In this document: one piece after another, positions 1 to 64,000 of the stretch | Position numbering within the stretch: the stretch's first letter is position 1 | How the letters are laid out: every line of letters starts with the position of its first letter | Assembly: GCA_963965975.1 (NCBI GenBank) | Contig: OZ014414.1 | Location: 744,001 to 808,000 of the forward strand | Reading direction: 5' to 3' | Length of the DNA stretch: 64,000 nucleotides | Origin: Xestospongia bergquistia | Taxonomy: Eukaryota; Porifera; Demospongiae; Haplosclerida; Petrosiidae | Position numbers and translations under genes: made by a program | The notes under the pieces: model-generated | The model's input: the letters and a program-made list of their open reading frames with translations, nothing else | Database searches by the model: none | Told to the model about the DNA's origin: nothing

Positions 1-496
1 AACGAATATAATGAACATATAGGATGATTATTACAACATCAATATTGTAATGTCCACATGGACATGGTTCAGTCAAGGGAGCAGACAACTTTTAGAATTG
101 TGGGTGGGGAACCAATAAATAAACAATAGTAATATCATTCATGACTAAGAGTTAATTAACTATTAATTAATGAATGATTTCATTGATCAATGTAGATAAT
201 GAGTTTCTGCTTCATTCTACCAACAGTTTCTTCTCATTATGTTGCTCCATTACTTTTTACATGTAGAAACAACCTCATTATGTCATATATAGTAACAACA
301 AAATTTTATATGTTGTTAAATGTGAATGTATCTGACTTACAGCAATATTGTAACAAACATCACGAGATATTAATCACGTTATTACAGTAATTGATGGATG
401 AGTTGTGTCTGTACTCAAGCATATCTCTTTACACCATTGACATCTAATATTAAATGAATCACATGTAACATTTATAATTAGTGGAATAGGAAATCA
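1..496. repeat. Duplicated 5' flank of class A genes
   Basis: No gene is seen here. The stretch matches 27,827-28,315 almost base for base, and part of it matches 34,680-34,899. Each copy lies directly upstream of a class A family gene, so the flank was duplicated together with the gene. A 63-codon open frame at 199-390 recurs in the second copy, but it looks like a by-product of the duplication: it has no family resemblance and unremarkable composition. Confidence 0.7.
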
Positions 497-544
497 TGAT
501 CAATGACATTACAGCATAGTAGTAAGTAGTGATGTCATTGATCA
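497..544 (+). promoter_or_regulatory. Promoter-proximal inverted repeat (copy 1)
   Basis: A perfect 13-bp inverted repeat has arms TGATCAATGACAT (497-509) and ATGTCATTGATCA (532-544) around a 22-nt spacer. The right arm includes TGATGTCA, one base from the CRE/ATF site TGACGTCA. It lies about 100 bp upstream of the start at 647. The same pair recurs before six other class A genes. A role as a bZIP-type or paired-site promoter element is inference. Confidence 0.5.
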
Positions 545-646
545 CATTAGTATGGTGATCATTACATCAGATTAATCAGCATATTTTTATTAATTAGTCA
601 TTAGTAAAAGATAAAGTCTTTTTATATGCATATAATTGGTTCAGCT

Positions 647-1813
647 ATGCAGTCTGAAAGCTTTGTTTTTCTTTTGTTGTTTACCCTAATACTTATTATA
701 CCAGTCTGTTGTTCATCTACTTGTATGGCTGACTGTACTAGTGAACTAACTCAACATCCTCCCTCACTCTATGAACAATATTGTTGTAATGACAATAACA
801 CTGAAAAGACTTTCAAGATAAGACAAAATAATGTTTTAAAAATAATATTTTGTTCAGATAATTCCCCGATATCTTGTGAAATGTATCGTACTTTCCTTAA
901 TTGTCCAGATATTTTCAAACATAACAGATCTGCTCTATCTGGGTACTACACAATGCGAGCTCCTAATGGTTCCTTAATATCTGTCTACTGTGACCTTTCT
1001 TTTCTTAGTTGCTCTCAGATTCTCCATGTGAACAGCTCAGCCACATCAGGTTATTACACAATACAAGCTCCTAATGGTTCTCATATATCAGTCTACTGTG
1101 ATATGGAGGGTAGTAACTGTGATGGTAAGGGAGGCTGGATGAGAGTGGGTTACATCAATATGAGTGAACATGGTGCTACCTGCCCTCCTGGACTAACATT
1201 ACATCAGTATAATAACATTGATCATGGTTTGTGTAGTCGACCAGTCTCATCATCTGGTAGCTCAGCTTCAGTATTCTTCTCCACATATGGAGTTATTTAT
1301 AACAAAGTATGTGGACGAGTTATAGGATATCAGTATGAGTCACCTGATAGTTTTCCACCAAACTTAGGGGGTGGATATCTTTATAATCCAAATATTGATA
1401 ATATTTATGTTGATGGTGTGTCTATTACATATGACAATAATCCTCGTAAACATGTATGGACATTAGGAGTGGGTTGGGTTGCTGACAATGCTATCGTCTA
1501 TTCACTTTCTTGTCCATGTAATATTAATAATACAGAAACAACAGTACCAAGTTTTATTGGCAGTAATTATTACTGTGAATCAGGAATAGCTAGTGGATAT
1601 CCGAACAGTGTCCTGTATGCTAATGACCCATTATGGGATGGACAACAATGTGGAGGACTAGAAGGACCATGTTGTACTAACTTTAAGATGCCATGGTTTA
1701 TAAAGACACTCAATGAGACTACTACTGAAGATATTGAATTGAGGGTAATGGCAGATGAAGGTACCAATAATGAAGACATACCATTAGATATTATAGAACT
1801 GTACATTCACTAA
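647..1813 (+). CDS. Secreted half-fibrinogen module protein (class A, C1 type)
   Basis: A single open frame of 388 residues from ATG 647; an in-frame ATG at 626 would add 7 residues before the signal peptide. Residues 1-24 form a hydrophobic signal peptide ending PVCCSS. A class A cysteine domain follows (about 25-84, PPSLYEQYCCNDNN...KIIFC...SC). Two half-fibrinogen modules come next (about 85-115 and 116-151, each ending NGS.ISVYC), then a C1 C-terminal domain from CDMEGSNCDGKGGWMRVGY to the end, DIIELYIH. There is no transmembrane or GPI-type tail, so it is probably secreted. N-glycosylation sequons are frequent. The first module matches the opening of fibrinogen-related and intelectin proteins, but the rest of the fibrinogen fold is absent. 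Function is unknown; lectin-like binding is a guess. Confidence 0.85.
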   Translation: MQSESFVFLLLFTLILIIPVCCSSTCMADCTSELTQHPPSLYEQYCCNDNNTEKTFKIRQNNVLKIIFCSDNSPISCEMYRTFLNCPDIFKHNRSALSGYYTMRAPNGSLISVYCDLSFLSCSQILHVNSSATSGYYTIQAPNGSHISVYCDMEGSNCDGKGGWMRVGYINMSEHGATCPPGLTLHQYNNIDHGLCSRPVSSSGSSASVFFSTYGVIYNKVCGRVIGYQYESPDSFPPNLGGGYLYNPNIDNIYVDGVSITYDNNPRKHVWTLGVGWVADNAIVYSLSCPCNINNTETTVPSFIGSNYYCESGIASGYPNSVLYANDPLWDGQQCGGLEGPCCTNFKMPWFIKTLNETTTEDIELRVMADEGTNNEDIPLDIIELYIH

Positions 1814-2021
1814 TATACAATAACGTACTGTCCTTTTGATGATTGAAATGGATTAAAATTTTAGTTCATTTGAAATCAATGTACAATAACAACATTATAT
1901 TGTATTGCTGTCTTTAGTTGATATTGTTTTCATTCTTAAAATAATATATAATTGACTGTTTAGTCAATTATATATAAGTCAAGATACAAAACCTTTTATT
2001 TGTATTATAGTTGGATCACCC

Positions 2022-3171
2022 ATGCAGTCTGAAGGCTTTGTTTTTCTTTTGCTGTTTACTTTACCATAATACTTATTATACCAGTCTGTTGTTCATCTAC
2101 TTGTATGGCTGACTGTACTAGTGAACTAACTCAACGTCCTCCCTCACTCTATGAACAATACTGTTGTAATGACAATAACACTGGAAAGGCTTTTAAGATA
2201 AGACATAATAATGTTTTAAAAATAATATTTTGTTCAGATAATTCCCCTATATCTTGTGAAATGTATCATACTTTCCTTAATTGTTCAGATATTTTCAAAC
2301 ATAACAGATCTGCTATATCTGGATACTACACAATGCGAGCTCCTAATGGTTCCTTAATATCTGTTTACTGTGATGACAATGCCTTTAACAATTGTTCTCA
2401 AGTCTTTAAAGAGAACAGTTCAGCTCTTTCTGGGTTTTACACAATGCGAGCTCCTAATAGTTCTCTTATATTAGTTTATTGTGATATGGAGGGTAGTAAT
2501 TGTGATGATAAGGGAGGTTGGATGAGAGTGGGCTACATTAACATGAGTGAACCTGGTGCTACTTGTCCAAGTGGTCTAAACAGTTATTTTTTTTCAAATA
2601 TTAATTATCCACTTTGTGATCGAACTCATCCTTTAAACAGTGGTTGTAATTCCACCATTTTTTCTACATTTGGTTTCAACTATTCTCAAGTATGTGGGCA
2701 AGTAAGAGGGTACCAGCTTGGGAATGTTGATGGTATTTATGATAACAATGGTGGATCTCCTTCACTTGAAGGGGCATATGTTGATGGTGTGTCTATTACT
2801 TGTGGTAGTAACCCTCGTCATCATATTTGGACATATATAGCAGGGCAAAGAGAAACTGGTCAAACTCAAGAAGCTTGTCCTTGTAACGATGGCAGTATAG
2901 AGACTACACCACAATATGTTGGCGATGACTACTATTGTGAGTCTGGCTCTCCTGTGTTTGAGTCTTATACATTCCACTATGATGATCTGCTTTGGGATGG
3001 CAAACAATGTGACTACTTAGAGACTCCATGCTGTACATCTCCTAACATGCCATGGTTTGTCAAGTCCCTTAATCAATCAACTACTGATGATATTGAACTA
3101 AGATTGTGTACCAGTGAAGATATCCTGATGAAGCTACTCCAGTAGATATAATTGAGTTGTATGTTCATTAA
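2022..3171 (+). pseudogene. Class A / C3 family gene, broken in signal peptide and tail
   Basis: The ATG at 2022 opens the usual class A signal peptide, but a 5-bp insertion near 2058-2064 brings a stop at 2067. The frame resumes as an open stretch from 2105 to 3145 without a signal sequence. It has the class A N-domain, two half-fibrinogen modules and a C3-type C-terminal domain (GLNSYFFSNINYPLCDR..., VCGQVRGYQLGNVDGIYD). Near 3115-3122 a 1-bp deletion replaces the usual YPDEATPVDIIELYVH end with DILMKLLQ; the ancestral stop would be at 3169-3171. The same tail frameshift occurs in the inverted relative at 43831-45078. The gene would be secreted only if translation or splicing bypasses the insertion, which I do not see. 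Confidence 0.75.
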
Positions 3172-3507
3172 GTTATGTTATTGATAATTTCATTGTCTTT
3201 TCAGTTTTAGTATAATTGCTGCTTTATTTGAACATGTACATAATTAATTAGTAGTTATAAAGTGTTTTTTTGTATAATACAACTGATAACACTCAGACCC
3301 CTTCAGTGGCCAAAAATTCAACAATATGTAATTGATATTTATGGCCACACCACCTGATACTCTATCCTCTGGAATGCTGTTTCCATAGTGACAACATAGC
3401 AACTCTGCAAAGTATTCAAATTACCAGCATATTAAACTTCATTTTGTTGATATCATTATTAGTTCTGTCAGTACAGAATTACTGTACATGTGAATATTTT
3501 AAGGAAA
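3172..3507. other. Intergenic spacer, repeated inverted at 43,487-43,800
   Basis: No gene is seen. The spacer is nearly identical in reverse to the one between the minus-strand genes at 42,396-43,468 and 43,831-45,078. Gene order is the same there, so spacer and flanking genes were copied as one inverted block. Confidence 0.7.
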
Positions 3508-4965
3508 ATGGTAAACTATATAACCTTTGCTGTTTTTTTCCTATTATGCAGGATTGTTCTCACAGATATTGTTGATGTCAAAGTTTACCCACCTCCATGC
3601 GCATCCTTAAAATGTAGTCCTGATCTATTCTACTCTATGACAAACCTGTCTGAGATGCAGTTTCCTTCTTATAATAACAATATTACTTGCATTGCATTTG
3701 GTAAGGGGTATGTGAACAATGGTATTAATTTCTATGCATCGCAAACATGTGCTGATATCTCTGACGAGTGTCATAACAACTTTAATCCTAACAACAAAAT
3801 ACTAGGACAGCTACAAGAGATATCACAGTTTATAGATATTTTTAACTCTGCATTTTCCAACTGCTCTGATGTCTTTCAAAAAAACACTTCATCTCCCTCT
3901 GGCTACTACACAATGCAAGCTCCTAATGGCTCCTTAATATCTGTCTATTGTGATGACAATGCCTTTGACAACTGTTCTCAAGTCTTTAAAGAAAACAGTT
4001 CAGCTGTATCTGGGTACTACACAATGCGAGCTCCTAATGGTTCCTTAATATCTGTCTACTGTGATGACAATGCCTTTGACAACTGTTATCAAGTCTTCAA
4101 AGAAAACACTTCATCTCCCTCTGGCTACTACACAATAAGAGCTGTGAATGGTTCCTTAATATCTGTCTATTGTGACCTTTCTTTTATTAATTGCTCTCAG
4201 ATTCTCAATGAATACAGTTTTGCTCCATCAGGTTATTACACAATACAAGCACCTAATGGTTCTCTTATATCAGTCTATTGCGATATGGAGGGTAGTAACT
4301 GTGATGGTAAAGGAGGTTGGATGAGAGTGGGCTACATCAATATGAGTGAATCTGGTGCTACTTGTCCTCCTGGTTTGACACAACAACAATATAATAACAT
4401 TGATCATGATGTGTGTGGTCTTCCTAACTCTGGTAAGTTTAGTCATACATTCTTCTCTACTCAAGGAATCGGTTACAGTAATGTGTGTGGTCAACTAAGA
4501 GGGTACCAGTATCGATCTCCTGATGCATTTTATGGCAATAACATTGACTCCTGTTATGTTGATGGTATTTCTATCACATATGGTAGTAGTCCACGTAAAC
4601 ATATTTGGACATATGTAGGTGGTTTAACTTCTGATAATGTGCCCTTCCCATCTCATTGCTGTCCATGTAATAGTAATAATAATGCATACAAACCAAATTT
4701 TATTGGAGATGACTATTATTGTGAATCAGGCATTCCTGCTGGAGTAAACAATTGGCAACATGTCTTATATGTCAATGACCCATTATGGGATGGACAACTA
4801 TGTGATGGAAATGAAGGACCTTGTTGTACTAACCCTAAGATGCCATGGTTTATAAAGACACTTTCAGAGATTACCACTGAAGATATAGAACTAAGGGTAT
4901 GTGCAAATCAAGATTATCCTGATGAAGATACTCCCTTGGATATTATTGAGCTTTACATACGATAA
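3508..4965 (+). CDS. Secreted half-fibrinogen module protein (class B, C2 type)
   Basis: 485 residues from ATG 3508; an upstream in-frame GTG is unlikely to be used. The signal peptide is MVNYITFAVFFLLCRIVLTD. The class B N-domain (about 21-120) differs from class A: it has VYPPPCASLKCSPDLFYS, YVNNGINFYASQTC and a helical-looking stretch ILGQLQEISQFIDIFNSAFSNC. Four half-fibrinogen modules follow, two of them in DDNAFDNC form, then a C2 C-terminal domain (GLTQQQYNNIDHDVCGLPNSG..., SPRKHIWTYVGG) ending DTPLDIIELYIR. An inverted, truncated copy lies at 42,396-43,468, and its second half resembles the gene at 35,080. Secreted; binding function unknown. Confidence 0.85.
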   Translation: MVNYITFAVFFLLCRIVLTDIVDVKVYPPPCASLKCSPDLFYSMTNLSEMQFPSYNNNITCIAFGKGYVNNGINFYASQTCADISDECHNNFNPNNKILGQLQEISQFIDIFNSAFSNCSDVFQKNTSSPSGYYTMQAPNGSLISVYCDDNAFDNCSQVFKENSSAVSGYYTMRAPNGSLISVYCDDNAFDNCYQVFKENTSSPSGYYTIRAVNGSLISVYCDLSFINCSQILNEYSFAPSGYYTIQAPNGSLISVYCDMEGSNCDGKGGWMRVGYINMSESGATCPPGLTQQQYNNIDHDVCGLPNSGKFSHTFFSTQGIGYSNVCGQLRGYQYRSPDAFYGNNIDSCYVDGISITYGSSPRKHIWTYVGGLTSDNVPFPSHCCPCNSNNNAYKPNFIGDDYYCESGIPAGVNNWQHVLYVNDPLWDGQLCDGNEGPCCTNPKMPWFIKTLSEITTEDIELRVCANQDYPDEDTPLDIIELYIR

Positions 4966-5464
4966 TTGCTTTACTTTTTTCTTTAATAGAGTATGTACTA
5001 GTTTGTATACACTTGATACTTAATATAGACATCACTTGTTAGAACTATATTAACTGGCAGTCATCTTATAAAACCTGAAACTATATATTTAACTTTACTA
5101 CATGTTCATACAATTTGAAATATCTTTTTTTGTGACTGAAAAATTTTGATTTTATAAACATAGATGTTTAAATATTACTATTATTATGTTACTATTATAT
5201 AGTACTGCTGATAAACAATAGGTGTGGTCAAGTGGGTTAATCTATTCCAAGTTTTGTTTGCTTTCTTTCTTTTGTTTTTGTTTTGTTTTGTTGTCTTTAG
5301 TATATTAACAATATATTTTTTTACACCTGCTGATATGTTTATGTATTACTGAAAGTCTTTGTAAAGACAAAGGGTCAATACAAAGACTGTAATATTGCTC
5401 ACCCTTTCATTCTCGTTCATTTGTGACTTTGAATAAATAATTATAATAGCAGTTTTGATCATCA
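4966..5464. repeat. Intergenic block present three times
   Basis: No gene is seen. The block recurs at 36,430-36,934 in direct orientation and at 51,491-52,002 inverted, each time between a C2-type gene and the same broken fragment. It includes a T/G-rich stretch (near 5255-5295) and a short hairpin around AAAGTCTTTGTAAAGAC (5353). Confidence 0.65.
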
Positions 5465-6199
5465 GTATATATCAGTCTATTGACTTTGTGATATGGAGGG
5501 TTGTAACTGTGATGGTAAAGGAGGCTGGATGAGAGTGGGCTATCTCAATATGAGTGAACCTGGTGCTACCTGTCCTCCTGAATTAACATTACATAAATAT
5601 AATAACATTAATCATGGTCTATGTAGTCGACCAGTCTCATCATCTGGTAGTTCAACTTCAGTATTCTTCTCCACATATGGAGTTATTTATAACAAAGTAT
5701 GTGGACGAGTGATAGGATATCAATATGGGTCAACTGATGGTTTTCCACCAGACTTAGGGGGTGGATATCTTTATAATCCAAATATTGATAGTATTTATGT
5801 TGATGGTGTATCTATTACATATGACAATAATCCTCGTAAACATGTATGGACATTAGGAGTGGGTGTATTTGGTCATGTTGCTGATGAATATTGTTGTCCA
5901 TGTAATACTAGTAATACAGGAACAACAGTACCAAGTTTTGCTGGCAATGTGAGCCAGGAGAAGCTGGTAATTTGTGGAGACATATCCTGTATGCTAATGA
6001 TCCATTATGGGATGGACAACAATGTGGAGGATTAGAAGGACCATGTTGTACTAACCCCAAGATGCTATGGTTTATAAAGACACTCAATGAGAATACAAAA
6101 AAAGATATTGAATTGAGGGTAATAATGGCAGATGAAGGTACCAGTAATGAAGACATACCATTAGATAGTGGCACTTATATTGATAAAATTACTATATAA
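5465..6199 (+). pseudogene. 5'-truncated C1-type fragment with 10-bp deletion
   Basis: Homology starts at the end of a half-fibrinogen module (ATATCAGTCTATTG), where six inserted bases break the link to the CDMEG motif. The C1 domain is then open from MEGCNCDGKGGWMRVGY to about 5945. Ten bases present in the minus-strand relative (51,02x) are missing there, which shifts the frame and removes the DYYC motif. The remaining LYANDPLWDGQQC...PCCTNPK and tail are in another frame and end SGTYIDKITI. There is no signal peptide. The copy at 36,935-37,643 shares the same deletion. Confidence 0.85.
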
Positions 6200-8760
6200 C
6201 TCCATAAATTAATGATAATTAATAATTAACTATCTGCCTGATAATCCATGCAAACAACAACAAAACAGAAAGAAGAAACTTTATCATTTCTTTGCCTCTA
6301 AATAAGAACACTTATTACATAGAGCATTTACAAGCAACTAGACAATATTTCTTATAATTATAACCTTACAACAACATAATGCCACCATTATGGGCAAAAT
6401 GAGGGCATATATATGAACGAGAACATGTTTTCAGCTTTTTTCTTGATAACAACGAATGATTCACGAAGTATTTTATTAATCTCAAAGTGCTATCTAGTAT
6501 ATGTTGTTAAAAGTTATAAAGTAAGTATGGTTATCAAAAAATGTTATTAACAAAGATTTTGCCAATACTTAGCTGGTGCTTTAATAATGGTAGCTATAGT
6601 AATGCAAAGAAAATTTTAAAAAGATGAATTTTAAGTTCTTTTTTGCTGTAGTAACACTATTCTTTGCCTTTAAACCTCTTTTTGACTAACCAATCAGAAT
6701 GTTTGAATTTTGTCACATTAATAGCTTCTTCAATAAATATTGATAAACATTACTTCAAAAATAAAGTTGTATTTTTTCTGAAACTAGCCCTTGAAGCTTT
6801 CACTAACATATGGTAGCAACTTTTTGTATTACCTGAAGAAACCGTTTTCATTTGTAATCAGACTCTTACCTAAATGAGGTATTAAAATGCCAAAAAATTT
6901 GACTAAAATCCACAGATGCACATGCTTACATTAATCAAGTAGTGGTTTGAGACTGAATCCTCATAGCTCAATCTACATAGTGTGTTCTATTTTGTAAAAT
7001 GGGTGGGTCATTGATGTTACAACCAGTTACATCAAAGATATTCATTGTTTATGATATGATGTGAAATATAATATGATACATCTGGTGATGGCTTCCATGG
7101 GAGGCACACCAAATGTATTATATTACCTTTCACATGAAATAATGAATACGAAAAAAGTAAATAGGAGAATACTCTGACCTTTAATATTTACATAAGAGTA
7201 GATTATTCTTTTGGTCATTTGAGGTTACTTGTAATAAAAGTTTAGTGCATACAAAAATAACAACGTGGAAAATTATTATTATATTTTGTAAGCATAGTTG
7301 ATCTAGTATCTAATAAAATCTTTTCCAAAAGGGTTTGATTACTCCAATACCCTTAATCAACTCATTATACTGAACTAATACAGCTGTTAATTAAAAGGAC
7401 AAAATTGGCAAATTGAGTCAAGATGTTGTCAGTTTCATTTGAACCACAATGTATATGTATAACTACATAAGTCATAATATTAACATGATGTGAATGTAGC
7501 TTTTGATGTAGACCATTTACAAGCACAAGATGTAGTGACAATATTTCTTATAATTATGATCTTAAACCAAAATATGCAACCATTATGGAAAATATCAGGG
7601 CATATAAATGAATGAGAACATGTTTTCAGTTTTTTCTTGGCAACAACAAATGATTCACTGAAGTATCTTATTAATCTCAAAGTGCTATATAATGTATGCT
7701 ATTAAAAGATGTAATATAAGTATGGTCATCACAAATGTTGTTAACAGACTTTTGCCAATACTATAACTTGGTGTCCTAAAGATGGTGGTTATAGTAATGA
7801 ATGCAAAGAAAATTTTAAAAAGATGAGATTTAAGTTTCTTTGGCTGTAGTAACACTGTTCTTTGCCTTTAAACCTCTTTTTGACCAACCAATTAGAATGT
7901 TTGAATTTTGTCACATTAATAGCCTCTTCAATTATCATTGATAAACAATACATAAAAAGGTGTATTTTTTCTGAAAGTAGTCCTTGAAACTTTCACTAAT
8001 ATAATGGTAGCAACATTTTGTATTACTTGAAGAAACCGTTTTCATTGGTAATCACTATCTTACCCATAAATGAGGTATTAAAAAGCCAAAAAAATTGATT
8101 GAAGTCAACAGATTTGCATGCTTATATCAAGCAAGTAGTTGTTTGGGACTAAATCCTCTTAGATCATTCTATGTAGTGTGTAAAAGTATTTTGTATTTTG
8201 TAAAAGTGGGTGGGTCATTGATGTTACAACCAGTTATATCAAAGATATTCATTGTTTATGATATGATATGAAATATAATATGATACATCTGGTGATAGCT
8301 TCCATGAGAGGCACACCAGATGTATTATATTACCTTTCACATGAGATAATGAGTATGAAAAAAAGTAAATAGGAGAATGCTGGACTGGACTGACCTTTAA
8401 TATTTACATAAGAGTAGATTATTCTTTTGGTCATTTGAGGTTACTTGTAATAAAAGTTTAATGCATACACAAATAACACAATGAATAATTATTATTATAT
8501 TTTGCTTGCATAATTGACCTAGTATCTAATAAATGTTATGCAAAAAGCTTTGACTACTCCAATGACTTTGTCAACTCATTATACTGAACTAATCCATTTG
8601 TTAACAGGACAAAATTGACAAATTGAGTCAAGTCATTGTCTGTTTCATTTGAACCACAATGTATATGTATAACTACATAAATCATAATATTAACAAGTAT
8701 ACTACTACATTAGCTTTTGCTTGTTGTAAATGACCTTTCTAAAGGCATTAAAATAATAAC
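6200..8760. repeat. Two direct 1.2-kb repeat units, non-coding
   Basis: Units of about 6,310-7,500 and 7,501-8,705 align at a spacing near 1.2 kb. Shared landmarks are GCCTTTAAACCTCTTTTTGAC (6,666 and 7,864), GGGTGGGTCATTGATGTTAC (about 7,000 and 8,210) and GATACATCTGGTGAT. Each unit holds a foldback with about 30-bp arms around ATACATCTGGTG ... CACACCA(A/G)ATGTAT (about 7,060-7,135 and 8,265-8,340). I see no coding frame with family resemblance. The whole block recurs at 37,644-40,190. It could be a dead transposon or a duplicated regulatory region; the sequence does not decide. Confidence 0.6.
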
Positions 8761-8932
8761 ATGGCAACTTAGATTAGAAATAGTCTTGCTTAGCCAGTCC
8801 CTTAGTTGCAATTAGCAGGGAGGAGGGCTGAATACGCCAGATGACTTATAACTACTTAATGTCTGTAAAACTAATAGTAATCAAGATAATCTCTATAGGT
8901 AAAGAATCTTCTGTTGTCTAAACTATACCACC

Positions 8933-9117
8933 ATGTCTATACAAGTGAGTCATGATCTTAATGAACTACTTTGTATTTTTATCAATTACAGTTTTGGTAT
9001 TTGAGGCACTCAGACAAGACCTGTGTTACAACTGAGTCTATACTTGCTGCTCACTGAAGGCTCGATTTTGTAATAGTTGCTGTTGATATTTGTTCTGTTA
9101 TCCTTGAAAGCAAAAAG
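8933..9117 (+). other. Possible spliced 5' leader of the 2A/caspase gene
   Basis: ACCACCATGTCTATACAA is followed by GTGAGT at 8945. A plausible acceptor, ATCAATTACAG, ends at 8991, which gives a 47-bp intron. Splicing would give a 25-codon open frame ending TGA at 9055-9057. The sequence AAAAAG then meets GTAATA at 9118, and an acceptor AACATTATAG ends at 10040, two bases before the ATG at 10043. These signals suggest leader exons with a short upstream frame, but they are all predictions. The same signals occur 31,426 bp further on in the second copy. Confidence 0.3.
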
Positions 9118-10042
9118 GTAATAACCTATTAAATGCTTTCCTTGTGTGTTGACAATTAAATCTGTGACTTAAGGTACGTTACACCCCATGCTTATTGCAT
9201 AAAGTCAATAGGGAGGACATAATTCTTACCATAACTAACATACACTGTCATTTATATGTTTGTATGTTCTTATTTACATATGTACAATTGTATGGTCCCT
9301 TGTACAAGTATATTATATAAACTATACTGGTTTGACAGTGGCATTGTGACACATGTTATGTCAATAAACTATTCTCATGCATCCAAAACTACTGCACCCC
9401 ACTTCGTGGTACCTAATAGATATAGCCAAGCCTCATTGCTTTACAACATTCAAATATCTTTCATTAGATTTGTCTTATATGTCTTTAACTAACTGTAGCA
9501 GCCAGGCTTCCACACTTTAGTGTCTTTTATTTTATTTATTGCTAATTGATATTGTGATTAAAATGAATACTGAAAGATAATTATGTACAGTTATACAGCT
9601 ATAGTTATAATATCTATAGATATGATATATAGTGTCGTATGAACGTAATATTCTATACCATGTAGCCTTGTACCTGGGCATTCTATAACTACTGTGAAAT
9701 AGTTACAATTGTTTAGATAAAGATCAATATTTGTGTTATTAGCAATGATAATCATATCATAATTATATTCAAGTAGAAGTATGGCTTTCATTAGGAATCC
9801 ATAGTCTCCTGCCTTTATTAAAACTTTGTCATTTAAAACTGATAACATTTAGTATTTCAATTTATATTAATGTATGCAATATATTCTGAGTAATTGAAAT
9901 ATATTGAGGGTGTTTTAATATGCAATTATGTAAAGTGTTACAATTACAAGTAATTATGATTAAAACATTTGCTAAGTAGTTAGTATAAGTTTCCTTATTC
10001 GTGAAAAGGTAATGATAGTACTCACTTTTTAACATTATAGTA
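9118..10042. other. Probable 5' leader intron or promoter region
   Basis: No gene supported. Open frames on both strands here (for example 9,256-9,492 + and 9,591-9,848 -) resemble nothing I know and are preserved in the second copy only because the DNA is nearly identical. If the GT at 9118 and AG at 10040 are used, this is an intron of about 920 bp. Confidence 0.35.
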
Positions 10043-11566
10043 ATGATTGATATCACTCAATGGAGAGTGAGTGTTGGATTGTGGGCATGTCGTCAGATGT
10101 CATGCAGTACTCATTCTAAAGATACTCAAAACACTGAGAGCAGTAGTAGTATAGGTGGAGTGACTATTATCAGGAAGATTAAAGATATTGCTTTCTCTTT
10201 GGGAGTCTTTCTCTCACTTCTCCTTATTTTATCAGGAGGTGTTGAACTTAATCCAGGGCCTAAAACAGGTAACTCTACTATATATGAATAACCCTTTTAT
10301 ACATACCTGTTAGTCACTAATAAGAATTAATTGTTCTTATTACGGATGAAAAGTTTATTCCAGAATTAGAATTTTATAAAACAATAATCTGATACTACTC
10401 ATGTCAATAATAGATGACAATTGTATTAACAATTATAGCTATAAAGAACTAAATTAGTGTCAGATTAGTTGACATTAGTTGATAAAATTAGCTCTCCAAC
10501 TATTTTTAGCACTCATGTAGGTTGGTCATTGCTAATCTTGCTTATAATTATACAAACTACTTTGAATTCAATACATAATGAGATAAACAAATGATTAAAC
10601 AAGAACATAACAATATAATGCAGTCCATTGTATTACATTAATTAACAATACTTACAAAATACTTGAAAATTAACTACATAACTGTTAACCAGTATATTTT
10701 TTAATTTCAACATTTATATTATAAGAGTACTTTTGAAATTCTTAGATTTTATTTCTTTAGCTGAAACCCGTGCAGATTTTGATACACAAGTGAACATGCG
10801 GCATGATGATAAACGAGTCGGTCTTGTGGTCATAATAGGTGTGGTCAATAAATATGGTCCTCAAGGAACTGATAGTAGAGTTAAAAAAACATTTGAAGGC
10901 CTCAATTTTGCTACATGGGTTGTTAAAGATCCAACACCAAATAAAGTCAGAAAAGATGTGAAGATTGTAGCTGAATATAATTTTCCTATCAATTTCAGAG
11001 GTATCATAGTCTATTATGCAGGTCATGGAGGAAGTTATAATGAGAAAGGATTCTTTATCTTACCTTGTAGTGAGGATAAACAACAGAAGTTCCTCATTGA
11101 TAGTGAACTTATTGCTCCATTTCAACCGAAAAATAGAGAGTGCTGTCTTGCAAATCGATATCGTCTGTTCCTTTTTGACTGCTGTCTGAAAGAAGATGGA
11201 AATCCAGAAGCAATTCCTACTGCTCAAACAGTTATAAAATCCAATCCTTATTTATCACATTATCAACCGGAGGTTGACTACACTCATCATTATGTTGATG
11301 GTGTCTCAATAACTCATGGTAGTAATCCTCGGAAGCACATCTGGACTTATATTTGTGGTCAATTTGAACAGGGTACAAATCATCAAAACTGTCCTTGTAA
11401 CAATGGATCTGAAGCTACTCTGCCTTCATATGTAGGTAATGACTATTACTGTGAATCAGCAGGAACAAATTATTACTGGCGTAATGATGTTTTTACTGAT
11501 GTACTGTGGGATGGACAAAATTGTCCTGGTATTGTTGCACTTCTCCCAAAATGCCTTGGTTCTTGA
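10043..11566 (+). CDS. 2A-headed caspase-like protein fused in frame to a family C-terminal domain
   Basis: Exon 1 (10043-10268, 75 codons plus 1 nt) has a hydrophobic run ending LLLILSGG followed by VELNPGP, a 2A ribosome-skipping motif in which the usual Asp before V-E is Gly (GGT, 10238-10240). It ends AAACAG|GTAACT. The intron 10269-10760 ends TTTCTTTAG, and exon 2 (10761 on) continues in phase. Exon 2 encodes a caspase/metacaspase-like (peptidase C14) p20 region: RVGLVVIIG, YYAGHGG with the His codon at 11024, and FLFDCC with the candidate catalytic Cys at 11183. After about 11288 the frame passes directly into YVDGVSITHGSNPRKHIWTY of a C4-type family domain, replacing the small caspase subunit. 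It stops at 11566 after a 10-bp deletion. The predicted 343-residue chimera is open, but its expression is unproven. Hydrophobic 2A leaders are known from retrotransposons and from sea urchin immune receptors. Confidence 0.6.
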
Positions 11567-11676
11567 AGACACTAACTAATTCTGTTACTGATAATATTGT
11601 AGTGAGATTGTGTAGCAGTCAGGGTTATCCTGATGAAGCCACTCCAGTAGATATCATTGAGTTATTTGTTCGCTAA
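11289..11676 (+). pseudogene. Captured 3' part of a C4-type family gene
   Basis: From ATTATGTTGATGG at 11289 onward the sequence matches the 714-residue gene (30,242-30,639) and then its 3' flank. Ten bases (GAGGCCAACT in the intact gene) are missing after GGTATT near 11,533, which shifts the frame and stops it at 11566. The former reading frame would end at the TAA at 11674-11676 (LFVR). This is the donor half of the caspase chimera. Confidence 0.8.
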
Positions 11677-12047
11677 ACAAACACATTAGTTTTAGCAGCC
11701 AGTATATAATGTGAGGCTGTATTTAGTACATTAATATAACTGTTACTGATTTTTTGTGTGCATTAAAAATTGATGTACAATAACAATGCTATATTGTATT
11801 GCTGTCTTTAGTTGATCAAGTAAATCATTTTTAACTGAAATGACATTGTATCTGATCAATTAGAACTACATAAATCTAATGAGTCCATACACATGAACAG
11901 AGAATATTGTAATAAAACTTTATGTTTGTTTCTACAGTTTCGTAGAAATATCCTTCAAAAATTCTCAATGAGATTAGAACTTTTACGATTTTGAAAATGG
12001 CAAACAAGACAAGACAGTAGTAGTGCAGATAATAAAGAGAGTCTATT
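11677..12047. repeat. Copied 3' flank of a C4-type gene
   Basis: Near-identical to 30,640-31,010, the DNA just after the 714-residue gene. The match ends sharply after GAGAGTCTATT in both copies. Together with 11289-11676 it forms one transposed block whose offset changes by exactly the 10 deleted bases. No gene seen. Confidence 0.75.
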
Positions 12048-12664
12048 GGACAGGGTAGTAACTGTGATGATAAGGGAGGTTGGATGAAAGTATGCTACAT
12101 CAACATGAGTGAACCAGGTGGTACCTGTCCTCATGGACTAACATTACATCAGTATAATAACTGGTATGTGGACAAGTGATAGGATATCAGTATAGGTCAC
12201 CTGATAGTTTTCCACCAAACTTAGGAGGTGGATATCTTTATAATCCAAATATTGACAACAATTATGTTGATGGTGTATCTATTACATATGACAGTAATCC
12301 TCGTAAACATATATGGACATTAGGAGGGGGTAATTCTGTTGATCATGCTAGTCGATTTTGTTGTCCATGTAATATTAATAATGCAGAAACTACAGTACCA
12401 AGTTTTGTTGGCAGTGATTACTACTGTGAATCAGGAATAGCTAGTGGAGATTGGACCAATGTCCTGTATGCTAATGATCCATTATGGGATGGACAACAAT
12501 GTGGAGGATTAGAAGGACCATGTTGTAATAACCCCAAGATTCCATGGTTTATAAAGACACTCAATGAGACTACTACTGAAGATATTGAATTGAGGGTAAT
12601 GGCAGATGAAGGTACCAGTAATGAAGATACACCATTACATATTATAGAACTGTACATTCACTAA
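12048..12664 (+). pseudogene. C1-type fragment with internal deletion
   Basis: The fragment begins inside the CDMEG motif (GGTAGTAACTGTGATGAT), directly at the end of the copied flank, so it has no signal peptide or modules. About 100 bp between QYNN and KVCG are deleted at 12,161-12,165, shifting the frame. From 12,176 the C1 domain is open again (YQYRSPDSFPPNLGGGYLY... to ELYIH, stop 12664) and retains the CPCN, DYYCESG and LWDGQQC motifs. Confidence 0.85.
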
Positions 12665-14621
12665 TATATAATAATGTATTATTACATATTAATGAATATA
12701 ATACTTTTTTTACACATATTGTATATCTTTTAATACATTGTGTTTAGATATGCATTCTCTCTCTATTTGCTTGTAGAGAAATATTAACAATTAAATTATA
12801 TTTTTTTTGTCATTTTTTGATGCATATATGCAAGGCTGATAATATTATGGTATTTGCTATAACTCAACTATAACTGCAGGAGGGTTCTGCACGCATGCAC
12901 TTTAGTACTTTCATGAAGTTAAATATTAAGCTAGTAAAGGTTAAATTGTATTACCCTCATAGTTTGTGGTTTAAAATATTCAACATTGCATCAAATGCTA
13001 CATGTTACTGATGTTAGTACTGTTTGTACACTTTGTTGTTTTCATGAATTTATTTTTAAAAATTTAAAGGACAAGAGGTACTATATAATCAAAAAGTAAC
13101 CTCATGATTAAAAATAAACTGACTAACTAATAACTTATAAAACTTGAATTCTTGGCCTATTTGTTAAAAAAAGATATGAAAGCAACCTTAAATTGTTAAA
13201 AATGTGAAAAAATGTCTCAATATGATGTTGTACAAGTCCATTATTCAAATCTGACTGCTCAATAATGAAGGACTAAAGAGTAAGCACAATGATGTCATAT
13301 GATGTCATATGTTTATTAGCACTTTTTAATTAACTCACATTTTTGGCAGAATGCATAGAAAGTTTCATAGATACCTAATGAGATGACACCAGTGATTGTA
13401 ATTAACATATGGATCAATCTATTAGTATTTAATAATAAAAAACATACCATATCGATGAGGCAAGCAGTAGCAATTAAAGCAGACCCTATAAGATTTTCTT
13501 GGTTTATCGTAACCTACATGATAAAGTCTACTGAAATTATTAAAGTTGCTGACATAACTCACATCTGTGACACAAAGCAATAGTAGACAACCCTATGAAA
13601 ATCATATTGTAATAATAATCTCAATATTGTCTCAATGTTATATGACATACCATATGTACTTGGTTTGCTGCAGATACAATACAGACATGATATTACTTTA
13701 TAGAGCTGTGTATTAACATCTATAAGAGGACAAATATAATAACTCTTTGGTACTGAATGATATTACAATTTATATATATATTTATCAATATTACGGTACT
13801 GTAACATTCTTTATTCATTTTAATCGAAAGGAAATTTTAATTTTATTAGACATGTTGGAGCATGAATTAAGTACAGTACATATATTGACAAACAGCGATA
13901 TATATTAAACAATATAATTATAGACCTATGCCATATTTGTCATGTTAATATCTTCCAAACCTGGTGAGAAGACTGTTAAAACAATAACTAGTATGGTTTG
14001 ATGGGGAACTTTAGAGTTTATTACATTATTAACTAGACATTATTAACAAAAGAGCTTGTATGAATTGATGTTGTTGGTAAAGTTCATTTTAATTGAAAGG
14101 AAAGGAACAATTAATTCTATTAGACATGTCAATCCATGGCTTGAGTATGGCACATATCTTGACAAACAACATTATATATTATACAATAAAATTATATAAT
14201 GGACTTATGCCATATTTGTCTTGTTGATATCCTCCAAAAACTTGGTGAGAAGACTTTTTAAACAATATATAGTATGGTTTGATGGGGAATATTTACAACT
14301 TATCACATTATATGACTAGACTAATTACCATTTGTAGACAACGTATTAATATTAGGTCACTGGATAATTTAATTATCATCTAGTTGTATGGTTGTAGATC
14401 AGTTCAATTTCCATTAGTGACATATTAAATGATCTTGGTAGTAAAATGTAATGATCAAATACCAAATATCTAGTTCTTTATGATACTGCTTTTATTCCTA
14501 AGTTACTAAGTAAACATTCTTAACATAGTCATTTTACTACAGTAATTGGTACATGTGATATGTGTGTACTCAGACATTTGTCTGTACATGATTGACATCT
14601 GATATTAAGTGAAAAAAATCA
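12665..14621. other. Non-coding region with a 200-bp direct repeat
   Basis: The first 175 bp match the 3' flank at 16,507-16,680. About 13,814-14,012 and 14,093-14,290 are two diverged copies of one ~200-bp sequence (TTCATTTTAAT.GAAAGGAAA ... GTATGGTTTGATGGGGAA) spaced about 280 bp apart. A short tandem ATGATGTCAT is seen near 13,290. I see no supported gene; a 66-codon frame at 13,383-13,583 has no recognisable features. Confidence 0.5.
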
Positions 14622-15019
14622 GCTTAAAAAGGATTTTGTCATATCATCCATGTTCTTTGTTACCATAGTTTCTTCAATATGATGTAAAACCAATTCTAAG
14701 CTACCACAAAGTCAAAATACTCTAACTCGATATCTACAAAGCCACCTAGAAGCAAAAAATAATATTTTTACTCATAGCTTCAATGGAAGTCAAGAGCATA
14801 TACAAAATTATTGTCAGTTGAAATAGTATCTATTTCTTACTCAATTTTCAATTATTGAACATTAAACTACAATAATTAAATTGTAATTACTAACTGGTTT
14901 TATTTAAATTGAAGTAGCCTATTTTTGGCTTTGTGGTAAATCTGTTTTGGGCTCACATTGTATTGATGAAACTATGGCAACAAAGACTTCAGTTAAGATG
15001 ACAAAATGCTATTTTAAGC
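14622..15019. mobile_element. GCTTAAAA foldback MITE, full-length copy
   Basis: About 398 bp with long imperfect terminal inverted repeats. The left end reads GCTTAAAAAGGATTTTGTCA and the right end is the complement of TGCTTAAAATAGCATTTTGT. Both arms continue through CCATAGTTTC.TCAATA and ACCACAAAG. There is no coding capacity, so it is a non-autonomous element. Close relatives lie at 17,685, 23,143, 53,256 and 54,176. It sits just upstream of the promoter inverted repeat of the next gene. Confidence 0.7.
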
Positions 15020-15045
15020 ACAATAATTAGTGGATCAGAGAAGCA

Positions 15046-15093
15046 TGATCAATGACATCATAGTATAATACAATACAATGATGTCATTGACCA
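15046..15093 (+). promoter_or_regulatory. Promoter-proximal inverted repeat (copy 2)
   Basis: Arms TGATCAATGACAT (15046-15058) and ATGTCATTGACCA (15081-15093) have one mismatch. Extending inward, TGACATCA and TGATGTCA face each other. It lies about 130 bp upstream of the ATG at 15223, as in the other class A genes. Confidence 0.5.
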
Positions 15094-15222
15094 CTAGTAT
15101 AGTCATTATGTTATAAGATTGATCAGCACTTTTTTATTAAAGAAGATTCAGATAAAAGTCATTTGCTATAGTTGTTAGTCAAAGACACAAAACTTATTAT
15201 TTGTATTATAGTTGGATCAACC

Positions 15223-16506
15223 ATGCAGTCTGAAAGCTTTGTTTTTCTTTTGCTGTTTACCCTAATACTTATTATACCAGTCTGTTGCTCATCTACTTGT
15301 ATGGCTGACTGCACTAGTGAACTAACTCAACGTCCTCCCTCACTCTATGAACAATACTGTTGTAATGACAATAACACTGGAAAGACTTTCAAGATAAGAC
15401 AAAATAATGTTTTAAAAATAATACTTTGTCCAGATAATTCCCCTATATCTTGTGAAATGTATCGTACTTTCCTTAATTGTTCAGATATTTTCAAAAATAA
15501 CAGATCTGCTCTATCTGGGTACTACACAATGCGAGCTCCTAATGGTTCCTTAATATCTGTCTACTGTGATGACAATGCCTTTGATAACTGTTCTCAAGTC
15601 TTTAAAGAAAACAGTTCAGCTCTTTCTGGATACTACATAATGCGAGCTCCTAATGGTTCCTTAATATCTGTCTACTGTGATGACAATGCCTTTGATAACT
15701 GTTCTCAAGTCTTTAAAGAAAACAGTTCAGCTCTATCTGGATACTACACAATGCGAGTTGCTAATGGTTCTCTTATATCTGTCTACTGTGATGTGGAGGG
15801 TAGTAACTGTGATGGTATAAGAGGCTGGATGAGAGTGGGCTACCTCAACATGAGTGAACCTGGTGCCACATGCCCTCCTGGACTAACATTACATCAATAT
15901 AATAACATTGATCATGGTCTATGTAGTCGACCAGTCTCATCATCTGGTAGTTCAGCTTCAGTATTTTTCTCTACATATGGACTTATTTATAACAAAGTAT
16001 GTGGACGAGTGATAGGATATCAGTATAGGTCACCTGATGGTTTTCCACCAGAGTTAGGGAGTAGAGTTTTAATTAATAATCCAAATATTGATAATATTTA
16101 TGTTGATGGTGTATCTATTACATATGGCAGTAATCCTCGTAAACACATATGGACATTAGGAGTGGGTAATGTCGCTGATGATACTAGTCCTAATCAATAT
16201 AATTGTCCATGTAACACTGGTAACACAAAAACAACTGTACCAAGTTTTGTTGGCAGTAATTATTACTGTGAATCAGGAATAGCTAGTGGAAGTTTCAACA
16301 GTGTCCTGTATGCTAATGACTCTTTATGGGATGGACAACAATGTGGAGGATTAGAAGGACCATGTTGTACTAACCCCAAGATGCCATGGTTTATAAAGAC
16401 ACTTAATGAGACTACTACTGAAGATATTGAATTGAGGGTAATGGCAGATGAAGATACCAGTAATGAAGACATACCATTAGATATTATAGAACTGTACATT
16501 CGCTAA
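15223..16506 (+). CDS. Secreted half-fibrinogen module protein (class A, C1 type)
   Basis: 427 residues from ATG 15223 (MQSESFVFLLLF...). The open frame runs further upstream only from a TTG and would bury the signal peptide, so 15223 is preferred. Three half-fibrinogen modules follow the class A N-domain, two of them DDNAFDNC repeats of 37 residues. The C1 domain begins CDVEGSNCDGIRGWMRV, with Ile-Arg where relatives have Lys-Gly. Its variable loop before CPCN is GNVADDTSPNQYN, shared only with the fragment at 56,950. The 5' flank with MITE is repeated 3 kb downstream before the broken gene at 18,237, so the two are tandem duplicates. Confidence 0.85.
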   Translation: MQSESFVFLLLFTLILIIPVCCSSTCMADCTSELTQRPPSLYEQYCCNDNNTGKTFKIRQNNVLKIILCPDNSPISCEMYRTFLNCSDIFKNNRSALSGYYTMRAPNGSLISVYCDDNAFDNCSQVFKENSSALSGYYIMRAPNGSLISVYCDDNAFDNCSQVFKENSSALSGYYTMRVANGSLISVYCDVEGSNCDGIRGWMRVGYLNMSEPGATCPPGLTLHQYNNIDHGLCSRPVSSSGSSASVFFSTYGLIYNKVCGRVIGYQYRSPDGFPPELGSRVLINNPNIDNIYVDGVSITYGSNPRKHIWTLGVGNVADDTSPNQYNCPCNTGNTKTTVPSFVGSNYYCESGIASGSFNSVLYANDSLWDGQQCGGLEGPCCTNPKMPWFIKTLNETTTEDIELRVMADEDTSNEDIPLDIIELYIR

Positions 16507-16706
16507 TATATAATAATGTATTATTACATATTAATGTACATAATGCTTTTTTTACACATATTGTATATCTTTTAATACATTGTGTTTAGATATGCATTCT
16601 CTCTCTATTTACTTGTAGAGAAATATCAACAATTAAATTATATATTTTTTGTCATTTTTTGATGCATATATGCAAATTCCTAAAGTGTGTAGATCACATT
16701 ATAGAC
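16507..16706. repeat. Shared 3' flank
   Basis: Matches 12,665-12,840 directly and 62,763-62,955 inverted. The inverted copy continues past 16,707 without the foldback element, which marks the empty insertion site of the MITE at 16,711. No gene seen. Confidence 0.65.
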
Positions 16707-16710
16707 AATT

Positions 16711-16946
16711 GTGACCTGATTTGCAAAAAGGGACCACTTCTGTCAAAACATTTGTGACCTGATTTGTGAAATATCAACTGTTAAAACATCTCAAAAAACA
16801 GTTTTGTATACATACAGTTGTTATATATGCATAACTATTGTTATATGTATGTAAAACTGTTTTTTAGTATCTTTTAACAATGTTTTTTTACAAATAAGGT
16901 CACAAATGTTTTGACAGAAGTGGTCCCTTTTTGCAAATCAGGTCAC
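16711..16946. mobile_element. GTGACC foldback MITE with empty sites elsewhere
   Basis: 236 bp with inverted ends GTGACCTGATTTGCAAAAAG ... CTTTTTGCAAATCAGGTCAC; the arms run on through GGGACCACTTCTGTCAAAAC. Flanks are AATT (16707-16710) and AACT (16947-16950), a probable 4-bp target duplication with one later change. The paralogous loci at about 23,478 (+) and 62,745-62,770 (-) read ATAGACAATTAGAATAAC without the element. It codes for nothing. A partial relative lies at 31,707-31,786. Confidence 0.8.
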
Positions 16947-16950
16947 AACT

Positions 16951-17684
16951 AGAATAACATCTGTTTGTCGTTACTATTAATCTCATGAGCATTTTAATTT
17001 AAACAATATTATTTGGACAGAGAATATAACTGTGCTCTGATATTATTCAAAACACAACTCCTTGATGTAGTGTATATAAGGCACAACATTTAATGTCATA
17101 GTGTATGCTGTCCTAGCTAGGTGATAGTAAAAATAATGTGTAGTGAAATATTGTGAGAGATAGGGCATTAATTAAGGTAAAAATAGAAAATTAAATCAGT
17201 ATAGTCTCATCCCCAGACCTACATGAAAGCTAAAACTACTTTTTCTTGTTTATAGATCTGTGGATGAGGCTAATGTTAGCTATATGCAATTTACCCCTTA
17301 ATAGTCGAGTGATTAATTAAAGTTCTGTATCCAATTAAGCTCTAGAATCATATTGAAGTAAGCTTATGTTTGAGTTCTCAATATGAATTCCATTGAAATT
17401 AGACATACATATTATGACTTGTTATATTGCTAATTTAAAATATTTTTTTGTTACATGTAACAGTCAAGCAAATCATAAAATATATAAAATGGCAGCTGTC
17501 CAATGTAATATGAAGATACTACAAAAAGAGTAATAAAAGTATTTTGTGTAATATATTGACACAAACTAAGAATTAATCAAGATAAGATGAGAATTCCAAA
17601 AGACAACAACTGAACAAACCTAAACACAATATACTCAATAATATAGGGGGAGGTTACAATAATTATAATTATAATTTATTATTA
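16951..17684. repeat. Non-coding block shared with 23.5 kb and 61.4-62.6 kb
   Basis: No gene seen. The block is repeated directly at about 23,480-23,960 and inverted at 61,430-62,630. It holds a hairpin-forming pair at 17,202-17,221 and 17,253-17,272 (TAGTCTCATCC ... GGATGAGGCTA), kept in all three copies. It also contains the empty site (TCATATTGAAGTAAG, about 17,350) of the hAT-type element found at 61,720. Confidence 0.6.
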
Positions 17685-18033
17685 TTCTTCAATATGATGT
17701 AAAACCAATTCTAAGCTACCACAAAGTCAAAATACTCTAACTCGATATCTACAAAGCCACCTAGAAGAAAAAAATAATATTTTTTACTCATAGCTTCAAT
17801 GGAAGTCAAGAGCATATACAAAGTTATTTGTCAGTTGAAATAGTATCTATTTCTTACTTAATTTTCAATTATTGAACATTAAACTACAATAATTAAATTT
17901 TAATTACTAACTGGTTTTATTTAAATTGAAGTAGCCTATTTTTGGCTTTGTGGTAAATCTGTATTGGGCTTACATTGTATTGATGAAACTATGGCAGCAA
18001 AGACTTCAGTTAAGATGAAATGCTATTTTAAGC
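17685..18033. mobile_element. GCTTAAAA MITE, left end missing
   Basis: Nearly identical to 14,675-15,019, starting at TTCTTCAATATGATG and ending ATGCTATTTTAAGC. The left terminal arm is replaced by an ATAATT-rich stretch. It belongs to the 3-kb tandem duplication that also carries the following promoter and gene. Confidence 0.65.
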
Positions 18034-18059
18034 ACAATAATTAGTGGATCAGTGAAGCA

Positions 18060-18107
18060 TGATCAATGACATCATAGTATAATACAATACAATGATGTCA
18101 TTGACCA
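18060..18107 (+). promoter_or_regulatory. Promoter-proximal inverted repeat (copy 3)
   Basis: Arms TGATCAATGACAT (18060-18072) and ATGTCATTGACCA (18095-18107), identical to copy 2, lie about 130 bp before the ATG at 18237. They remain although the gene itself is broken. Confidence 0.45.
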
Positions 18108-18236
18108 CTAGTATAGTCATTATGTTATAAGATTGATCAGCACTTTTTTATTAAAGAAGATTCACATAAAAGTCATTTGCTATAGTTGTTAGTCAAAGAC
18201 CCAAAACTTTTTATTTGTATTATAGTTGGATCAACC

Positions 18237-19625
18237 ATGCAGTATGAAGGCTTTGTTTTTCTTTTGCTGTTTACCCTAATACTTATTATACCAGTCTGTT
18301 GTTCCTCTACTTGTATGTCTGACTGTACTAGTGAACTAACTCAACGTCCTCCCTCACTCTATGAACAATACTGTTGTAATGACAATAACACTGGAAAGGC
18401 TTTCAAGATAAGACAAAATAATGTTTTAAAAATAATACTTTGTCCAGATAATTCCCCTATATCTTGTGAAATGTATCGTACTTTCCTTAATTGTTCAGAT
18501 ATTTTCAAACATAACAGATCTGCTCTATCTGGGTACTACACAATGCGAGCTCCTAATGGTTCCTTAATATCTGTCTACCGTCACGACAATGCCTTTGACA
18601 ACTGCTCTCAAGTTTTTAAAGAAAACAGTTCAGCTTTATCTGGGTTCTATACAATGAGATCTCCTAATGGTTCCTTAATATCTGTCTTTTGTGATGACAA
18701 TGCATTTGACAACTGCTCTGAAGTCTTTAAAGAAAACAGTTCAGCTCTTTCTGGATACTACACAATGCGAGCTCCTAATGGTTCCTTAATATCTGTCTAC
18801 TGTGATGACAATGCCTTTGATAACTGTTCTCAAGTCTTTAAAGAAAACAGTTCAGCTCTTTCTGGATACTACACAATGCGAGCTCCTAATGGTTCCTTAA
18901 TATCTGTCTACTGTGATATGGAGGGTAGTAACTCTGATGGTAATGGAGGTTGGATGAGAGTGGGCTACATCAACATGAGTGAACCTGGTGCTACCTGCCC
19001 TCCTGAACTAACATTATATCAGAATAATAACACTGATCATGGTCTATGTAGTTGACCAGTCTCATCATCTGGTAGTTCAGCTTCAGGATTCTTCTCCCCA
19101 TATGGAGTTATTTATAACAAAGTATGTGGGTGAGTGATAGGATATCAGTATGGGTCACCTGATGGTTTTCCTCCACACTTAGGGGGTGGATATCTTATTG
19201 ATCCAAATATTGATAACATTTATGTTGATGGTGTTTCTATTACATATGGCAGTAATCCTCGTAAACATGTATGGACATTAGGAGTGGGTTTGTTTGCTGA
19301 CAATGCTAATTTTTATTATTTCAGTTGTCCATGTAATACTAGTAATACAGGAACTATACCAAGTTTTGTTGGCAGTGATTATTACTGTGAATCAGGATTA
19401 GCTAGTGGAGATTGGAGCAGTGTCCTGTATGCTAATGATCCATTATGGGATGGACAACAATGTGGAGGATTAGAAGGACCATGTTGTACTAACCCTAAGA
19501 TGCCATGGTTTATGAAAACACTCAATGAGAATACAAATGAAGATATTGAATTGAGGGTAATGGCAGATGAAGGTACCAGTAATGAAGACATACCATTAGA
19601 TATTATAGAACTGTATATTCACTAA
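18237..19625 (+). pseudogene. Class A / C1 gene stopped by two CGA-to-TGA changes
   Basis: Signal peptide, class A N-domain, four half-fibrinogen modules and a C1 domain are all in one frame from ATG 18237 to the stop at 19625. However, TGA replaces the CGA arginine codon of relatives at 19053-19055 (SRP) and 19131-19133 (CGRV). Structural cysteines are also lost: VYR for VYC in module 1, and SNSDG for SNCDG. Both stops are single C-to-T changes at CpG, the commonest decay route. The downstream part (19134-19625) is otherwise intact. Confidence 0.85.
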
Positions 19626-19923
19626 TATATAATAATATACTGTCCTTTTTAGTGATTGAAATAAATACAATATACTTTTATGTTGTCAGTTAAAATGTCC
19701 TATTTGTTTAAACAGTCACCATATGTATATGAATCTTAAATAAGTTTTAAAGTAATGTTTAATGTTTATTGTTTGCATAGACAATAAATCTGTCTATATG
19801 AATCCATAGTACAGCCTTGGCCCAATTATTATCAAAATAAAAATAAAATCATCATTACATCTAACAATTAGCTACAAAAACAACCAATGCCATTAATAGT
19901 CAAACAATATTATATTTGCCTTT
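19626..19923. other. 3' flank, repeated inverted at 59,218-59,515
   Basis: No gene seen. The block 19,626-20,280 matches 58,860-59,515 in reverse, including the small gene fragment that follows. This links the downstream DNA of the genes at 18,237 and 59,516. Confidence 0.6.
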
Positions 19924-20130
19924 TTGCATCAAATTACTGAAGTACTATGGGATGGACAAAATTGTCCTGGTAATGAAGCCAACTGTTGTTGCACTTCTCC
20001 CAAAATACCTTGGTTCTTGAAGACGCTAAATAATTCTATTACTGATAATATTGAAGTGAGATTGTGTACCAGTCAGGGTTATCCCGATGAAACTACTCCG
20101 TTAGATATTATTGAGTTATTTGTTCACTAA
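19924..20130 (+). pseudogene. C4-type 3' end fragment
   Basis: About 65 codons match the last part of a C4-type domain: EVLWDGQNCPGNEANCC, SPKIPWFLKTLNNSITDNIEVRLCTSQGYPDETTPLDIIELFVH, stop at 20130. An extra Cys is present (CCCTS). Nothing upstream of LWDG remains, so it cannot be a functional gene by itself. It could serve as a 3' donor in gene conversion. An exact counterpart is at 59,011-59,217 on the other strand. Confidence 0.85.
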
Positions 20131-20504
20131 GCAAACACAGAAGTTTCTTTAATGCCAAGTATATAATGTGAGGTTGTATTATTATATTAATATAACTGTT
20201 ATTGCTTTTATGTGTTCATTTAAAATTGATGTACAATAACAACATTATATTGTATTGTTGTCTTTAGTTGATATTGTTTTCATTGTTAAAATAATATACA
20301 ATTGACTGTTAGTCAGTATTTTATACTGCCAAAAGTCACAATTGATGTAATATAATATTCTGTATTATCATGTATGAGGTGTTGTCTGTTCTGTATGTTT
20401 ACTACTGACTAATGATGAGTGTTAAACATTACTCATGTTATTATAGTAATTAATGTTAATATTATTTTTCATAATGAATGATAATTAGTTGACTTTTGAA
20501 TTAG

Positions 20505-20713
20505 AGTAGTGTCCTGTATGCTAATGACTCTTTATGGGATGGACAACAATGTGGAGGATTAGAAGGACCATGTTGTACTAACTCCAAGATGCCATGGTTT
20601 ATAAAGACACTTGATGAGAATGCAACTGAAGATATTGAATTGAGGGTAATGGTTAATGAAGGTACCAGTAATGAAGACATACCATTACATATTATAGAAC
20701 TGTACATTCACTA
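20505..20713 (+). pseudogene. C1-type 3' end fragment
   Basis: The frame SVLYANDSLWDGQQCGGLEGPCCTNSK...DENATEDIELRVMVNEG...IIELYIH is in phase to the stop at 20711-20713. It begins abruptly after TTAGAGTAG. It represents the last 70 codons of a C1 domain with no upstream part. Its 3' flank is interrupted 70 bp later by the hAT-type element. Confidence 0.85.
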
Positions 20714-20783
20714 ATATACAATAACATACTGTCCTTTTTAATGATAGAAGTGAATACATTACATTTTTATGTTGTCATGTAAT

Positions 20784-21404
20784 CAGACATGGGGCAAGCA
20801 TTTACTGAAGTGCTTGAAGCACAACTTAAAGCATTCATAAAAGAGCTTAAGCACAAGCACAAGCATTTATGCTTCTAAAAAATAAGTGCTTGAAGCACAA
20901 ATTCAAGCACTTAAAAAATGCTTGAAGCACAAGCACAAGCATTTTTGACAAAAAATGTCCTTCAAATAAACAATTCTTTTATCTAAGTCAACTTTTAAAA
21001 TACTTCTTGTTAGATCGTATAAACATTAGTTATAGAATATAGTATCTACCAGTCGGCATCTCTCTGGCCTAAAGATCTTGCTTGCCACACTAAACAGCTG
21101 CTCTACTACATAAAAAGATACAGGAACTCCCAACACAGTTGTAGTTAAAGTTGCTAATGATGGATAAACAGACTGATAGCAAAAGAGTATTAATAGATGT
21201 GCTAAGTGCACAAAGAACTTGCAGCCTTTGTGCTTAAAAGTGCTTATAAAGTGCTTTAAAGCACTAATGCTATAAAGTGCTTAAGCACAAGCACAAGCAT
21301 AAATGCTTATATATAATAAATGCTTGAAAGCACCTCCAAGCATTCCAAAAAATGTGCTTAAAGTGCTTTCAAGCACAAGCACTCAAGTGCTTGCCCCATG
21401 TCTG
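20784..21404 (-). mobile_element. hAT-type transposon derivative with transposase remnant
   Basis: 621 bp bounded by inverted ends CAGACATGGGGCAAGCA / TGCTTGCCCCATGTCTG and a perfect 8-bp target duplication CATGTAAT (20776-20783 and 21405-21412). An empty version of the site is at 55,577-55,584 on the inverted paralogue. The interior is packed with AAGCACAAGC / AAGTGCTT subterminal repeats. On the minus strand 21,026-21,211 encodes a remnant of the hAT C-terminal dimerisation domain (YPSLATLTTTVLGVP, VEQLFSVASKIFRPERCRL). It has no full transposase and is non-autonomous. Confidence 0.92.
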
Positions 21405-21412
21405 CATGTAAT

Positions 21413-22396
21413 GTATCCCTTATACTGATACTTTTTATACATGAATATCTATTAATTGATACTATATAGTTGTTATTTGGTTTCAATATTCACTTGTGAT
21501 CACACCTATCAGTTGTAATTTGTTTGATGTCAATCTTTTTGATATATGGACAGGATTACATCACCTCTATTGTATATATAAGTAAGAGATAATACTGTGG
21601 TTGTCTTTTTTGTTATTCTATTTCTGACTGCTACAAAACATTACTTTGAAGATCTATACAAATATAGTTGTTGTTAAATCATTTCCCATATATGGTTATT
21701 ATAATAAAACTTCAAACACTACAGCAATATGTGTAACTACACACTTTATGGTTGCTCTACAATTCTTATTGACTCTCTGTTGTTCATAACTCTAATAAAT
21801 AATAATACTATTACTATAAATGTTATATACTAGTAGTCTGGTGTTACAATCCTTCACTAAGATAAGAGTCAACAATACCAAACTAGACCACTCAAACCAT
21901 ATACTACTTGAGTGATGACAATAGATATCTGAGGTGATGTTCACACTGATTGATATATAGCTTTTACTGAGCCATATCTTGATGTAACTGTTTAAAGGAT
22001 ATTTATCAATAGATCTTAACAATAAACTTTACTCTGTAAAAATTAATTGATTTATTTAACTAATATATGTTATACATGCAGTGTGTATATAACAAATTAA
22101 TTTATTGATTTAACTAATATATGTTATACATGTAGTGTGTATGTAACAAATTGTTTGATATAAACTGTTGTAAACATCATATACTACTTTCATTCCAAAA
22201 GTACTATCTGATTGATTAAACATCCTAACATACTCATGTTGTTACAAATATTGATGCAAGAGTTGTGTCCAATTGTTTGTCTCTACACGATTGATGTTTG
22301 ATCTTAAGTAAGCAAACATGCACTTAAAAAAAATTTAGCATTTTATCTGAGGTCTAAACCTTACTAAGCCTTAAATGTACGTATAGCCCTTTTGAA
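21413..22396. other. Non-coding region with a short tandem duplication
   Basis: 21,413-21,620 matches, inverted, the flanks near 55,385-55,575 and 45,650-45,830. At about 22,045-22,155 a ~58-bp sequence (TTTAACTAATATATGTTATACATG.AGTGTGTAT) is repeated twice. I see no gene. Confidence 0.5.
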
Positions 22397-23144
22397 ACAG
22401 TTCAGCTCTATCTGGGTACTACATGATGAGAGCTCCTAATGGTTCCTTAATATCTGTCTACTGTGACCTTTCTTTTCTTAGTTGCTCTCAGATTCTCAAC
22501 GTAAACAGCTCACCCCCATCAGGTTATTACACAATACAAGCACCTAATGGTTCTCTTATATCAGTCTACTGTGACATGGAGGGTAGTAACTGTGATAGTA
22601 AAGGAGGTTGGATGAGAGTGAGCTACATCAATAAGAGTGAACCTGGTGCCACCTGTTCTCCTGAACTAACATTACATCAATATAATAACATTGATCATGG
22701 TCTATGTAGTCGACCAGTCTCATCATCTGGTAATTCAGTTTCAGTATTCTTCTCCATGTATGGAGTTATTTATAACAAAGTATGTGGACAAGTGATAGGA
22801 TATCAGTATGGGTCACCAGATGGCTTTCCACCAAACTTAGGGGGTGTTGCTCTTGTTAATAATCCAAATATTGACAACAATTATGTTGATGGTGTATCTA
22901 TTACATATGACAGTAATCCTCATAAACATGTATGGACATTAGCAATGGGTTTGTTTGATTATTCTACTTGTGTTTATTGTTGTCCATGTAATACTGGTAA
23001 TACAAAAACAACTGTACCAAGTTTTGTTGGCAGCAATTACTACTGTGAATCAGGAATAGCTAGTGGAGATTGGAACAGTGTCCTGTATGCTAATAACACT
23101 TTATGGGATGGACAACAATGTGGAAGATTAGAAGGACCATGTTG
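22397..23144 (+). pseudogene. Family gene truncated at both ends; 3' end cut by a MITE
   Basis: Homology begins inside a half-fibrinogen module (AACAGTTCAGCTCTATCTGGG, 22,397) with no signal peptide upstream. Two modules and a C1 domain are open to PCCT (about 23,144), where the sequence passes into ACTTAAAATAGCATTTTGTCA, the end of a GCTTAAAA-type MITE. The frame then reads about 30 unrelated codons to 23,241. The variable loop is LFDYSTCVYC, also seen at 31,605 and 55,960. The tail MPWF...IIELYIR is lost. Confidence 0.8.
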
Positions 23145-23460
23145 TACACTTAAAATAGCATTTTGTCACTTCAACTATTGTCTTTGTTACCAGAATCGTA
23201 TCAATATAGGCAAGTACACACAAAGCCAAAAAATGGTCTAACTCAATATGTACAAAGCCATATAGAAGCCAAAAGTAGTTTATGTCCAACAATTGGAACT
23301 ACGAGGATAGTATCTGCTTATAGCTTCAATTGAAGCCATGATTCAATTACTACAGCAAAGTGGGCATAAAAACATTGTGGTTGTAGATACAATTAGTTGG
23401 CTTTATGTATATTGAGTTACACTAGTGTTGGACTTGTACCAGCTTAGAGTTGGGCTTACT
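23143..23460. mobile_element. GCTTAAAA MITE, partial
   Basis: The left end ACTTAAAATAGCATTTTGTCA sits at the break of the preceding gene. Internal landmarks include TTGTTACCAGAAT, ACAAAGCC and the palindrome CTTCAATTGAAG. The matching right terminus is not clear, so the element was truncated or diverged. It shows how these elements end genes in the array. Confidence 0.55.
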
Positions 23461-24077
23461 TCATATTGATATCACACTATAGACAATTAGAATAACATCA
23501 GTTTATCATGACAATTAATCTCATCAGCATTTTTGAACAATATTATATGCACAGAGAATATAAGTGTTATGTTATTACTTAAGACAAAACTCTTTGATGT
23601 AGTGTATATAAGGCACAACATTTGATGTCATAGTGTATGCTGCTGTCCTACCTAGTTGATAGTAAAAATAATGCATAGTGGAAAGAGATAGGGCATTAAT
23701 TAAGGTAAAAATAGAAAATTAAATTAGTTTAGTCTCATCCCCAGACCTACATGAAAGCTAAAACTACTTTTTCTTGTGTATAAGTCTGTGGATGAGGCTA
23801 ATATTAGCTATATACAATTTGTCCCTTAATAGTTGAGTGATTAAAGTTCTGTATCAAAGTTCTAGAATCATATTGAAAGTAGGATTTATGTTTTGAGATC
23901 ATAATGTGAAGTACATTGGTACCAGACACATATTACAGCTTGTTTATACTAGATATGTAACAATTCCAAATGTCAAAACAATGTTAATTTAAAACTAATT
24001 ATACTGATATATACGGTAGCACTCAAAAGAGTTTAGCACTTAGTCAAATATAGGGCCTTTCTACAACTGGATCACCC
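23461..24077. repeat. Shared non-coding block upstream of the 24,078 gene
   Basis: Direct copy of about 16,690-17,440 without the GTGACC MITE, and with the empty hAT site TCTAGAATCATATTGAAAGTA near 23,870. The hairpin pair is at 23,730-23,800. The usual promoter inverted repeat is not present before the next gene, whose 5' flank is thus of a different origin. Confidence 0.6.
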
Positions 24078-25250
24078 ATGAAGTTTGAAAGCTTTGTTTT
24101 TCTTTTGTTCTTTACCTTAATACTTATTATACCAGTCTGTTGTTCCTCTACTTGTATGTCTGACTGTACTTGTGAACTAACTCAACATCCTCCCTCACTT
24201 TATGAACAATATTGTTGTAATGACAATAACACTGGAAAGACTTTCAAGATAAGACAAAATAATGTTTTAAAAATAATATTATGTCCAGATAATTCCCCTA
24301 TATCTTGTGAAATGTATCATACTTTCCTTAATTGTTCAGATATTTTCAAACATAACAGATCTGCTATATCTGGATACTACACAATGCGAGCTCCTAATGG
24401 TTCTTTAATATCTGTCTACTGTGATGACAATGCTTTTAACAACTGCTCTCAAGTCTTCCAAAAAAACAGTTTAGCTCTATCTGGGTACTACACAATGCGA
24501 GTTGCTAATGGTTCCTTAATATCAGTGTACTGTGATATGGAGGGTAGTAACTGTGATGGTAAGGGAGGTTGGATGAGAGTGGGTTACATCAACATGAGTG
24601 AACCTGGTGCTACCTGTCCTCCTGGACTAACATTACGTCAGTATTATAATAATATCAATCATGGTCTATGTAGTCGACCATTTTCATCATCTGGTAGTTC
24701 AGCTTCAGTATTCTTCTCTACATATGGAGTTAATTATAACAAAGTATGTGGACGAGTGATAGGATATCAGTATGGGTCACCTGATGCTTTTCCACCACAC
24801 TTAGGGGGTTATGTTCTTAATAATTCAAATATTGACCACAATTATGTTGATGGTGTATCTATTACATATGACAATAATCCTCGTAAACATGTATGGACAT
24901 TAGGAGTAGGTAGTTTTGCTGACTATGCTGATTTTTATATTTTTAGTTGTCCATGTAATATTAATAATAATGAAACAACTGTACCAAGTTTTGTTGGCAG
25001 TGATTACTACTGTGAATCAGGAATAGCTAGTAGAGATTGGAGTTGTGTCCTGTATGCTAATGATCCATTATGGGATGGGCAACAATGTGGAGGATTAGAA
25101 GGACCATGTTGTAATAACACCAAGATGCCATGGTTTATAAAGACACTCAATAAGACTACTACTGAAGATATTGAATTGAGGGTAATGGCAGATGAAGCTA
25201 CCAGTAATGAAGACATACCATTAGATATTATAGAACTCTACATTCGCTAA
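24078..25250 (+). CDS. Secreted half-fibrinogen module protein (class A, C1 type)
   Basis: 390 residues. The signal peptide is MKFESFVFLLFFTLILIIPVCC, and the class A N-domain has one extra Cys (DCTCELTQ). There are two half-fibrinogen modules (the second DDNAFNNC) and a C1 domain with loop SFADYADFYIFS before CPCN. It ends DIIELYIR. All structural Cys of the family are kept. The upstream region lacks the promoter inverted repeat shared by other class A genes, so its expression may differ. Confidence 0.85.
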   Translation: MKFESFVFLLFFTLILIIPVCCSSTCMSDCTCELTQHPPSLYEQYCCNDNNTGKTFKIRQNNVLKIILCPDNSPISCEMYHTFLNCSDIFKHNRSAISGYYTMRAPNGSLISVYCDDNAFNNCSQVFQKNSLALSGYYTMRVANGSLISVYCDMEGSNCDGKGGWMRVGYINMSEPGATCPPGLTLRQYYNNINHGLCSRPFSSSGSSASVFFSTYGVNYNKVCGRVIGYQYGSPDAFPPHLGGYVLNNSNIDHNYVDGVSITYDNNPRKHVWTLGVGSFADYADFYIFSCPCNINNNETTVPSFVGSDYYCESGIASRDWSCVLYANDPLWDGQQCGGLEGPCCNNTKMPWFIKTLNKTTTEDIELRVMADEATSNEDIPLDIIELYIR

Positions 25251-25494
25251 TATACAATAATGTACTGTCCATTTTGGTATTGTAATAAATACAATATACT
25301 TTTATATTGTCATGTGTTCCTTATGCTGTATTCACATATATAGATAACTTTGTCAGAAAAACTAATTTGTAATACAATTTACCTTATCCTACTATAATAT
25401 TAAATGATATTTACTCTATGGATGGACAGTGAAGGTGTGCCATAAATTAGAGAATTAAATTCAAACAAAAACTGATCAAGTAAATTCAGGAAAT
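25251..25494. repeat. 3' flank shared with 34,307 and 48,280
   Basis: No gene seen. The flank is repeated directly at 34,307-34,560 and inverted at 45,850-46,025 and 48,280-48,515. Each time it follows a C1-type gene. Confidence 0.6.
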
Positions 25495-25800
25495 AATGGA
25501 TTTCCTGGACTAACAATGAAACAGTATAAGAACATTGGCTATAGTCAATGTAGTTGATTAGTGTCATCATTTGATAGTCAAGTTTCAGTATTTTTCACTA
25601 CTTGTAAAGTTAGTTACAAAAAAAGTAAGTAGACAAGTGAGTTTATAAGACTACAAATGATGATATAAAAGTGAAGAAACTCAAGTGGCAGACGATCACC
25701 TAGAGGAAGAAGAACCACACATAGCAGGCAATGATATTGAGTTGAGAGCAATGGTCATCAATGAGGCTATCAGCATTAATTATGCATTGCTAAAATCTGT
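25495..25800 (+). pseudogene. Highly decayed C1-type relic
   Basis: Recognisable stretches are GLTMKQYKNIGYSQC, then stop codons, SQVSVFFTTCKVSYKK, and further on NDIELRAMVINEA. Sequence between them is deleted or unalignable by eye. It resembles the gene at 26,433 more than the main C1 group. Parallel relics are at 34,555-34,675 (+) and 48,000-48,275 (-), which share the same stops. Confidence 0.65.
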
Positions 25801-26432
25801 AATGAGTATTTCGTATTGTTACTGATAACAGTATCCTATGAATAATGTCACTATATCTGTCATAGAATAGTATACTGGAGGCCTTGTGCATGAATCAACA
25901 TTCATCATGGTTTGGATGTTCTGAGATGTCATCTACCTGCAGCTTGTTTGTCTTCATAATCCTATTTCTGAAAAACATATTGTCTTAATCACTATATTTA
26001 CAATATTTGTTAAGTCAATGTCATCATCTTCTCAAAGTAGTTGATTGTCATGTAAATGATGTCAAAGTATTGCTCTAAAACAGTATTATTCTAATATATG
26101 ACTATCTATTGTCACTTTACAATTAAAGGTTGCTGTTATTGTAGATATAATCTGAATAATTTTTGGGAATTGTTTGTTTTATAATTGTTAGGAATTTTAA
26201 AACTGTTCTAATCAGGAAATGTTAATAAATAATCATTCAAAAATGCAGGACATGTCCTAAGAGAGTAATTGTCCATATTTTGTGTCATTCTAACTAGTCA
26301 AATTATTGACATCGTTTACATTCTCAATAATCCCAATAACAAAACATTTTAATAGACAATATAAATATATATATGTAACAATGTACATTAGAGTAAGCTT
26401 TTACAAATTCAATTTTTTAATTGCTTGGAATA
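25801..26432. repeat. 5' flank of class D genes
   Basis: No gene seen. Repeated inverted at about 47,340-47,960 and partly at 45,100-45,600, each time upstream of a class D gene. Class D genes thus have their own conserved upstream region, different from that of class A. Confidence 0.6.
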
Positions 26433-27710
26433 ATGAAGATCATACTCAATTCTTTTCCTTCTCTGTACTGCTTAGTGTCAGTTATGTCTCTTCAATTTGT
26501 ATGACTGACTGTACTAGTTTATTAACTCCACATCCTCCCTCACTCTATGAACAGTATTGTTGTAATTCTAACAACAATGGAAAGACAATCAAGTTAAAAG
26601 AGAATAATAATTTCCTGATATTCATTCTCTGTTCAAAAACTCTTCCTACCTCTTGTCAAAAGTTTCCTACCATTTTAAATTGTTCTGTGGTCTTTGAAGC
26701 AAACAGTTCAGCTCCAATACAATCAGGATATTTCTCTATGCAAACTAGTAATGGCTCTCAAGTCCTCATCTACTGTAATGTAGAGGATTATATTGATGGT
26801 GATAGCTGTTCTCAAGTGTTTCAAGAAAACAATGCTGCTCCATCAGGTTATTATAAAATACATTTTTATCAGCACTCTCTTATTTTTATGTACTGTACTA
26901 TATTGATGGATACAATTGTTCTTATATTCTCCAAAAAATAGTTCTGCTCCATCAGGTTATTATGCAATACAATCTCCTAATGATTCTTGTATATCAGTCT
27001 ACTGTGATATGGAGGGTAGTAATTGTGATGGTAATGGAGGCTGGATGAGAGTGGGTTACATTAACATGAGTGTGCCTAATGCTACCTGTCCTCCTGGACT
27101 AACAATAAAACAGTACAATAACATTGGATATAGTCTATGTGGTCGACCATTGTCATCATCTGGTAGTCAAGCTTCAGTATTCTTCTCTACTTATGGAGTT
27201 AGGTACAACAAAGTATGTGGACAAGTGAGAGGATACCAATTTGGATCACCTGATGGTTTTCTACCTTACTTAACTGGTTTTATTAGTACATATTCAAATA
27301 TGGATGACATATATGTTGATAGTATATCACTTACATTTGGTAGCAGTCCTCATAAACACATTTGGACATATGTGGGAGGTATTGATGCGAAACAAGCCAA
27401 CTGGTGGCGTTGTCCATGTAATACTGAATGTACAGCGACAGTAATACCAGGTTTTGTCGGAAATGATTACTACTCTGAATCTGGAACTAGTGGAGGGTGG
27501 AGCTATGTCTTGTATCCTGATGACCCATTATGGGATGGACAACAATGTGGAGGATTAGAAGGTCCATGTTGTACTAACTCCAAGATGCCATGGTTTATAA
27601 AGACACTCGATGAGACTACAACTGAAGATATTGAGCTAAGGATGATGGCCAGTGAGGGTACTAATAATGAAGATACTCCCATTGATATTTTGCAATTATA
27701 TATTATTTAA
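26433..27710 (+). pseudogene. Class D / C1 gene with three frameshifts
   Basis: Compared with the intact minus-strand gene at 46,026-47,324, one base is missing in the signal peptide (after ATGAAGATCAT), ten bases are missing near 26,898 within the third module, and one A is missing from the run at about 26,930. The class D N-domain, three modules and a full C1 domain are otherwise present in successive frames. The variable loop is IDAKQANWWR. One Cys of DYYCESG is Ser. The end reads DILQLYII. The A-run change could be a sequencing error, but the 10-bp loss would still break the frame. Confidence 0.8.
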
Positions 27711-28315
27711 AAGTTATTAAGTTTGTTGTTAAAACTAAATAGACTTCAAGCAATGTATTCATGTCATGTAATATTATATATCTGATTTTACCAATTTTTG
27801 TAAGTTGATAATTTCTATTTCTAATAAACTAATATAATGAACATATAGGATGATTATTACAACATCAATATTGTAATGTCCACAAAAACTTGGTTCAGTC
27901 AAGGCAGTAGACAACTTTTAGAATTGTGGGTGGGGAACCAATAAATAAACAATAATAATATCATTCATGACTAAGAGTTAATTAACTATTAATTAATGAA
28001 TGATGATCAATGTAGATAATGAGTTTCTGCTTCATTCTACCAACAGTTTCTTCTCATTATGTTGCTCCATTACTTTTTACATGTAGAAACAACCTCATTA
28101 TGTCATATATAGTAATAACAAAATGTTATATGTTGTTAAATGTGAATACATCTGACTTGCAGCAATATTGTAACAAACATCACGAGCTATTAATCGCATT
28201 ATTACAGTAATTGTTGGATGAGTTGTGTCTGTACTCAAGCATATCCTTTACACCATTGACATCTAATATTAAATGAATCACATGTAACATTTATAATTAG
28301 TGGAATAGGAAATCA
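27711..28315. repeat. 3' flank of class D pseudogene, then duplicated class A 5' flank
   Basis: The first ~115 bp are not clearly shared. From 27,827 the sequence repeats the start of this window (positions 1-496). No gene seen. Confidence 0.65.
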
Positions 28316-28363
28316 TGATCAATGACATTACAGCATAGTAGTAAGTAGTGATGTCATTGATCA
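28316..28363 (+). promoter_or_regulatory. Promoter-proximal inverted repeat (copy 4)
   Basis: Perfect 13-bp arms, TGATCAATGACAT (28316-28328) and ATGTCATTGATCA (28351-28363), with the same spacer as copy 1. They lie about 130 bp before the ATG at 28495. Confidence 0.5.
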
Positions 28364-28494
28364 CATTAGTATGGTGATCATTACATCAGATTAATCAGCA
28401 CATTTTTATTAATGATAAAGATACACATAAAAGTCATTGTTATAGTCGTTAGTAAAAGATAAAGTCTTTTTATATGCATATAATTGGTTCAGCT

Positions 28495-30639
28495 ATGCAG
28501 TCTGAAAGCTTTGGTTTTCTTTTGCTGTTTACCTTAATACTTATTATACCAGTCTGTTGTTTATCTACTTGTATGACTGACTGTACTAGTGAACTAACTC
28601 AACGTCCTCCCTCACTCTATGAACAATACTGTTGTAATGACAATAACACTGGAAAGACTTTCAAGATAAGACAAAATAATGTTTTAAAAATAATATTTTG
28701 TTCAGATAATTCCTCTATATCTTGTGAAATGTATCGTACTTTCCTTAATTGTACAGATATTTTTAAATATAACAGATCTGCTATATCTGGGTACTACACA
28801 ATGCGAGCTCCTAATGGTTCCTTAATATCTGTCTACTGTGATGACAATGCCTTTGACAACTGTTCTCAAGTCTTTAAAGAAAACAGTTCAGCTCTATCTG
28901 GGTACTACACAATGCGAGCTCCTAATGGTTCCTTAATATCTGTCTACTGTGATGACAATGCCTTTGACAACTGTTCTCAAGTCTTTAAAGAAAACAGTTC
29001 AGGCCTATCTGGGTACTACACAATGCGAGCTCCTAATGGTTCCTTAATAACTGTCTACTGTGATGACAATGCCTTTGACAACTGTTCTCAAGTCTTTAAA
29101 GTAAACAGTTCAGCTCTATCTGGGTACTACACAATGCGAGCTCCTAATGGTTCCTTAATATCTGTCTACTGTGATGACAATGCCTTTGACAACTGTTCTC
29201 AAGTCTTTAAAGAAAACAGTTCAGCTCTATCTGGGTACTACACAATGCGAGCTCCTAATGGTTCCTTAATATCTGTCTACTGTGATGACAATGCCTTTGA
29301 CAACTGTTCTCAAGTCTTTAAAGTAAACAGTTCAGCTCTATCTGGGTACTACACAATGCGAGCTCCTAATGGTTCCTTAATATCTGTCTACTGTGATGAC
29401 AATGCCTTTGACAACTGTTCTCAAGTCTTTAAAGAAAACAGTTCAGGCCTATCTGGGTACTACACAATGCAAGCTCCTAATGGTTCCTTAATAACTGTCT
29501 ACTGTGATGACAATGCCTTTGACAACTGTTCTCAAGTCTTTAAAGTAAACAGTTCAGCTCTATCTGGGTACTACACAATGCGAGCTCCTAATGGTTCCTT
29601 AATATCTGTCTACTGTGATGACAATGCCTTTGACAACTGTTCTCAAGTCTTTAAAGAAAACAGTTCAGCTCTATCTGGGTACTACACAATGCGAGCTCCT
29701 AATGGTTCCTTAATATCTGTCTACTGTGATGACAATGCCTTTGACAACTGTTCTCAAGTCTTTAAAAAAAACAGTTCAGGCCTATCTGGGTACTACACAA
29801 TGCGAGCTCCTAATGGTTCCTTAATATCTGTCTACTGTGACTTTTCTTTTCTTGATTGTTTTCAGATTGTCCATGTGTACAGCTCAGCTCCATCAGATTA
29901 TTACACAATACAAGCACCTAATGGTTCTCTTATAACAGTCTACTGTGATATGGAGGGTAGTTACTGTGATGGTAAGGGAGGCTGGATGAGAGTGGGCTAC
30001 CTCAACATGGGTGAACCTAACACTTTGTGTCCACCTGGACTGTATACTTATAAGTTTAATAGTATAAGTCATCCTTTATGTGACAGAATTAATAGTAGTA
30101 GAGGTGGATGTAATGGTACATTCTTTAATACTTATGGTATTTCTTATCAACATATCTGTGGACAAGTCAGAGGATATCAGTATAGAATTGCAGACGGCAT
30201 TTATCCTAATGATGATAATTCTGATGACAGCATTGATGGATATTATGTTGATGGTGTCTCAATAACTCATGGTAGCAATCCTAGGAAGCACATCTGGACT
30301 TACATATGTGGTCAATCTGAACAGGGTACAAATCATCAAAACTGTCCTTGTAACAGTGGCTCTGAAGCTACTCTGCCTTCATATGTAGGTAATGACTATT
30401 ACTGTGAATCAGCTTTAACAAATTATTACTGGCGTAATGATGTTTTTACTGATGTACTGTGGGATGGACAAAATTGTCCTGGTATTGAGGCCAACTGTTG
30501 CACTTCTCCCAAAATGCCTTGGTTCTTGAAGACACTAACTAATTCTGTTACTGATAATATTGAAGTGAGATTGTGTACCAGTCAGGGTTATCCTGATGAA
30601 GCCACTCCAGTTGATATCATTGACTTATTTGTTCGCTAA
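28495..30639 (+). CDS. Secreted protein with eleven half-fibrinogen modules (class A, C4 type)
   Basis: 714 residues from ATG 28495 (an alternative in-frame ATG is at 28474). It has the class A signal peptide and N-domain, then eleven half-fibrinogen modules, nine of which (28840-29838) are 37-residue DDNAFDNC repeats nearly identical in DNA. The last module is divergent (DFSFLDCFQIVHVYSSAPSD). The C4 C-terminal domain differs from C1 (TLCPPGLYTYKFNSISHPLCDR, DGIYPNDDNSDD, LTNYYWRND) and ends VDIIDLFVR. Each repeat carries three N-glycosylation sequons and two Cys, so the product should be a long, heavily glycosylated secreted rod or multivalent chain. This is the largest member of the window. 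Function is unknown. Confidence 0.88.
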   Translation: MQSESFGFLLLFTLILIIPVCCLSTCMTDCTSELTQRPPSLYEQYCCNDNNTGKTFKIRQNNVLKIIFCSDNSSISCEMYRTFLNCTDIFKYNRSAISGYYTMRAPNGSLISVYCDDNAFDNCSQVFKENSSALSGYYTMRAPNGSLISVYCDDNAFDNCSQVFKENSSGLSGYYTMRAPNGSLITVYCDDNAFDNCSQVFKVNSSALSGYYTMRAPNGSLISVYCDDNAFDNCSQVFKENSSALSGYYTMRAPNGSLISVYCDDNAFDNCSQVFKVNSSALSGYYTMRAPNGSLISVYCDDNAFDNCSQVFKENSSGLSGYYTMQAPNGSLITVYCDDNAFDNCSQVFKVNSSALSGYYTMRAPNGSLISVYCDDNAFDNCSQVFKENSSALSGYYTMRAPNGSLISVYCDDNAFDNCSQVFKKNSSGLSGYYTMRAPNGSLISVYCDFSFLDCFQIVHVYSSAPSDYYTIQAPNGSLITVYCDMEGSYCDGKGGWMRVGYLNMGEPNTLCPPGLYTYKFNSISHPLCDRINSSRGGCNGTFFNTYGISYQHICGQVRGYQYRIADGIYPNDDNSDDSIDGYYVDGVSITHGSNPRKHIWTYICGQSEQGTNHQNCPCNSGSEATLPSYVGNDYYCESALTNYYWRNDVFTDVLWDGQNCPGIEANCCTSPKMPWFLKTLTNSVTDNIEVRLCTSQGYPDEATPVDIIDLFVR
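28840..29838 (+). repeat. Nine 111-bp tandem repeats inside the coding region
   Basis: Units start at 28840 and every 111 bp to 29728, each GATGACAATGCCTTTGACAA to TCTGTCTACTGT. Differences fall at a few codons: KENSSAL, KENSSGL (with ACT for TCT near the end), KVNSSAL, and a final KKNSSGL. Their order suggests that blocks of several units were duplicated. The in-phase period keeps the frame whatever the copy number. Confidence 0.95.
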
Positions 30640-31199
30640 ACAAACACATTAGTTTTAGCAGCCAGTATATAATGTGAGGCTGTATTTAGTACGTTAATAT
30701 AACTGTTACTGCTTTTTTGTGTTCATTTAAAATTAATTAACAATAACAATGCTATATTGTATTGCTGTCTTTAGTTGATCAAGTAAATCCTTTTTAACTG
30801 AAATGACATTGTATCTGATCAATTAGAACTACATAAATCTAATGAGTCCATACACATGAACAGAGAATATTGTAATAAAGCTTTATGTTTGTTTCTACAG
30901 TTTCATAGAAATATCCTTCAAAAATTCTCAGTGGGATTACAACTTTTACGATTTTGAAAATGGCAAACAAGACAAGACAGTAATAGTGCAGATAATAAAG
31001 AGAGTCTATTAGCCATTATAAAACTATGCAGTAACACAATACTGACATTTGTTGCGTGAGTTAATGTTTTTTTAGCATACCTAATGTTAATAATTGAAAA
31101 CTCTACCTGTTGTGTAAAGTTAATTTAGACATTAATTAATGCGATGTCTCTCACATCATTTCACTATGCACTATCAATGTTTGAACCTTACACATTCCA
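30640..31199. repeat. 3' flank of the eleven-module gene
   Basis: 30,640-31,010 was copied to 11,677-12,047. The remaining 190 bp are not clearly shared. No gene seen. Confidence 0.65.
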
Positions 31200-31670
31200 C
31201 TAATGGTTCTCTTATATCAGTCTACTGTGATATGGAGGGTAGTAACTGTGATGATAAGGGAGGCAGGATGAGAGTAGGCTACATCAACATGAGTGAATCT
31301 GGTGCTACCTGTCCTCCTGGACTAACATTACATCAATATAATAACATTGATCATGGTCTATGTAGTCGACCAGTCTCATCATCTGGTAGCTCAGCTTCAG
31401 TATTCTTATCAGCATATGGAATTATTTATAACAAAGTATGTGGACGAGTGATAGGATATCAGTATGGGTCACCTGATGGTTTTTAACCAGACTTAGGTGG
31501 TCCAGTTCTCATTAATAATCCGAACATTGACCACAATTATGTTGATGGTGTATCTATTACATATGGCAATAATCCTCGTAAACATGTATGGACATTAGAA
31601 GGTGGTTTGTTTGATTATTCTACTTGTGTATTCTGTTGTCCATGCAATACTGGTAATACAGGAACAACAG
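31200..31670 (+). pseudogene. C1-type fragment, stop at 31,484 and truncated 3' end
   Basis: It begins within NGSLISVYC of a module and runs through a C1 domain, with GGRMRVGY replacing GGWMRVGY. A TAA at 31,484-31,486 replaces the Pro codon of GFPP. The frame continues to GNTGTTV (about 31,670), where TA repeats and a MITE remnant begin. There is no signal peptide and no tail. Confidence 0.85.
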
Positions 31671-31820
31671 TTATATATATATATAACTATTCTATATATA
31701 TACATATGACCTGATTTTAGTAATTTTTTTAACGTTGTTTTTTATCACAAATTAGGTCACAAATGTTTTGACAGAAGTGGTCCCTTATATATATATATAT
31801 TATATATAAGGTTATTTTTG
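31671..31820. mobile_element. GTGACC MITE remnant flanked by TA repeats
   Basis: TGACCTGATTT (31,707) and AATTAGGTCACAAATGTTTTGACAGAAGTGGTCCCTT (to 31,786) match the two inner arms of the element at 16,711. Both outer ends are replaced by (TA)n stretches. The element probably interrupted the preceding gene fragment. Confidence 0.6.
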
Positions 31821-33065
31821 TCAAAAAATAACATAAAGGAGTATACAATTTTTAAAAGTTTTTAGCAGTGATGGAGCACTCTGAGACATAAATAATTGTT
31901 AATGATGATTTATTATTTGATACATTAACAGATGATGTCATTGATCAATGTTGGTAATGATTTAGCTAGTAGAAACAAAAACTCTTATACATCTAGTTTT
32001 TTAAATGTAAGTAGTATTTCATTTTTCATATTATCATTTTCCAATTTTAGTATATTATCCTAGTGTAAATTAAGCTGAAAGAAATTTGATGGTAATCAAA
32101 CCTAGGGGTCCAGAGCTTCAGCCCACCTTTGTCCATACCTTCGTCTGTATACTATGCTCAAGATATTAAGCAGAGAGTATTAGCCTTCAAATGAGGGTAT
32201 GAGTAATAAATGTCTGTCATTAATGGTAAATATAAATGCATGCACTGCAGGTATATTTTATAAGTTATAGCTTTCTTAGCAATAACAATAAGTAATGTGT
32301 TGTTCCTTTTTATGTACAATATGTAATGATAATAATAATATAATAATAACAATATAATAATTATAATTATAAGTAGTATTTCATTTTTCATATTATCATT
32401 TTCCAATTTTAAAAAATTAAAACTTAAGCCTTGAGGCTTGGTCTCATCCACCAAACAGGATTAATTTTACAATTGTTGATTTTAAAACTATATATATAAA
32501 CATATTGTATGTTTCATAAATCCATTATTTATTGTCTCACCAAACAATTAAAGTTTGATTAACAAGTAACTACTACATATTCAAGTATCAAGTTCTTTAT
32601 AGACAAGATTGTTTGAAAGTTTAGATAAATATATAATTTAATAAATCAGCCTTGGTTTGTATGTAATCAATAATAATTTCCAACCTTTGTTAAGATTAAT
32701 ATAACAGTAATTTGTATTATATTACTCTTAAAACAAATGGATTATTTAACCTATTCATGGACATCATACATGAATCCATAGTAACAGCACTGGTCCAATT
32801 AACATCTTATATTTTGTCTAAGATTGTAAATCATAATTAGTTCAAGCCATTAACTACAAAACAATCAATCTCCATTAGTACATTAACAATCAAAACAGTG
32901 TTATGTTTTCTTTTTTGAATGAAATAATTTTGATACCTACAAATTGTATAGTCATTTAACTATATATGGTAAAATCAACTAATCAGTTTTTAAAGTGATA
33001 TAAATATCTGTGATCAAATTTCCTTACATCATTTTCAGTTAGCATATAACTTTTTGTACCTGCAA
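31821..33065. other. Non-coding region with a 40-bp direct repeat
   Basis: AAGTAGTATTTCATTTTTCA and the following 20 bases occur at about 32,008 and 32,371, enclosing about 360 bp that could be an inserted or excised segment. From 32,460 to 33,065 the sequence is repeated inverted at 49,764-50,380, the 5' flank of the other class C gene. No gene is supported. Confidence 0.5.
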
Positions 33066-34306
33066 ATGATGTACTTTCTCATTATAACTCTGTTTCTCTC
33101 GGGATTTGATATTGTTCTGGCAGATAATACAAATTTTACACAATTAGTTGATGTCTATCCTTCATCATTTAAATGTGGTCACGATCTTCACAGTTCACTG
33201 AGTGGAGTATTAAAATTGTTACCTTTTAATGATGGTATTGAAATGGTGTATGTGAACAATGGTATTAAGTTCTCTCCACCACACAAGAGTTCTGAGATTT
33301 CTGATAAGTGTCATGATATCTTTAATCCTAACAGTGAACTACTAGACCAGTTAGAAGAGATCTCACAGTTCATTGGCATTTTTAACTCTGCATTTTCCAA
33401 CTGCTATCATGTCTTTAAAGAAAACAGTTCAGCTCCATCTGGGTACTACATGATAAGAGCTACAAATGGTTCTTTAATATCTGTGTACTGTGACCTTTCT
33501 TTTGTTAACTGTTCTCAAATTCTCCATGTAAACAGTTTAGCCCCATCAGGTTATTACACAATACAAGCACCTAATGGTTCTCTTATATCTGTCTACTGTG
33601 ATATGGAAGGTAGTAACTGTGATGGTAAAGGAGGTTGGATGAGAGTGGGTTACATCAACATGAGTGAACCTGGTGCTACCTGTCCTCCTGGATTAACATT
33701 ACATCAATATAATAACATTGATCATGGTCTATGTAGTCGACCAGTCTCATCATCTGGTAGTTCAGCTTCAGTATTCTTCTCCACATATGGAGTTATTTAT
33801 AACAAAGTATGTGGACGAGTGATAGGATATCAGTATGGGTCAACTGATGGTTTTCCACCACATTTAGGGGGTGGACCTCCTGTTAATAATCCAAATATTG
33901 ATAATATTCATGTTGATGGTGTATCTATTACATATGGCAATAATCCTCGTAAACATGTATGGACATTAGGAGTGGGTTGGGTTGCTGACAATGCTAACAG
34001 CTATGCAATTTCTTGTCCATGTAATACTGGTAATACAGAAACAACAGTACCAAGTTTTGTTGGCAGTGATTATTACTGTGAATCAGGAATAGCTAGTGGA
34101 TATCCGAACAGTGTCCTGTATGCTAATGACCCATTATGGGATGGACAACAATGTGGAGGATTAGAAGGACCATGTTGTACTAACCCTGGTTTATAAAGAC
34201 ACTCAATGAAACTACTACTGAAGATATTGAATTGAGGGTAATGGCAGATGAAGGTACCAGTAATGAAGACATACCATTAGATATTATAGAACTCTACATT
34301 CGCTAA
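33066..34306 (+). pseudogene. Class C / C1 gene with a 10-bp deletion near the end
   Basis: From ATG 33066 there is a signal peptide MMYFLIITLFLSGFDIVLA, a class C N-domain (VDVYPSSFKCGHDLHSSLSG..., LLDQLEEISQFIGIFNSAFSNC), two half-fibrinogen modules and a C1 domain. After PCCTNP, ten bases are missing at 34186/34187, so the frame ends at 34196 (PGL) and about 36 residues including MPWF and TTEDIELRV are lost from frame. The ancestral stop is 34304-34306. The minus-strand homologue at 48,516 is intact. A shortened product is possible. Confidence 0.7.
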
Positions 34307-34899
34307 TATACAATAATGTACTGTCCTTTTTAGTGGTTGTAATAAATACAATATACTTTTATATTGTCATGTGTTCCTTATGCTGTATTCACATATATAG
34401 ATAACTTTGTCAGAAAAACTAATTTGTAATACAATTTACCTTATCCTAATATAATATTAAATGATATTTACTCTATGGATGGACAGTGAAGGTGTGCTAC
34501 ACATTAGAGAATTAAATTCAAACAAAAAGTGATCAAGTAAATTCAGGAAATAATGGATTTCCTGGACTAACAATGAAACAGTATAAGAAGATTGGCTATA
34601 GTCAATGTAGTTGATTAGTGTCATCATTTGATAGTCAAGTTTCAGTATTCTTCACTACTTGTAAAGTTAGTTACAACCTCATCATGTCATATATAGTAAT
34701 AACAAAGTGTTATATGTTGTTAAATGTGAATGTATCTGACTTACAACAATATTGTAACAAACATCACGAGATATTAATCACATTATTACAGTAATTGATG
34801 GATGAGTTGTGTCTGTACTCAAGCATATCCTTTACAACATTGACATCTAATATTAAATGAATCACATGTAACATTTATAATTAGTGGAATAGGAAATCA
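34307..34899. repeat. Composite flank: relic of a C1 gene joined to a class A promoter region
   Basis: The first part matches 25,251-25,620, including the decayed C1 relic (34,555-34,675). At GTTACAACCTCAT (about 34,675-34,685) it switches to the class A 5' flank otherwise seen at 275-496 and 28,095-28,315. ACAACCTCAT occurs on both sides, so the join may have used short homology. Confidence 0.65.
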
Positions 34900-34947
34900 T
34901 GATCAATGACATTACAGCATAGTAGTAAGTAGTGATGTCATTGATCA
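34900..34947 (+). promoter_or_regulatory. Promoter-proximal inverted repeat (copy 5)
   Basis: Perfect arms TGATCAATGACAT (34900-34912) and ATGTCATTGATCA (34935-34947), about 130 bp before the ATG at 35080. The spacer is the same as in copies 1 and 4. Confidence 0.5.
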
Positions 34948-35079
34948 CATTAGTATGGTGATCATTACATCAGATTGATCAGCACATTTTTATTAATGAT
35001 AAAGATACACATAAAAGTCATTTGTTATAGTCGTTAGTAAAAGATAAAGTCTTTATATATGCATATAATTGGTTCAGCT

Positions 35080-36429
35080 ATGCAGTCTGAAAGCTTTGTT
35101 TTTCTTTTGCTGTTTACCTTAATACTTATTGTACCAGTCTGTTGTTTATCTACTTGTATGGCTGACTGTACTAGTGAACTAACTCAACGTCCTCCCTCAC
35201 TCTATGAACAATATTGTTGTAATGACAATAACACTGGAAAGACTTTTAAGATAAGACAAAATAATGTTTTAAAAATAATATTTTGCTCAGATAATTCCCC
35301 TATATCTTGTGAAATGTATCGTACATTCCTTAATTGTACAGATATTTTCAAACATAACAGATCTGCTCTATCTGGGTACTACACAATGCGAGCTCCTAAT
35401 GGTTCCATAATATCTGTCTACTGTGATGACAATGCTTTTGACAACTGTTTTCAAGTCTTTAAAGAAAACAGTTCAGCTCTATCTGGGTACTACACAATGC
35501 GAGCTCCCAATGGTTCCTTAATATCTGTCTACTGTGATGACAATGCCTTTGACAACTGTTCTCAAGTCTTTAAAGAAAACAGTTCAGCTCTTTCTGGGTA
35601 CTACACAATGCGAGCTCCTAATGGTTCCTTAATATCTGTCTATTGTGACATTTCTTTTTTTAATTGCTCTCAGATTCTCAATGAATACAGTTTTGCTCCA
35701 TCAGGTTATTACACAATACAAGCACCTAATGGTTCTCTTATATCAGTCTACTGTGATATGGAGGGTAATAACTGTGATGATAAGGGAGGTTGGATGAGAG
35801 TGGGCTACATCAATATGAGTGAATCTGGTGCTACTTGTCCTCCTGGTTTGACACAACAACAATATAATAACATTGATCATGATGTGTGTGGTCTTCCTAA
35901 CTCTGGTAAGTTTAGTCATACATTCTTCTCTACTCAAGGAATCGGTTACAGTAATGTGTGTGGTCAACTAGGAGGGTACCAGTATCGATCTCCTGATGCA
36001 TTTAATGGCAATAACATTGACTCATGTTATGTTGATGGTATTTCTATTACATATGGTAGTAGTCCACGTAAACATATTTGGACATATGCAGGTGGTTTAA
36101 CTTCTGATAATGAGGGAAGTTGTTGTCCATGTAATAGTAATAATTGTGGATATAAACCAAATTTTATTGGAGATGACTATTATTGTGAATCAGGCATTCC
36201 TGCTGGAGTAAACGATTGGCAACATGTTTTATATGTCAATGATCCATTATGGGATGGACAACTATGTGATGGAAATGAAGGACCTTGTTGTACTAACCCT
36301 AAGATGCCATGGTTTATAAAGACGCTTTCAGAGATTACCACTGAAGATATAGAACTAAGGGTATGTGCGGATCAAATTTATCCCGATGAAGATACTCCCT
36401 TGGATATTATTGAGCTTTACATACGATAA
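35080..36429 (+). CDS. Secreted half-fibrinogen module protein (class A, C2 type)
   Basis: 449 residues from ATG 35080 (in-frame ATG also at 35059). It has the class A signal peptide and N-domain, four half-fibrinogen modules (two DDNAFDNC, then DISFFNCSQILNEYSFAPSG) and a C2 domain ending DTPLDIIELYIR. From about 35,640 the sequence follows the gene at 3508-4965, while the front half follows class A genes. It is therefore a mosaic of the two, and its junction is the left edge of the 6.6-kb duplication. Confidence 0.87.
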   Translation: MQSESFVFLLLFTLILIVPVCCLSTCMADCTSELTQRPPSLYEQYCCNDNNTGKTFKIRQNNVLKIIFCSDNSPISCEMYRTFLNCTDIFKHNRSALSGYYTMRAPNGSIISVYCDDNAFDNCFQVFKENSSALSGYYTMRAPNGSLISVYCDDNAFDNCSQVFKENSSALSGYYTMRAPNGSLISVYCDISFFNCSQILNEYSFAPSGYYTIQAPNGSLISVYCDMEGNNCDDKGGWMRVGYINMSESGATCPPGLTQQQYNNIDHDVCGLPNSGKFSHTFFSTQGIGYSNVCGQLGGYQYRSPDAFNGNNIDSCYVDGISITYGSSPRKHIWTYAGGLTSDNEGSCCPCNSNNCGYKPNFIGDDYYCESGIPAGVNDWQHVLYVNDPLWDGQLCDGNEGPCCTNPKMPWFIKTLSEITTEDIELRVCADQIYPDEDTPLDIIELYIR

Positions 36430-36934
36430 TTGCTTTACTTTTTTCTTTAATATAGTATGTATTAGTTTGTATACACTTGATACTTAATATAGACATCATT
36501 TGTTAAAACTGTATTAACTGGCAGTCATCTTATAAAACCTGAAACTATTTAACTTTACTACATGTTCATACAATTTGAAATACTTTTTTGGTGACTAAGA
36601 AATTTTGACTTTATAAACATAGATGTTTAAATATTACTATTATTATGTTACTATTATATAGTACTGCTAATAAACAATAGGTGTGGTCAAGTGGGTTAAT
36701 CTATTCCAAGTTTTGTTTGCTTGCTTTCTTTTGTTTTTGTTTTGTTTTGTTGTCTTTAGTATATTAACAATATATATTTTTATTCCTGCTGATATGTTTA
36801 TGTATTACTGAAAGTCTTTGTAAAGACAAAGGGTCAATAGAAAGACTGTAATATTGCTCACCCTTTCATTCTCATTCATTTGTGGCTTTGAGTAAATAAT
36901 TATAATAGCAGTTTTGATCATCAGTATATATTAG
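36430..36934. repeat. Intergenic block, second copy
   Basis: Direct copy of 4,966-5,464 with small differences. No gene seen. Confidence 0.65.
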
Positions 36935-37643
36935 TCTATTGACTTTGTGATATGGAGGGTTGTAACTGTGATGGTAAAGGAGGCTGGATGAGAGTGGGCT
37001 ATCTCAATATGAGTGAACCTGGTGCTACCTGTCCTCCTGAATTAACATTACATAAATATAATAACATTAATCATGGTCTATGTAGTCGACCAGTCTCATC
37101 ATCTGGTAGTTCAGCTTCAGTATTCTTCTCCACATATGGAGTTATTTATAACAAAGTATGTGGACGAGTTATAGGATATCAGTATGGGTCACCTGATGGT
37201 TTTCCACCAGACTTAGGGGGTGGATATCTTTATAATACAAATATTGACAATATTTATGTTGATAGTATATCTATTACATATTACATGTAATAGATACATG
37301 TAATATGTAATAGATTACATGTTGCTGATGAATATTGTTGTCCATGTAATACTGGTAATACAGGAACAACAGTAACAAGTTTCGCTGGCAATGTGAGCCA
37401 GGAGAAGCTGGTAATTTGTGGAGACATATCCTGTATGCTAATGACCCATTATGGGATGGACAACAATGTCGAGGATTAGAAGGACCATGTTGTACTAATT
37501 CCAAGATGCCATGGTTTATAAAGACACTCAATGAGAATACAAAAAAAGATATTGAATTGAGGGTAATAATGGCAGATGAAAGTACCAGTAATGAAGACAT
37601 ACCATTAGATAGTGGCACTTATATTGATAAAATTACTATATAA
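36935..37643 (+). pseudogene. 5'-truncated C1 fragment, second copy with local scramble
   Basis: Shares the insertion before CDMEG and the 10-bp deletion of the copy at 5,465. In addition, about 60 bp (YGNNPRKHVWTLGVG region) are replaced at 37,268-37,320 by a run of TACATGTAATAGAT and its complement, which adds a stop at 37,288. The tail in another frame reads LYANDPLWDGQQCRGLEGPCCTNSK... It is more decayed than its sister. Confidence 0.85.
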
Positions 37644-40190
37644 CTCCATCAATAGGCAATACTGATAATCCATGCAAACAACAACAAAATAGAAAGAAGA
37701 AACTTTATCATTTCTTTGCCTCTAAATAAGAACACTTATTACATAAAGCATTTACAAGCAACTAGACAATATTTCTTATAATTATAACCTTACAACAAAA
37801 TAATGCCACCATTATAGGCAAAATGAGGGCATATATATGAACGAGAACATGTTTTCAGCTTTTTTCTTGATAACAACGAATGATTCACGAAGTATTTTAT
37901 TAATCTCAAAGTGCTATCTAATATATGTTGTTAAAAGTTATAAAGTAAGTATGGTTATCAAAAAATGTTATTAACAAAGATTTTGCCAATACTTAGCTGG
38001 TGCTTTAATAATGGTGGCTATAGTAATGCAAAGAAAATTTTAAAAAGATGAATTTTAAGTTCTTTTTTGCTGTAGTAACACTATTCTTTGCCTTTAAACC
38101 TCTTTTTGACTAACCAATCAGAATGTTTGAATTTTGTCACATTAATAGCTTCTTCAATAATTATTGATAAACATTACTTCAAAAATAAAGTTGTATTTTT
38201 TCTGAAACTAGCCCTTGAAGCTTTCACTAACATATGGAAGCAACTTTTTGTATTACCTGAAGAAACCGTTTTCATTTGTAATCACACTCTTACCCATAAA
38301 TGAGGTATTAAAATGCCAAAAAATTTGACTAAAATCCACAGATGCACATGCTTACATTAATCAAGTAGTGGTTTGAGACTGAATCCTCATAGCTCAATCT
38401 ACGTAGTGTGTTCTATTTTGTAAAATGGGTGGGTCATTGATGTTACAACCAGTTACATCAAAGATATTCATTGTTTATGATATGATGTGAAATATAATAT
38501 GATACATCTGGTGATGGCTTCCATGGGAGGCACACCAGATGTATTATATTACCTTTCACATGAAATAATGAATACGAAAAAAGTAAATAGGAGAATACTC
38601 TGACCTTTAATATTTACATAAGAGTAGATTATTCTTTTGGTCATTTGAGGTTACTTGTAATAAAAGTTTAGTGCATACACAAATAACAACGTGGAAAAAT
38701 ATTATTATATTTTGTATGCATAGTTGATCTAGTATCTAATAAAATCTTTTCCAAAAGGGTTTGATTACTCCAATGCCCTTAATCAACTCATTATACTGAA
38801 CTAATACAGCTGTTAATTAAAAGGACAAAATTGGCAAATTGAGTCAAGATGTTGTCAGTTTCATTTGAACCACAATGTATATGTATAACTACATAAGTCA
38901 TAATATTAACATGATGTGAATGTAGCTTTTGATGTAGACCATTTACAAGCACAAGATGTAGTGACAATATTTCTTATAATTATGATCTTAAACCAAAATA
39001 TGCAACCATTATGGAAAATATCAGGGCATATAAATAAATGAGAACATGTTTTCAGTTTTTTCTTGGCAACAACAAATGATTCACTGAAGTATCTTATTAA
39101 TCTCAAAGTGCTATATAATGTATGCTATTAAAAGATGTAATATAAGTATGGTCATCACAAATGTTGTTAACAGACTTTTGCCAATACTATAACTTGGTGT
39201 CCTAAAGATGGTGGTTATAGTAATGAATGCAAAGAAAATTTTAAAAAGATGAGATTTAAGTTTCTTTGGCTGTAGTAACACTGTTCTTTGCCTTTAAACC
39301 TCTTTTTGACCAACCAATTAGAATGTTTGAATTTTGTCACATTAATAGCCTCTTCAATTATCATTGATAAACAATACATAAAAAGGTGTATTTTTTCTGA
39401 AAGTAGTCCTTGAAACTTTCACTAATATAATGGTAGCAACATTTTGTATTACCTGAAGAAACCGTTTTCATTGGTAATCACTACCTTACCCATAAATGAG
39501 GTATTAAAAAGCCAAAAAAATTGATTGAAGTCAGCAGATTTGCATGCTTATATCAAGCAAGTAGTTGTTTGGGACTAAACCCTCTTAGATCATTCTATGT
39601 AGTGTGTAAAAGTATTTTGTATTTTGTAAAAGTGGGTGGGTCATTGATGTTACAACCAGTTATATCAAAGATATTCATTGTTTATGATATGATATGAAAT
39701 ATAATATGATACATCTGGTGATAGCTTCCATGAGAGGCACACCAGATGTATTATATTACCTTTCACATGAAATAATGAATATGAAAAAAAGTAAATAGGA
39801 GAATACTGGACTGGACTGACCTTTAATATTTACATAAGAGTAGATTATTCTTTTGGTCATTTGAGGTTACTTGTAATAAAAGTTTAATGCATACACAAAT
39901 AACACACTGAATAATTATTATTATATTTTGCTTGCATAATTGACCTAGTATCTAATAAATGTTATGCAAAAAGCTTTGACTACTCCAATGACTTTGTCAA
40001 CTCATTATACTGAACTAATCCATTTGTTAACAGGACAAAATTGACAAATTGAGTCAAGTCATTGTCTGTTTCATTTGAACCACAATGTATATGTATAACT
40101 ACATAAATCATAATATTAACAAGTATACTACTACATTAGCTTTTGCTTGTTGTAAATGACCTTTCTAAAGGCATTAAAATAATAACATGG
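37644..40190. repeat. 1.2-kb direct repeat pair, second copy
   Basis: Matches 6,200-8,760 at an offset of 31,426 bp over most of its length with few substitutions. It holds the same foldbacks (about 38,485-38,560 and 39,690-39,768). Frames at 38,088-38,303 and 38,906-39,106 have no recognisable features. No gene supported. Confidence 0.6.
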
Positions 40191-41468
40191 CAACTTAGAT
40201 TAGAAATAGTCTTGCTTAGCCAGTCCCTTAGTTGCAATTAGCAGGGAGGAGGGCTGAATACGCCAGATGACTTATAACTACTTAATGTCTGTAAAACTAA
40301 TAGTAATCAAGATAATCTCTATAGGTAAAGAATATTCTGTTGTCTAAACTATACCACCATGTCTATACAAGTGAGTCATGATCTTAATGAACTACTTTGT
40401 ATTTTTATCAATTACAGTTTTGGTATTTGAGGCACTCAGACAAGACCTGTGTTACAACTGAGTCTATACTTGCTGCTCACTGAAGGCTCGATTTTGTAAT
40501 AGTTGCTGTTGATATTTGTTCTGTTATCCTTGAAAGCAAAAAGGTAATAACCTATTAAATGCTTTCCTTGTGTGTTGACAATTAAATCTGTGACTTAAGG
40601 TACGTTACACCCCATGCTTATTGCATAAAGTCAATAGGGAGGACATAATTCTTACCATAACTAACATACACTGTCATTTATATGTTTGTATGTTCTTATT
40701 TACATATGTACAATTGTATGGTCCCTTGTACAAGTATATTATATAAACTATACTGGTTTGACAGTGGCATTGTGACACATGTTATGTCAATAAACTATTC
40801 TCATGCATCCAAAACTACTGCACCCCACTTCGTGGTACCTAATAGATATAGCCAAGCCTCATTGCTTTACAACATTCAAATATCTTTCATTAGATTTGTC
40901 TTATATGTCTTTAACTAACTGTAGCAGCCAGGCTTCCACACTTTAGTGTCTTTTATTTTATTTATTGCTAATTGATATTGTGATTAAAATGAATACTGAA
41001 AGATAATTATGTACAGTTATACAGCTATAGTTATAATATCTATAGATATGATATATAGTGTCGTATGAACGTAATATTCTATACCATGTAGCCTTGTACC
41101 TGGGCATTCTATAACTACTGTGAAATAGTTACAATTGTTTAGATAAAGATCAATATTTGTGTTATTAGCAATGATAATCATATCATAATTATATTCAAGT
41201 AGAAGTATGGCTTTCATTAGGAATCCATAGTCTCCTGCCTTTATTAAAACTTTGTCATTTAAAACTGATAACATTTAGTATTTCAATTTATATTAATGTA
41301 TGCAATATATTCTGAGTAATTGAAATATATTGAGGGTGTTTTAATATGCAATTATGTAAAGTGTTACATATACAAGTAATTATGATTAAAACATTTGCTA
41401 AGTAGTTAGTATAAGTTTCCTTATTCGTGAAAAGGTAATGATAGTACTCACTTTTTAACATTATAGTA
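40191..41468. other. Upstream region of the second 2A gene copy
   Basis: Same predicted leader signals as the first copy: ATG at 40359, GTGAGT after CAA, donor after AAAAAG at about 40,543, acceptor just before 41,467. Near-identical to 8,765-10,042. No independent gene is supported. Confidence 0.35.
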
Positions 41469-42227
41469 ATGATTGATATCACTCAATGGAGAGTGAGTGT
41501 TGTATTGTGGGCATGTCGTCAGATGTCATGCAGTACTCATTCTAAAGATACTCAAAACACTGAGAGCAGTAGTAGTATAGGTGGAGTGACTATTATCAGG
41601 AAGATTAAAGATATTGCTTTCTCTTTGGGAGTCTTTCTCTCATTTCTCCTTATTTTATCAGGAGGTGTTGAACTTAATCCAGGGCCTAAAACAGGTAACT
41701 CTACTATATATGAATAACCCTTTTATACATACCTGTTAGTCACTAATAAGAATTAATTGTTCTTATTACGGATGAAAAGTTTATTCCAGAATTAGAATTT
41801 TATAAAACAATAATCTGATACTACTCATGTCAATAATAGATGACAATTGTATTAACAATTATAGCTATAAAGAACTAAATTAGTGTCAGATTAGTTGACA
41901 TTAGTTGATAAAATTAGCTCTCCAACTATTTTTAGCACTCATGTAGGTTGGTCATTGCTAATCTTGCTTATAATTATACAAACTACTTTGAATTCAATAC
42001 ATAATGAGATAAACAAATGATTAAACAAGAACATAACAATATAATGCAGTCCATTGTATTACATTAATTAACAATACTTACAAAATACTTGAAAATTAAC
42101 TACATAACTGTTAACCAGTATATTTATTAATTTCAACATTTATATTATAAGAGTACTTTTGAAATTCTTAGATTTTATTTCTTTAGCTGAAACCCGTGCA
42201 GATTTTGATACACAAGTGAACATGTGA
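41469..42227 (+). pseudogene. 2A leader exon with truncated caspase exon
   Basis: Exon 1 (41469-41694) encodes the same 75-residue leader with GGVELNPGP and ends ACAG|GTAACT. The intron runs 41695-42186. Exon 2 starts at 42187 in phase, but after 38 nt (AETRADFDTQVNM) homology to the first copy ends at 42224 and TGA follows (42225-42227). Splicing would give an 88-residue protein without caspase domain. The break is the left side of the strand-switch junction. Confidence 0.75.
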
Positions 42228-42400
42228 TATTTACTGTATTATAACATAAAATGTAGTGTAGTTCATTATGTCTGAAAGTATTTTTCTTATTTCTGTTGTT
42301 AGAATAAATAAGAGATGAATATTGTTAGAATAAATGAGATGAATTCTGTTCAAAGTATTTGGGTTCACCAAGTAAATTATAAGTCTACCCATATTTTACG
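42225..42400. other. Junction between the right-pointing and left-pointing arrays
   Basis: About 175 bp match nothing else that I can see in the window. They separate a cut caspase exon from the cut 3' end of a minus-strand family gene. A near-tandem GTTAGAATAAAT(A)AGAGATGAAT occurs at 42,299 and 42,325. This is filler DNA at a rearrangement breakpoint, or a trace of what lay there before. Confidence 0.7.
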
Positions 42401-43468
42401 TAATAGAAATACCATCAACATAACAAGAATCAATGTTATTGCCATTAAATGCATCAGGCGATCGATACTGGTACCCTCTTAGTTGACCACACACATTACT
42501 GTAACCGATTCCTTGAGTAGAGAAGAATGTATGACTAAACTTACCAGAGTTAGGAAGACCACACACATCATGATCAATGTTATTATATTGTTGTTGTGTC
42601 AAACCAGGAGGACAAGTAGTACCAGGTTCACTCATATTAATGTAGCCCACTCTCATCCAGCCTCCCTTACCATCACAATTACCACCCTCCATATCACAGT
42701 AGATTGATATAAGAGAACCATTAGGTGCTTGTATTGTGTAATAACCTGATGGAGCAAAACTGTATTCATTGAGAATATAAGAGCAATTAATAAAAGAAAG
42801 GTCACAATAGACAGATATTAAGGAACCATTCACAGCTCTTATTGTGTAGTAGCCAGAGGGAGATGAAGTGTTTTCTTTGAAGACTTGATAACAGTTGTCA
42901 AAGGCATTGTCATCACAGTAGACAGATATTAAGGAACCATTAGGAGCTCGCATTGTGTAGTACCCAGATACAGCTGAGCCGTTTTCTTTAAAGACTTGAG
43001 AACAGTTGTCAAAGGCATTGTCATCACAATAGACAGATATTAAGGAACCATTCAGAGCTCGCATTGTGTAGTAGCCAGAGGGAGATGAAGTGTTTTCTTT
43101 AAAGACTTGAGAGCAGTTGGAAAATGCAGAGTTAAAAATATCTATAAACTGTGATATCTCTTGTAGCTGTCCTAGTATTTTGTTGTTAGGATTAAAGTTG
43201 CTATGACACTCGTCAGAGATATCAGGACATGTTTGCGATGCATAGAAATTAATACCATTGTTCACATACCCTTACCAAATGCAATGCAAGTAATATTGTT
43301 ATTATAAGGAGGAAACTGCATCTCAGACAGGTTTGTCATAGAGTAGAATAGATCAGGACTACATTTTAGAGATGCGCATGGAGGTGGGTAAACTTTGACA
43401 TCAACAATATCTGTGAGAACAATCCTGCATAATAGGAAAAAAACAGCAAAGGTTATATATTTTACCAT
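42396..43468 (-). pseudogene. Class B / C2 gene, frameshifted and 3'-truncated
   Basis: Inverted counterpart of 3508-4965. From the ATG at 43468 it has the class B signal peptide and domain, but one G is missing from the GGGG run (43269-43271), which stops the frame at GKGM. The second frame runs from NNGINFYASQTC through four modules and a C2 domain to SCYVDGISIT, where homology ends at about 42,401 and TAA follows at once. The last ~130 codons are missing. The G-run change could be a base-calling error; the truncation could not. Confidence 0.85.
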
Positions 43469-43830
43469 TTTCCTTAAAATATTCACATGTACAGTAATTC
43501 TGTACTGACAGAACTAATAATGATATCAACAAAATGAAGTTTAATATGCTGGTAATTTGAATACTCTGCAGAGTTGCTATGTTGTCACTATGGAAACAGC
43601 ATTCCAGAGGATAGAGTATCAGGTGGTGTGGCCATAAATATCAATTACATATTGTTGAATTTTTGGCCACTGAAGGGGTCTGAGTGTTATCAGTTGTATT
43701 ATACAAAAAAACACTTTATAACTACTAATTAATTATGTACATGTTCAAATAAAGCAGCAATTATACTAAAACTGAAAAGACAATGAAATTATCAATAACA
43801 TAACTTAGCGAACATACAACTCAATTATAT
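43469..43830. repeat. Inverted copy of spacer 3,146-3,507
   Basis: No gene seen. It includes the ancestral 3' end of the preceding minus-strand gene (TTA at 43805-43807), left outside the frame by a shared frameshift. Confidence 0.65.
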
Positions 43831-45078
43831 CTACTGGTGTAGCTTCATCAGGATATCTTCACTGGTACACAATCTTAGTTCAATATCATCAGTACTTGAT
43901 TGATTAAGGGACTTGACAAACCATGGCATGTTAGGAGATGTACAGCATGGAGTCTCTAAGTAGTCACATTGTTTGCCATCCCAAAGCAGATCATCATAGT
44001 GGAATGTATAAGACTCAAACACAGGAGAGCCAGACTCACAATAGTAGTCATCGCCAACATATTGTAGTGTAGTCTCTGTACTGCCATCGTTACAAGGACA
44101 AGCTTCTTGAGTTTGACCAGTTTCTCTTTGCCCTGCTATATATGTCCAAATATGATGACGAGGGTTACTACCACGAGTAATAGACACACCATCAATATAT
44201 GCCCCTTCAAGTGAAGGAGATCCACCATTGTTATCATAAATACCATCAACATTCCCAAGCTGGTACCCTCTTACTTGTCCACATACTTGAGAATAGTTGA
44301 GACCAATTGTAGAAAAAATGGTGAAATTACAGCCATTGTTTGAAGGATGAGGTCGATCACAAAGTGGATAACTAATATTTGGAAAAAAATAACTGTTTAG
44401 ACCACTTGGACAAGTAGCACCAGGTTCACTCATATTGATGTAACCCACTCTCATCCAACCTCCTTCATCATCACAGGTACTACCCTCCATATTACAATAA
44501 ACTGATATAAGAGAACCATTAGGAGATTGTATTGCATAATAACCTGATGGAGCAGAACTATTTTTTTGTAAAATATGAGAACAATTGTATCCATCAATAT
44601 AGTCCTCAATATTACAGTACATAAAAATAAGAGAGTGCTGAGAAAAACGTATTTTATAATAACCTGATGGAGCAGCATTGTTTTCTTGAAACACCTGAGA
44701 ACAGCTATCACCATCAATATAATTCTCTACATTACAGTAGACAAGGACTTGAGAGCCATTACTAGTTTGCATAGAGAAATATCCTGATTGTATTGGAGTT
44801 GAACTGTTTGCTTCAAAGACTTCAAAACAATTTAAAATGGTAGGAAACTTTTGACAAGAGGTAGGAAGAGTTTTTGGACAGAGAATAAATAGCAGGAAAT
44901 TATTAGTCTCTTTTAACTTAATTGTCTTTCCATTGTTGTCAGAATTACAAAAATATTGTTCATAGGGTGAGGGAGGACGTTGAGTTAGTTCATTAGTACA
45001 GTCAGCCATACAAATTGAAGAGGCATAACTGACATTGAGCAGTACAGAGAAGCAAAAGAATTGAGTAATAATCTTCAT
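43831..45078 (-). CDS. Secreted half-fibrinogen module protein (class D, C3 type)
   Basis: 415 residues from ATG 45078. The signal peptide is MKIITQFFCFSVLLNVSYASS. A class D N-domain follows, with YFCNSDNN where the relatives have YCCNSNNN, then three modules (NC.EVFEANSS, YIDGDSCSQVFQENN, YIDGYNCSHILQKNSS) and a C3 C-terminal domain. The front half matches the class D gene at 46,026 and the back half matches the class A/C3 gene at 2,022, so it is a mosaic. A 1-bp deletion shared with 2,022-3,171 gives the short tail EDILMKLHQ. All motifs up to DIELRLC are present. Probably functional with an altered tail. Confidence 0.8.
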   Translation of the reverse strand: MKIITQFFCFSVLLNVSYASSICMADCTNELTQRPPSPYEQYFCNSDNNGKTIKLKETNNFLLFILCPKTLPTSCQKFPTILNCFEVFEANSSTPIQSGYFSMQTSNGSQVLVYCNVENYIDGDSCSQVFQENNAAPSGYYKIRFSQHSLIFMYCNIEDYIDGYNCSHILQKNSSAPSGYYAIQSPNGSLISVYCNMEGSTCDDEGGWMRVGYINMSEPGATCPSGLNSYFFPNISYPLCDRPHPSNNGCNFTIFSTIGLNYSQVCGQVRGYQLGNVDGIYDNNGGSPSLEGAYIDGVSITRGSNPRHHIWTYIAGQRETGQTQEACPCNDGSTETTLQYVGDDYYCESGSPVFESYTFHYDDLLWDGKQCDYLETPCCTSPNMPWFVKSLNQSSTDDIELRLCTSEDILMKLHQ

Positions 45079-46025
45079 TATTCCAAGTAGTTCAAAAATT
45101 GAATTTTAAAAAGCTTACTCTAATGTACATTGTTTTATTATCTATATTTTGTCCATTAAGATGTTTTGTTATTGAGATTATTGAGAATGTAAATGATGTC
45201 AATATTTTGACTAGTTTGAATGACACAAGATATGGACTATTACTCTCTTGGGATATGTCCTCCAGTCTTGAATGATTAGTTATTAATGTTTCCTGATTTT
45301 AAAAATTCCTAACAATTATAAAACAAAGCAATTCCCCAAAATTATTCACATCATATCTACAATAATAGCAACTAAACTGTTGACAGATAGTTATATATTA
45401 GAATGATACTGTTTTAGAGCAATACTTTGACATCATTTACGTGATAATCAACTACTTTGACAAGATGATGACATTGACTTAACAAATATTGTATATATAG
45501 TGATTAAGAATAATATGTTTTTCAGAAATAGGATTATGAAGACAAACAAGCTGCAGGTAGATGACATCTTCAGAACATCCAAACCATGATTGATTTTAAA
45601 ACAACTATAATAGTGTAGTATTTCAAAACAATCTTATAAAGTTATAGAAGAACAAAAAGACAATGACAATGTATTATCTCTTACTTAAATGTACAATAGA
45701 GTTGATGTAATCCTGTCCATATATCAAAAACATTGACATCAAACAAATTACAATTGATAAGTGTGATCACGAACAAATAACAACTATATTGCATGAATTA
45801 ATAGATACCATGTATAAAAAATATCAGTATATCAGCACACCTTCACTGTCCATCCATAGAGTAAATATCATTTAATATTATAGTAGGATAAGGTAAATTG
45901 TATTACAAATTAGTTATTCTGACAAAGTTATCTATATATGTGAATACAGCATAAGGAACACATGACAAAATAAAAGTATATTGTATTTATTACAATCACT
46001 AAAAAGGACAGTACATTATTGTATA
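45079..46025. repeat. Class D 5' flank and 3' flank of next gene
   Basis: 45,079-45,600 is a diverged copy of the class D upstream region (47,325-47,870; inverse of 25,880-26,420). 45,600-45,830 matches 55,340-55,560 and, inverted, 21,413-21,620. 45,850-46,025 is the C1-type 3' flank. No gene seen. Confidence 0.6.
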
Positions 46026-47324
46026 TTAGTGAATGTACAGTTCTATAATATCTAATGGTATTCGTTCATTATTGGTACCTTCATCTGCCATTACCCTCAA
46101 CTCGATATCTTCAGTAGTAGTCTCATTGAGTGTCTTTATAAACCATGGCATCTTGGAGTTAGTACAACATGGTCCTTCTAATCCTACACATTGTTGTCCA
46201 TCCCATAATAGATCATTAGCATACAGGACACTGTTCGGATGTCCACTAGCTATTGCTGATTCACAGTAATAATCACTGCCAACAAAACTTGGTACTGTTG
46301 TTTCTGCATTACCAGTATTACATGGACAATTATGTTGATTAACACTAGTATCATGAGCGACATTACCCACTCCTAATGTCCATACGTGTTTACGAGGATT
46401 ATTGTCATATGTAATAGATACACCATCAACATAAATATTATCAATATTTGGATTATAAAGATATCCACCCCCTAAGTTTGGTGGAAAACCATCAGGTGAC
46501 GCATACTGATATCCTATCACTCGTCCACATACTTTGTTAAAAATAACTCCATATGTGTAGAAGAATACTGAAGCTGAACTACCAGATGATGAGACTGGTC
46601 GACTACATAGACCATGATCAATGTTATTATACTGATGTAATGTTAGTCCAGGAGGGCAAGTGGCACCAAGTTCACTCATATTGATGTAACCCACTTTCAT
46701 CCAACCTCCTTTACCATCACAATTACTACCCTCCATATCACAATAAACTGATATAAGAGAACCATTAGGAGATTGTATTGCATAATAACCTGATGGAGCA
46801 GAACTATTTTTTTGGAGAATATGAAAACAATTGTATCCATCAATATAGTCCTCAATATTACAGTACATAAAAATAAGAGCATGCTGAGAAAAACGTATTT
46901 TATAATAACCTGATGGAGCAGCATTGTTTTCTTGAAACACTTGAGAACAGCTATCACCATCAATATAATCCTCTACATTACAGTAGATGAGGACTTGAGA
47001 GCCATTACTAGTTTGCATAGAGAAATATCCTGATTGTATTGGAGTTGAACTGTTTGCTTCAAAGACCACAGAACAATTTAAAATTGTAGGAAACTTTTGA
47101 CAAGAGGTAGGAAGAGTTTTTGGACAGAGAATGAATATCAGGAAATTATTATTCTCTTTTAACTTGATTGTCTTTCCATTGTTGTTAGAATTACAGCAAT
47201 ATTGTTCATAGAGTGAGGGAGGATGTGTAGTTAATAAACTAGTACAGTCAGTCATACAAATTGAAGAGGCATAACTGACACTAAGCAGTACAGAGAACCA
47301 AAAGAATCGAGTAATAATCTTCAT
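46026..47324 (-). CDS. Secreted half-fibrinogen module protein (class D, C1 type)
   Basis: 432 residues from ATG 47324 (MKIITRFFWFSVLLSVSYASS signal peptide); the upstream TTG is not needed. It has the class D N-domain (ICMTDCTSLLTTHPPSLYEQYCCNSNNNGKTIKL), three half-fibrinogen modules separated by YIDGD/YIDGY linkers, and a C1 domain with loop NVAHDTSVNQHN and ESAIASG. It ends RIPLDIIELYIH. This intact copy shows what the broken plus-strand gene at 26,433 once encoded. Confidence 0.87.
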   Translation of the reverse strand: MKIITRFFWFSVLLSVSYASSICMTDCTSLLTTHPPSLYEQYCCNSNNNGKTIKLKENNNFLIFILCPKTLPTSCQKFPTILNCSVVFEANSSTPIQSGYFSMQTSNGSQVLIYCNVEDYIDGDSCSQVFQENNAAPSGYYKIRFSQHALIFMYCNIEDYIDGYNCFHILQKNSSAPSGYYAIQSPNGSLISVYCDMEGSNCDGKGGWMKVGYINMSELGATCPPGLTLHQYNNIDHGLCSRPVSSSGSSASVFFYTYGVIFNKVCGRVIGYQYASPDGFPPNLGGGYLYNPNIDNIYVDGVSITYDNNPRKHVWTLGVGNVAHDTSVNQHNCPCNTGNAETTVPSFVGSDYYCESAIASGHPNSVLYANDLLWDGQQCVGLEGPCCTNSKMPWFIKTLNETTTEDIELRVMADEGTNNERIPLDIIELYIH

Positions 47325-47999
47325 TATTCCAAACAATTAAAAAATTGAATTTTTAAAAGCTTACTCTAATGTACATTGTTACATATATATTTTTACATTG
47401 TCTATTAAAATGTTTTGTTATTGGGATTATTGAGAATGTAAACGATGTCAATAATTTGAATAGTTAGAATGACACAAAATATGGACTATTACTCTCTTAG
47501 GACATGTTCTCCATTTTTGAATGATTATTTATTAACATTTCCTGATTAGAACAGTTTTAAAATTCCTAACAATTATAAAACAAACAATTCCCAAAAATTA
47601 TTCAGATTATATCTACAATAACAGCAACTTTTAATTGTAAAGTGACAACAGATAGTCATATATTAGAATAATACTGTTTTAGAGCAATACTTTGACATCA
47701 TTTACATGACAATCAACTACTTTGACAAAATGATGACATTGACTTAACAAATATTGTAAATATAGTGATTAAGACAATATGTTTTTCAGAAATAGGATTA
47801 TGAAGACAAACAAGCTGCAGGTAGATGACATCTCAGAACATCCAAACCATGATGAGTGTTGATTCATGCACAAGGCCTCCAGTATACTATTCTATGACAG
47901 ATATAGTGACATTATTCATAGGATACTGTTATCAATAACAATACGAAATACTCATTACAGATTTTAGCAATGTATAATTCATGTATTAATTACTGATAG
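47325..47999. repeat. Class D 5' flank, inverted copy
   Basis: Reverse match to about 25,801-26,430. No gene seen. Confidence 0.6.
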
Positions 48000-48275
48000 C
48001 CTCATTGATGTCCATTGTTCTCAACTCAATATCATTGCCTGCTATGTGTGGTTCTTCTTCCTCTAGGTGATCGTCTGCCACTTGAGTTTTTTCACTTTTA
48101 TATCATCATTTGTAGTCTTATAAACTGACTTGTCTACTTACTTTTTTGTAACTAACTTTACAAGTAGTGAAGAATACTGAAACTTGACTATCAAATGATG
48201 ACACTAATCAACTACATTGACTATAGCCAATCTTCTTATACTGTTTCATTGTTAGTCCAGGAAATCCATTATTTC
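48000..48275 (-). pseudogene. Decayed C1-type relic
   Basis: On the minus strand GLTMKQYKKIGYSQC is followed by a stop, then SQVSVFFTTCKVSYKK; further on NDIELRTMDI. Same relic as 25,495-25,800 and 34,555-34,675. Confidence 0.6.
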
Positions 48276-48515
48276 CTGAATTTACTTGATCACTTTTTGT
48301 TTGAATTTAATTCTCTAATGTATAGCACACCTTCACTGTCCATCCATAGAGTAAATATCATTTAATATTATATTAGGATAAGGTATATTGTATTACAAAT
48401 TAGTTTTTCTGACAAAGTTATCTATATATGTGAATACAGCATAAGGAACACATGACAATATAAAAGTATATTGTATTTATTACAATCACTAAAAAGGACA
48501 GTACATTATTGTATA

Positions 48516-49763
48516 TTAGCGAATGTAGAGTTCTATAATATCTAATGGTATGTCTTCATTACTGGTACCTTCATCTGCCATTACCCTCAATTCAATATCT
48601 TCAGTAGTACTCTCATTGAGTGTCTTTATAAACCATGGCATCTTGGAGTTAGTACAACATGGTCCTTCTAATCCTCCACATTGTTGTCCATCCCATAATG
48701 GGTCATTAGCATACAGGACACTGTTCGGATATCCACTAGCTATTCCTGATTCACAGTAATAATCACTGCCAACAAAACTTGGTACAGTTGTTTCTGTATT
48801 ATTAATATTACATGGACAAGAAAGTGAATAGACGATAGCATTGTCAGCAACCCAACCCACTCCTAATGTCCATACATGTTTACGAGGATTATTGTCATGT
48901 GTAATAGATACACCATCAACATAAATATTATCAACATTTGGATTATAAAGATATCCACCCCCTAAGTTTGGTGGAAAAGCATCAGTTGACCCATACTGAT
49001 ATCCTATCACTCGTCCACATACTTTGTTATAAATAACTTCATACGTGGAGAAGAATACTGAAGCTGAACTACCAGATGATGAGACTGGTCGACTACATAG
49101 ACCATGATCAATGTTATTATACTGATATAATGTTAGTCCATGAGGGCAGGTAGCACCTGGTTCACTCATATTAATGTAACCCACTCTCATCCAACCTCCT
49201 TTACCATCACAATTACTACCCTCCATATCACAGTAGACAGATATAAGAGAGCCATTAGGTGCTTGTATTGTGTAATAACCTGATGGAGCAAAACTGTTTA
49301 CATGGAGAATTTGAGAACAATTAACAAAAGAAAGGTCACAGTACACAGATATTAAAGAACCATTTGTGGCTCTTATCATGTAGTACCCAGATGGAGCTGA
49401 ACTGTTTTCTTTAAAGACATGATAACAGTTGGAAAATGCAGAGTTAAAAATGTTTATGAACTGTGAGATCTCTTCTAACTGGTCTAGTAGTTCACTGTTA
49501 GGATTAAAGTTATTATGACACTTATCAGAAATCTCAGAACTCTTGTGTGGTGGAGAGAATTTAATATCATTGTTCACATACGCCTTTTCAATACCATCAT
49601 TAAAAGGTAACAATTTTAAGACTCCACTCAGTGAACTGTGAAGATCGTGACCACATTTAAATGATGAAGGATAGACATCAACTAATTGTGTATAAGTTGT
49701 ATTATCTGCCAGAACAATATCAAATCCTGAAAGAAATAGAGTTATAATGAGAAAATACATCAT
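48516..49763 (-). CDS. Secreted half-fibrinogen module protein (class C, C1 type)
   Basis: 415 residues from ATG 49763. The signal peptide is MMYFLIITLFLSGFDIVLA. The class C N-domain has KCGHDLHSSLSGVLKLLP, KCHNNFNPNSELLDQLEEISQF and FNSAFSNC. There are two modules (CYHVFKENSSAPSG, NCSQILHVNSFAPSG) and a C1 domain with loop WVADNAIVYSLS, identical to the class A gene at 647. It ends DIIELYIR. It is the intact inverted partner of the broken gene at 33,066. Loop sharing with an unrelated N-class suggests recombination or gene conversion. Confidence 0.87.
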   Translation of the reverse strand: MMYFLIITLFLSGFDIVLADNTTYTQLVDVYPSSFKCGHDLHSSLSGVLKLLPFNDGIEKAYVNNDIKFSPPHKSSEISDKCHNNFNPNSELLDQLEEISQFINIFNSAFSNCYHVFKENSSAPSGYYMIRATNGSLISVYCDLSFVNCSQILHVNSFAPSGYYTIQAPNGSLISVYCDMEGSNCDGKGGWMRVGYINMSEPGATCPHGLTLYQYNNIDHGLCSRPVSSSGSSASVFFSTYEVIYNKVCGRVIGYQYGSTDAFPPNLGGGYLYNPNVDNIYVDGVSITHDNNPRKHVWTLGVGWVADNAIVYSLSCPCNINNTETTVPSFVGSDYYCESGIASGYPNSVLYANDPLWDGQQCGGLEGPCCTNSKMPWFIKTLNESTTEDIELRVMADEGTSNEDIPLDIIELYIR

Positions 49764-50689
49764 TTGCAGATACAAAAAAATTATATACTAACTGAAAATG
49801 CTGTAAGGAAATTTAATCACAGATATTTATATCACTTTAAAAACTGATTGGTTTATTTAACCATATATAGTTTAATGGCTATACAATTTGTAGGTATCAA
49901 AATTATTTCATTCAAAAAAGAAAACATAACACTGTTTTGATTGTTAATGTACTAATGGAGATTGATTGTTTTTGTAGCTAATGGCTTGAACTAATTATGA
50001 TTTACAATCTTAGACAAAATATAAGATGCTAATTGGACCAGAGCTGTTACTATGGATTCATGTATGATGTTCATGAATAGGTTAAAATAATCCATTTGTT
50101 TTAAGAGTAATATAATATAAATTACCATTATATTAATCTTAACAAAGGTTGGAAATTATTATTGATTGCATACAAATAAAGGCTGATTTATTAAATTACA
50201 TATTTATCTAAACTTTCAGACAATCTTGTCTATAAAGAACTTGATACTTGAATATGTAGTGGTATATATCTTAAACTTTAATTTTTTCATGAGACAATAA
50301 ATAATGGATTTATGAAACATACAATATGTTTATATATATAGTTTTAAAATCAACAATTGTAAAATTAATCCTGTTTGTGGGATGGGGCCAACCCTCAAGG
50401 CCTATGTTTTAAGCTAAGCTTTTGAGGAATAGCTTACATGAAACATTCATCAAGAAAGTGGTTAGTGATTGTGATTACTAGAATAACTGATGATATCTAT
50501 ACAAAATACCTGTATATACACATAATCATAGACCATGTTTATTATAATGCATAGCATGTGGTGATGTTTAAGCACTTTTGTAAGTGTTCTTATTTAGAGA
50601 CGAAGAAATGATGAAGTTTCTTCTTTCTGTTTTGTTGTTGTTTGCATGGATTATCAGGCAGATAATACAGTATTGCCTATTGATGGAGT
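49764..50689. repeat. Class C 5' flank, inverted copy, and downstream DNA
   Basis: 49,764-50,380 is the reverse of 32,460-33,065. 50,590-50,690 is the reverse of 6,225-6,300. No gene seen. Confidence 0.6.
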
Positions 50690-50768
50690 TATATTATATT
50701 ATATTATATATTATATTATATTATATTATATTATATTATATTATATTATATTATATATTATATATACT
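50690..50768. repeat. ATATT pentanucleotide microsatellite
   Basis: About 13 units of ATTAT with occasional extra AT. It abuts the end of the next gene fragment, so the translated tail there is repeat-derived. Confidence 0.9.
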
Positions 50769-51490
50769 AATTTTATCAATATAAGTGCCACTATCTAATA
50801 GTATGTCTTCATTATTAGTATCTTCATCTGCCATTACCCTCAATTCAATATCTTCTTTTGTATTCTCATTGAGTGTCTTTATAAACCATAGCATCTTGGA
50901 GTTAGTACAACATGCTCCTTCTAATCCTCCACATTGTTGTCCATCCCATAATGGATCATTAGCATACAGGATATGTCTCCACAAATTACCAGCTTCTCCT
51001 GGCTCACAATAGTAATCATTGCCAGCGAAACTTGGTACTGTTGTTCCTGTACTACCAGTATTACATGGACAACAATATTCATCAGCAAGATGACCTAATA
51101 CACCCACTCATAATGTCCATACATGTTTACGAGGATTATTGTCATATGCAATAGATACACCATCAACATAAATATTATCAATATTTGGATTAATAAGATA
51201 TCCACCCCCTAAGTCTGGTGGAAAACCATCAGGTGACCCATACTAATATATTATCACTCGTCCACATACTTTGTTATAAATAACTCCATATGTGGAGAAG
51301 AATACTGAAGCTGAACTACCAGATGATGAGACTGGTCGACTACATAGACCATGATCAATGTTATTATACTGATGTAATGCTAGTTCAGGAGGACAGGTAG
51401 CAGCAGCAGGTTCACTCATTTTGAGATAGCCCACTCTCGTCCAGCCTCCTTTACCATCACAGTTACAACCCTCCATATCACAAAGTCAAT
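50755..51490 (-). pseudogene. 5'-truncated C1 fragment, third copy
   Basis: Starts with the same six-base insertion before CDMEG as the plus-strand copies and has GGWTRVGY. It stops at VIIY (about 51,243) and again at the TGA in ACATTATGAGTG (about 51,105). It keeps the DYYCEPGEAGNLW segment that both plus-strand copies lack through a 10-bp deletion, so it branched off before that loss. Confidence 0.85.
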
Positions 51491-52002
51491 AGACTGATAT
51501 ATACTGATGATCAAAACTGCTATTATAATTATTTGCTCAAAGCCACAAATGAACGAGAATGAAAGGGGAGCAATATTACAGTCTTTGTATTGACCCTCTG
51601 TCTTTACAAAGACTTTCAGTAATACATAAACATATCAGCAGGTGTAAAAAATATATTGTTAATATACTAAAGACAACAAAACAAAACAAAAACAAAAGAA
51701 AGCAAGCAAACAAAACTTGGAATAGATTAACCCACTTGACCACACCTATTGTTTATCAGCAGTACTATATAATAGTAACATAATAATAGTAATATTTAAA
51801 CATCTATGTTTATAAAGTCAAAATTTTTCAGTCACAAAAAAAGATATTTCATTACAAATTGTATGAACATGTAGTAAAGTTAAATGGTTTCAGGTTTTAT
51901 AAGATGACTGCCAGTTAATACAGTTTTAACAAATAATGTCTATATTAAGTATCAAGTGTATACAAACTAGTACATACTCTATTAAAGGAAAAAGTAAAGC
52001 AA
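51491..52002. repeat. Intergenic block, third copy (inverted)
   Basis: Reverse of 4,966-5,464. No gene supported; a 74-codon plus-strand frame in it (51,559-51,783) is low-complexity. Confidence 0.65.
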
Positions 52003-53052
52003 TTATCGTATGTAAAGCTCAATAATATCTAAGGGAGTATCTTCATCAGGATAAACTTGATTCCCACATACCCTTAGTTCTATATCTTCAGTGGTAATCT
52101 CTGAAAGTGTCTTTATAAACCATGGCATCTTAGGGTTAGTACAACATGGACCTTCATTTCCATCACATTGTTGTCCATCCCATAATGAGTCATTGACATA
52201 TAAGACATGTTGCCATCTTTGTGTATTTCCACTTATATAAGGAGGAATGCCTGATTCACAATAATAGTCATATCCAATAAAGTTTGGTTTCAATCCAGGT
52301 GCTACAGTATTATTACTATTACATGGACAGCAATAATCTGGGAAGGGCACATTATCAGAAGTTAAACCACCTGCATATGTCCAAATATGTTTACGTGGAC
52401 TACTACCATATGTAATAGAAATACCATCAACATAACAGGAGTCAATGTTATTGCCAATAAATGCGTCAGGAGATCGATACTGGTACCCTCTTAGTTGACC
52501 ACACACCTTAATGTAACTGATTCCTTGAGTAGAGAAGAATGTATAACTAAAGTTACCAGAGTTAGGAAGACCACACACATCATGATCAATGTTATTATAT
52601 TGTTGTTGTGTCAAACCAGGAGGACAAGTAGCACCAGATTCACTCATGTTGATGTAGCCCACTCTCATCCAACCTCCTTTACCATCACAGTTACTACCCT
52701 CCATATCACAGTAAACAGATATTAAGGAACCATTAGGAGCTTGTATTGTGTAGTACCCAGATATAGCAGATCTGTTATATTTGAAAATATCTGAACAATT
52801 AAGGAAAGTACGATACATTTCACAAGATATTGGTGAATTATCTGGACATAATATTATTTTTAAAACATTATTTTGTCTTATCTTGAAAGCCTTTCCAGTG
52901 TTATTGTCATTACAACAGTATTGTTCATAGAGTGAGGGAGGACGTTGAGTTAGTTCACTAGTACAGTCAGCCATACAAGTAGAGGAACAACAGACTGGTA
53001 TAATAAGTATTATGGTAGAGAGCAAAAGAAAAACAAAGCCTTCAGACTGCAT
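52003..53052 (-). CDS. Secreted single-module family protein (class A, C2 type)
   Basis: 349 residues from ATG 53052 (MQSEGFVFLLLSTIILIIPVCC signal peptide). The class A N-domain leads directly into a single half-fibrinogen module (NCSDIFKYNRSAISGYYTIQAPNG) and the CDMEG start of a C2 domain. It is the shortest architecture in the window and shows that repeats are dispensable. The loop is LTSDNVPFPDYC, with an insert NSNNTVAPGLKPN after CPC. It ends DTPLDIIELYIR. The 5' flank carries the inverted repeat and a full MITE as at 15,223. Confidence 0.87.
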   Translation of the reverse strand: MQSEGFVFLLLSTIILIIPVCCSSTCMADCTSELTQRPPSLYEQYCCNDNNTGKAFKIRQNNVLKIILCPDNSPISCEMYRTFLNCSDIFKYNRSAISGYYTIQAPNGSLISVYCDMEGSNCDGKGGWMRVGYINMSESGATCPPGLTQQQYNNIDHDVCGLPNSGNFSYTFFSTQGISYIKVCGQLRGYQYRSPDAFIGNNIDSCYVDGISITYGSSPRKHIWTYAGGLTSDNVPFPDYCCPCNSNNTVAPGLKPNFIGYDYYCESGIPPYISGNTQRWQHVLYVNDSLWDGQQCDGNEGPCCTNPKMPWFIKTLSEITTEDIELRVCGNQVYPDEDTPLDIIELYIR

Positions 53053-53181
53053 GGTTGATCCAACTGTAATACAAATAAAAAGTTTTGGGTCTTTGACTAA
53101 CAACTATAGCAAATGACTTTTATGTGAATCTTCTTTAATAAAAAAGTGCTGATCAATCTTATAACATAATGACTATACTAG

Positions 53182-53229
53182 TGGTCAATGACATGATTGT
53201 ATTGTATTATACTATGATGTCATTGATCA
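53182..53229 (-). promoter_or_regulatory. Promoter-proximal inverted repeat (copy 6)
   Basis: Arms TGGTCAATGACAT (53182-53194) and ATGTCATTGATCA (53217-53229) with one mismatch, about 130 bp upstream of the minus-strand ATG at 53052. Confidence 0.5.
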
Positions 53230-53255
53230 TGCTTCACTGATCCACTAATTATTGT

Positions 53256-53652
53256 GCTTAAAATAGCATTTCATCTTAACTGAAGTCTTTGTTGCCATAG
53301 TTTCATCAATACAATGTAAGCCCAATACAGATTTACCACAAAGCCAAAAATAGGCTACTTCAATTTAAATAAAAACAGTTAGTAATTAAAATTTAATTAT
53401 TGTAGTGTAATGTTCAATAATTGAAAATTGAGTAAGAAATAGATACTATTTCAACTGACGAATAACTTTGTATGTGCTCTTGACTTCCATTGAAGCTATG
53501 AGTAAAAAATATTATTTTTTTCTTCTAGGTGGCTTTGTAGATATCAAGTTAGAGTATTTTGAGTTTGTGGTAGCTTAGAATTGGTTTTACATCATATTGA
53601 AGAAACTATGGTAACAAAGAACATGGATGATATGACAAAATCCTTTTTAAGC
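53256..53652. mobile_element. GCTTAAAA foldback MITE, full-length copy (inverted)
   Basis: 397 bp, the reverse of 14,622-15,019. It starts GCTTAAAATAGCATTTCATC and ends ATCCTTTTTAAGC. It sits upstream of the class A gene in the same relative position, so it was copied with the gene rather than inserted twice. Confidence 0.7.
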
Positions 53653-54175
53653 TGCTTTTTTTCACTTAATATCAGATGTCAATCATGTACAGACAAATGT
53701 CTGAGTACACACATATCACATGTACCAATTACTGTAGTAAAATGACTATGTTAAGAATGTTTACTTAGTAACTTAGGAATAAAAGCAGCAGTATCATACA
53801 AAGTAAAAAGTGATGGGTAGAAAGTACCCAAACGTTTGGGTCAAAACACCTGCAACTCAAGTAACCCATGTCTTGGGTTAAAATAATCCAATGAAAATAA
53901 TAGTTAAAGCAACTGTCAAATGTATTGGTGATTATAACCCACACTTATAGTTAAAGTAACATCTGACATAAGTAGTTGATGTAACAATTGCTGTCACTTT
54001 AGCTTCATGCACTGTGGTTACTGTAACACTTAGTAGGTTTGATTCTAACATACATTGCAGTTATCATGACTAACAAAATAGGTTGTTATAACTAATATTG
54101 TTAATGTAAATCATTTGTGGTGACATGCTTCTTTTTTTGTTTCATCATGTAATGTACTTTATATTGATAGCCACA
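53653..54175. other. Non-coding DNA with a perfect palindrome
   Basis: 53,653-53,800 is the reverse of about 14,470-14,620. ACCCAAACGTTTGGGT at 53,826-53,841 is a perfect 16-bp palindrome, followed by TAACCCATG...TTGGGTTA. The next 330 bp are not seen elsewhere in the window. No gene supported. Confidence 0.45.
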
Positions 54176-54608
54176 CTGAAAAAAGCATGTTGTCATTTTA
54201 ACTAAGGTCTTCATTACTATACAGTTACATCAATATAATGTAAGCCCAATTCAAAGTTGCTACAAGGCCAATACTAGTGTAACTCAATAAGCATGAAGCC
54301 AACTAGTTACATCTACAACCACATTGGTTTTACTCCCACTTTGCTATAGTAGTAAATCATGGCTTCAATTGAAGCTATAAGCAGATACTAATTTAGTTAA
54401 GTTAAAATAGTATCTACCTCTTCCTCATAATGTCAGTTATTGGACATAAACTACAAAGAGTACTTTGGGTTTTAGTTGGCTTTTCACATATTAAGTTAGA
54501 CCAGTTTTTGGCTTTGTGGTAACTCAATATTGGGCTTACATCAACTTGATGAGATTCTGGTAACAAGGAAAAGGGTTGAAATGACAAAATATTATTTTAA
54601 GTGTATTG
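54176..54608. mobile_element. Diverged GCTTAAAA-family foldback element
   Basis: The left side has GCATGTTGTCATTTTAACTAAGGTCTTCATTAC and the right side GGTAACAAGG...ATGACAAAATATTATTTTAAG, with matching internal arms (AATGTAAGCCCAAT / ATTGGGCTTACAT). About 130 bp around CTTCAATTGAAGCTATAA (54,351-54,480) are repeated at 54,800-54,930. Confidence 0.55.
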
Positions 54609-55645
54609 TTATGCCTATGTCATTTCTGTTTCTTCACACCAGTCATTAATATCTGATTTATTTGATTATAATGTTTATCATGGTCATAAACTAACAGATG
54701 GTTTGACTTATATTTATCTAAAACACTATGTTATGTAAACTAATATTGCCTTTTCCCTCTTTACCAATTTGTTTTAATAACTAGATTACATTGTTATAGT
54801 AGTCAAATCATGGCTTCAATTGAAGCTATAAATGGATACTAAGTCAGTTAAGTTAAAATAGTATCTACCTCTTCCTCATAATTTCAGTTATTGGACATAA
54901 ACTACAAAGACTACTTTGGGTTTTAGTTGGCTACTGGAACATAACGTTTATCTGTCTATTTACCAAACTACATGTATAAAAGTTTTTTTTAGTTTTGTCA
55001 AAATGGGGATATCAATATATGAACAATAATTAATTAATGAGTGGTTGGGTGTGGTCGAAACCAATATTTTGATGAAATATCAGAAAACTGTTAAGAAAAG
55101 GACAAAATAGACATGCCCACTAAGTTACTAAGTTGTTTATCTGTCAATATACCAATCTACGTGTATAAAAGAAAAGTTTTAATTTGCCGTCAAAATGGGA
55201 ATACATCAAACAATAATTAATTAATTAATTAATACAACAATAACTTTAAAAATATATTTATTTTGTTATGTGTTAAAATGAGACATAAATATACTAATAG
55301 ATTAGATTATGATAACAAGAATTGTAGTACACTTCTAAATATATTAGAATATAATACTTTGAAAACAATCTTATAAAGTTATAGAAGAACAAAAAAGACA
55401 ATGACAATGTATTATCTCTTACTTATATACAATACAGTTGATGTAATCCTGTCCATATATCAAAAACATTGACATCAAACAAATTACAATTGATAAGTGT
55501 GATCACGAACAAAAAACAACTATATTGTATGAATTAATGGATATCCATGTATAAAAAATATCAGTATAAGGGATACATTACATGACAATATAAAACTGTA
55601 AAATATTCACTTCAATTACTAAAAAGGACAGTACATTATTGTATA
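54609..55645. other. Non-coding region upstream array spacer
   Basis: It contains the second copy of the MITE interior (54,800-54,930), two similar stretches of about 60 bp (TATCTGTC.ATTTACCAA..TAC.TGTATAAAAG at about 54,950 and 55,138), and from 55,340 a copy of 45,600-45,830. At 55,577-55,584 ATTACATG is the empty site of the hAT-type element found at 20,784. No gene seen. Confidence 0.5.
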
Positions 55646-56791
55646 TTACCGAATGTACAGTTCTATAATATCTAATGGTATGTCTTCATTACTGGTACCT
55701 TCATTAACCATTACCCTCAATTCAATGTCTTCATTTGTATTCTCATTGAGTGTTTTCATAAACCATGGCATCTTAGGGTTAGTACAACATGGTCCTTCTA
55801 GTCCTCCACATTGTTGTCCATCCCATAATGGGTCGTTAGCATACAGGACACTGTTCGGATATCCACTAGCTATTCCTGATTCACAGTAATAATTACTGCC
55901 AATAAAACTTGGTACAGTTGTTCCTGTATTACCAATATTGCATGGACAACATTGTACACAAGTAGAATAATCAAACAAACCATCTCCTAATGTCCACACA
56001 TGTTTACGAGGATTATTGTCATATGTAATAGATACACCATCAACATAAATATTATCAATATTTGGATTTCCACCCACTGCAAAAGCATCAGGTGACCCAT
56101 ACTGATATCCTATCACTCGTCCACATACTTTGTTATAAATAACTCCATATGTGGAGAAAAATACTGAAGCTGAACTACCAGATGATGAGACTGGTTGACT
56201 ACATAGACCATGATCAATGTTATTATACTGATGTAATGTTAGTCCAGGAGGGCAGGTGGCACCAGGTTCACTCATGTTGATGTAGCCTACTCTCATCCAG
56301 CCTCCCTTATCATCACAGTTACTACCTTCCATATCACAATAGACTGATATATGAGAACCATTAGGAGCTCGCATTGTGTAGTACCCAGATAGAGCTGAAG
56401 TGTTTTCTTTGAAAACTTGAGAACAGTTATCAAAGGCATTGTCGTCACAGTAGACAGATATTAAGGAACCATTAGGAGCTCGCATTGTGTAGTATCCAGA
56501 TATAGCAGATCTGTTATGTTTGAAAATATCTGAACAATTAAGGAAAGTATGATACATTTCACAAGATATAGGTGAATTATCTGGACAAAATATTATTTTT
56601 AAAACATTATTTTGTCTTATCTTGAAAGTCTTTCCAGTGTTATTGTCATTACAACAATATTGTTCATAGAGTGAGGGAGGACGTTGAGTTAGTTCACTAG
56701 TACAGTCAGCCATACAAGTAGATAAACAACAGACTGGTACAAGAAGTATTAGACTAAGCAACAAAAGAAAAAGAAAGCTTTCAGACTGCAT
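55646..56791 (-). CDS. Secreted half-fibrinogen module protein (class A, C1 type)
   Basis: 381 residues from the second of two adjacent ATGs (56791; the other is 56794). The signal peptide is MQSESFLFLLLLSLILLVPVCC. The class A N-domain is followed by two modules (the second DDNAFDNC with GSHISVYC) and a C1 domain with loop LFDYSTCVQC and a shortened FAVGGNPNID segment. It ends DIIELYIR. The usual promoter flank is missing: directly upstream lies AAATGACAAAATACTTTTCTAAG, resembling the end of the GCTTAAAA MITE, so the original promoter was displaced. Confidence 0.85.
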   Translation of the reverse strand: MQSESFLFLLLLSLILLVPVCCLSTCMADCTSELTQRPPSLYEQYCCNDNNTGKTFKIRQNNVLKIIFCPDNSPISCEMYHTFLNCSDIFKHNRSAISGYYTMRAPNGSLISVYCDDNAFDNCSQVFKENTSALSGYYTMRAPNGSHISVYCDMEGSNCDDKGGWMRVGYINMSEPGATCPPGLTLHQYNNIDHGLCSQPVSSSGSSASVFFSTYGVIYNKVCGRVIGYQYGSPDAFAVGGNPNIDNIYVDGVSITYDNNPRKHVWTLGDGLFDYSTCVQCCPCNIGNTGTTVPSFIGSNYYCESGIASGYPNSVLYANDPLWDGQQCGGLEGPCCTNPKMPWFMKTLNENTNEDIELRVMVNEGTSNEDIPLDIIELYIR

Positions 56792-56949
56792 CATTGAAAT
56801 GACAAAATACTTTTCTAAGCAGACGTCTTTCACTTAATATCAGATGTAAATTGTGTAGAGACAAATGTCTAAGTACACACATACCTCATGCACTAATTAC
56901 TATATTATTATATTATTATGGTAAAATGACTATGATAAGAATGTTTAGT

Positions 56950-57568
56950 CTATTGTCCACTAGCTATTCCTGATTCACAGTAGTAATTACTGCCAACAAA
57001 ACTTGGTACAGTTGTTTCTGTGTTACCAGTATTACATGGACAATTATATTGATTAGGACTAGTATCATCAGCGACATTACCCACTCCTAATGTCCATGTG
57101 TGTTTACAAGGATTATTGCCATATGTAATAGATACACCATCAACATAATTGTGGTCAATATTTGGATTATAAAGATATCCACCCCCTAAGTCTGGTGGAA
57201 AACCATCAATTGACTCATACTGATATCCTATCACTCGTCCACATACTTTGTTAAAAATAACTCCATATGTAGAGAAGAATACTGAAGCTGAACTACAAGA
57301 TGATGAGACTGGTCGACTACATAGACCATGATCAATGTTATTATACTGATGTAATGTTAGTCCAGGAGGGCAGGTAGCACCAAGTTCACTCATATTGATG
57401 TAACCCACTTTCATCCAACCTGTCATTATAACAATATTGTTCATAGAGTGAGGGAGGACGTTGAGTTAGTTCATTAGTACAGTCAGCCATACAAGTAGAT
57501 GAACAACAGACTGGTATAATAAGTATTAAGGAAAACAACAAAAGAAAACCAAAGCTTTCAGACTGCAT
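56950..57568 (-). pseudogene. Class A / C1 gene with large internal deletion, 3'-truncated
   Basis: The signal peptide and start of the N-domain (to EQYCYND) join directly to GGWMKVGYINMSE at 57420/57421. This removes the rest of the N-domain and all modules and shifts the frame (stop at HQYE). The C1 part (YQYESIDGFPPDLGGGYLYNPNIDHNYVDG..., loop NVADDTSPNQYN) is open to GIASG at about 56,955, where homology ends. It retains a normal-looking 5' flank. Confidence 0.85.
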
Positions 57569-57609
57569 AGCTGAACAATTATATGCATATAAAAAGACTT
57601 TATCTTTTA

Positions 57610-58521
57610 CTAATGACTATTGCCATATGTAATAGATACACCATCAACATAATTGTGGTCAATATTTGGATTATAAAGATATCCACCCCCTAAGTCTGGT
57701 GGAAAACCATCAATTGACCCATACTGATATCCTATCACTCGTCCACATACTTTGTTAAAAATAACTCCATATGTAGAGAAGAATACTGAAGCTGAACTAC
57801 AAGATGATGAGACTGGTCGACTACATAGACCATGATCAATGTTATTATACTGATGTAATGTTAGTTCAGGAGGACAGGTAGCACCAGGTTCACTCATGTT
57901 ATGGTAGCCTACTCTCATCCAACCTCCCTTATCATCACAGTTACTACCCTCCATATCACAGTAGATTGATATAAGAGAACCATTAGGTGCTTGTATTGTG
58001 TAATAACCTGATGGAGCAAAACTGTATTCATTGAGAATCTGAGAGCAATTAATAAAAGAAAGGTCACAATAGACAGATATTAAGGAACCATTTACAGCTC
58101 TCATTGTGTAGTAGCCAGAGGGAGATGAAGTGTTTTCTTTGAAGACTTGAGAACAATTGTTAAAGGCATTGTCATCACAGTAGACAGATATTAAGGAACC
58201 ATTAGGAGCTCGCATTGTGTAGTATCCTGATATAGCAGATCTGTTATGTTTGAAAATATCTGTACAATTAAGGAAAGTACGATACATTTCACAAGATATA
58301 GGGGAATTATCAGAACAAAATATTATTTTTAAAACATTATTTTGTCTTATCTTGAAAGTCTTTCCAGTGTTATTGTCATTACAACAATATTGTTCATAGA
58401 GTGAGGGAGGACGTTGAGTTAGTTCATTAGTACAGTCAGCCATACAAGTAGATGAACAACAGACTGGTATAATAAGTATTAAAGTAAGCAACAAAAGAAA
58501 ACCAAAGCTTTCAGACTGCAT
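57610..58521 (-). pseudogene. Class A / C1 gene cut by the flank of the next copy
   Basis: An intact 5' half: signal peptide, class A N-domain, three modules and the C1 start, open through VDGVSITYGN. At 57,618-57,621 the coding sequence switches to the 5' flank of the downstream gene copy (TTTATCTTTTACTAATGACTAT), ending the frame as SH. TAT is shared at the join. The C1 part is nearly identical to that of the downstream fragment, so the pair looks like a tandem duplication with loss of the end. Confidence 0.85.
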
Positions 58522-58652
58522 AGCTGAACAATTATATGCATATAAAAAGACTTTATCTTTTACTAATGACTATAACAAATGACTTTTATGCATATCTTCA
58601 TCATTAATAAAAATATACTGATTAATCTGATGTAATGATCACCATACTAATG

Positions 58653-58700
58653 TGATCAATGACATCACTACTTACTACTATGTTGTAATGTCATTGATCA
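58653..58700 (-). promoter_or_regulatory. Promoter-proximal inverted repeat (copy 7)
   Basis: Perfect arms TGATCAATGACAT (58653-58665) and ATGTCATTGATCA (58688-58700), about 130 bp upstream of the minus-strand ATG at 58521. Confidence 0.5.
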
Positions 58701-59010
58701 TGATTTCCTATTCCACTAATTATAAATGTTACATGTGATTCATTTTATATTAGATGTCAATTGTGTAAAGGATATGCTTGAGTACAGACACAACTCATCC
58801 ATCAATTACTGTAATAATGTGATTAATATCTCGTGATGTTTGTTACAATATTGCTGTAAGTCAGATGTATTCACATTTAACAACAATACAATATAATGTT
58901 GTTATTGTACATCAAATTTAAATGAACACATAAAAGCAATAACAGTTATATTAATATAATAATTTAGCCTCATATTATATACTTGGCATTAAAGAAACTT
59001 CTGTGTTTGT
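58701..59010. repeat. Class A 5' flank joined to 3' flank of a C4-type fragment
   Basis: To about 58,880 it is the reverse of 330-480. It then switches to the reverse of 20,131-20,260. No gene seen. Confidence 0.55.
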
Positions 59011-59217
59011 TTAGTGAACAAATAACTCAATAATATCTAACGGAGTAGTTTCATCGGGATAACCCTGACTGGTACACAATCTCACTTCAATATTATCAGT
59101 AATAGAATTATTTAGCGTCTTCAAGAACCAAGGTATTTTGGGAGAAGTGCAACAACAGTTGGCTTCATTACCAGGACAATTTTGTCCATCCCATAGTACT
59201 TCAGTAATTTGATGCAA
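59011..59217 (-). pseudogene. C4-type 3' end fragment, inverted copy
   Basis: Encodes the same 68 residues as 19,924-20,130 (LWDGQNCPGNEANCCC to ELFVH), with the same truncation upstream of LWDG. It was copied inside a larger inverted block. Confidence 0.85.
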
Positions 59218-59515
59218 AAAAGCAAATATAATACTGTTTGACTATTAATGGCATTGGTTGTTTTTGTAGCTAATTGTTAGATGTAATGATGATTTTATTT
59301 TTATTTTGATAATAATTGGGCCAAGGCTGTACTATGGATTCATATAGGTAGATTTATTGTCTATGCAAACAATAAACATTAAACATTACTTTAAAACTTA
59401 TTTAAGATTGATATACATATGGTGACTGTTTAAACAAATAGGACATTTTAACTGACAACATAAAAGTATATTGTATTTATTTCAATCACTGAAAAGGACA
59501 GTATATTATTGTATA
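59218..59515. repeat. Reverse of 19,626-19,923
   Basis: No gene seen. It forms the 3' flank of the minus-strand gene that follows. Confidence 0.6.
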
Positions 59516-60902
59516 TTAGTGAATGTACAGTTCTATAATATCTAATGGTATGTCTTCATTACTGGTACCTTCATCTGCCATTACCCTCAATTCAATATCT
59601 TCAGTTGCATTCTCATCAAGTGTCTTTTATAAACCATGGCATCTTGGAGTTAGTACAACATGGTCCTTCTAATCCTCCACATTGTTGTCCATCCCATAAT
59701 GGGTCATTAGCATACAGGACACTGCTCCAATCTCCACTAGCTATTCCTGATTCACAGTAATAATCCCTGCCAACAAAATTTGGTACAGTTGTTCCTGTAC
59801 TACCAGTATTACATGGGCAACAAAATCGATTAGCACCATCAGCAACCACACCCACTCCTAATGTCCATACATGTTTACGAGGGTTACTGTCATATGTAAT
59901 AGACACACCATCAACATAAATATTATCAATATTTGGATTATTAACAAGAACATAACCCCCTAAGTCTGGTGGAAAACCATCAGGTGACCCATACTGATAT
60001 CCTATCACTCGTCCACATACTTTGTTATAAATAACTCCATATGTGGAGAAGAATACTGAAGCTGAACTACCAGATGATGAGACTGGTCGACTACATAGAC
60101 CATGATCAATGTTATTATACTGATGTAATGTTAGTCCAGGAGGGCAGGTGGCACCAGGTTCATTCATGTTGATGTAGCCTACTCTCATCCAGCCTCCCTT
60201 ATTATCACAATTACTACCCTCCATATCACAGTAGACTGATATATGAGAACCATTAGGAGCTTGTATTGTGTAATAACCTGATGTGGCTGAGCTGTTTACA
60301 TGGAGAATCTGAGAGCAACTAAGGAAAGAAAGGTCACAGTAGACAGATATTAAGGAACCATTAGGAGCTCGCATTGTGTAGTACCCAGATAGAGCTGAAC
60401 TGTTTTCTTTAAAGACTTGAGAACAGTTGTCAAAGGCATTGTCATCACAGTAGACAGATATTAAGGAACCATTAGGAGCTCGCATTGTGTAGTACCCAGA
60501 TAGAGCTGAACTGTTTTCTTTAAAGACTTGAGAACAGTTATCAAAGGCATTGTCATCACAGTAGACAGATATTAAGGAACCATTAGGAGCTCGCATTGTG
60601 TAGTATCCAGATATAGCAGATCTGTTATGTTTGAAAATATCTGAACAATTAAGGAAAGTACGATACATTTCACAAGATATAGGGGAATTATCTGAACAAA
60701 ATATTATTTTTAAAACATTATTTTGTCTTATCTTGAAAGTCTTTCCAGTGTTATTGTCATTACAACAGTATTGTTCATAGAGTGAGGGAGGACGTTGAGT
60801 TAGTTCATTAGTACAGTCAGCCATACAGGTAGATGAACAACAGACTGGTATAATAAGTATTAGGGTAAAGAACAAAAGAAAAACAAAACTTTCAGACTGC
60901 AT
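59516..60902 (-). pseudogene. Class A / C1 gene with +1 frameshift near the end
   Basis: Open for 428 codons from ATG 60902: signal peptide, class A N-domain, four modules and a C1 domain with loop VVADGANRF. One extra T in the plus-strand run at 59625-59628 shifts the frame after MPWFIK, giving a stop two codons later. The ancestral stop is at 59516-59518. Only the last ~33 residues are affected, and the lesion is in a homopolymer, so a base-calling error or a functional shortened product are both possible. Confidence 0.65.
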
Positions 60903-61719
60903 GGGTGATCCAGTTGCAGAAAGGCTCTATCTTTCATTAATGGCTAAAGCAAATAAAACATTATGTCTTCAACAGTTACTAAAAATTGATGTATGATAGA
61001 TACATAAACTATATGTAAATAATGTATCATTACACAATGAACCATGTTATTGTAATTAGGAAGTTAGTTAAATATATTTATGGAGTTATTTATGTCAATT
61101 ATATATATTAATATCACTTAATAAGTTTATGTACTAGTTTTAATGAACAACACATGTGTGTGCAAACTCTTTTTACCACTATTTTATATATCAGTATAAT
61201 TAGGAAGTTTTAAATTAACATTGTAAAGACAAGGAAGTGAGTACTTTTAATTAGGAAGTTATTGCTTCAATTCATATAGTATATTTTATCATCACAAAGT
61301 ATGAAGTCTATCATGTATTGTTAATTAAACATTTTATTATTGTTATATTAACAATACTTGATAGACTAGTTTGTTAACTGTGAAGAGGATTGCAGTGTTA
61401 ATTAGTAGTTATAATTATTGTAACCTCCCCTTATATTATTGTGTGTATGTTTGTTCAGTTGTTGTCTTTTGGAATTCTCATCTTATCTTGATTAATTCTT
61501 AGTTTGTGTCAATATATTACACAAAATACTTTTATTACTCTTTTTGTAGTATCTTCATATTACATTGGACAGCTGCCATTATATATGTTTTATGATTTTC
61601 TTGACTGTTACATGTAACAAAAAAAATATTTTAAATTAGCAATATAAACAAGTCATAATATGTATGTCTAATTTCAATGGAATTCATATTGAGAACTCAA
61701 ACATAATCTTACTTTCAAT
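60903..61719. other. Non-coding DNA
   Basis: 60,903-61,420 is not clearly repeated in the window. TAATTAGGAAGTT occurs three times (about 61,055, 61,199, 61,250). From 61,430 it is the reverse of the 17,4xx-17,660 block. No gene seen, and no promoter inverted repeat before the gene at 60,902. Confidence 0.5.
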
Positions 61720-62216
61720 CAGACATGGGGCAAGCATTTAATGAAGTGCTTGAACCACAAGTTAAAGCATTCATAAAAGGGCTTAAGCACAAGTACAAGC
61801 ATTTATGCTTCCAAAAAATAAATGCTTGAAGCACAAATTCAAGCATTTAAAAATGCTTGAAGCACAAGCACTTTTGACCAAAAATTTCCTTTAAATAAAC
61901 AATTTTATCTAAGTCAATTTTTGTTAGATCTTATAAACATTAGTTTATAGAACGTAGCATCTGTCAATCGGCATCTCTCTGGCCTAAACACAAGATGATA
62001 GCAGAAGATTATTAATGGATGTGCTAAGTGCACAAAGTACTTGCAGAATTTGTGCTTATAAAGTGCTTTAAAGCGCTAATACTATAAAGTGCTTAAGCAC
62101 AAGCACAAGCATAAATGCTTACACATAATAAATGCTTGAAAGCACCTCCAAGCACTCCAAAAAATGTACTTAAAGTGCTTTCAAGCACAAGCACTCAAGT
62201 GCTTGCCCCATGTCTG
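61720..62216. mobile_element. hAT-type element, shorter copy
   Basis: 497 bp with the same CAGACATGGGGCAAGCA ends and AAGCACAAGC-type subterminal repeats as 20,784-21,404. The perfect 8-bp target duplication is CTTTCAAT (61712-61719 and 62217-62224). Most of the transposase remnant is deleted; a trace (CGGCATCTCTCTGGCCTAAA) remains at about 61,970. Empty sites are present at about 17,350 and 23,870. Confidence 0.92.
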
Positions 62217-62955
62217 CTTTCAATATGATTCTAGAACTTTGATACAGAACTTTAATTAATCACTCGACTATTAAGGGACAAATTGCATATGGCTAACATT
62301 AGCCTCATCCACAGATCTATACACAAGAAAAAGTAGTTTTAGCTTTCATGTAGGTCTGGGGATGAGACTATACTGATTTAATTTTCTATTTTTACCTTAA
62401 TTAATGCCCCATCTCTCACAATATTTCACTACACATTATTTTTACTATCACCTAGCTAGGACAGCATACACTATGACATCAAATGTTGTGCCTTATATAC
62501 ATTACATCAAGGAGTAATGTTTTGAATATCAGAGTACAGTTATATTCTCTGTCCACATAATATCGTTTAAATTAAAATGCTCATGAAATTAATAGTAACG
62601 ACAAGCAGATGTTATTCTAATTTTCTATATTGTTTAAATTAAAATGTTCATGAGATTAATAGTAACGACAAACAGATGTTATTCTAATTTTCTATATTGT
62701 TTAAATTAAAATGCTCATGAGATTAATAGTAACGACAAACAGATGTTATTCTAATTGTCTATAATGTGATCTACACACTTTAGGAATTTGCATATATGCA
62801 TCAAAAAATGACAAAAAAATATAATTTAATTGTTGATATTTCTCTACAAGCAAATAGAGAGAGAATGCATATCTAAACACAATGTATTAAAAGATATACA
62901 ATATGTGTAAAAAAAGTATTATATACATTAATATGTAATAATACATTATTATATA
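62217..62955. repeat. Shared non-coding block with 67-bp triplication
   Basis: Reverse of about 16,507-17,350 without the GTGACC MITE. At 62,565-62,763 a 67-bp sequence (GTTTAAATTAAAATGCTCAT ... TTCTATATT) is present three times in tandem; the plus-strand copies have it once. The hairpin pair is at 62,300-62,370. No gene seen. Confidence 0.7.
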
Positions 62956-64000
62956 TTAGCGAATGTACAGTTCTATAATATGTAATGGTGTATCTTCATT
63001 ACTGGTACCTTCATCTGCCATTACCCTCAATTCAATATCTTCAGTAGTAGTCTCATTGAGTGTCTTTATAAACCATGGCATCTTGGAGTTAGTACAACAT
63101 GGTCCTTCTAATCCTCCACATTGTTGTCCATCCCATAATGGGTCATTAGCATACAGGACACTGCTCCAATCTCCACTAGCTATTCCTGATTCACAGTAAT
63201 AATTACTGCCAACAAAACTTGGTACAGTTGTTCCTGTATTATTAATATTACATGGACAACTAAATCGAGTAGCACGATCAGCAAAATTACCCACTCCTAA
63301 TGTCCATACATGTTTACGAGGATTATTGTCATATGTAATAGACACACCATCAACATAAATATTATCAATATTTGGATTATTAATTAAAACTCCACCCCCT
63401 AAGTCTGGTGGAAAACCATCAGGTGACCCATACTGATATCCTATCACTCGTCCACATACTTTGTTATAAATAACTCCATACGTGGAGAAGAATACTGAAG
63501 CTGAACTACCAGATGATGAGACTGGTCGACTACATAGACCATGATCAGTGTTATTATACTGATGTAATGTTAGTCCAGGAGGACAGGTAGCACCAGGTTC
63601 ACTCATGTTGATGTAACCCACTCTCATCCAGCCTCCCTTATCATCACAGTTACTACCTTCCATATCACAGTAGACAGATATTAAGGAACCATTAGGAGCT
63701 CGCATTGTGTAGTACCCAGATATAGCAGATCTGTTATGTTTGAAAATATCTGAACAATTAAGGAAAGTACGATACATTTCACAAGATATTGGTGAATTAT
63801 CTGGACATAATATTATTTTTAAAACATTATTTTGTCTTATCTTGAAAGCCTTTCCAGTGTTATTGTCATTGCAACAGAATTGTTCATAGAGTGAGGGAGG
63901 ACGTTGAGTTAGTTCACTAGTACAGTCAGCCATACAAGTAGATGAACAACAGACTGGTATAATAAGTATTATGGTAGAGAGCAAAAGAAAAACAAAGCTT
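62956..64000 (-). CDS. Secreted single-module family protein (class A, C1 type), 5' end outside window
   Basis: Open to the window edge; the frame begins within the signal peptide (SFVFLLLSTIILIIPVCC), so only the first few codons are missing. The class A N-domain has EQFCCND for EQYCCND. There is one half-fibrinogen module and a C1 domain with loop NFADRATRFS. It ends TPLHIIELYIR. Its front closely resembles the gene at 52,003, but that gene has a C2 back half. This pair therefore shows the exchange of C-terminal types. Confidence 0.87.
   Translation of the reverse strand, partial: SFVFLLLSTIILIIPVCCSSTCMADCTSELTQRPPSLYEQFCCNDNNTGKAFKIRQNNVLKIILCPDNSPISCEMYRTFLNCSDIFKHNRSAISGYYTMRAPNGSLISVYCDMEGSNCDDKGGWMRVGYINMSEPGATCPPGLTLHQYNNTDHGLCSRPVSSSGSSASVFFSTYGVIYNKVCGRVIGYQYGSPDGFPPDLGGGVLINNPNIDNIYVDGVSITYDNNPRKHVWTLGVGNFADRATRFSCPCNINNTGTTVPSFVGSNYYCESGIASGDWSSVLYANDPLWDGQQCGGLEGPCCTNSKMPWFIKTLNETTTEDIELRVMADEGTSNEDTPLHIIELYIR

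Follow-up and report, generated by a model that had tools for sequence, protein, structure and literature searches.

The window analysed here, a stretch of 64,000 nucleotides from the sponge Xestospongia bergquistia (C4:744001-808000, on a contig of 9.8 Mb), lies within an array of lectin-like genes that extends over ~200 kb, from about C4:637 to 834 kb, and whose copies occur in both orientations, many of them within duplicated blocks. Self-matches of ≥2 kb in the array number 74, the longest being 6.9 kb; identity is 89-98% in the 70 of them listed, four of which are offsets inside one repeat-rich gene. The region C4:610-848 kb contains 44 open reading frames with a full or nearly full C-terminal domain. 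Seven of these (679362, 704098, 712699, 714358, 735868, 770907 and 810554) have no complete N part and were excluded from the comparisons of N and C parts, and fragment copies also lie outside the scored set, which consists of 37 copies whose front and back parts are both complete, 13 of them inside the window (Table 1). All results derive from one haplotype in one assembly of 146 Mb, whose COX1 looks demosponge-like.

Table 1. Gene copies and features of the lectin-like array within the window (copies named by C4 coordinate).
Feature	Window positions	Strand	Evidence or remark
Copy 744608, A+C1, 2 modules	647..1810	+	ATG at 647; first module 902, C domain 1103
Variable loop HV1, C1 domain of copy 744608	1346..1397	+	ends approximate, counted by hand
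Variable loop HV2, C1 domain of copy 744608	1471..1510	+	ends approximate, counted by hand
Copy 746033, A+C3	2033..3142	+	stop-to-stop open frame, without the usual start
Copy 747463, B+C2 mosaic	3508..4962	+	pair profiles, homology extents
Exchange zone of copy 747463, after first module to ~62 nt into C domain	3955..4347	+	class differentiation profile over all copies; pair profiles
Copy 759172, A+C1	15223..16503	+	clustering
Copy 768054, A+C1	24078..25247	+	clustering
Copy 772456, A+C4, 11 modules	28495..30636	+	clustering, module listing
Copy 779041, A+C2	35080..36426	+	clustering, pair profiles
Broken B+C2 copy (C4:786399-787271)	42399..43271	-	B+C2 junction in common with copy 747463, in 2194-bp inverted block of 96.3% identity
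Copy 787834, D+C3	43834..45078	-	clustering, pair profiles
Copy 790029, D+C1	46029..47324	-	clustering, pair profiles
Copy 792519, C+C1	48519..49763	-	clustering
Copy 796006, A+C2, one module	52006..53052	-	5' half resembles 806959 and 637641, 3' half resembles 747463
Copy 799649, A+C1	55649..56791	-	clustering
Copy 806959, A+C1	62959..64000	-	start codon past window end, at 64011

The coding part of each array gene is a single open frame in the genomic sequence and runs from a leader through an N-terminal domain (four classes, A to D) and a series of 1 to 23 modules of ~37 amino acids to a C-terminal domain of ~230 amino acids (four types, C1 to C4). The module resembles the first part of the fibrinogen C-terminal domain, and the highest module count belongs to C4:707934 (23 by direct listing, 22 by a stricter pattern). 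The middle modules of one gene resemble each other more closely than they resemble those of other genes, with values of 0.971 versus 0.901 when the 23-module gene is omitted and 0.936 versus 0.899 when it is included. Leaders of six copies, assessed by hydropathy only, gave values of 1.48-2.65, the lowest belonging to the single class D copy among them, whose leader is only weakly hydrophobic, and no strongly hydrophobic stretch was found beyond amino acid 40 in the 37 copies (maximum 1.37). The array products are probably secreted, cysteine-rich, lectin-like proteins.

Of 30 members, 14 gave a partial match to the fibrinogen C-terminal domain (PF00147) at E ≤ 0.1, the strongest with E 0.0063; the complete domain was not found, the best score being 17.4 bits against a cut-off of 22, over profile positions 4-44 of 221 (six proteins). 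No immunoglobulin family was present among the ten Pfam families matched by the 30 members at E ≤ 0.1, and an Sp38 Ig match in the 11-module copy was below its cut-off (19.7 versus 23.1 bits). Because the fibrinogen domain is incomplete, the array genes were not classified as canonical FREPs. The 11-module copy exceeded the Pfam cut-offs for PPR (41.8 versus 25 bits), DUF3929 (37.1 versus 25), PPR_2 (34.9 versus 30) and DUF815 (24.1 versus 23.8), all of which were rejected as chance matches summed over the repeats, since no single stretch passes alone; NARF, matched below cut-off by 3 of the 30 members (best E 0.0016), was rejected as well. Sequence matches to intelectin and ficolin entries of the PDB were weak and limited to one module and the GGW region, the best being intelectin-1 at E 0.006; they stop shortly after GGW, and for the remainder of the C domain no PDB entry matched by sequence at E ≤ 1. 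The structures predicted for two copies were poor (mean pLDDT 52.5 and 47.9); a PDB fold search with one low-confidence model yielded 486 matches at E ≤ 10 and none at E ≤ 0.001, and the ficolin-like or carbohydrate-binding-like folds among the matches listed (best 50 of 486) were not taken as evidence. Profile scans by way of short peptide patterns produced one pattern match in prokaryotic contigs and 48 in viral contigs, with no confirmed homologue in either, and a literature search returned no paper recognised as describing the family. Judged by these searches, the array appears to constitute a new gene family, diversified by a process of known kind. The genome as a whole has at least 151 PF00147 matches, many starting from profile position ~30, with clusters on C8 and C15, and none of the matches listed genome-wide falls within the array. 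These canonical fibrinogen_C genes have the first sub-part of the domain in common with the array genes and are likewise clustered.

Motif-free clustering of the 37 copies, with cut-offs of 0.30 for N and 0.22 for C parts (within joining-distance gaps of 0.19-0.51 and 0.19-0.35, respectively), separated the N and the C parts into four clusters each, in one-to-one correspondence with the classes distinguished by eye in the sequence-only reading. The N classes are related in pairs (amino acid identity of 49% between A and D and 48% between B and C), so this part of the earlier scheme is better rendered as two N superfamilies than as four unrelated classes. The 13 scored copies of the window display exactly the eight combinations originally listed, namely A+C1 (five copies), A+C2 (two), A+C3, A+C4, B+C2, C+C1, D+C1 and D+C3, and copies beyond the window add D+C2 (C4:677485) and B+C3 (C4:832089), so that 10 of 16 combinations are present. 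Both C2 and C3 occur with each of the N classes A, B and D, class C is paired with C1 in all five of its copies, and the three C4 copies all belong to class A. By permutation, the association of N and C classes is indistinguishable from free pairing (p 0.18), with 10 combinations observed versus 9.9 expected.

Distances between N parts and between C parts were unrelated over the 37 copies (Mantel r 0.03, p 0.34) and within the 26 copies of class A (r 0.05, p 0.32), whereas recombination-free simulations on three trees, with 40 replicates each, gave r ≥ 0.96 and no mosaics; in the array, 9 of 37 copies are strict mosaics, and 16 of 37 at a 2% margin. In AU tests the N and C parts each rejected the other's tree, and did so within class A as well. 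On the 5' tree, at least 8 changes of C type are needed, against a possible minimum of 3 and a mean of 10.6 for shuffled labels (0 of 200 as low); the C type is thus still clustered on this tree, and pairing is not fully free. The N class changes 10 times on the C tree, on which single-clade placement was rejected for each of the four N classes. The sequence-only reading had staked its claim of combinatorial exchange, rather than simple duplication, on disagreement between separate N and C trees; they disagree, and the shuffling of N and C classes in the array is confirmed.

The exchange zone extends from after the first ~37-amino-acid module to ~60 nt into the C-terminal domain. Copies are differentiated by N class (0.82-0.99) up through the first module; for C class, the values lie between -0.07 and 0.15 in the stretch that starts with the last module and ends at +62 nt of the C domain, and between 0.65 and 0.92 from +62 to +248. 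An exception is one interval in the N part, with a differentiation of 0.95 by C type. Segment correlations fall into two blocks, one from the upstream 250 bp to the first module and the other from the C domain to the downstream 250 bp; between coding segments across the two blocks the Spearman correlation is -0.06 to 0.13, and the last module is linked to neither. For the segment 250-500 bp upstream, the correlations with its own block (0.14-0.27) are not higher than those with the C segments (0.18-0.30). Copy 746033 was set aside for the 5' tree and for the flank correlations, which leaves 36 rows. The two pairs put forward as fronts of identical class with different backs hold by their identity profiles: in 60-nt windows, the genes at window positions 52003 and 62956 show 92-100% identity between -740 and +400 and 65-87% through the remaining coding part; for those at 43831 and 46026, identity is 85-100% between -500 and roughly +50 of the C domain and 58-75% in what remains of the coding part. 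Pair, correlation and differentiation profiles therefore bear out the proposed exchange in the middle modules and extend the zone by ~60 nt into the C domain.

The 250-bp 5' flanks form nine clusters, each of a single N class, and five of the eight multi-copy clusters (36 copies) mix C types; the 250-bp 3' flanks form ten clusters, each of a single C type, and three of the seven multi-copy clusters (34 copies) mix N classes. Since the upstream 250 bp track the front class and the downstream 250 bp track the back class, the units exchanged were half-genes plus their flanks, the outcome that ectopic (unequal) crossing-over would produce. Copy 747463 matches C4:832089 (B+C3) in its 5' half at 95% over -1229..558, and C4:779041 (A+C2) in its 3' half at 97% over 367..7291, the matches extending 1.2 kb on the 5' side and 5.8 kb past the stop on the 3' side. 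Per-pair homology of the nine mosaics mixes neighbouring genes for several pairs, and only the row of copy 747463 was used.

Recombination also takes place inside the C domain, for a PHI test on the C parts of the 25 C1 copies gave 0 of 1000 permutations as low; the signal in the N part of class A was weak (27 sites, p 0.027). Amino acid changes are over-represented in three loops of C1, the most frequent back type, with a nonsynonymous/synonymous ratio of 1.21 in the loops (48 codons) versus 0.38 in the 189 other codons (one-sided Fisher p 1.5e-5, a test that was not blind because the loop windows were chosen after the variation had been inspected). A choice-free shuffle of window maxima gave 0 of 5000 as high, and the ratio for the whole C1 domain is 0.57. 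The HV1-HV2 loop types formed 0 four-gamete cycles among 11 pairs, and so shuffling of loop cassettes within C1 is not claimed, despite the recombination supported by PHI.

These observations are likely to reflect a tandem array with germline crossing-over between paralogues at the module repeat. Neither the later modules nor the start of the C domain (~60 nt) is differentiated by class, so that misaligned paralogues can cross over there; such events in the germline would join the upstream DNA, leader and N domain of one copy to the C domain and 3' flank of another and could alter the module number, and selection would then favour diverse C-domain loops. Plain tandem or block duplication with divergence and loss, in which the classes are lineages and nothing is exchanged, could draw on the abundance of duplicated blocks (the 74 self-matches), but it is barely conceivable given the gap between simulated and observed Mantel r and mosaic counts and the pairing of C2 as well as C3 with three N classes (A, B and D), and the incongruent trees already refute it. 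Multi-kilobase block duplication does also shape the array, which is probably the product of duplication plus crossing-over; the initial interpretation as a diversity-generating recognition family rather than simple duplication thus stands as regards combinatorial exchange, seen in trees and flanks, and is qualified by the duplication at work beside it.

It is very unlikely that the mosaics are assembly joins of near-identical copies: the locus is highly repeated, but the B+C2 junction occurs at two places that are 3.7% apart over 2194 bp, A+C2 with one 5' flank cluster recurs in three copies and A+C4 in two, and the contig spans 9.8 Mb. Gene conversion, shifting N or C tracts between copies with both flanks unmoved, would agree with the finer-scale recombination within the C domain of C1 copies and with the greater likeness of middle modules within genes, and long-tract conversion looks the same as a crossover in one haplotype. 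Against it, the 250-bp flanks track the adjoining halves in all clusters of the 37 copies, the matches of copy 747463 reach far past both coding ends, and the tracts would need to comprise half a gene plus flank, which makes conversion improbable as compared with crossing-over at the module repeat.

Hybrid genes arising from unequal crossing-over between neighbouring paralogues occur in KIR and other families. The array resembles these in having hybrids of adjoining paralogues and differs in its other proteins and in its many front-by-back pairings within one haplotype; as in combinatorial crossover, its trees are incongruent, its near flanks are exchanged and its breakpoints lie in a common block. 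The FREPs of Biomphalaria glabrata are described as having IgSF domains, a coiled-coil link and a C-end fibrinogen domain, and their diversification is reported to involve gene conversion and point mutation (PMC12074976). Like them, the array is a diversified family with a fibrinogen-related part, of recognition type in FREPs and putatively so here; unlike them, it has only positions ~4-44 of the 221 of the fibrinogen profile, followed by a different C domain of ~230 amino acids, and no Ig domain above cut-off. The SpTransformer (Sp185/333) genes of the sea urchin, clustered immune genes, are two-exon genes with a mosaic of 25-27 elements in exon 2 and are flanked by short tandem repeats (PMC8634487); the array is likewise a clustered family with a mosaic of common sequence blocks, and differs, as compared by description, in exchanging two half-genes with their near flanks via a protein-module repeat.

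On the sequences at hand, the array most likely encodes secreted recognition proteins diversified in the germline via crossing-over within the repeat; for the recognition role taken by itself, the balance is even. The C domain would bind the ligand, the front half would set assembly or deployment, and the role would be recognition of microbes or non-self. A reading that is also compatible with crossover, and whose chances are appreciable if short of even, makes the proteins structural matrix, adhesive or feeding lectins and their diversity a by-product of repeat instability. The wide range of module number and a whole-domain C1 ratio below 1 are in keeping with it; the enrichment of amino acid variation in three loops whose ratio exceeds 1, a pattern that fits diversifying selection better, and the retention of many differentiated classes argue against it. 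Less likely than not is a two-slot recognition locus, in which upstream DNA, leader and N domain would decide when, where and in what assembly a protein is deployed, the C domain and 3' flank would decide the ligand, and the module would serve as an in-frame track for germline crossover, individuals differing in their combinations as discrimination of self from non-self or among microbes needs.

At the level of genes, little is known of how sponges tell microbes apart or distinguish self from non-self. The array offers a countable case, in which a front with its upstream DNA is re-paired with a back and its 3' flank at a protein repeat and three loops are variable in amino acids. It predicts that combinations differ between individuals and that the loops would take part in binding during recognition, and it may represent a natural way to make many combinations of recognition proteins.

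The window is positions 744001-808000 of contig C4, in a genome of 146,460,797 bp and 21 contigs. The main array covers about 637-834 kb of that contig and contains 44 open frames whose C-terminal domain is complete or almost so; of at least 124 protein-search matches, two fell on contig C1 and the rest on contig C4. Block duplication is common and occurs in both orientations (74 self-matches of 2 kb or more). Judged from genomic sequence alone, each copy, named here by its position on contig C4, is a single open frame, with introns beyond it possible, and comprises a leader and N domain of together 83-118 aa (the front, classes A to D), modules mostly 37 aa long, and a C domain of about 230 aa (the back, types C1 to C4). 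Among the 37 copies with complete N and C parts used for clustering, four contain one module, twelve two, twelve three and four four, and counts of 5, 6, 8, 11 and 23 are found in one copy apiece. The module matches only the initial part of the fibrinogen C-terminal domain, under the Pfam cut-off, and has weak sequence similarity to intelectin and ficolin (best E 0.006). Leader hydropathy peaks at 1.48-2.65 in six copies, the class D copy being lowest, and the maximum past residue 40 in the 37 copies is 1.37.

Clustering divided the 37 copies into four groups by N part and four by C part, combined as A+C1 (18 copies), C+C1 (5), A+C2 (4), A+C4 (3), D+C1 (2), and D+C2, A+C3, B+C2, D+C3 and B+C3 (one each). 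Types C2 and C3 are each paired with classes A, B and D, a grid that one exchange-free tree does not produce. Distances between N parts and between C parts are uncorrelated (r = 0.03, p = 0.34), also inside class A alone (r = 0.05, p = 0.32), and the class table shows no significant departure from random pairing (p = 0.18, Cramer V 0.34), at low power with 26 of 37 copies in class A; all five class C copies carry C1. Recombination-free simulations (3 trees x 40) gave r of at least 0.96 and zero mosaics; in the real data 9 of the 37 copies are mosaics with a 5% margin and 16 with one of 2%. The sequence-only reading had described such mixing, and clusters, pairings, correlation and simulations confirm it. 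The conflict between N- and C-terminal trees that it named as a check is also present: AU tests rejected the tree of either part on the other, with the same result within class A. C trees constrained to group any one of the four N classes were also rejected. Mapped on the C tree (37 rows), N class changes 10 times; mapped on the 5' tree (36 rows), C type needs at least 8 changes, against a possible minimum of 3. Shuffled labels on the 5' tree averaged 10.6 changes, and none of 200 was as low as 8; this residual clustering is as expected from a recent shared origin of near-copies.

Profiles of 16 pairs placed abrupt identity changes in the modules or at the start of the C domain. In 60-nt windows, copies 747463 (B+C2) and 832089 (B+C3) share 92-100% identity between -800 and the first module and 53-76% past about +100 of the C domain; 747463 and 779041 (A+C2) share 87-100% from the modules outward. 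Differentiation was profiled in 31-nt windows. By N class it is 0.82-0.99 as far as the end of the first module. By C type, apart from a value of 0.95 in one N-part window, it stays between -0.07 and 0.15 from the last module up to +62 nt into the C domain, reaches 0.65 there, lies at 0.85-0.92 over +93 to +248, and is 0.45-0.88 beyond, with its minimum in that last stretch at the second loop. Segment distances form two blocks, one from the upstream 250 bp through the first module (correlations 0.67-0.84) and one from the C domain through the downstream 250 bp (0.59-0.89); coding segments between the two blocks correlate at -0.06 to 0.13, and the last module belongs to neither. Linkage weakens farther out. 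The segment 250-500 bp downstream has correlations of 0.17-0.34 with its own block; the one 250-500 bp upstream has 0.14-0.27 within its block and 0.18-0.30 against C segments, so that it is no longer informative.

The flanks group accordingly in the 37 copies. The upstream 250 bp alone gave 9 clusters (one a lone copy), every one of a single N class and five combining different C types; the downstream 250 bp gave 10 (three lone copies), every one of a single C type and three combining different N classes. At 601-1000 bp downstream, one cluster holds six C2 copies and one C4. Copy 747463, whose coding end is at 1455, has a 5' match over -1229..558 and a 3' match over 367..7291. Together with the flank grouping, these long matches are the pattern that ectopic crossing-over would leave, although long conversion tracts are a possible source of the mosaics. 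Assembly artefacts are an unlikely source of the junctions: the B+C2 junction of 747463 is found again at 786399, where an inverted and partly broken copy has it inside a shared block of 2194 bp at 96.3% identity, and the join therefore predates their 3.7% divergence. Likewise, A+C2 with one 5' flank cluster occurs at three places and A+C4 at two. The earlier proposal of combinatorial exchange between copies is supported by AU rejection, the exchange-free simulations and the flank grouping.

Within the C part of 25 C1 copies, PHI detected recombination (0 of 1000 permutations as low). A check for free shuffling of the loops among C1 copies gave 0 four-gamete cycles. In three loops (48 codons) the distinct changes number 107 nonsynonymous and 28 synonymous (ratio 1.21), against 114 and 86 in the other 189 codons (0.38; one-sided Fisher p = 1.5e-5), the loops having been chosen after the variation was seen and recombination being able to inflate counts of this kind. 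As many as 56 nonsynonymous changes fall in the densest 12-codon window (shuffled mean maximum 24; 0 of 5000 as high).

Several fragments and fusions were also recorded. Three C1-type fragments starting LCDMEGCNCDGKGGW adjoin other copies and appear to be relics of duplication. Elsewhere, the 18,997-bp contig C21 carries a COX1 gene, of demosponge-like appearance, that is open throughout under mitochondrial code 4, and the COX1-like pieces on contig C6 are probably nuclear copies of mitochondrial DNA.

Coordinates of features recorded in and beyond the window
Feature	Location	Strand	Remarks
Copy with 23 modules	contig C4:707934-711446		Outside window; uninterrupted; near-identical variants repeat along gene; self-matches offset by about 111 bp and multiples
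Caspase-like fusion	window 10733-11563	+	Open frame; caspase-like part (PF00656, E 9e-7, above cut-off) and C4-type C-domain fragment
Frame of like length	contig C4:812087-812905	opposite	C-domain fragment similarly placed
LCDMEGCNCDGKGGW fragment	window 5484-6032		C1-type
LCDMEGCNCDGKGGW fragment	window 36943-37287		C1-type
LCDMEGCNCDGKGGW fragment	contig C4:679362-680072		C1-type
Frames laid out like the LCDMEGCNCDGKGGW fragments	contig C4:795246 and 813660		
C-domain tail	L032:2450-3067	-	Open frame; tail first, then peptide resembling retroelement integrase by eye
COX1-like piece	contig C6:3154917-3155898		With stops; contig of nuclear size
COX1-like piece	contig C6:3199148-3200446		With stops; contig of nuclear size

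The canonical fibrinogen-domain (PF00147) genes of this genome are a family separate from the array genes, with at least 151 matches, mainly on contigs C8 and C15, and none in the array among the matches listed. Many matches in the large clusters on these two contigs begin at about position 30 of the profile, an arrangement consistent with a separate exon for the first part. In the sponge Dysidea avara, several PF00147 genes are described as shifting expression upon microbial-pattern exposure (PMC6208332). No description of the array family was recognised in the open literature searched, which does not make it undescribed. In the array, fronts with their near upstream DNA and backs with their near downstream DNA are re-paired around a middle free of class difference, and loop variation is focused in the backs. 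Germline crossing-over would be the route of re-pairing, the back would bind ligand and the front would set deployment or assembly; a putative recognition role is plausible, and the proteins may recognise microbes or non-self.
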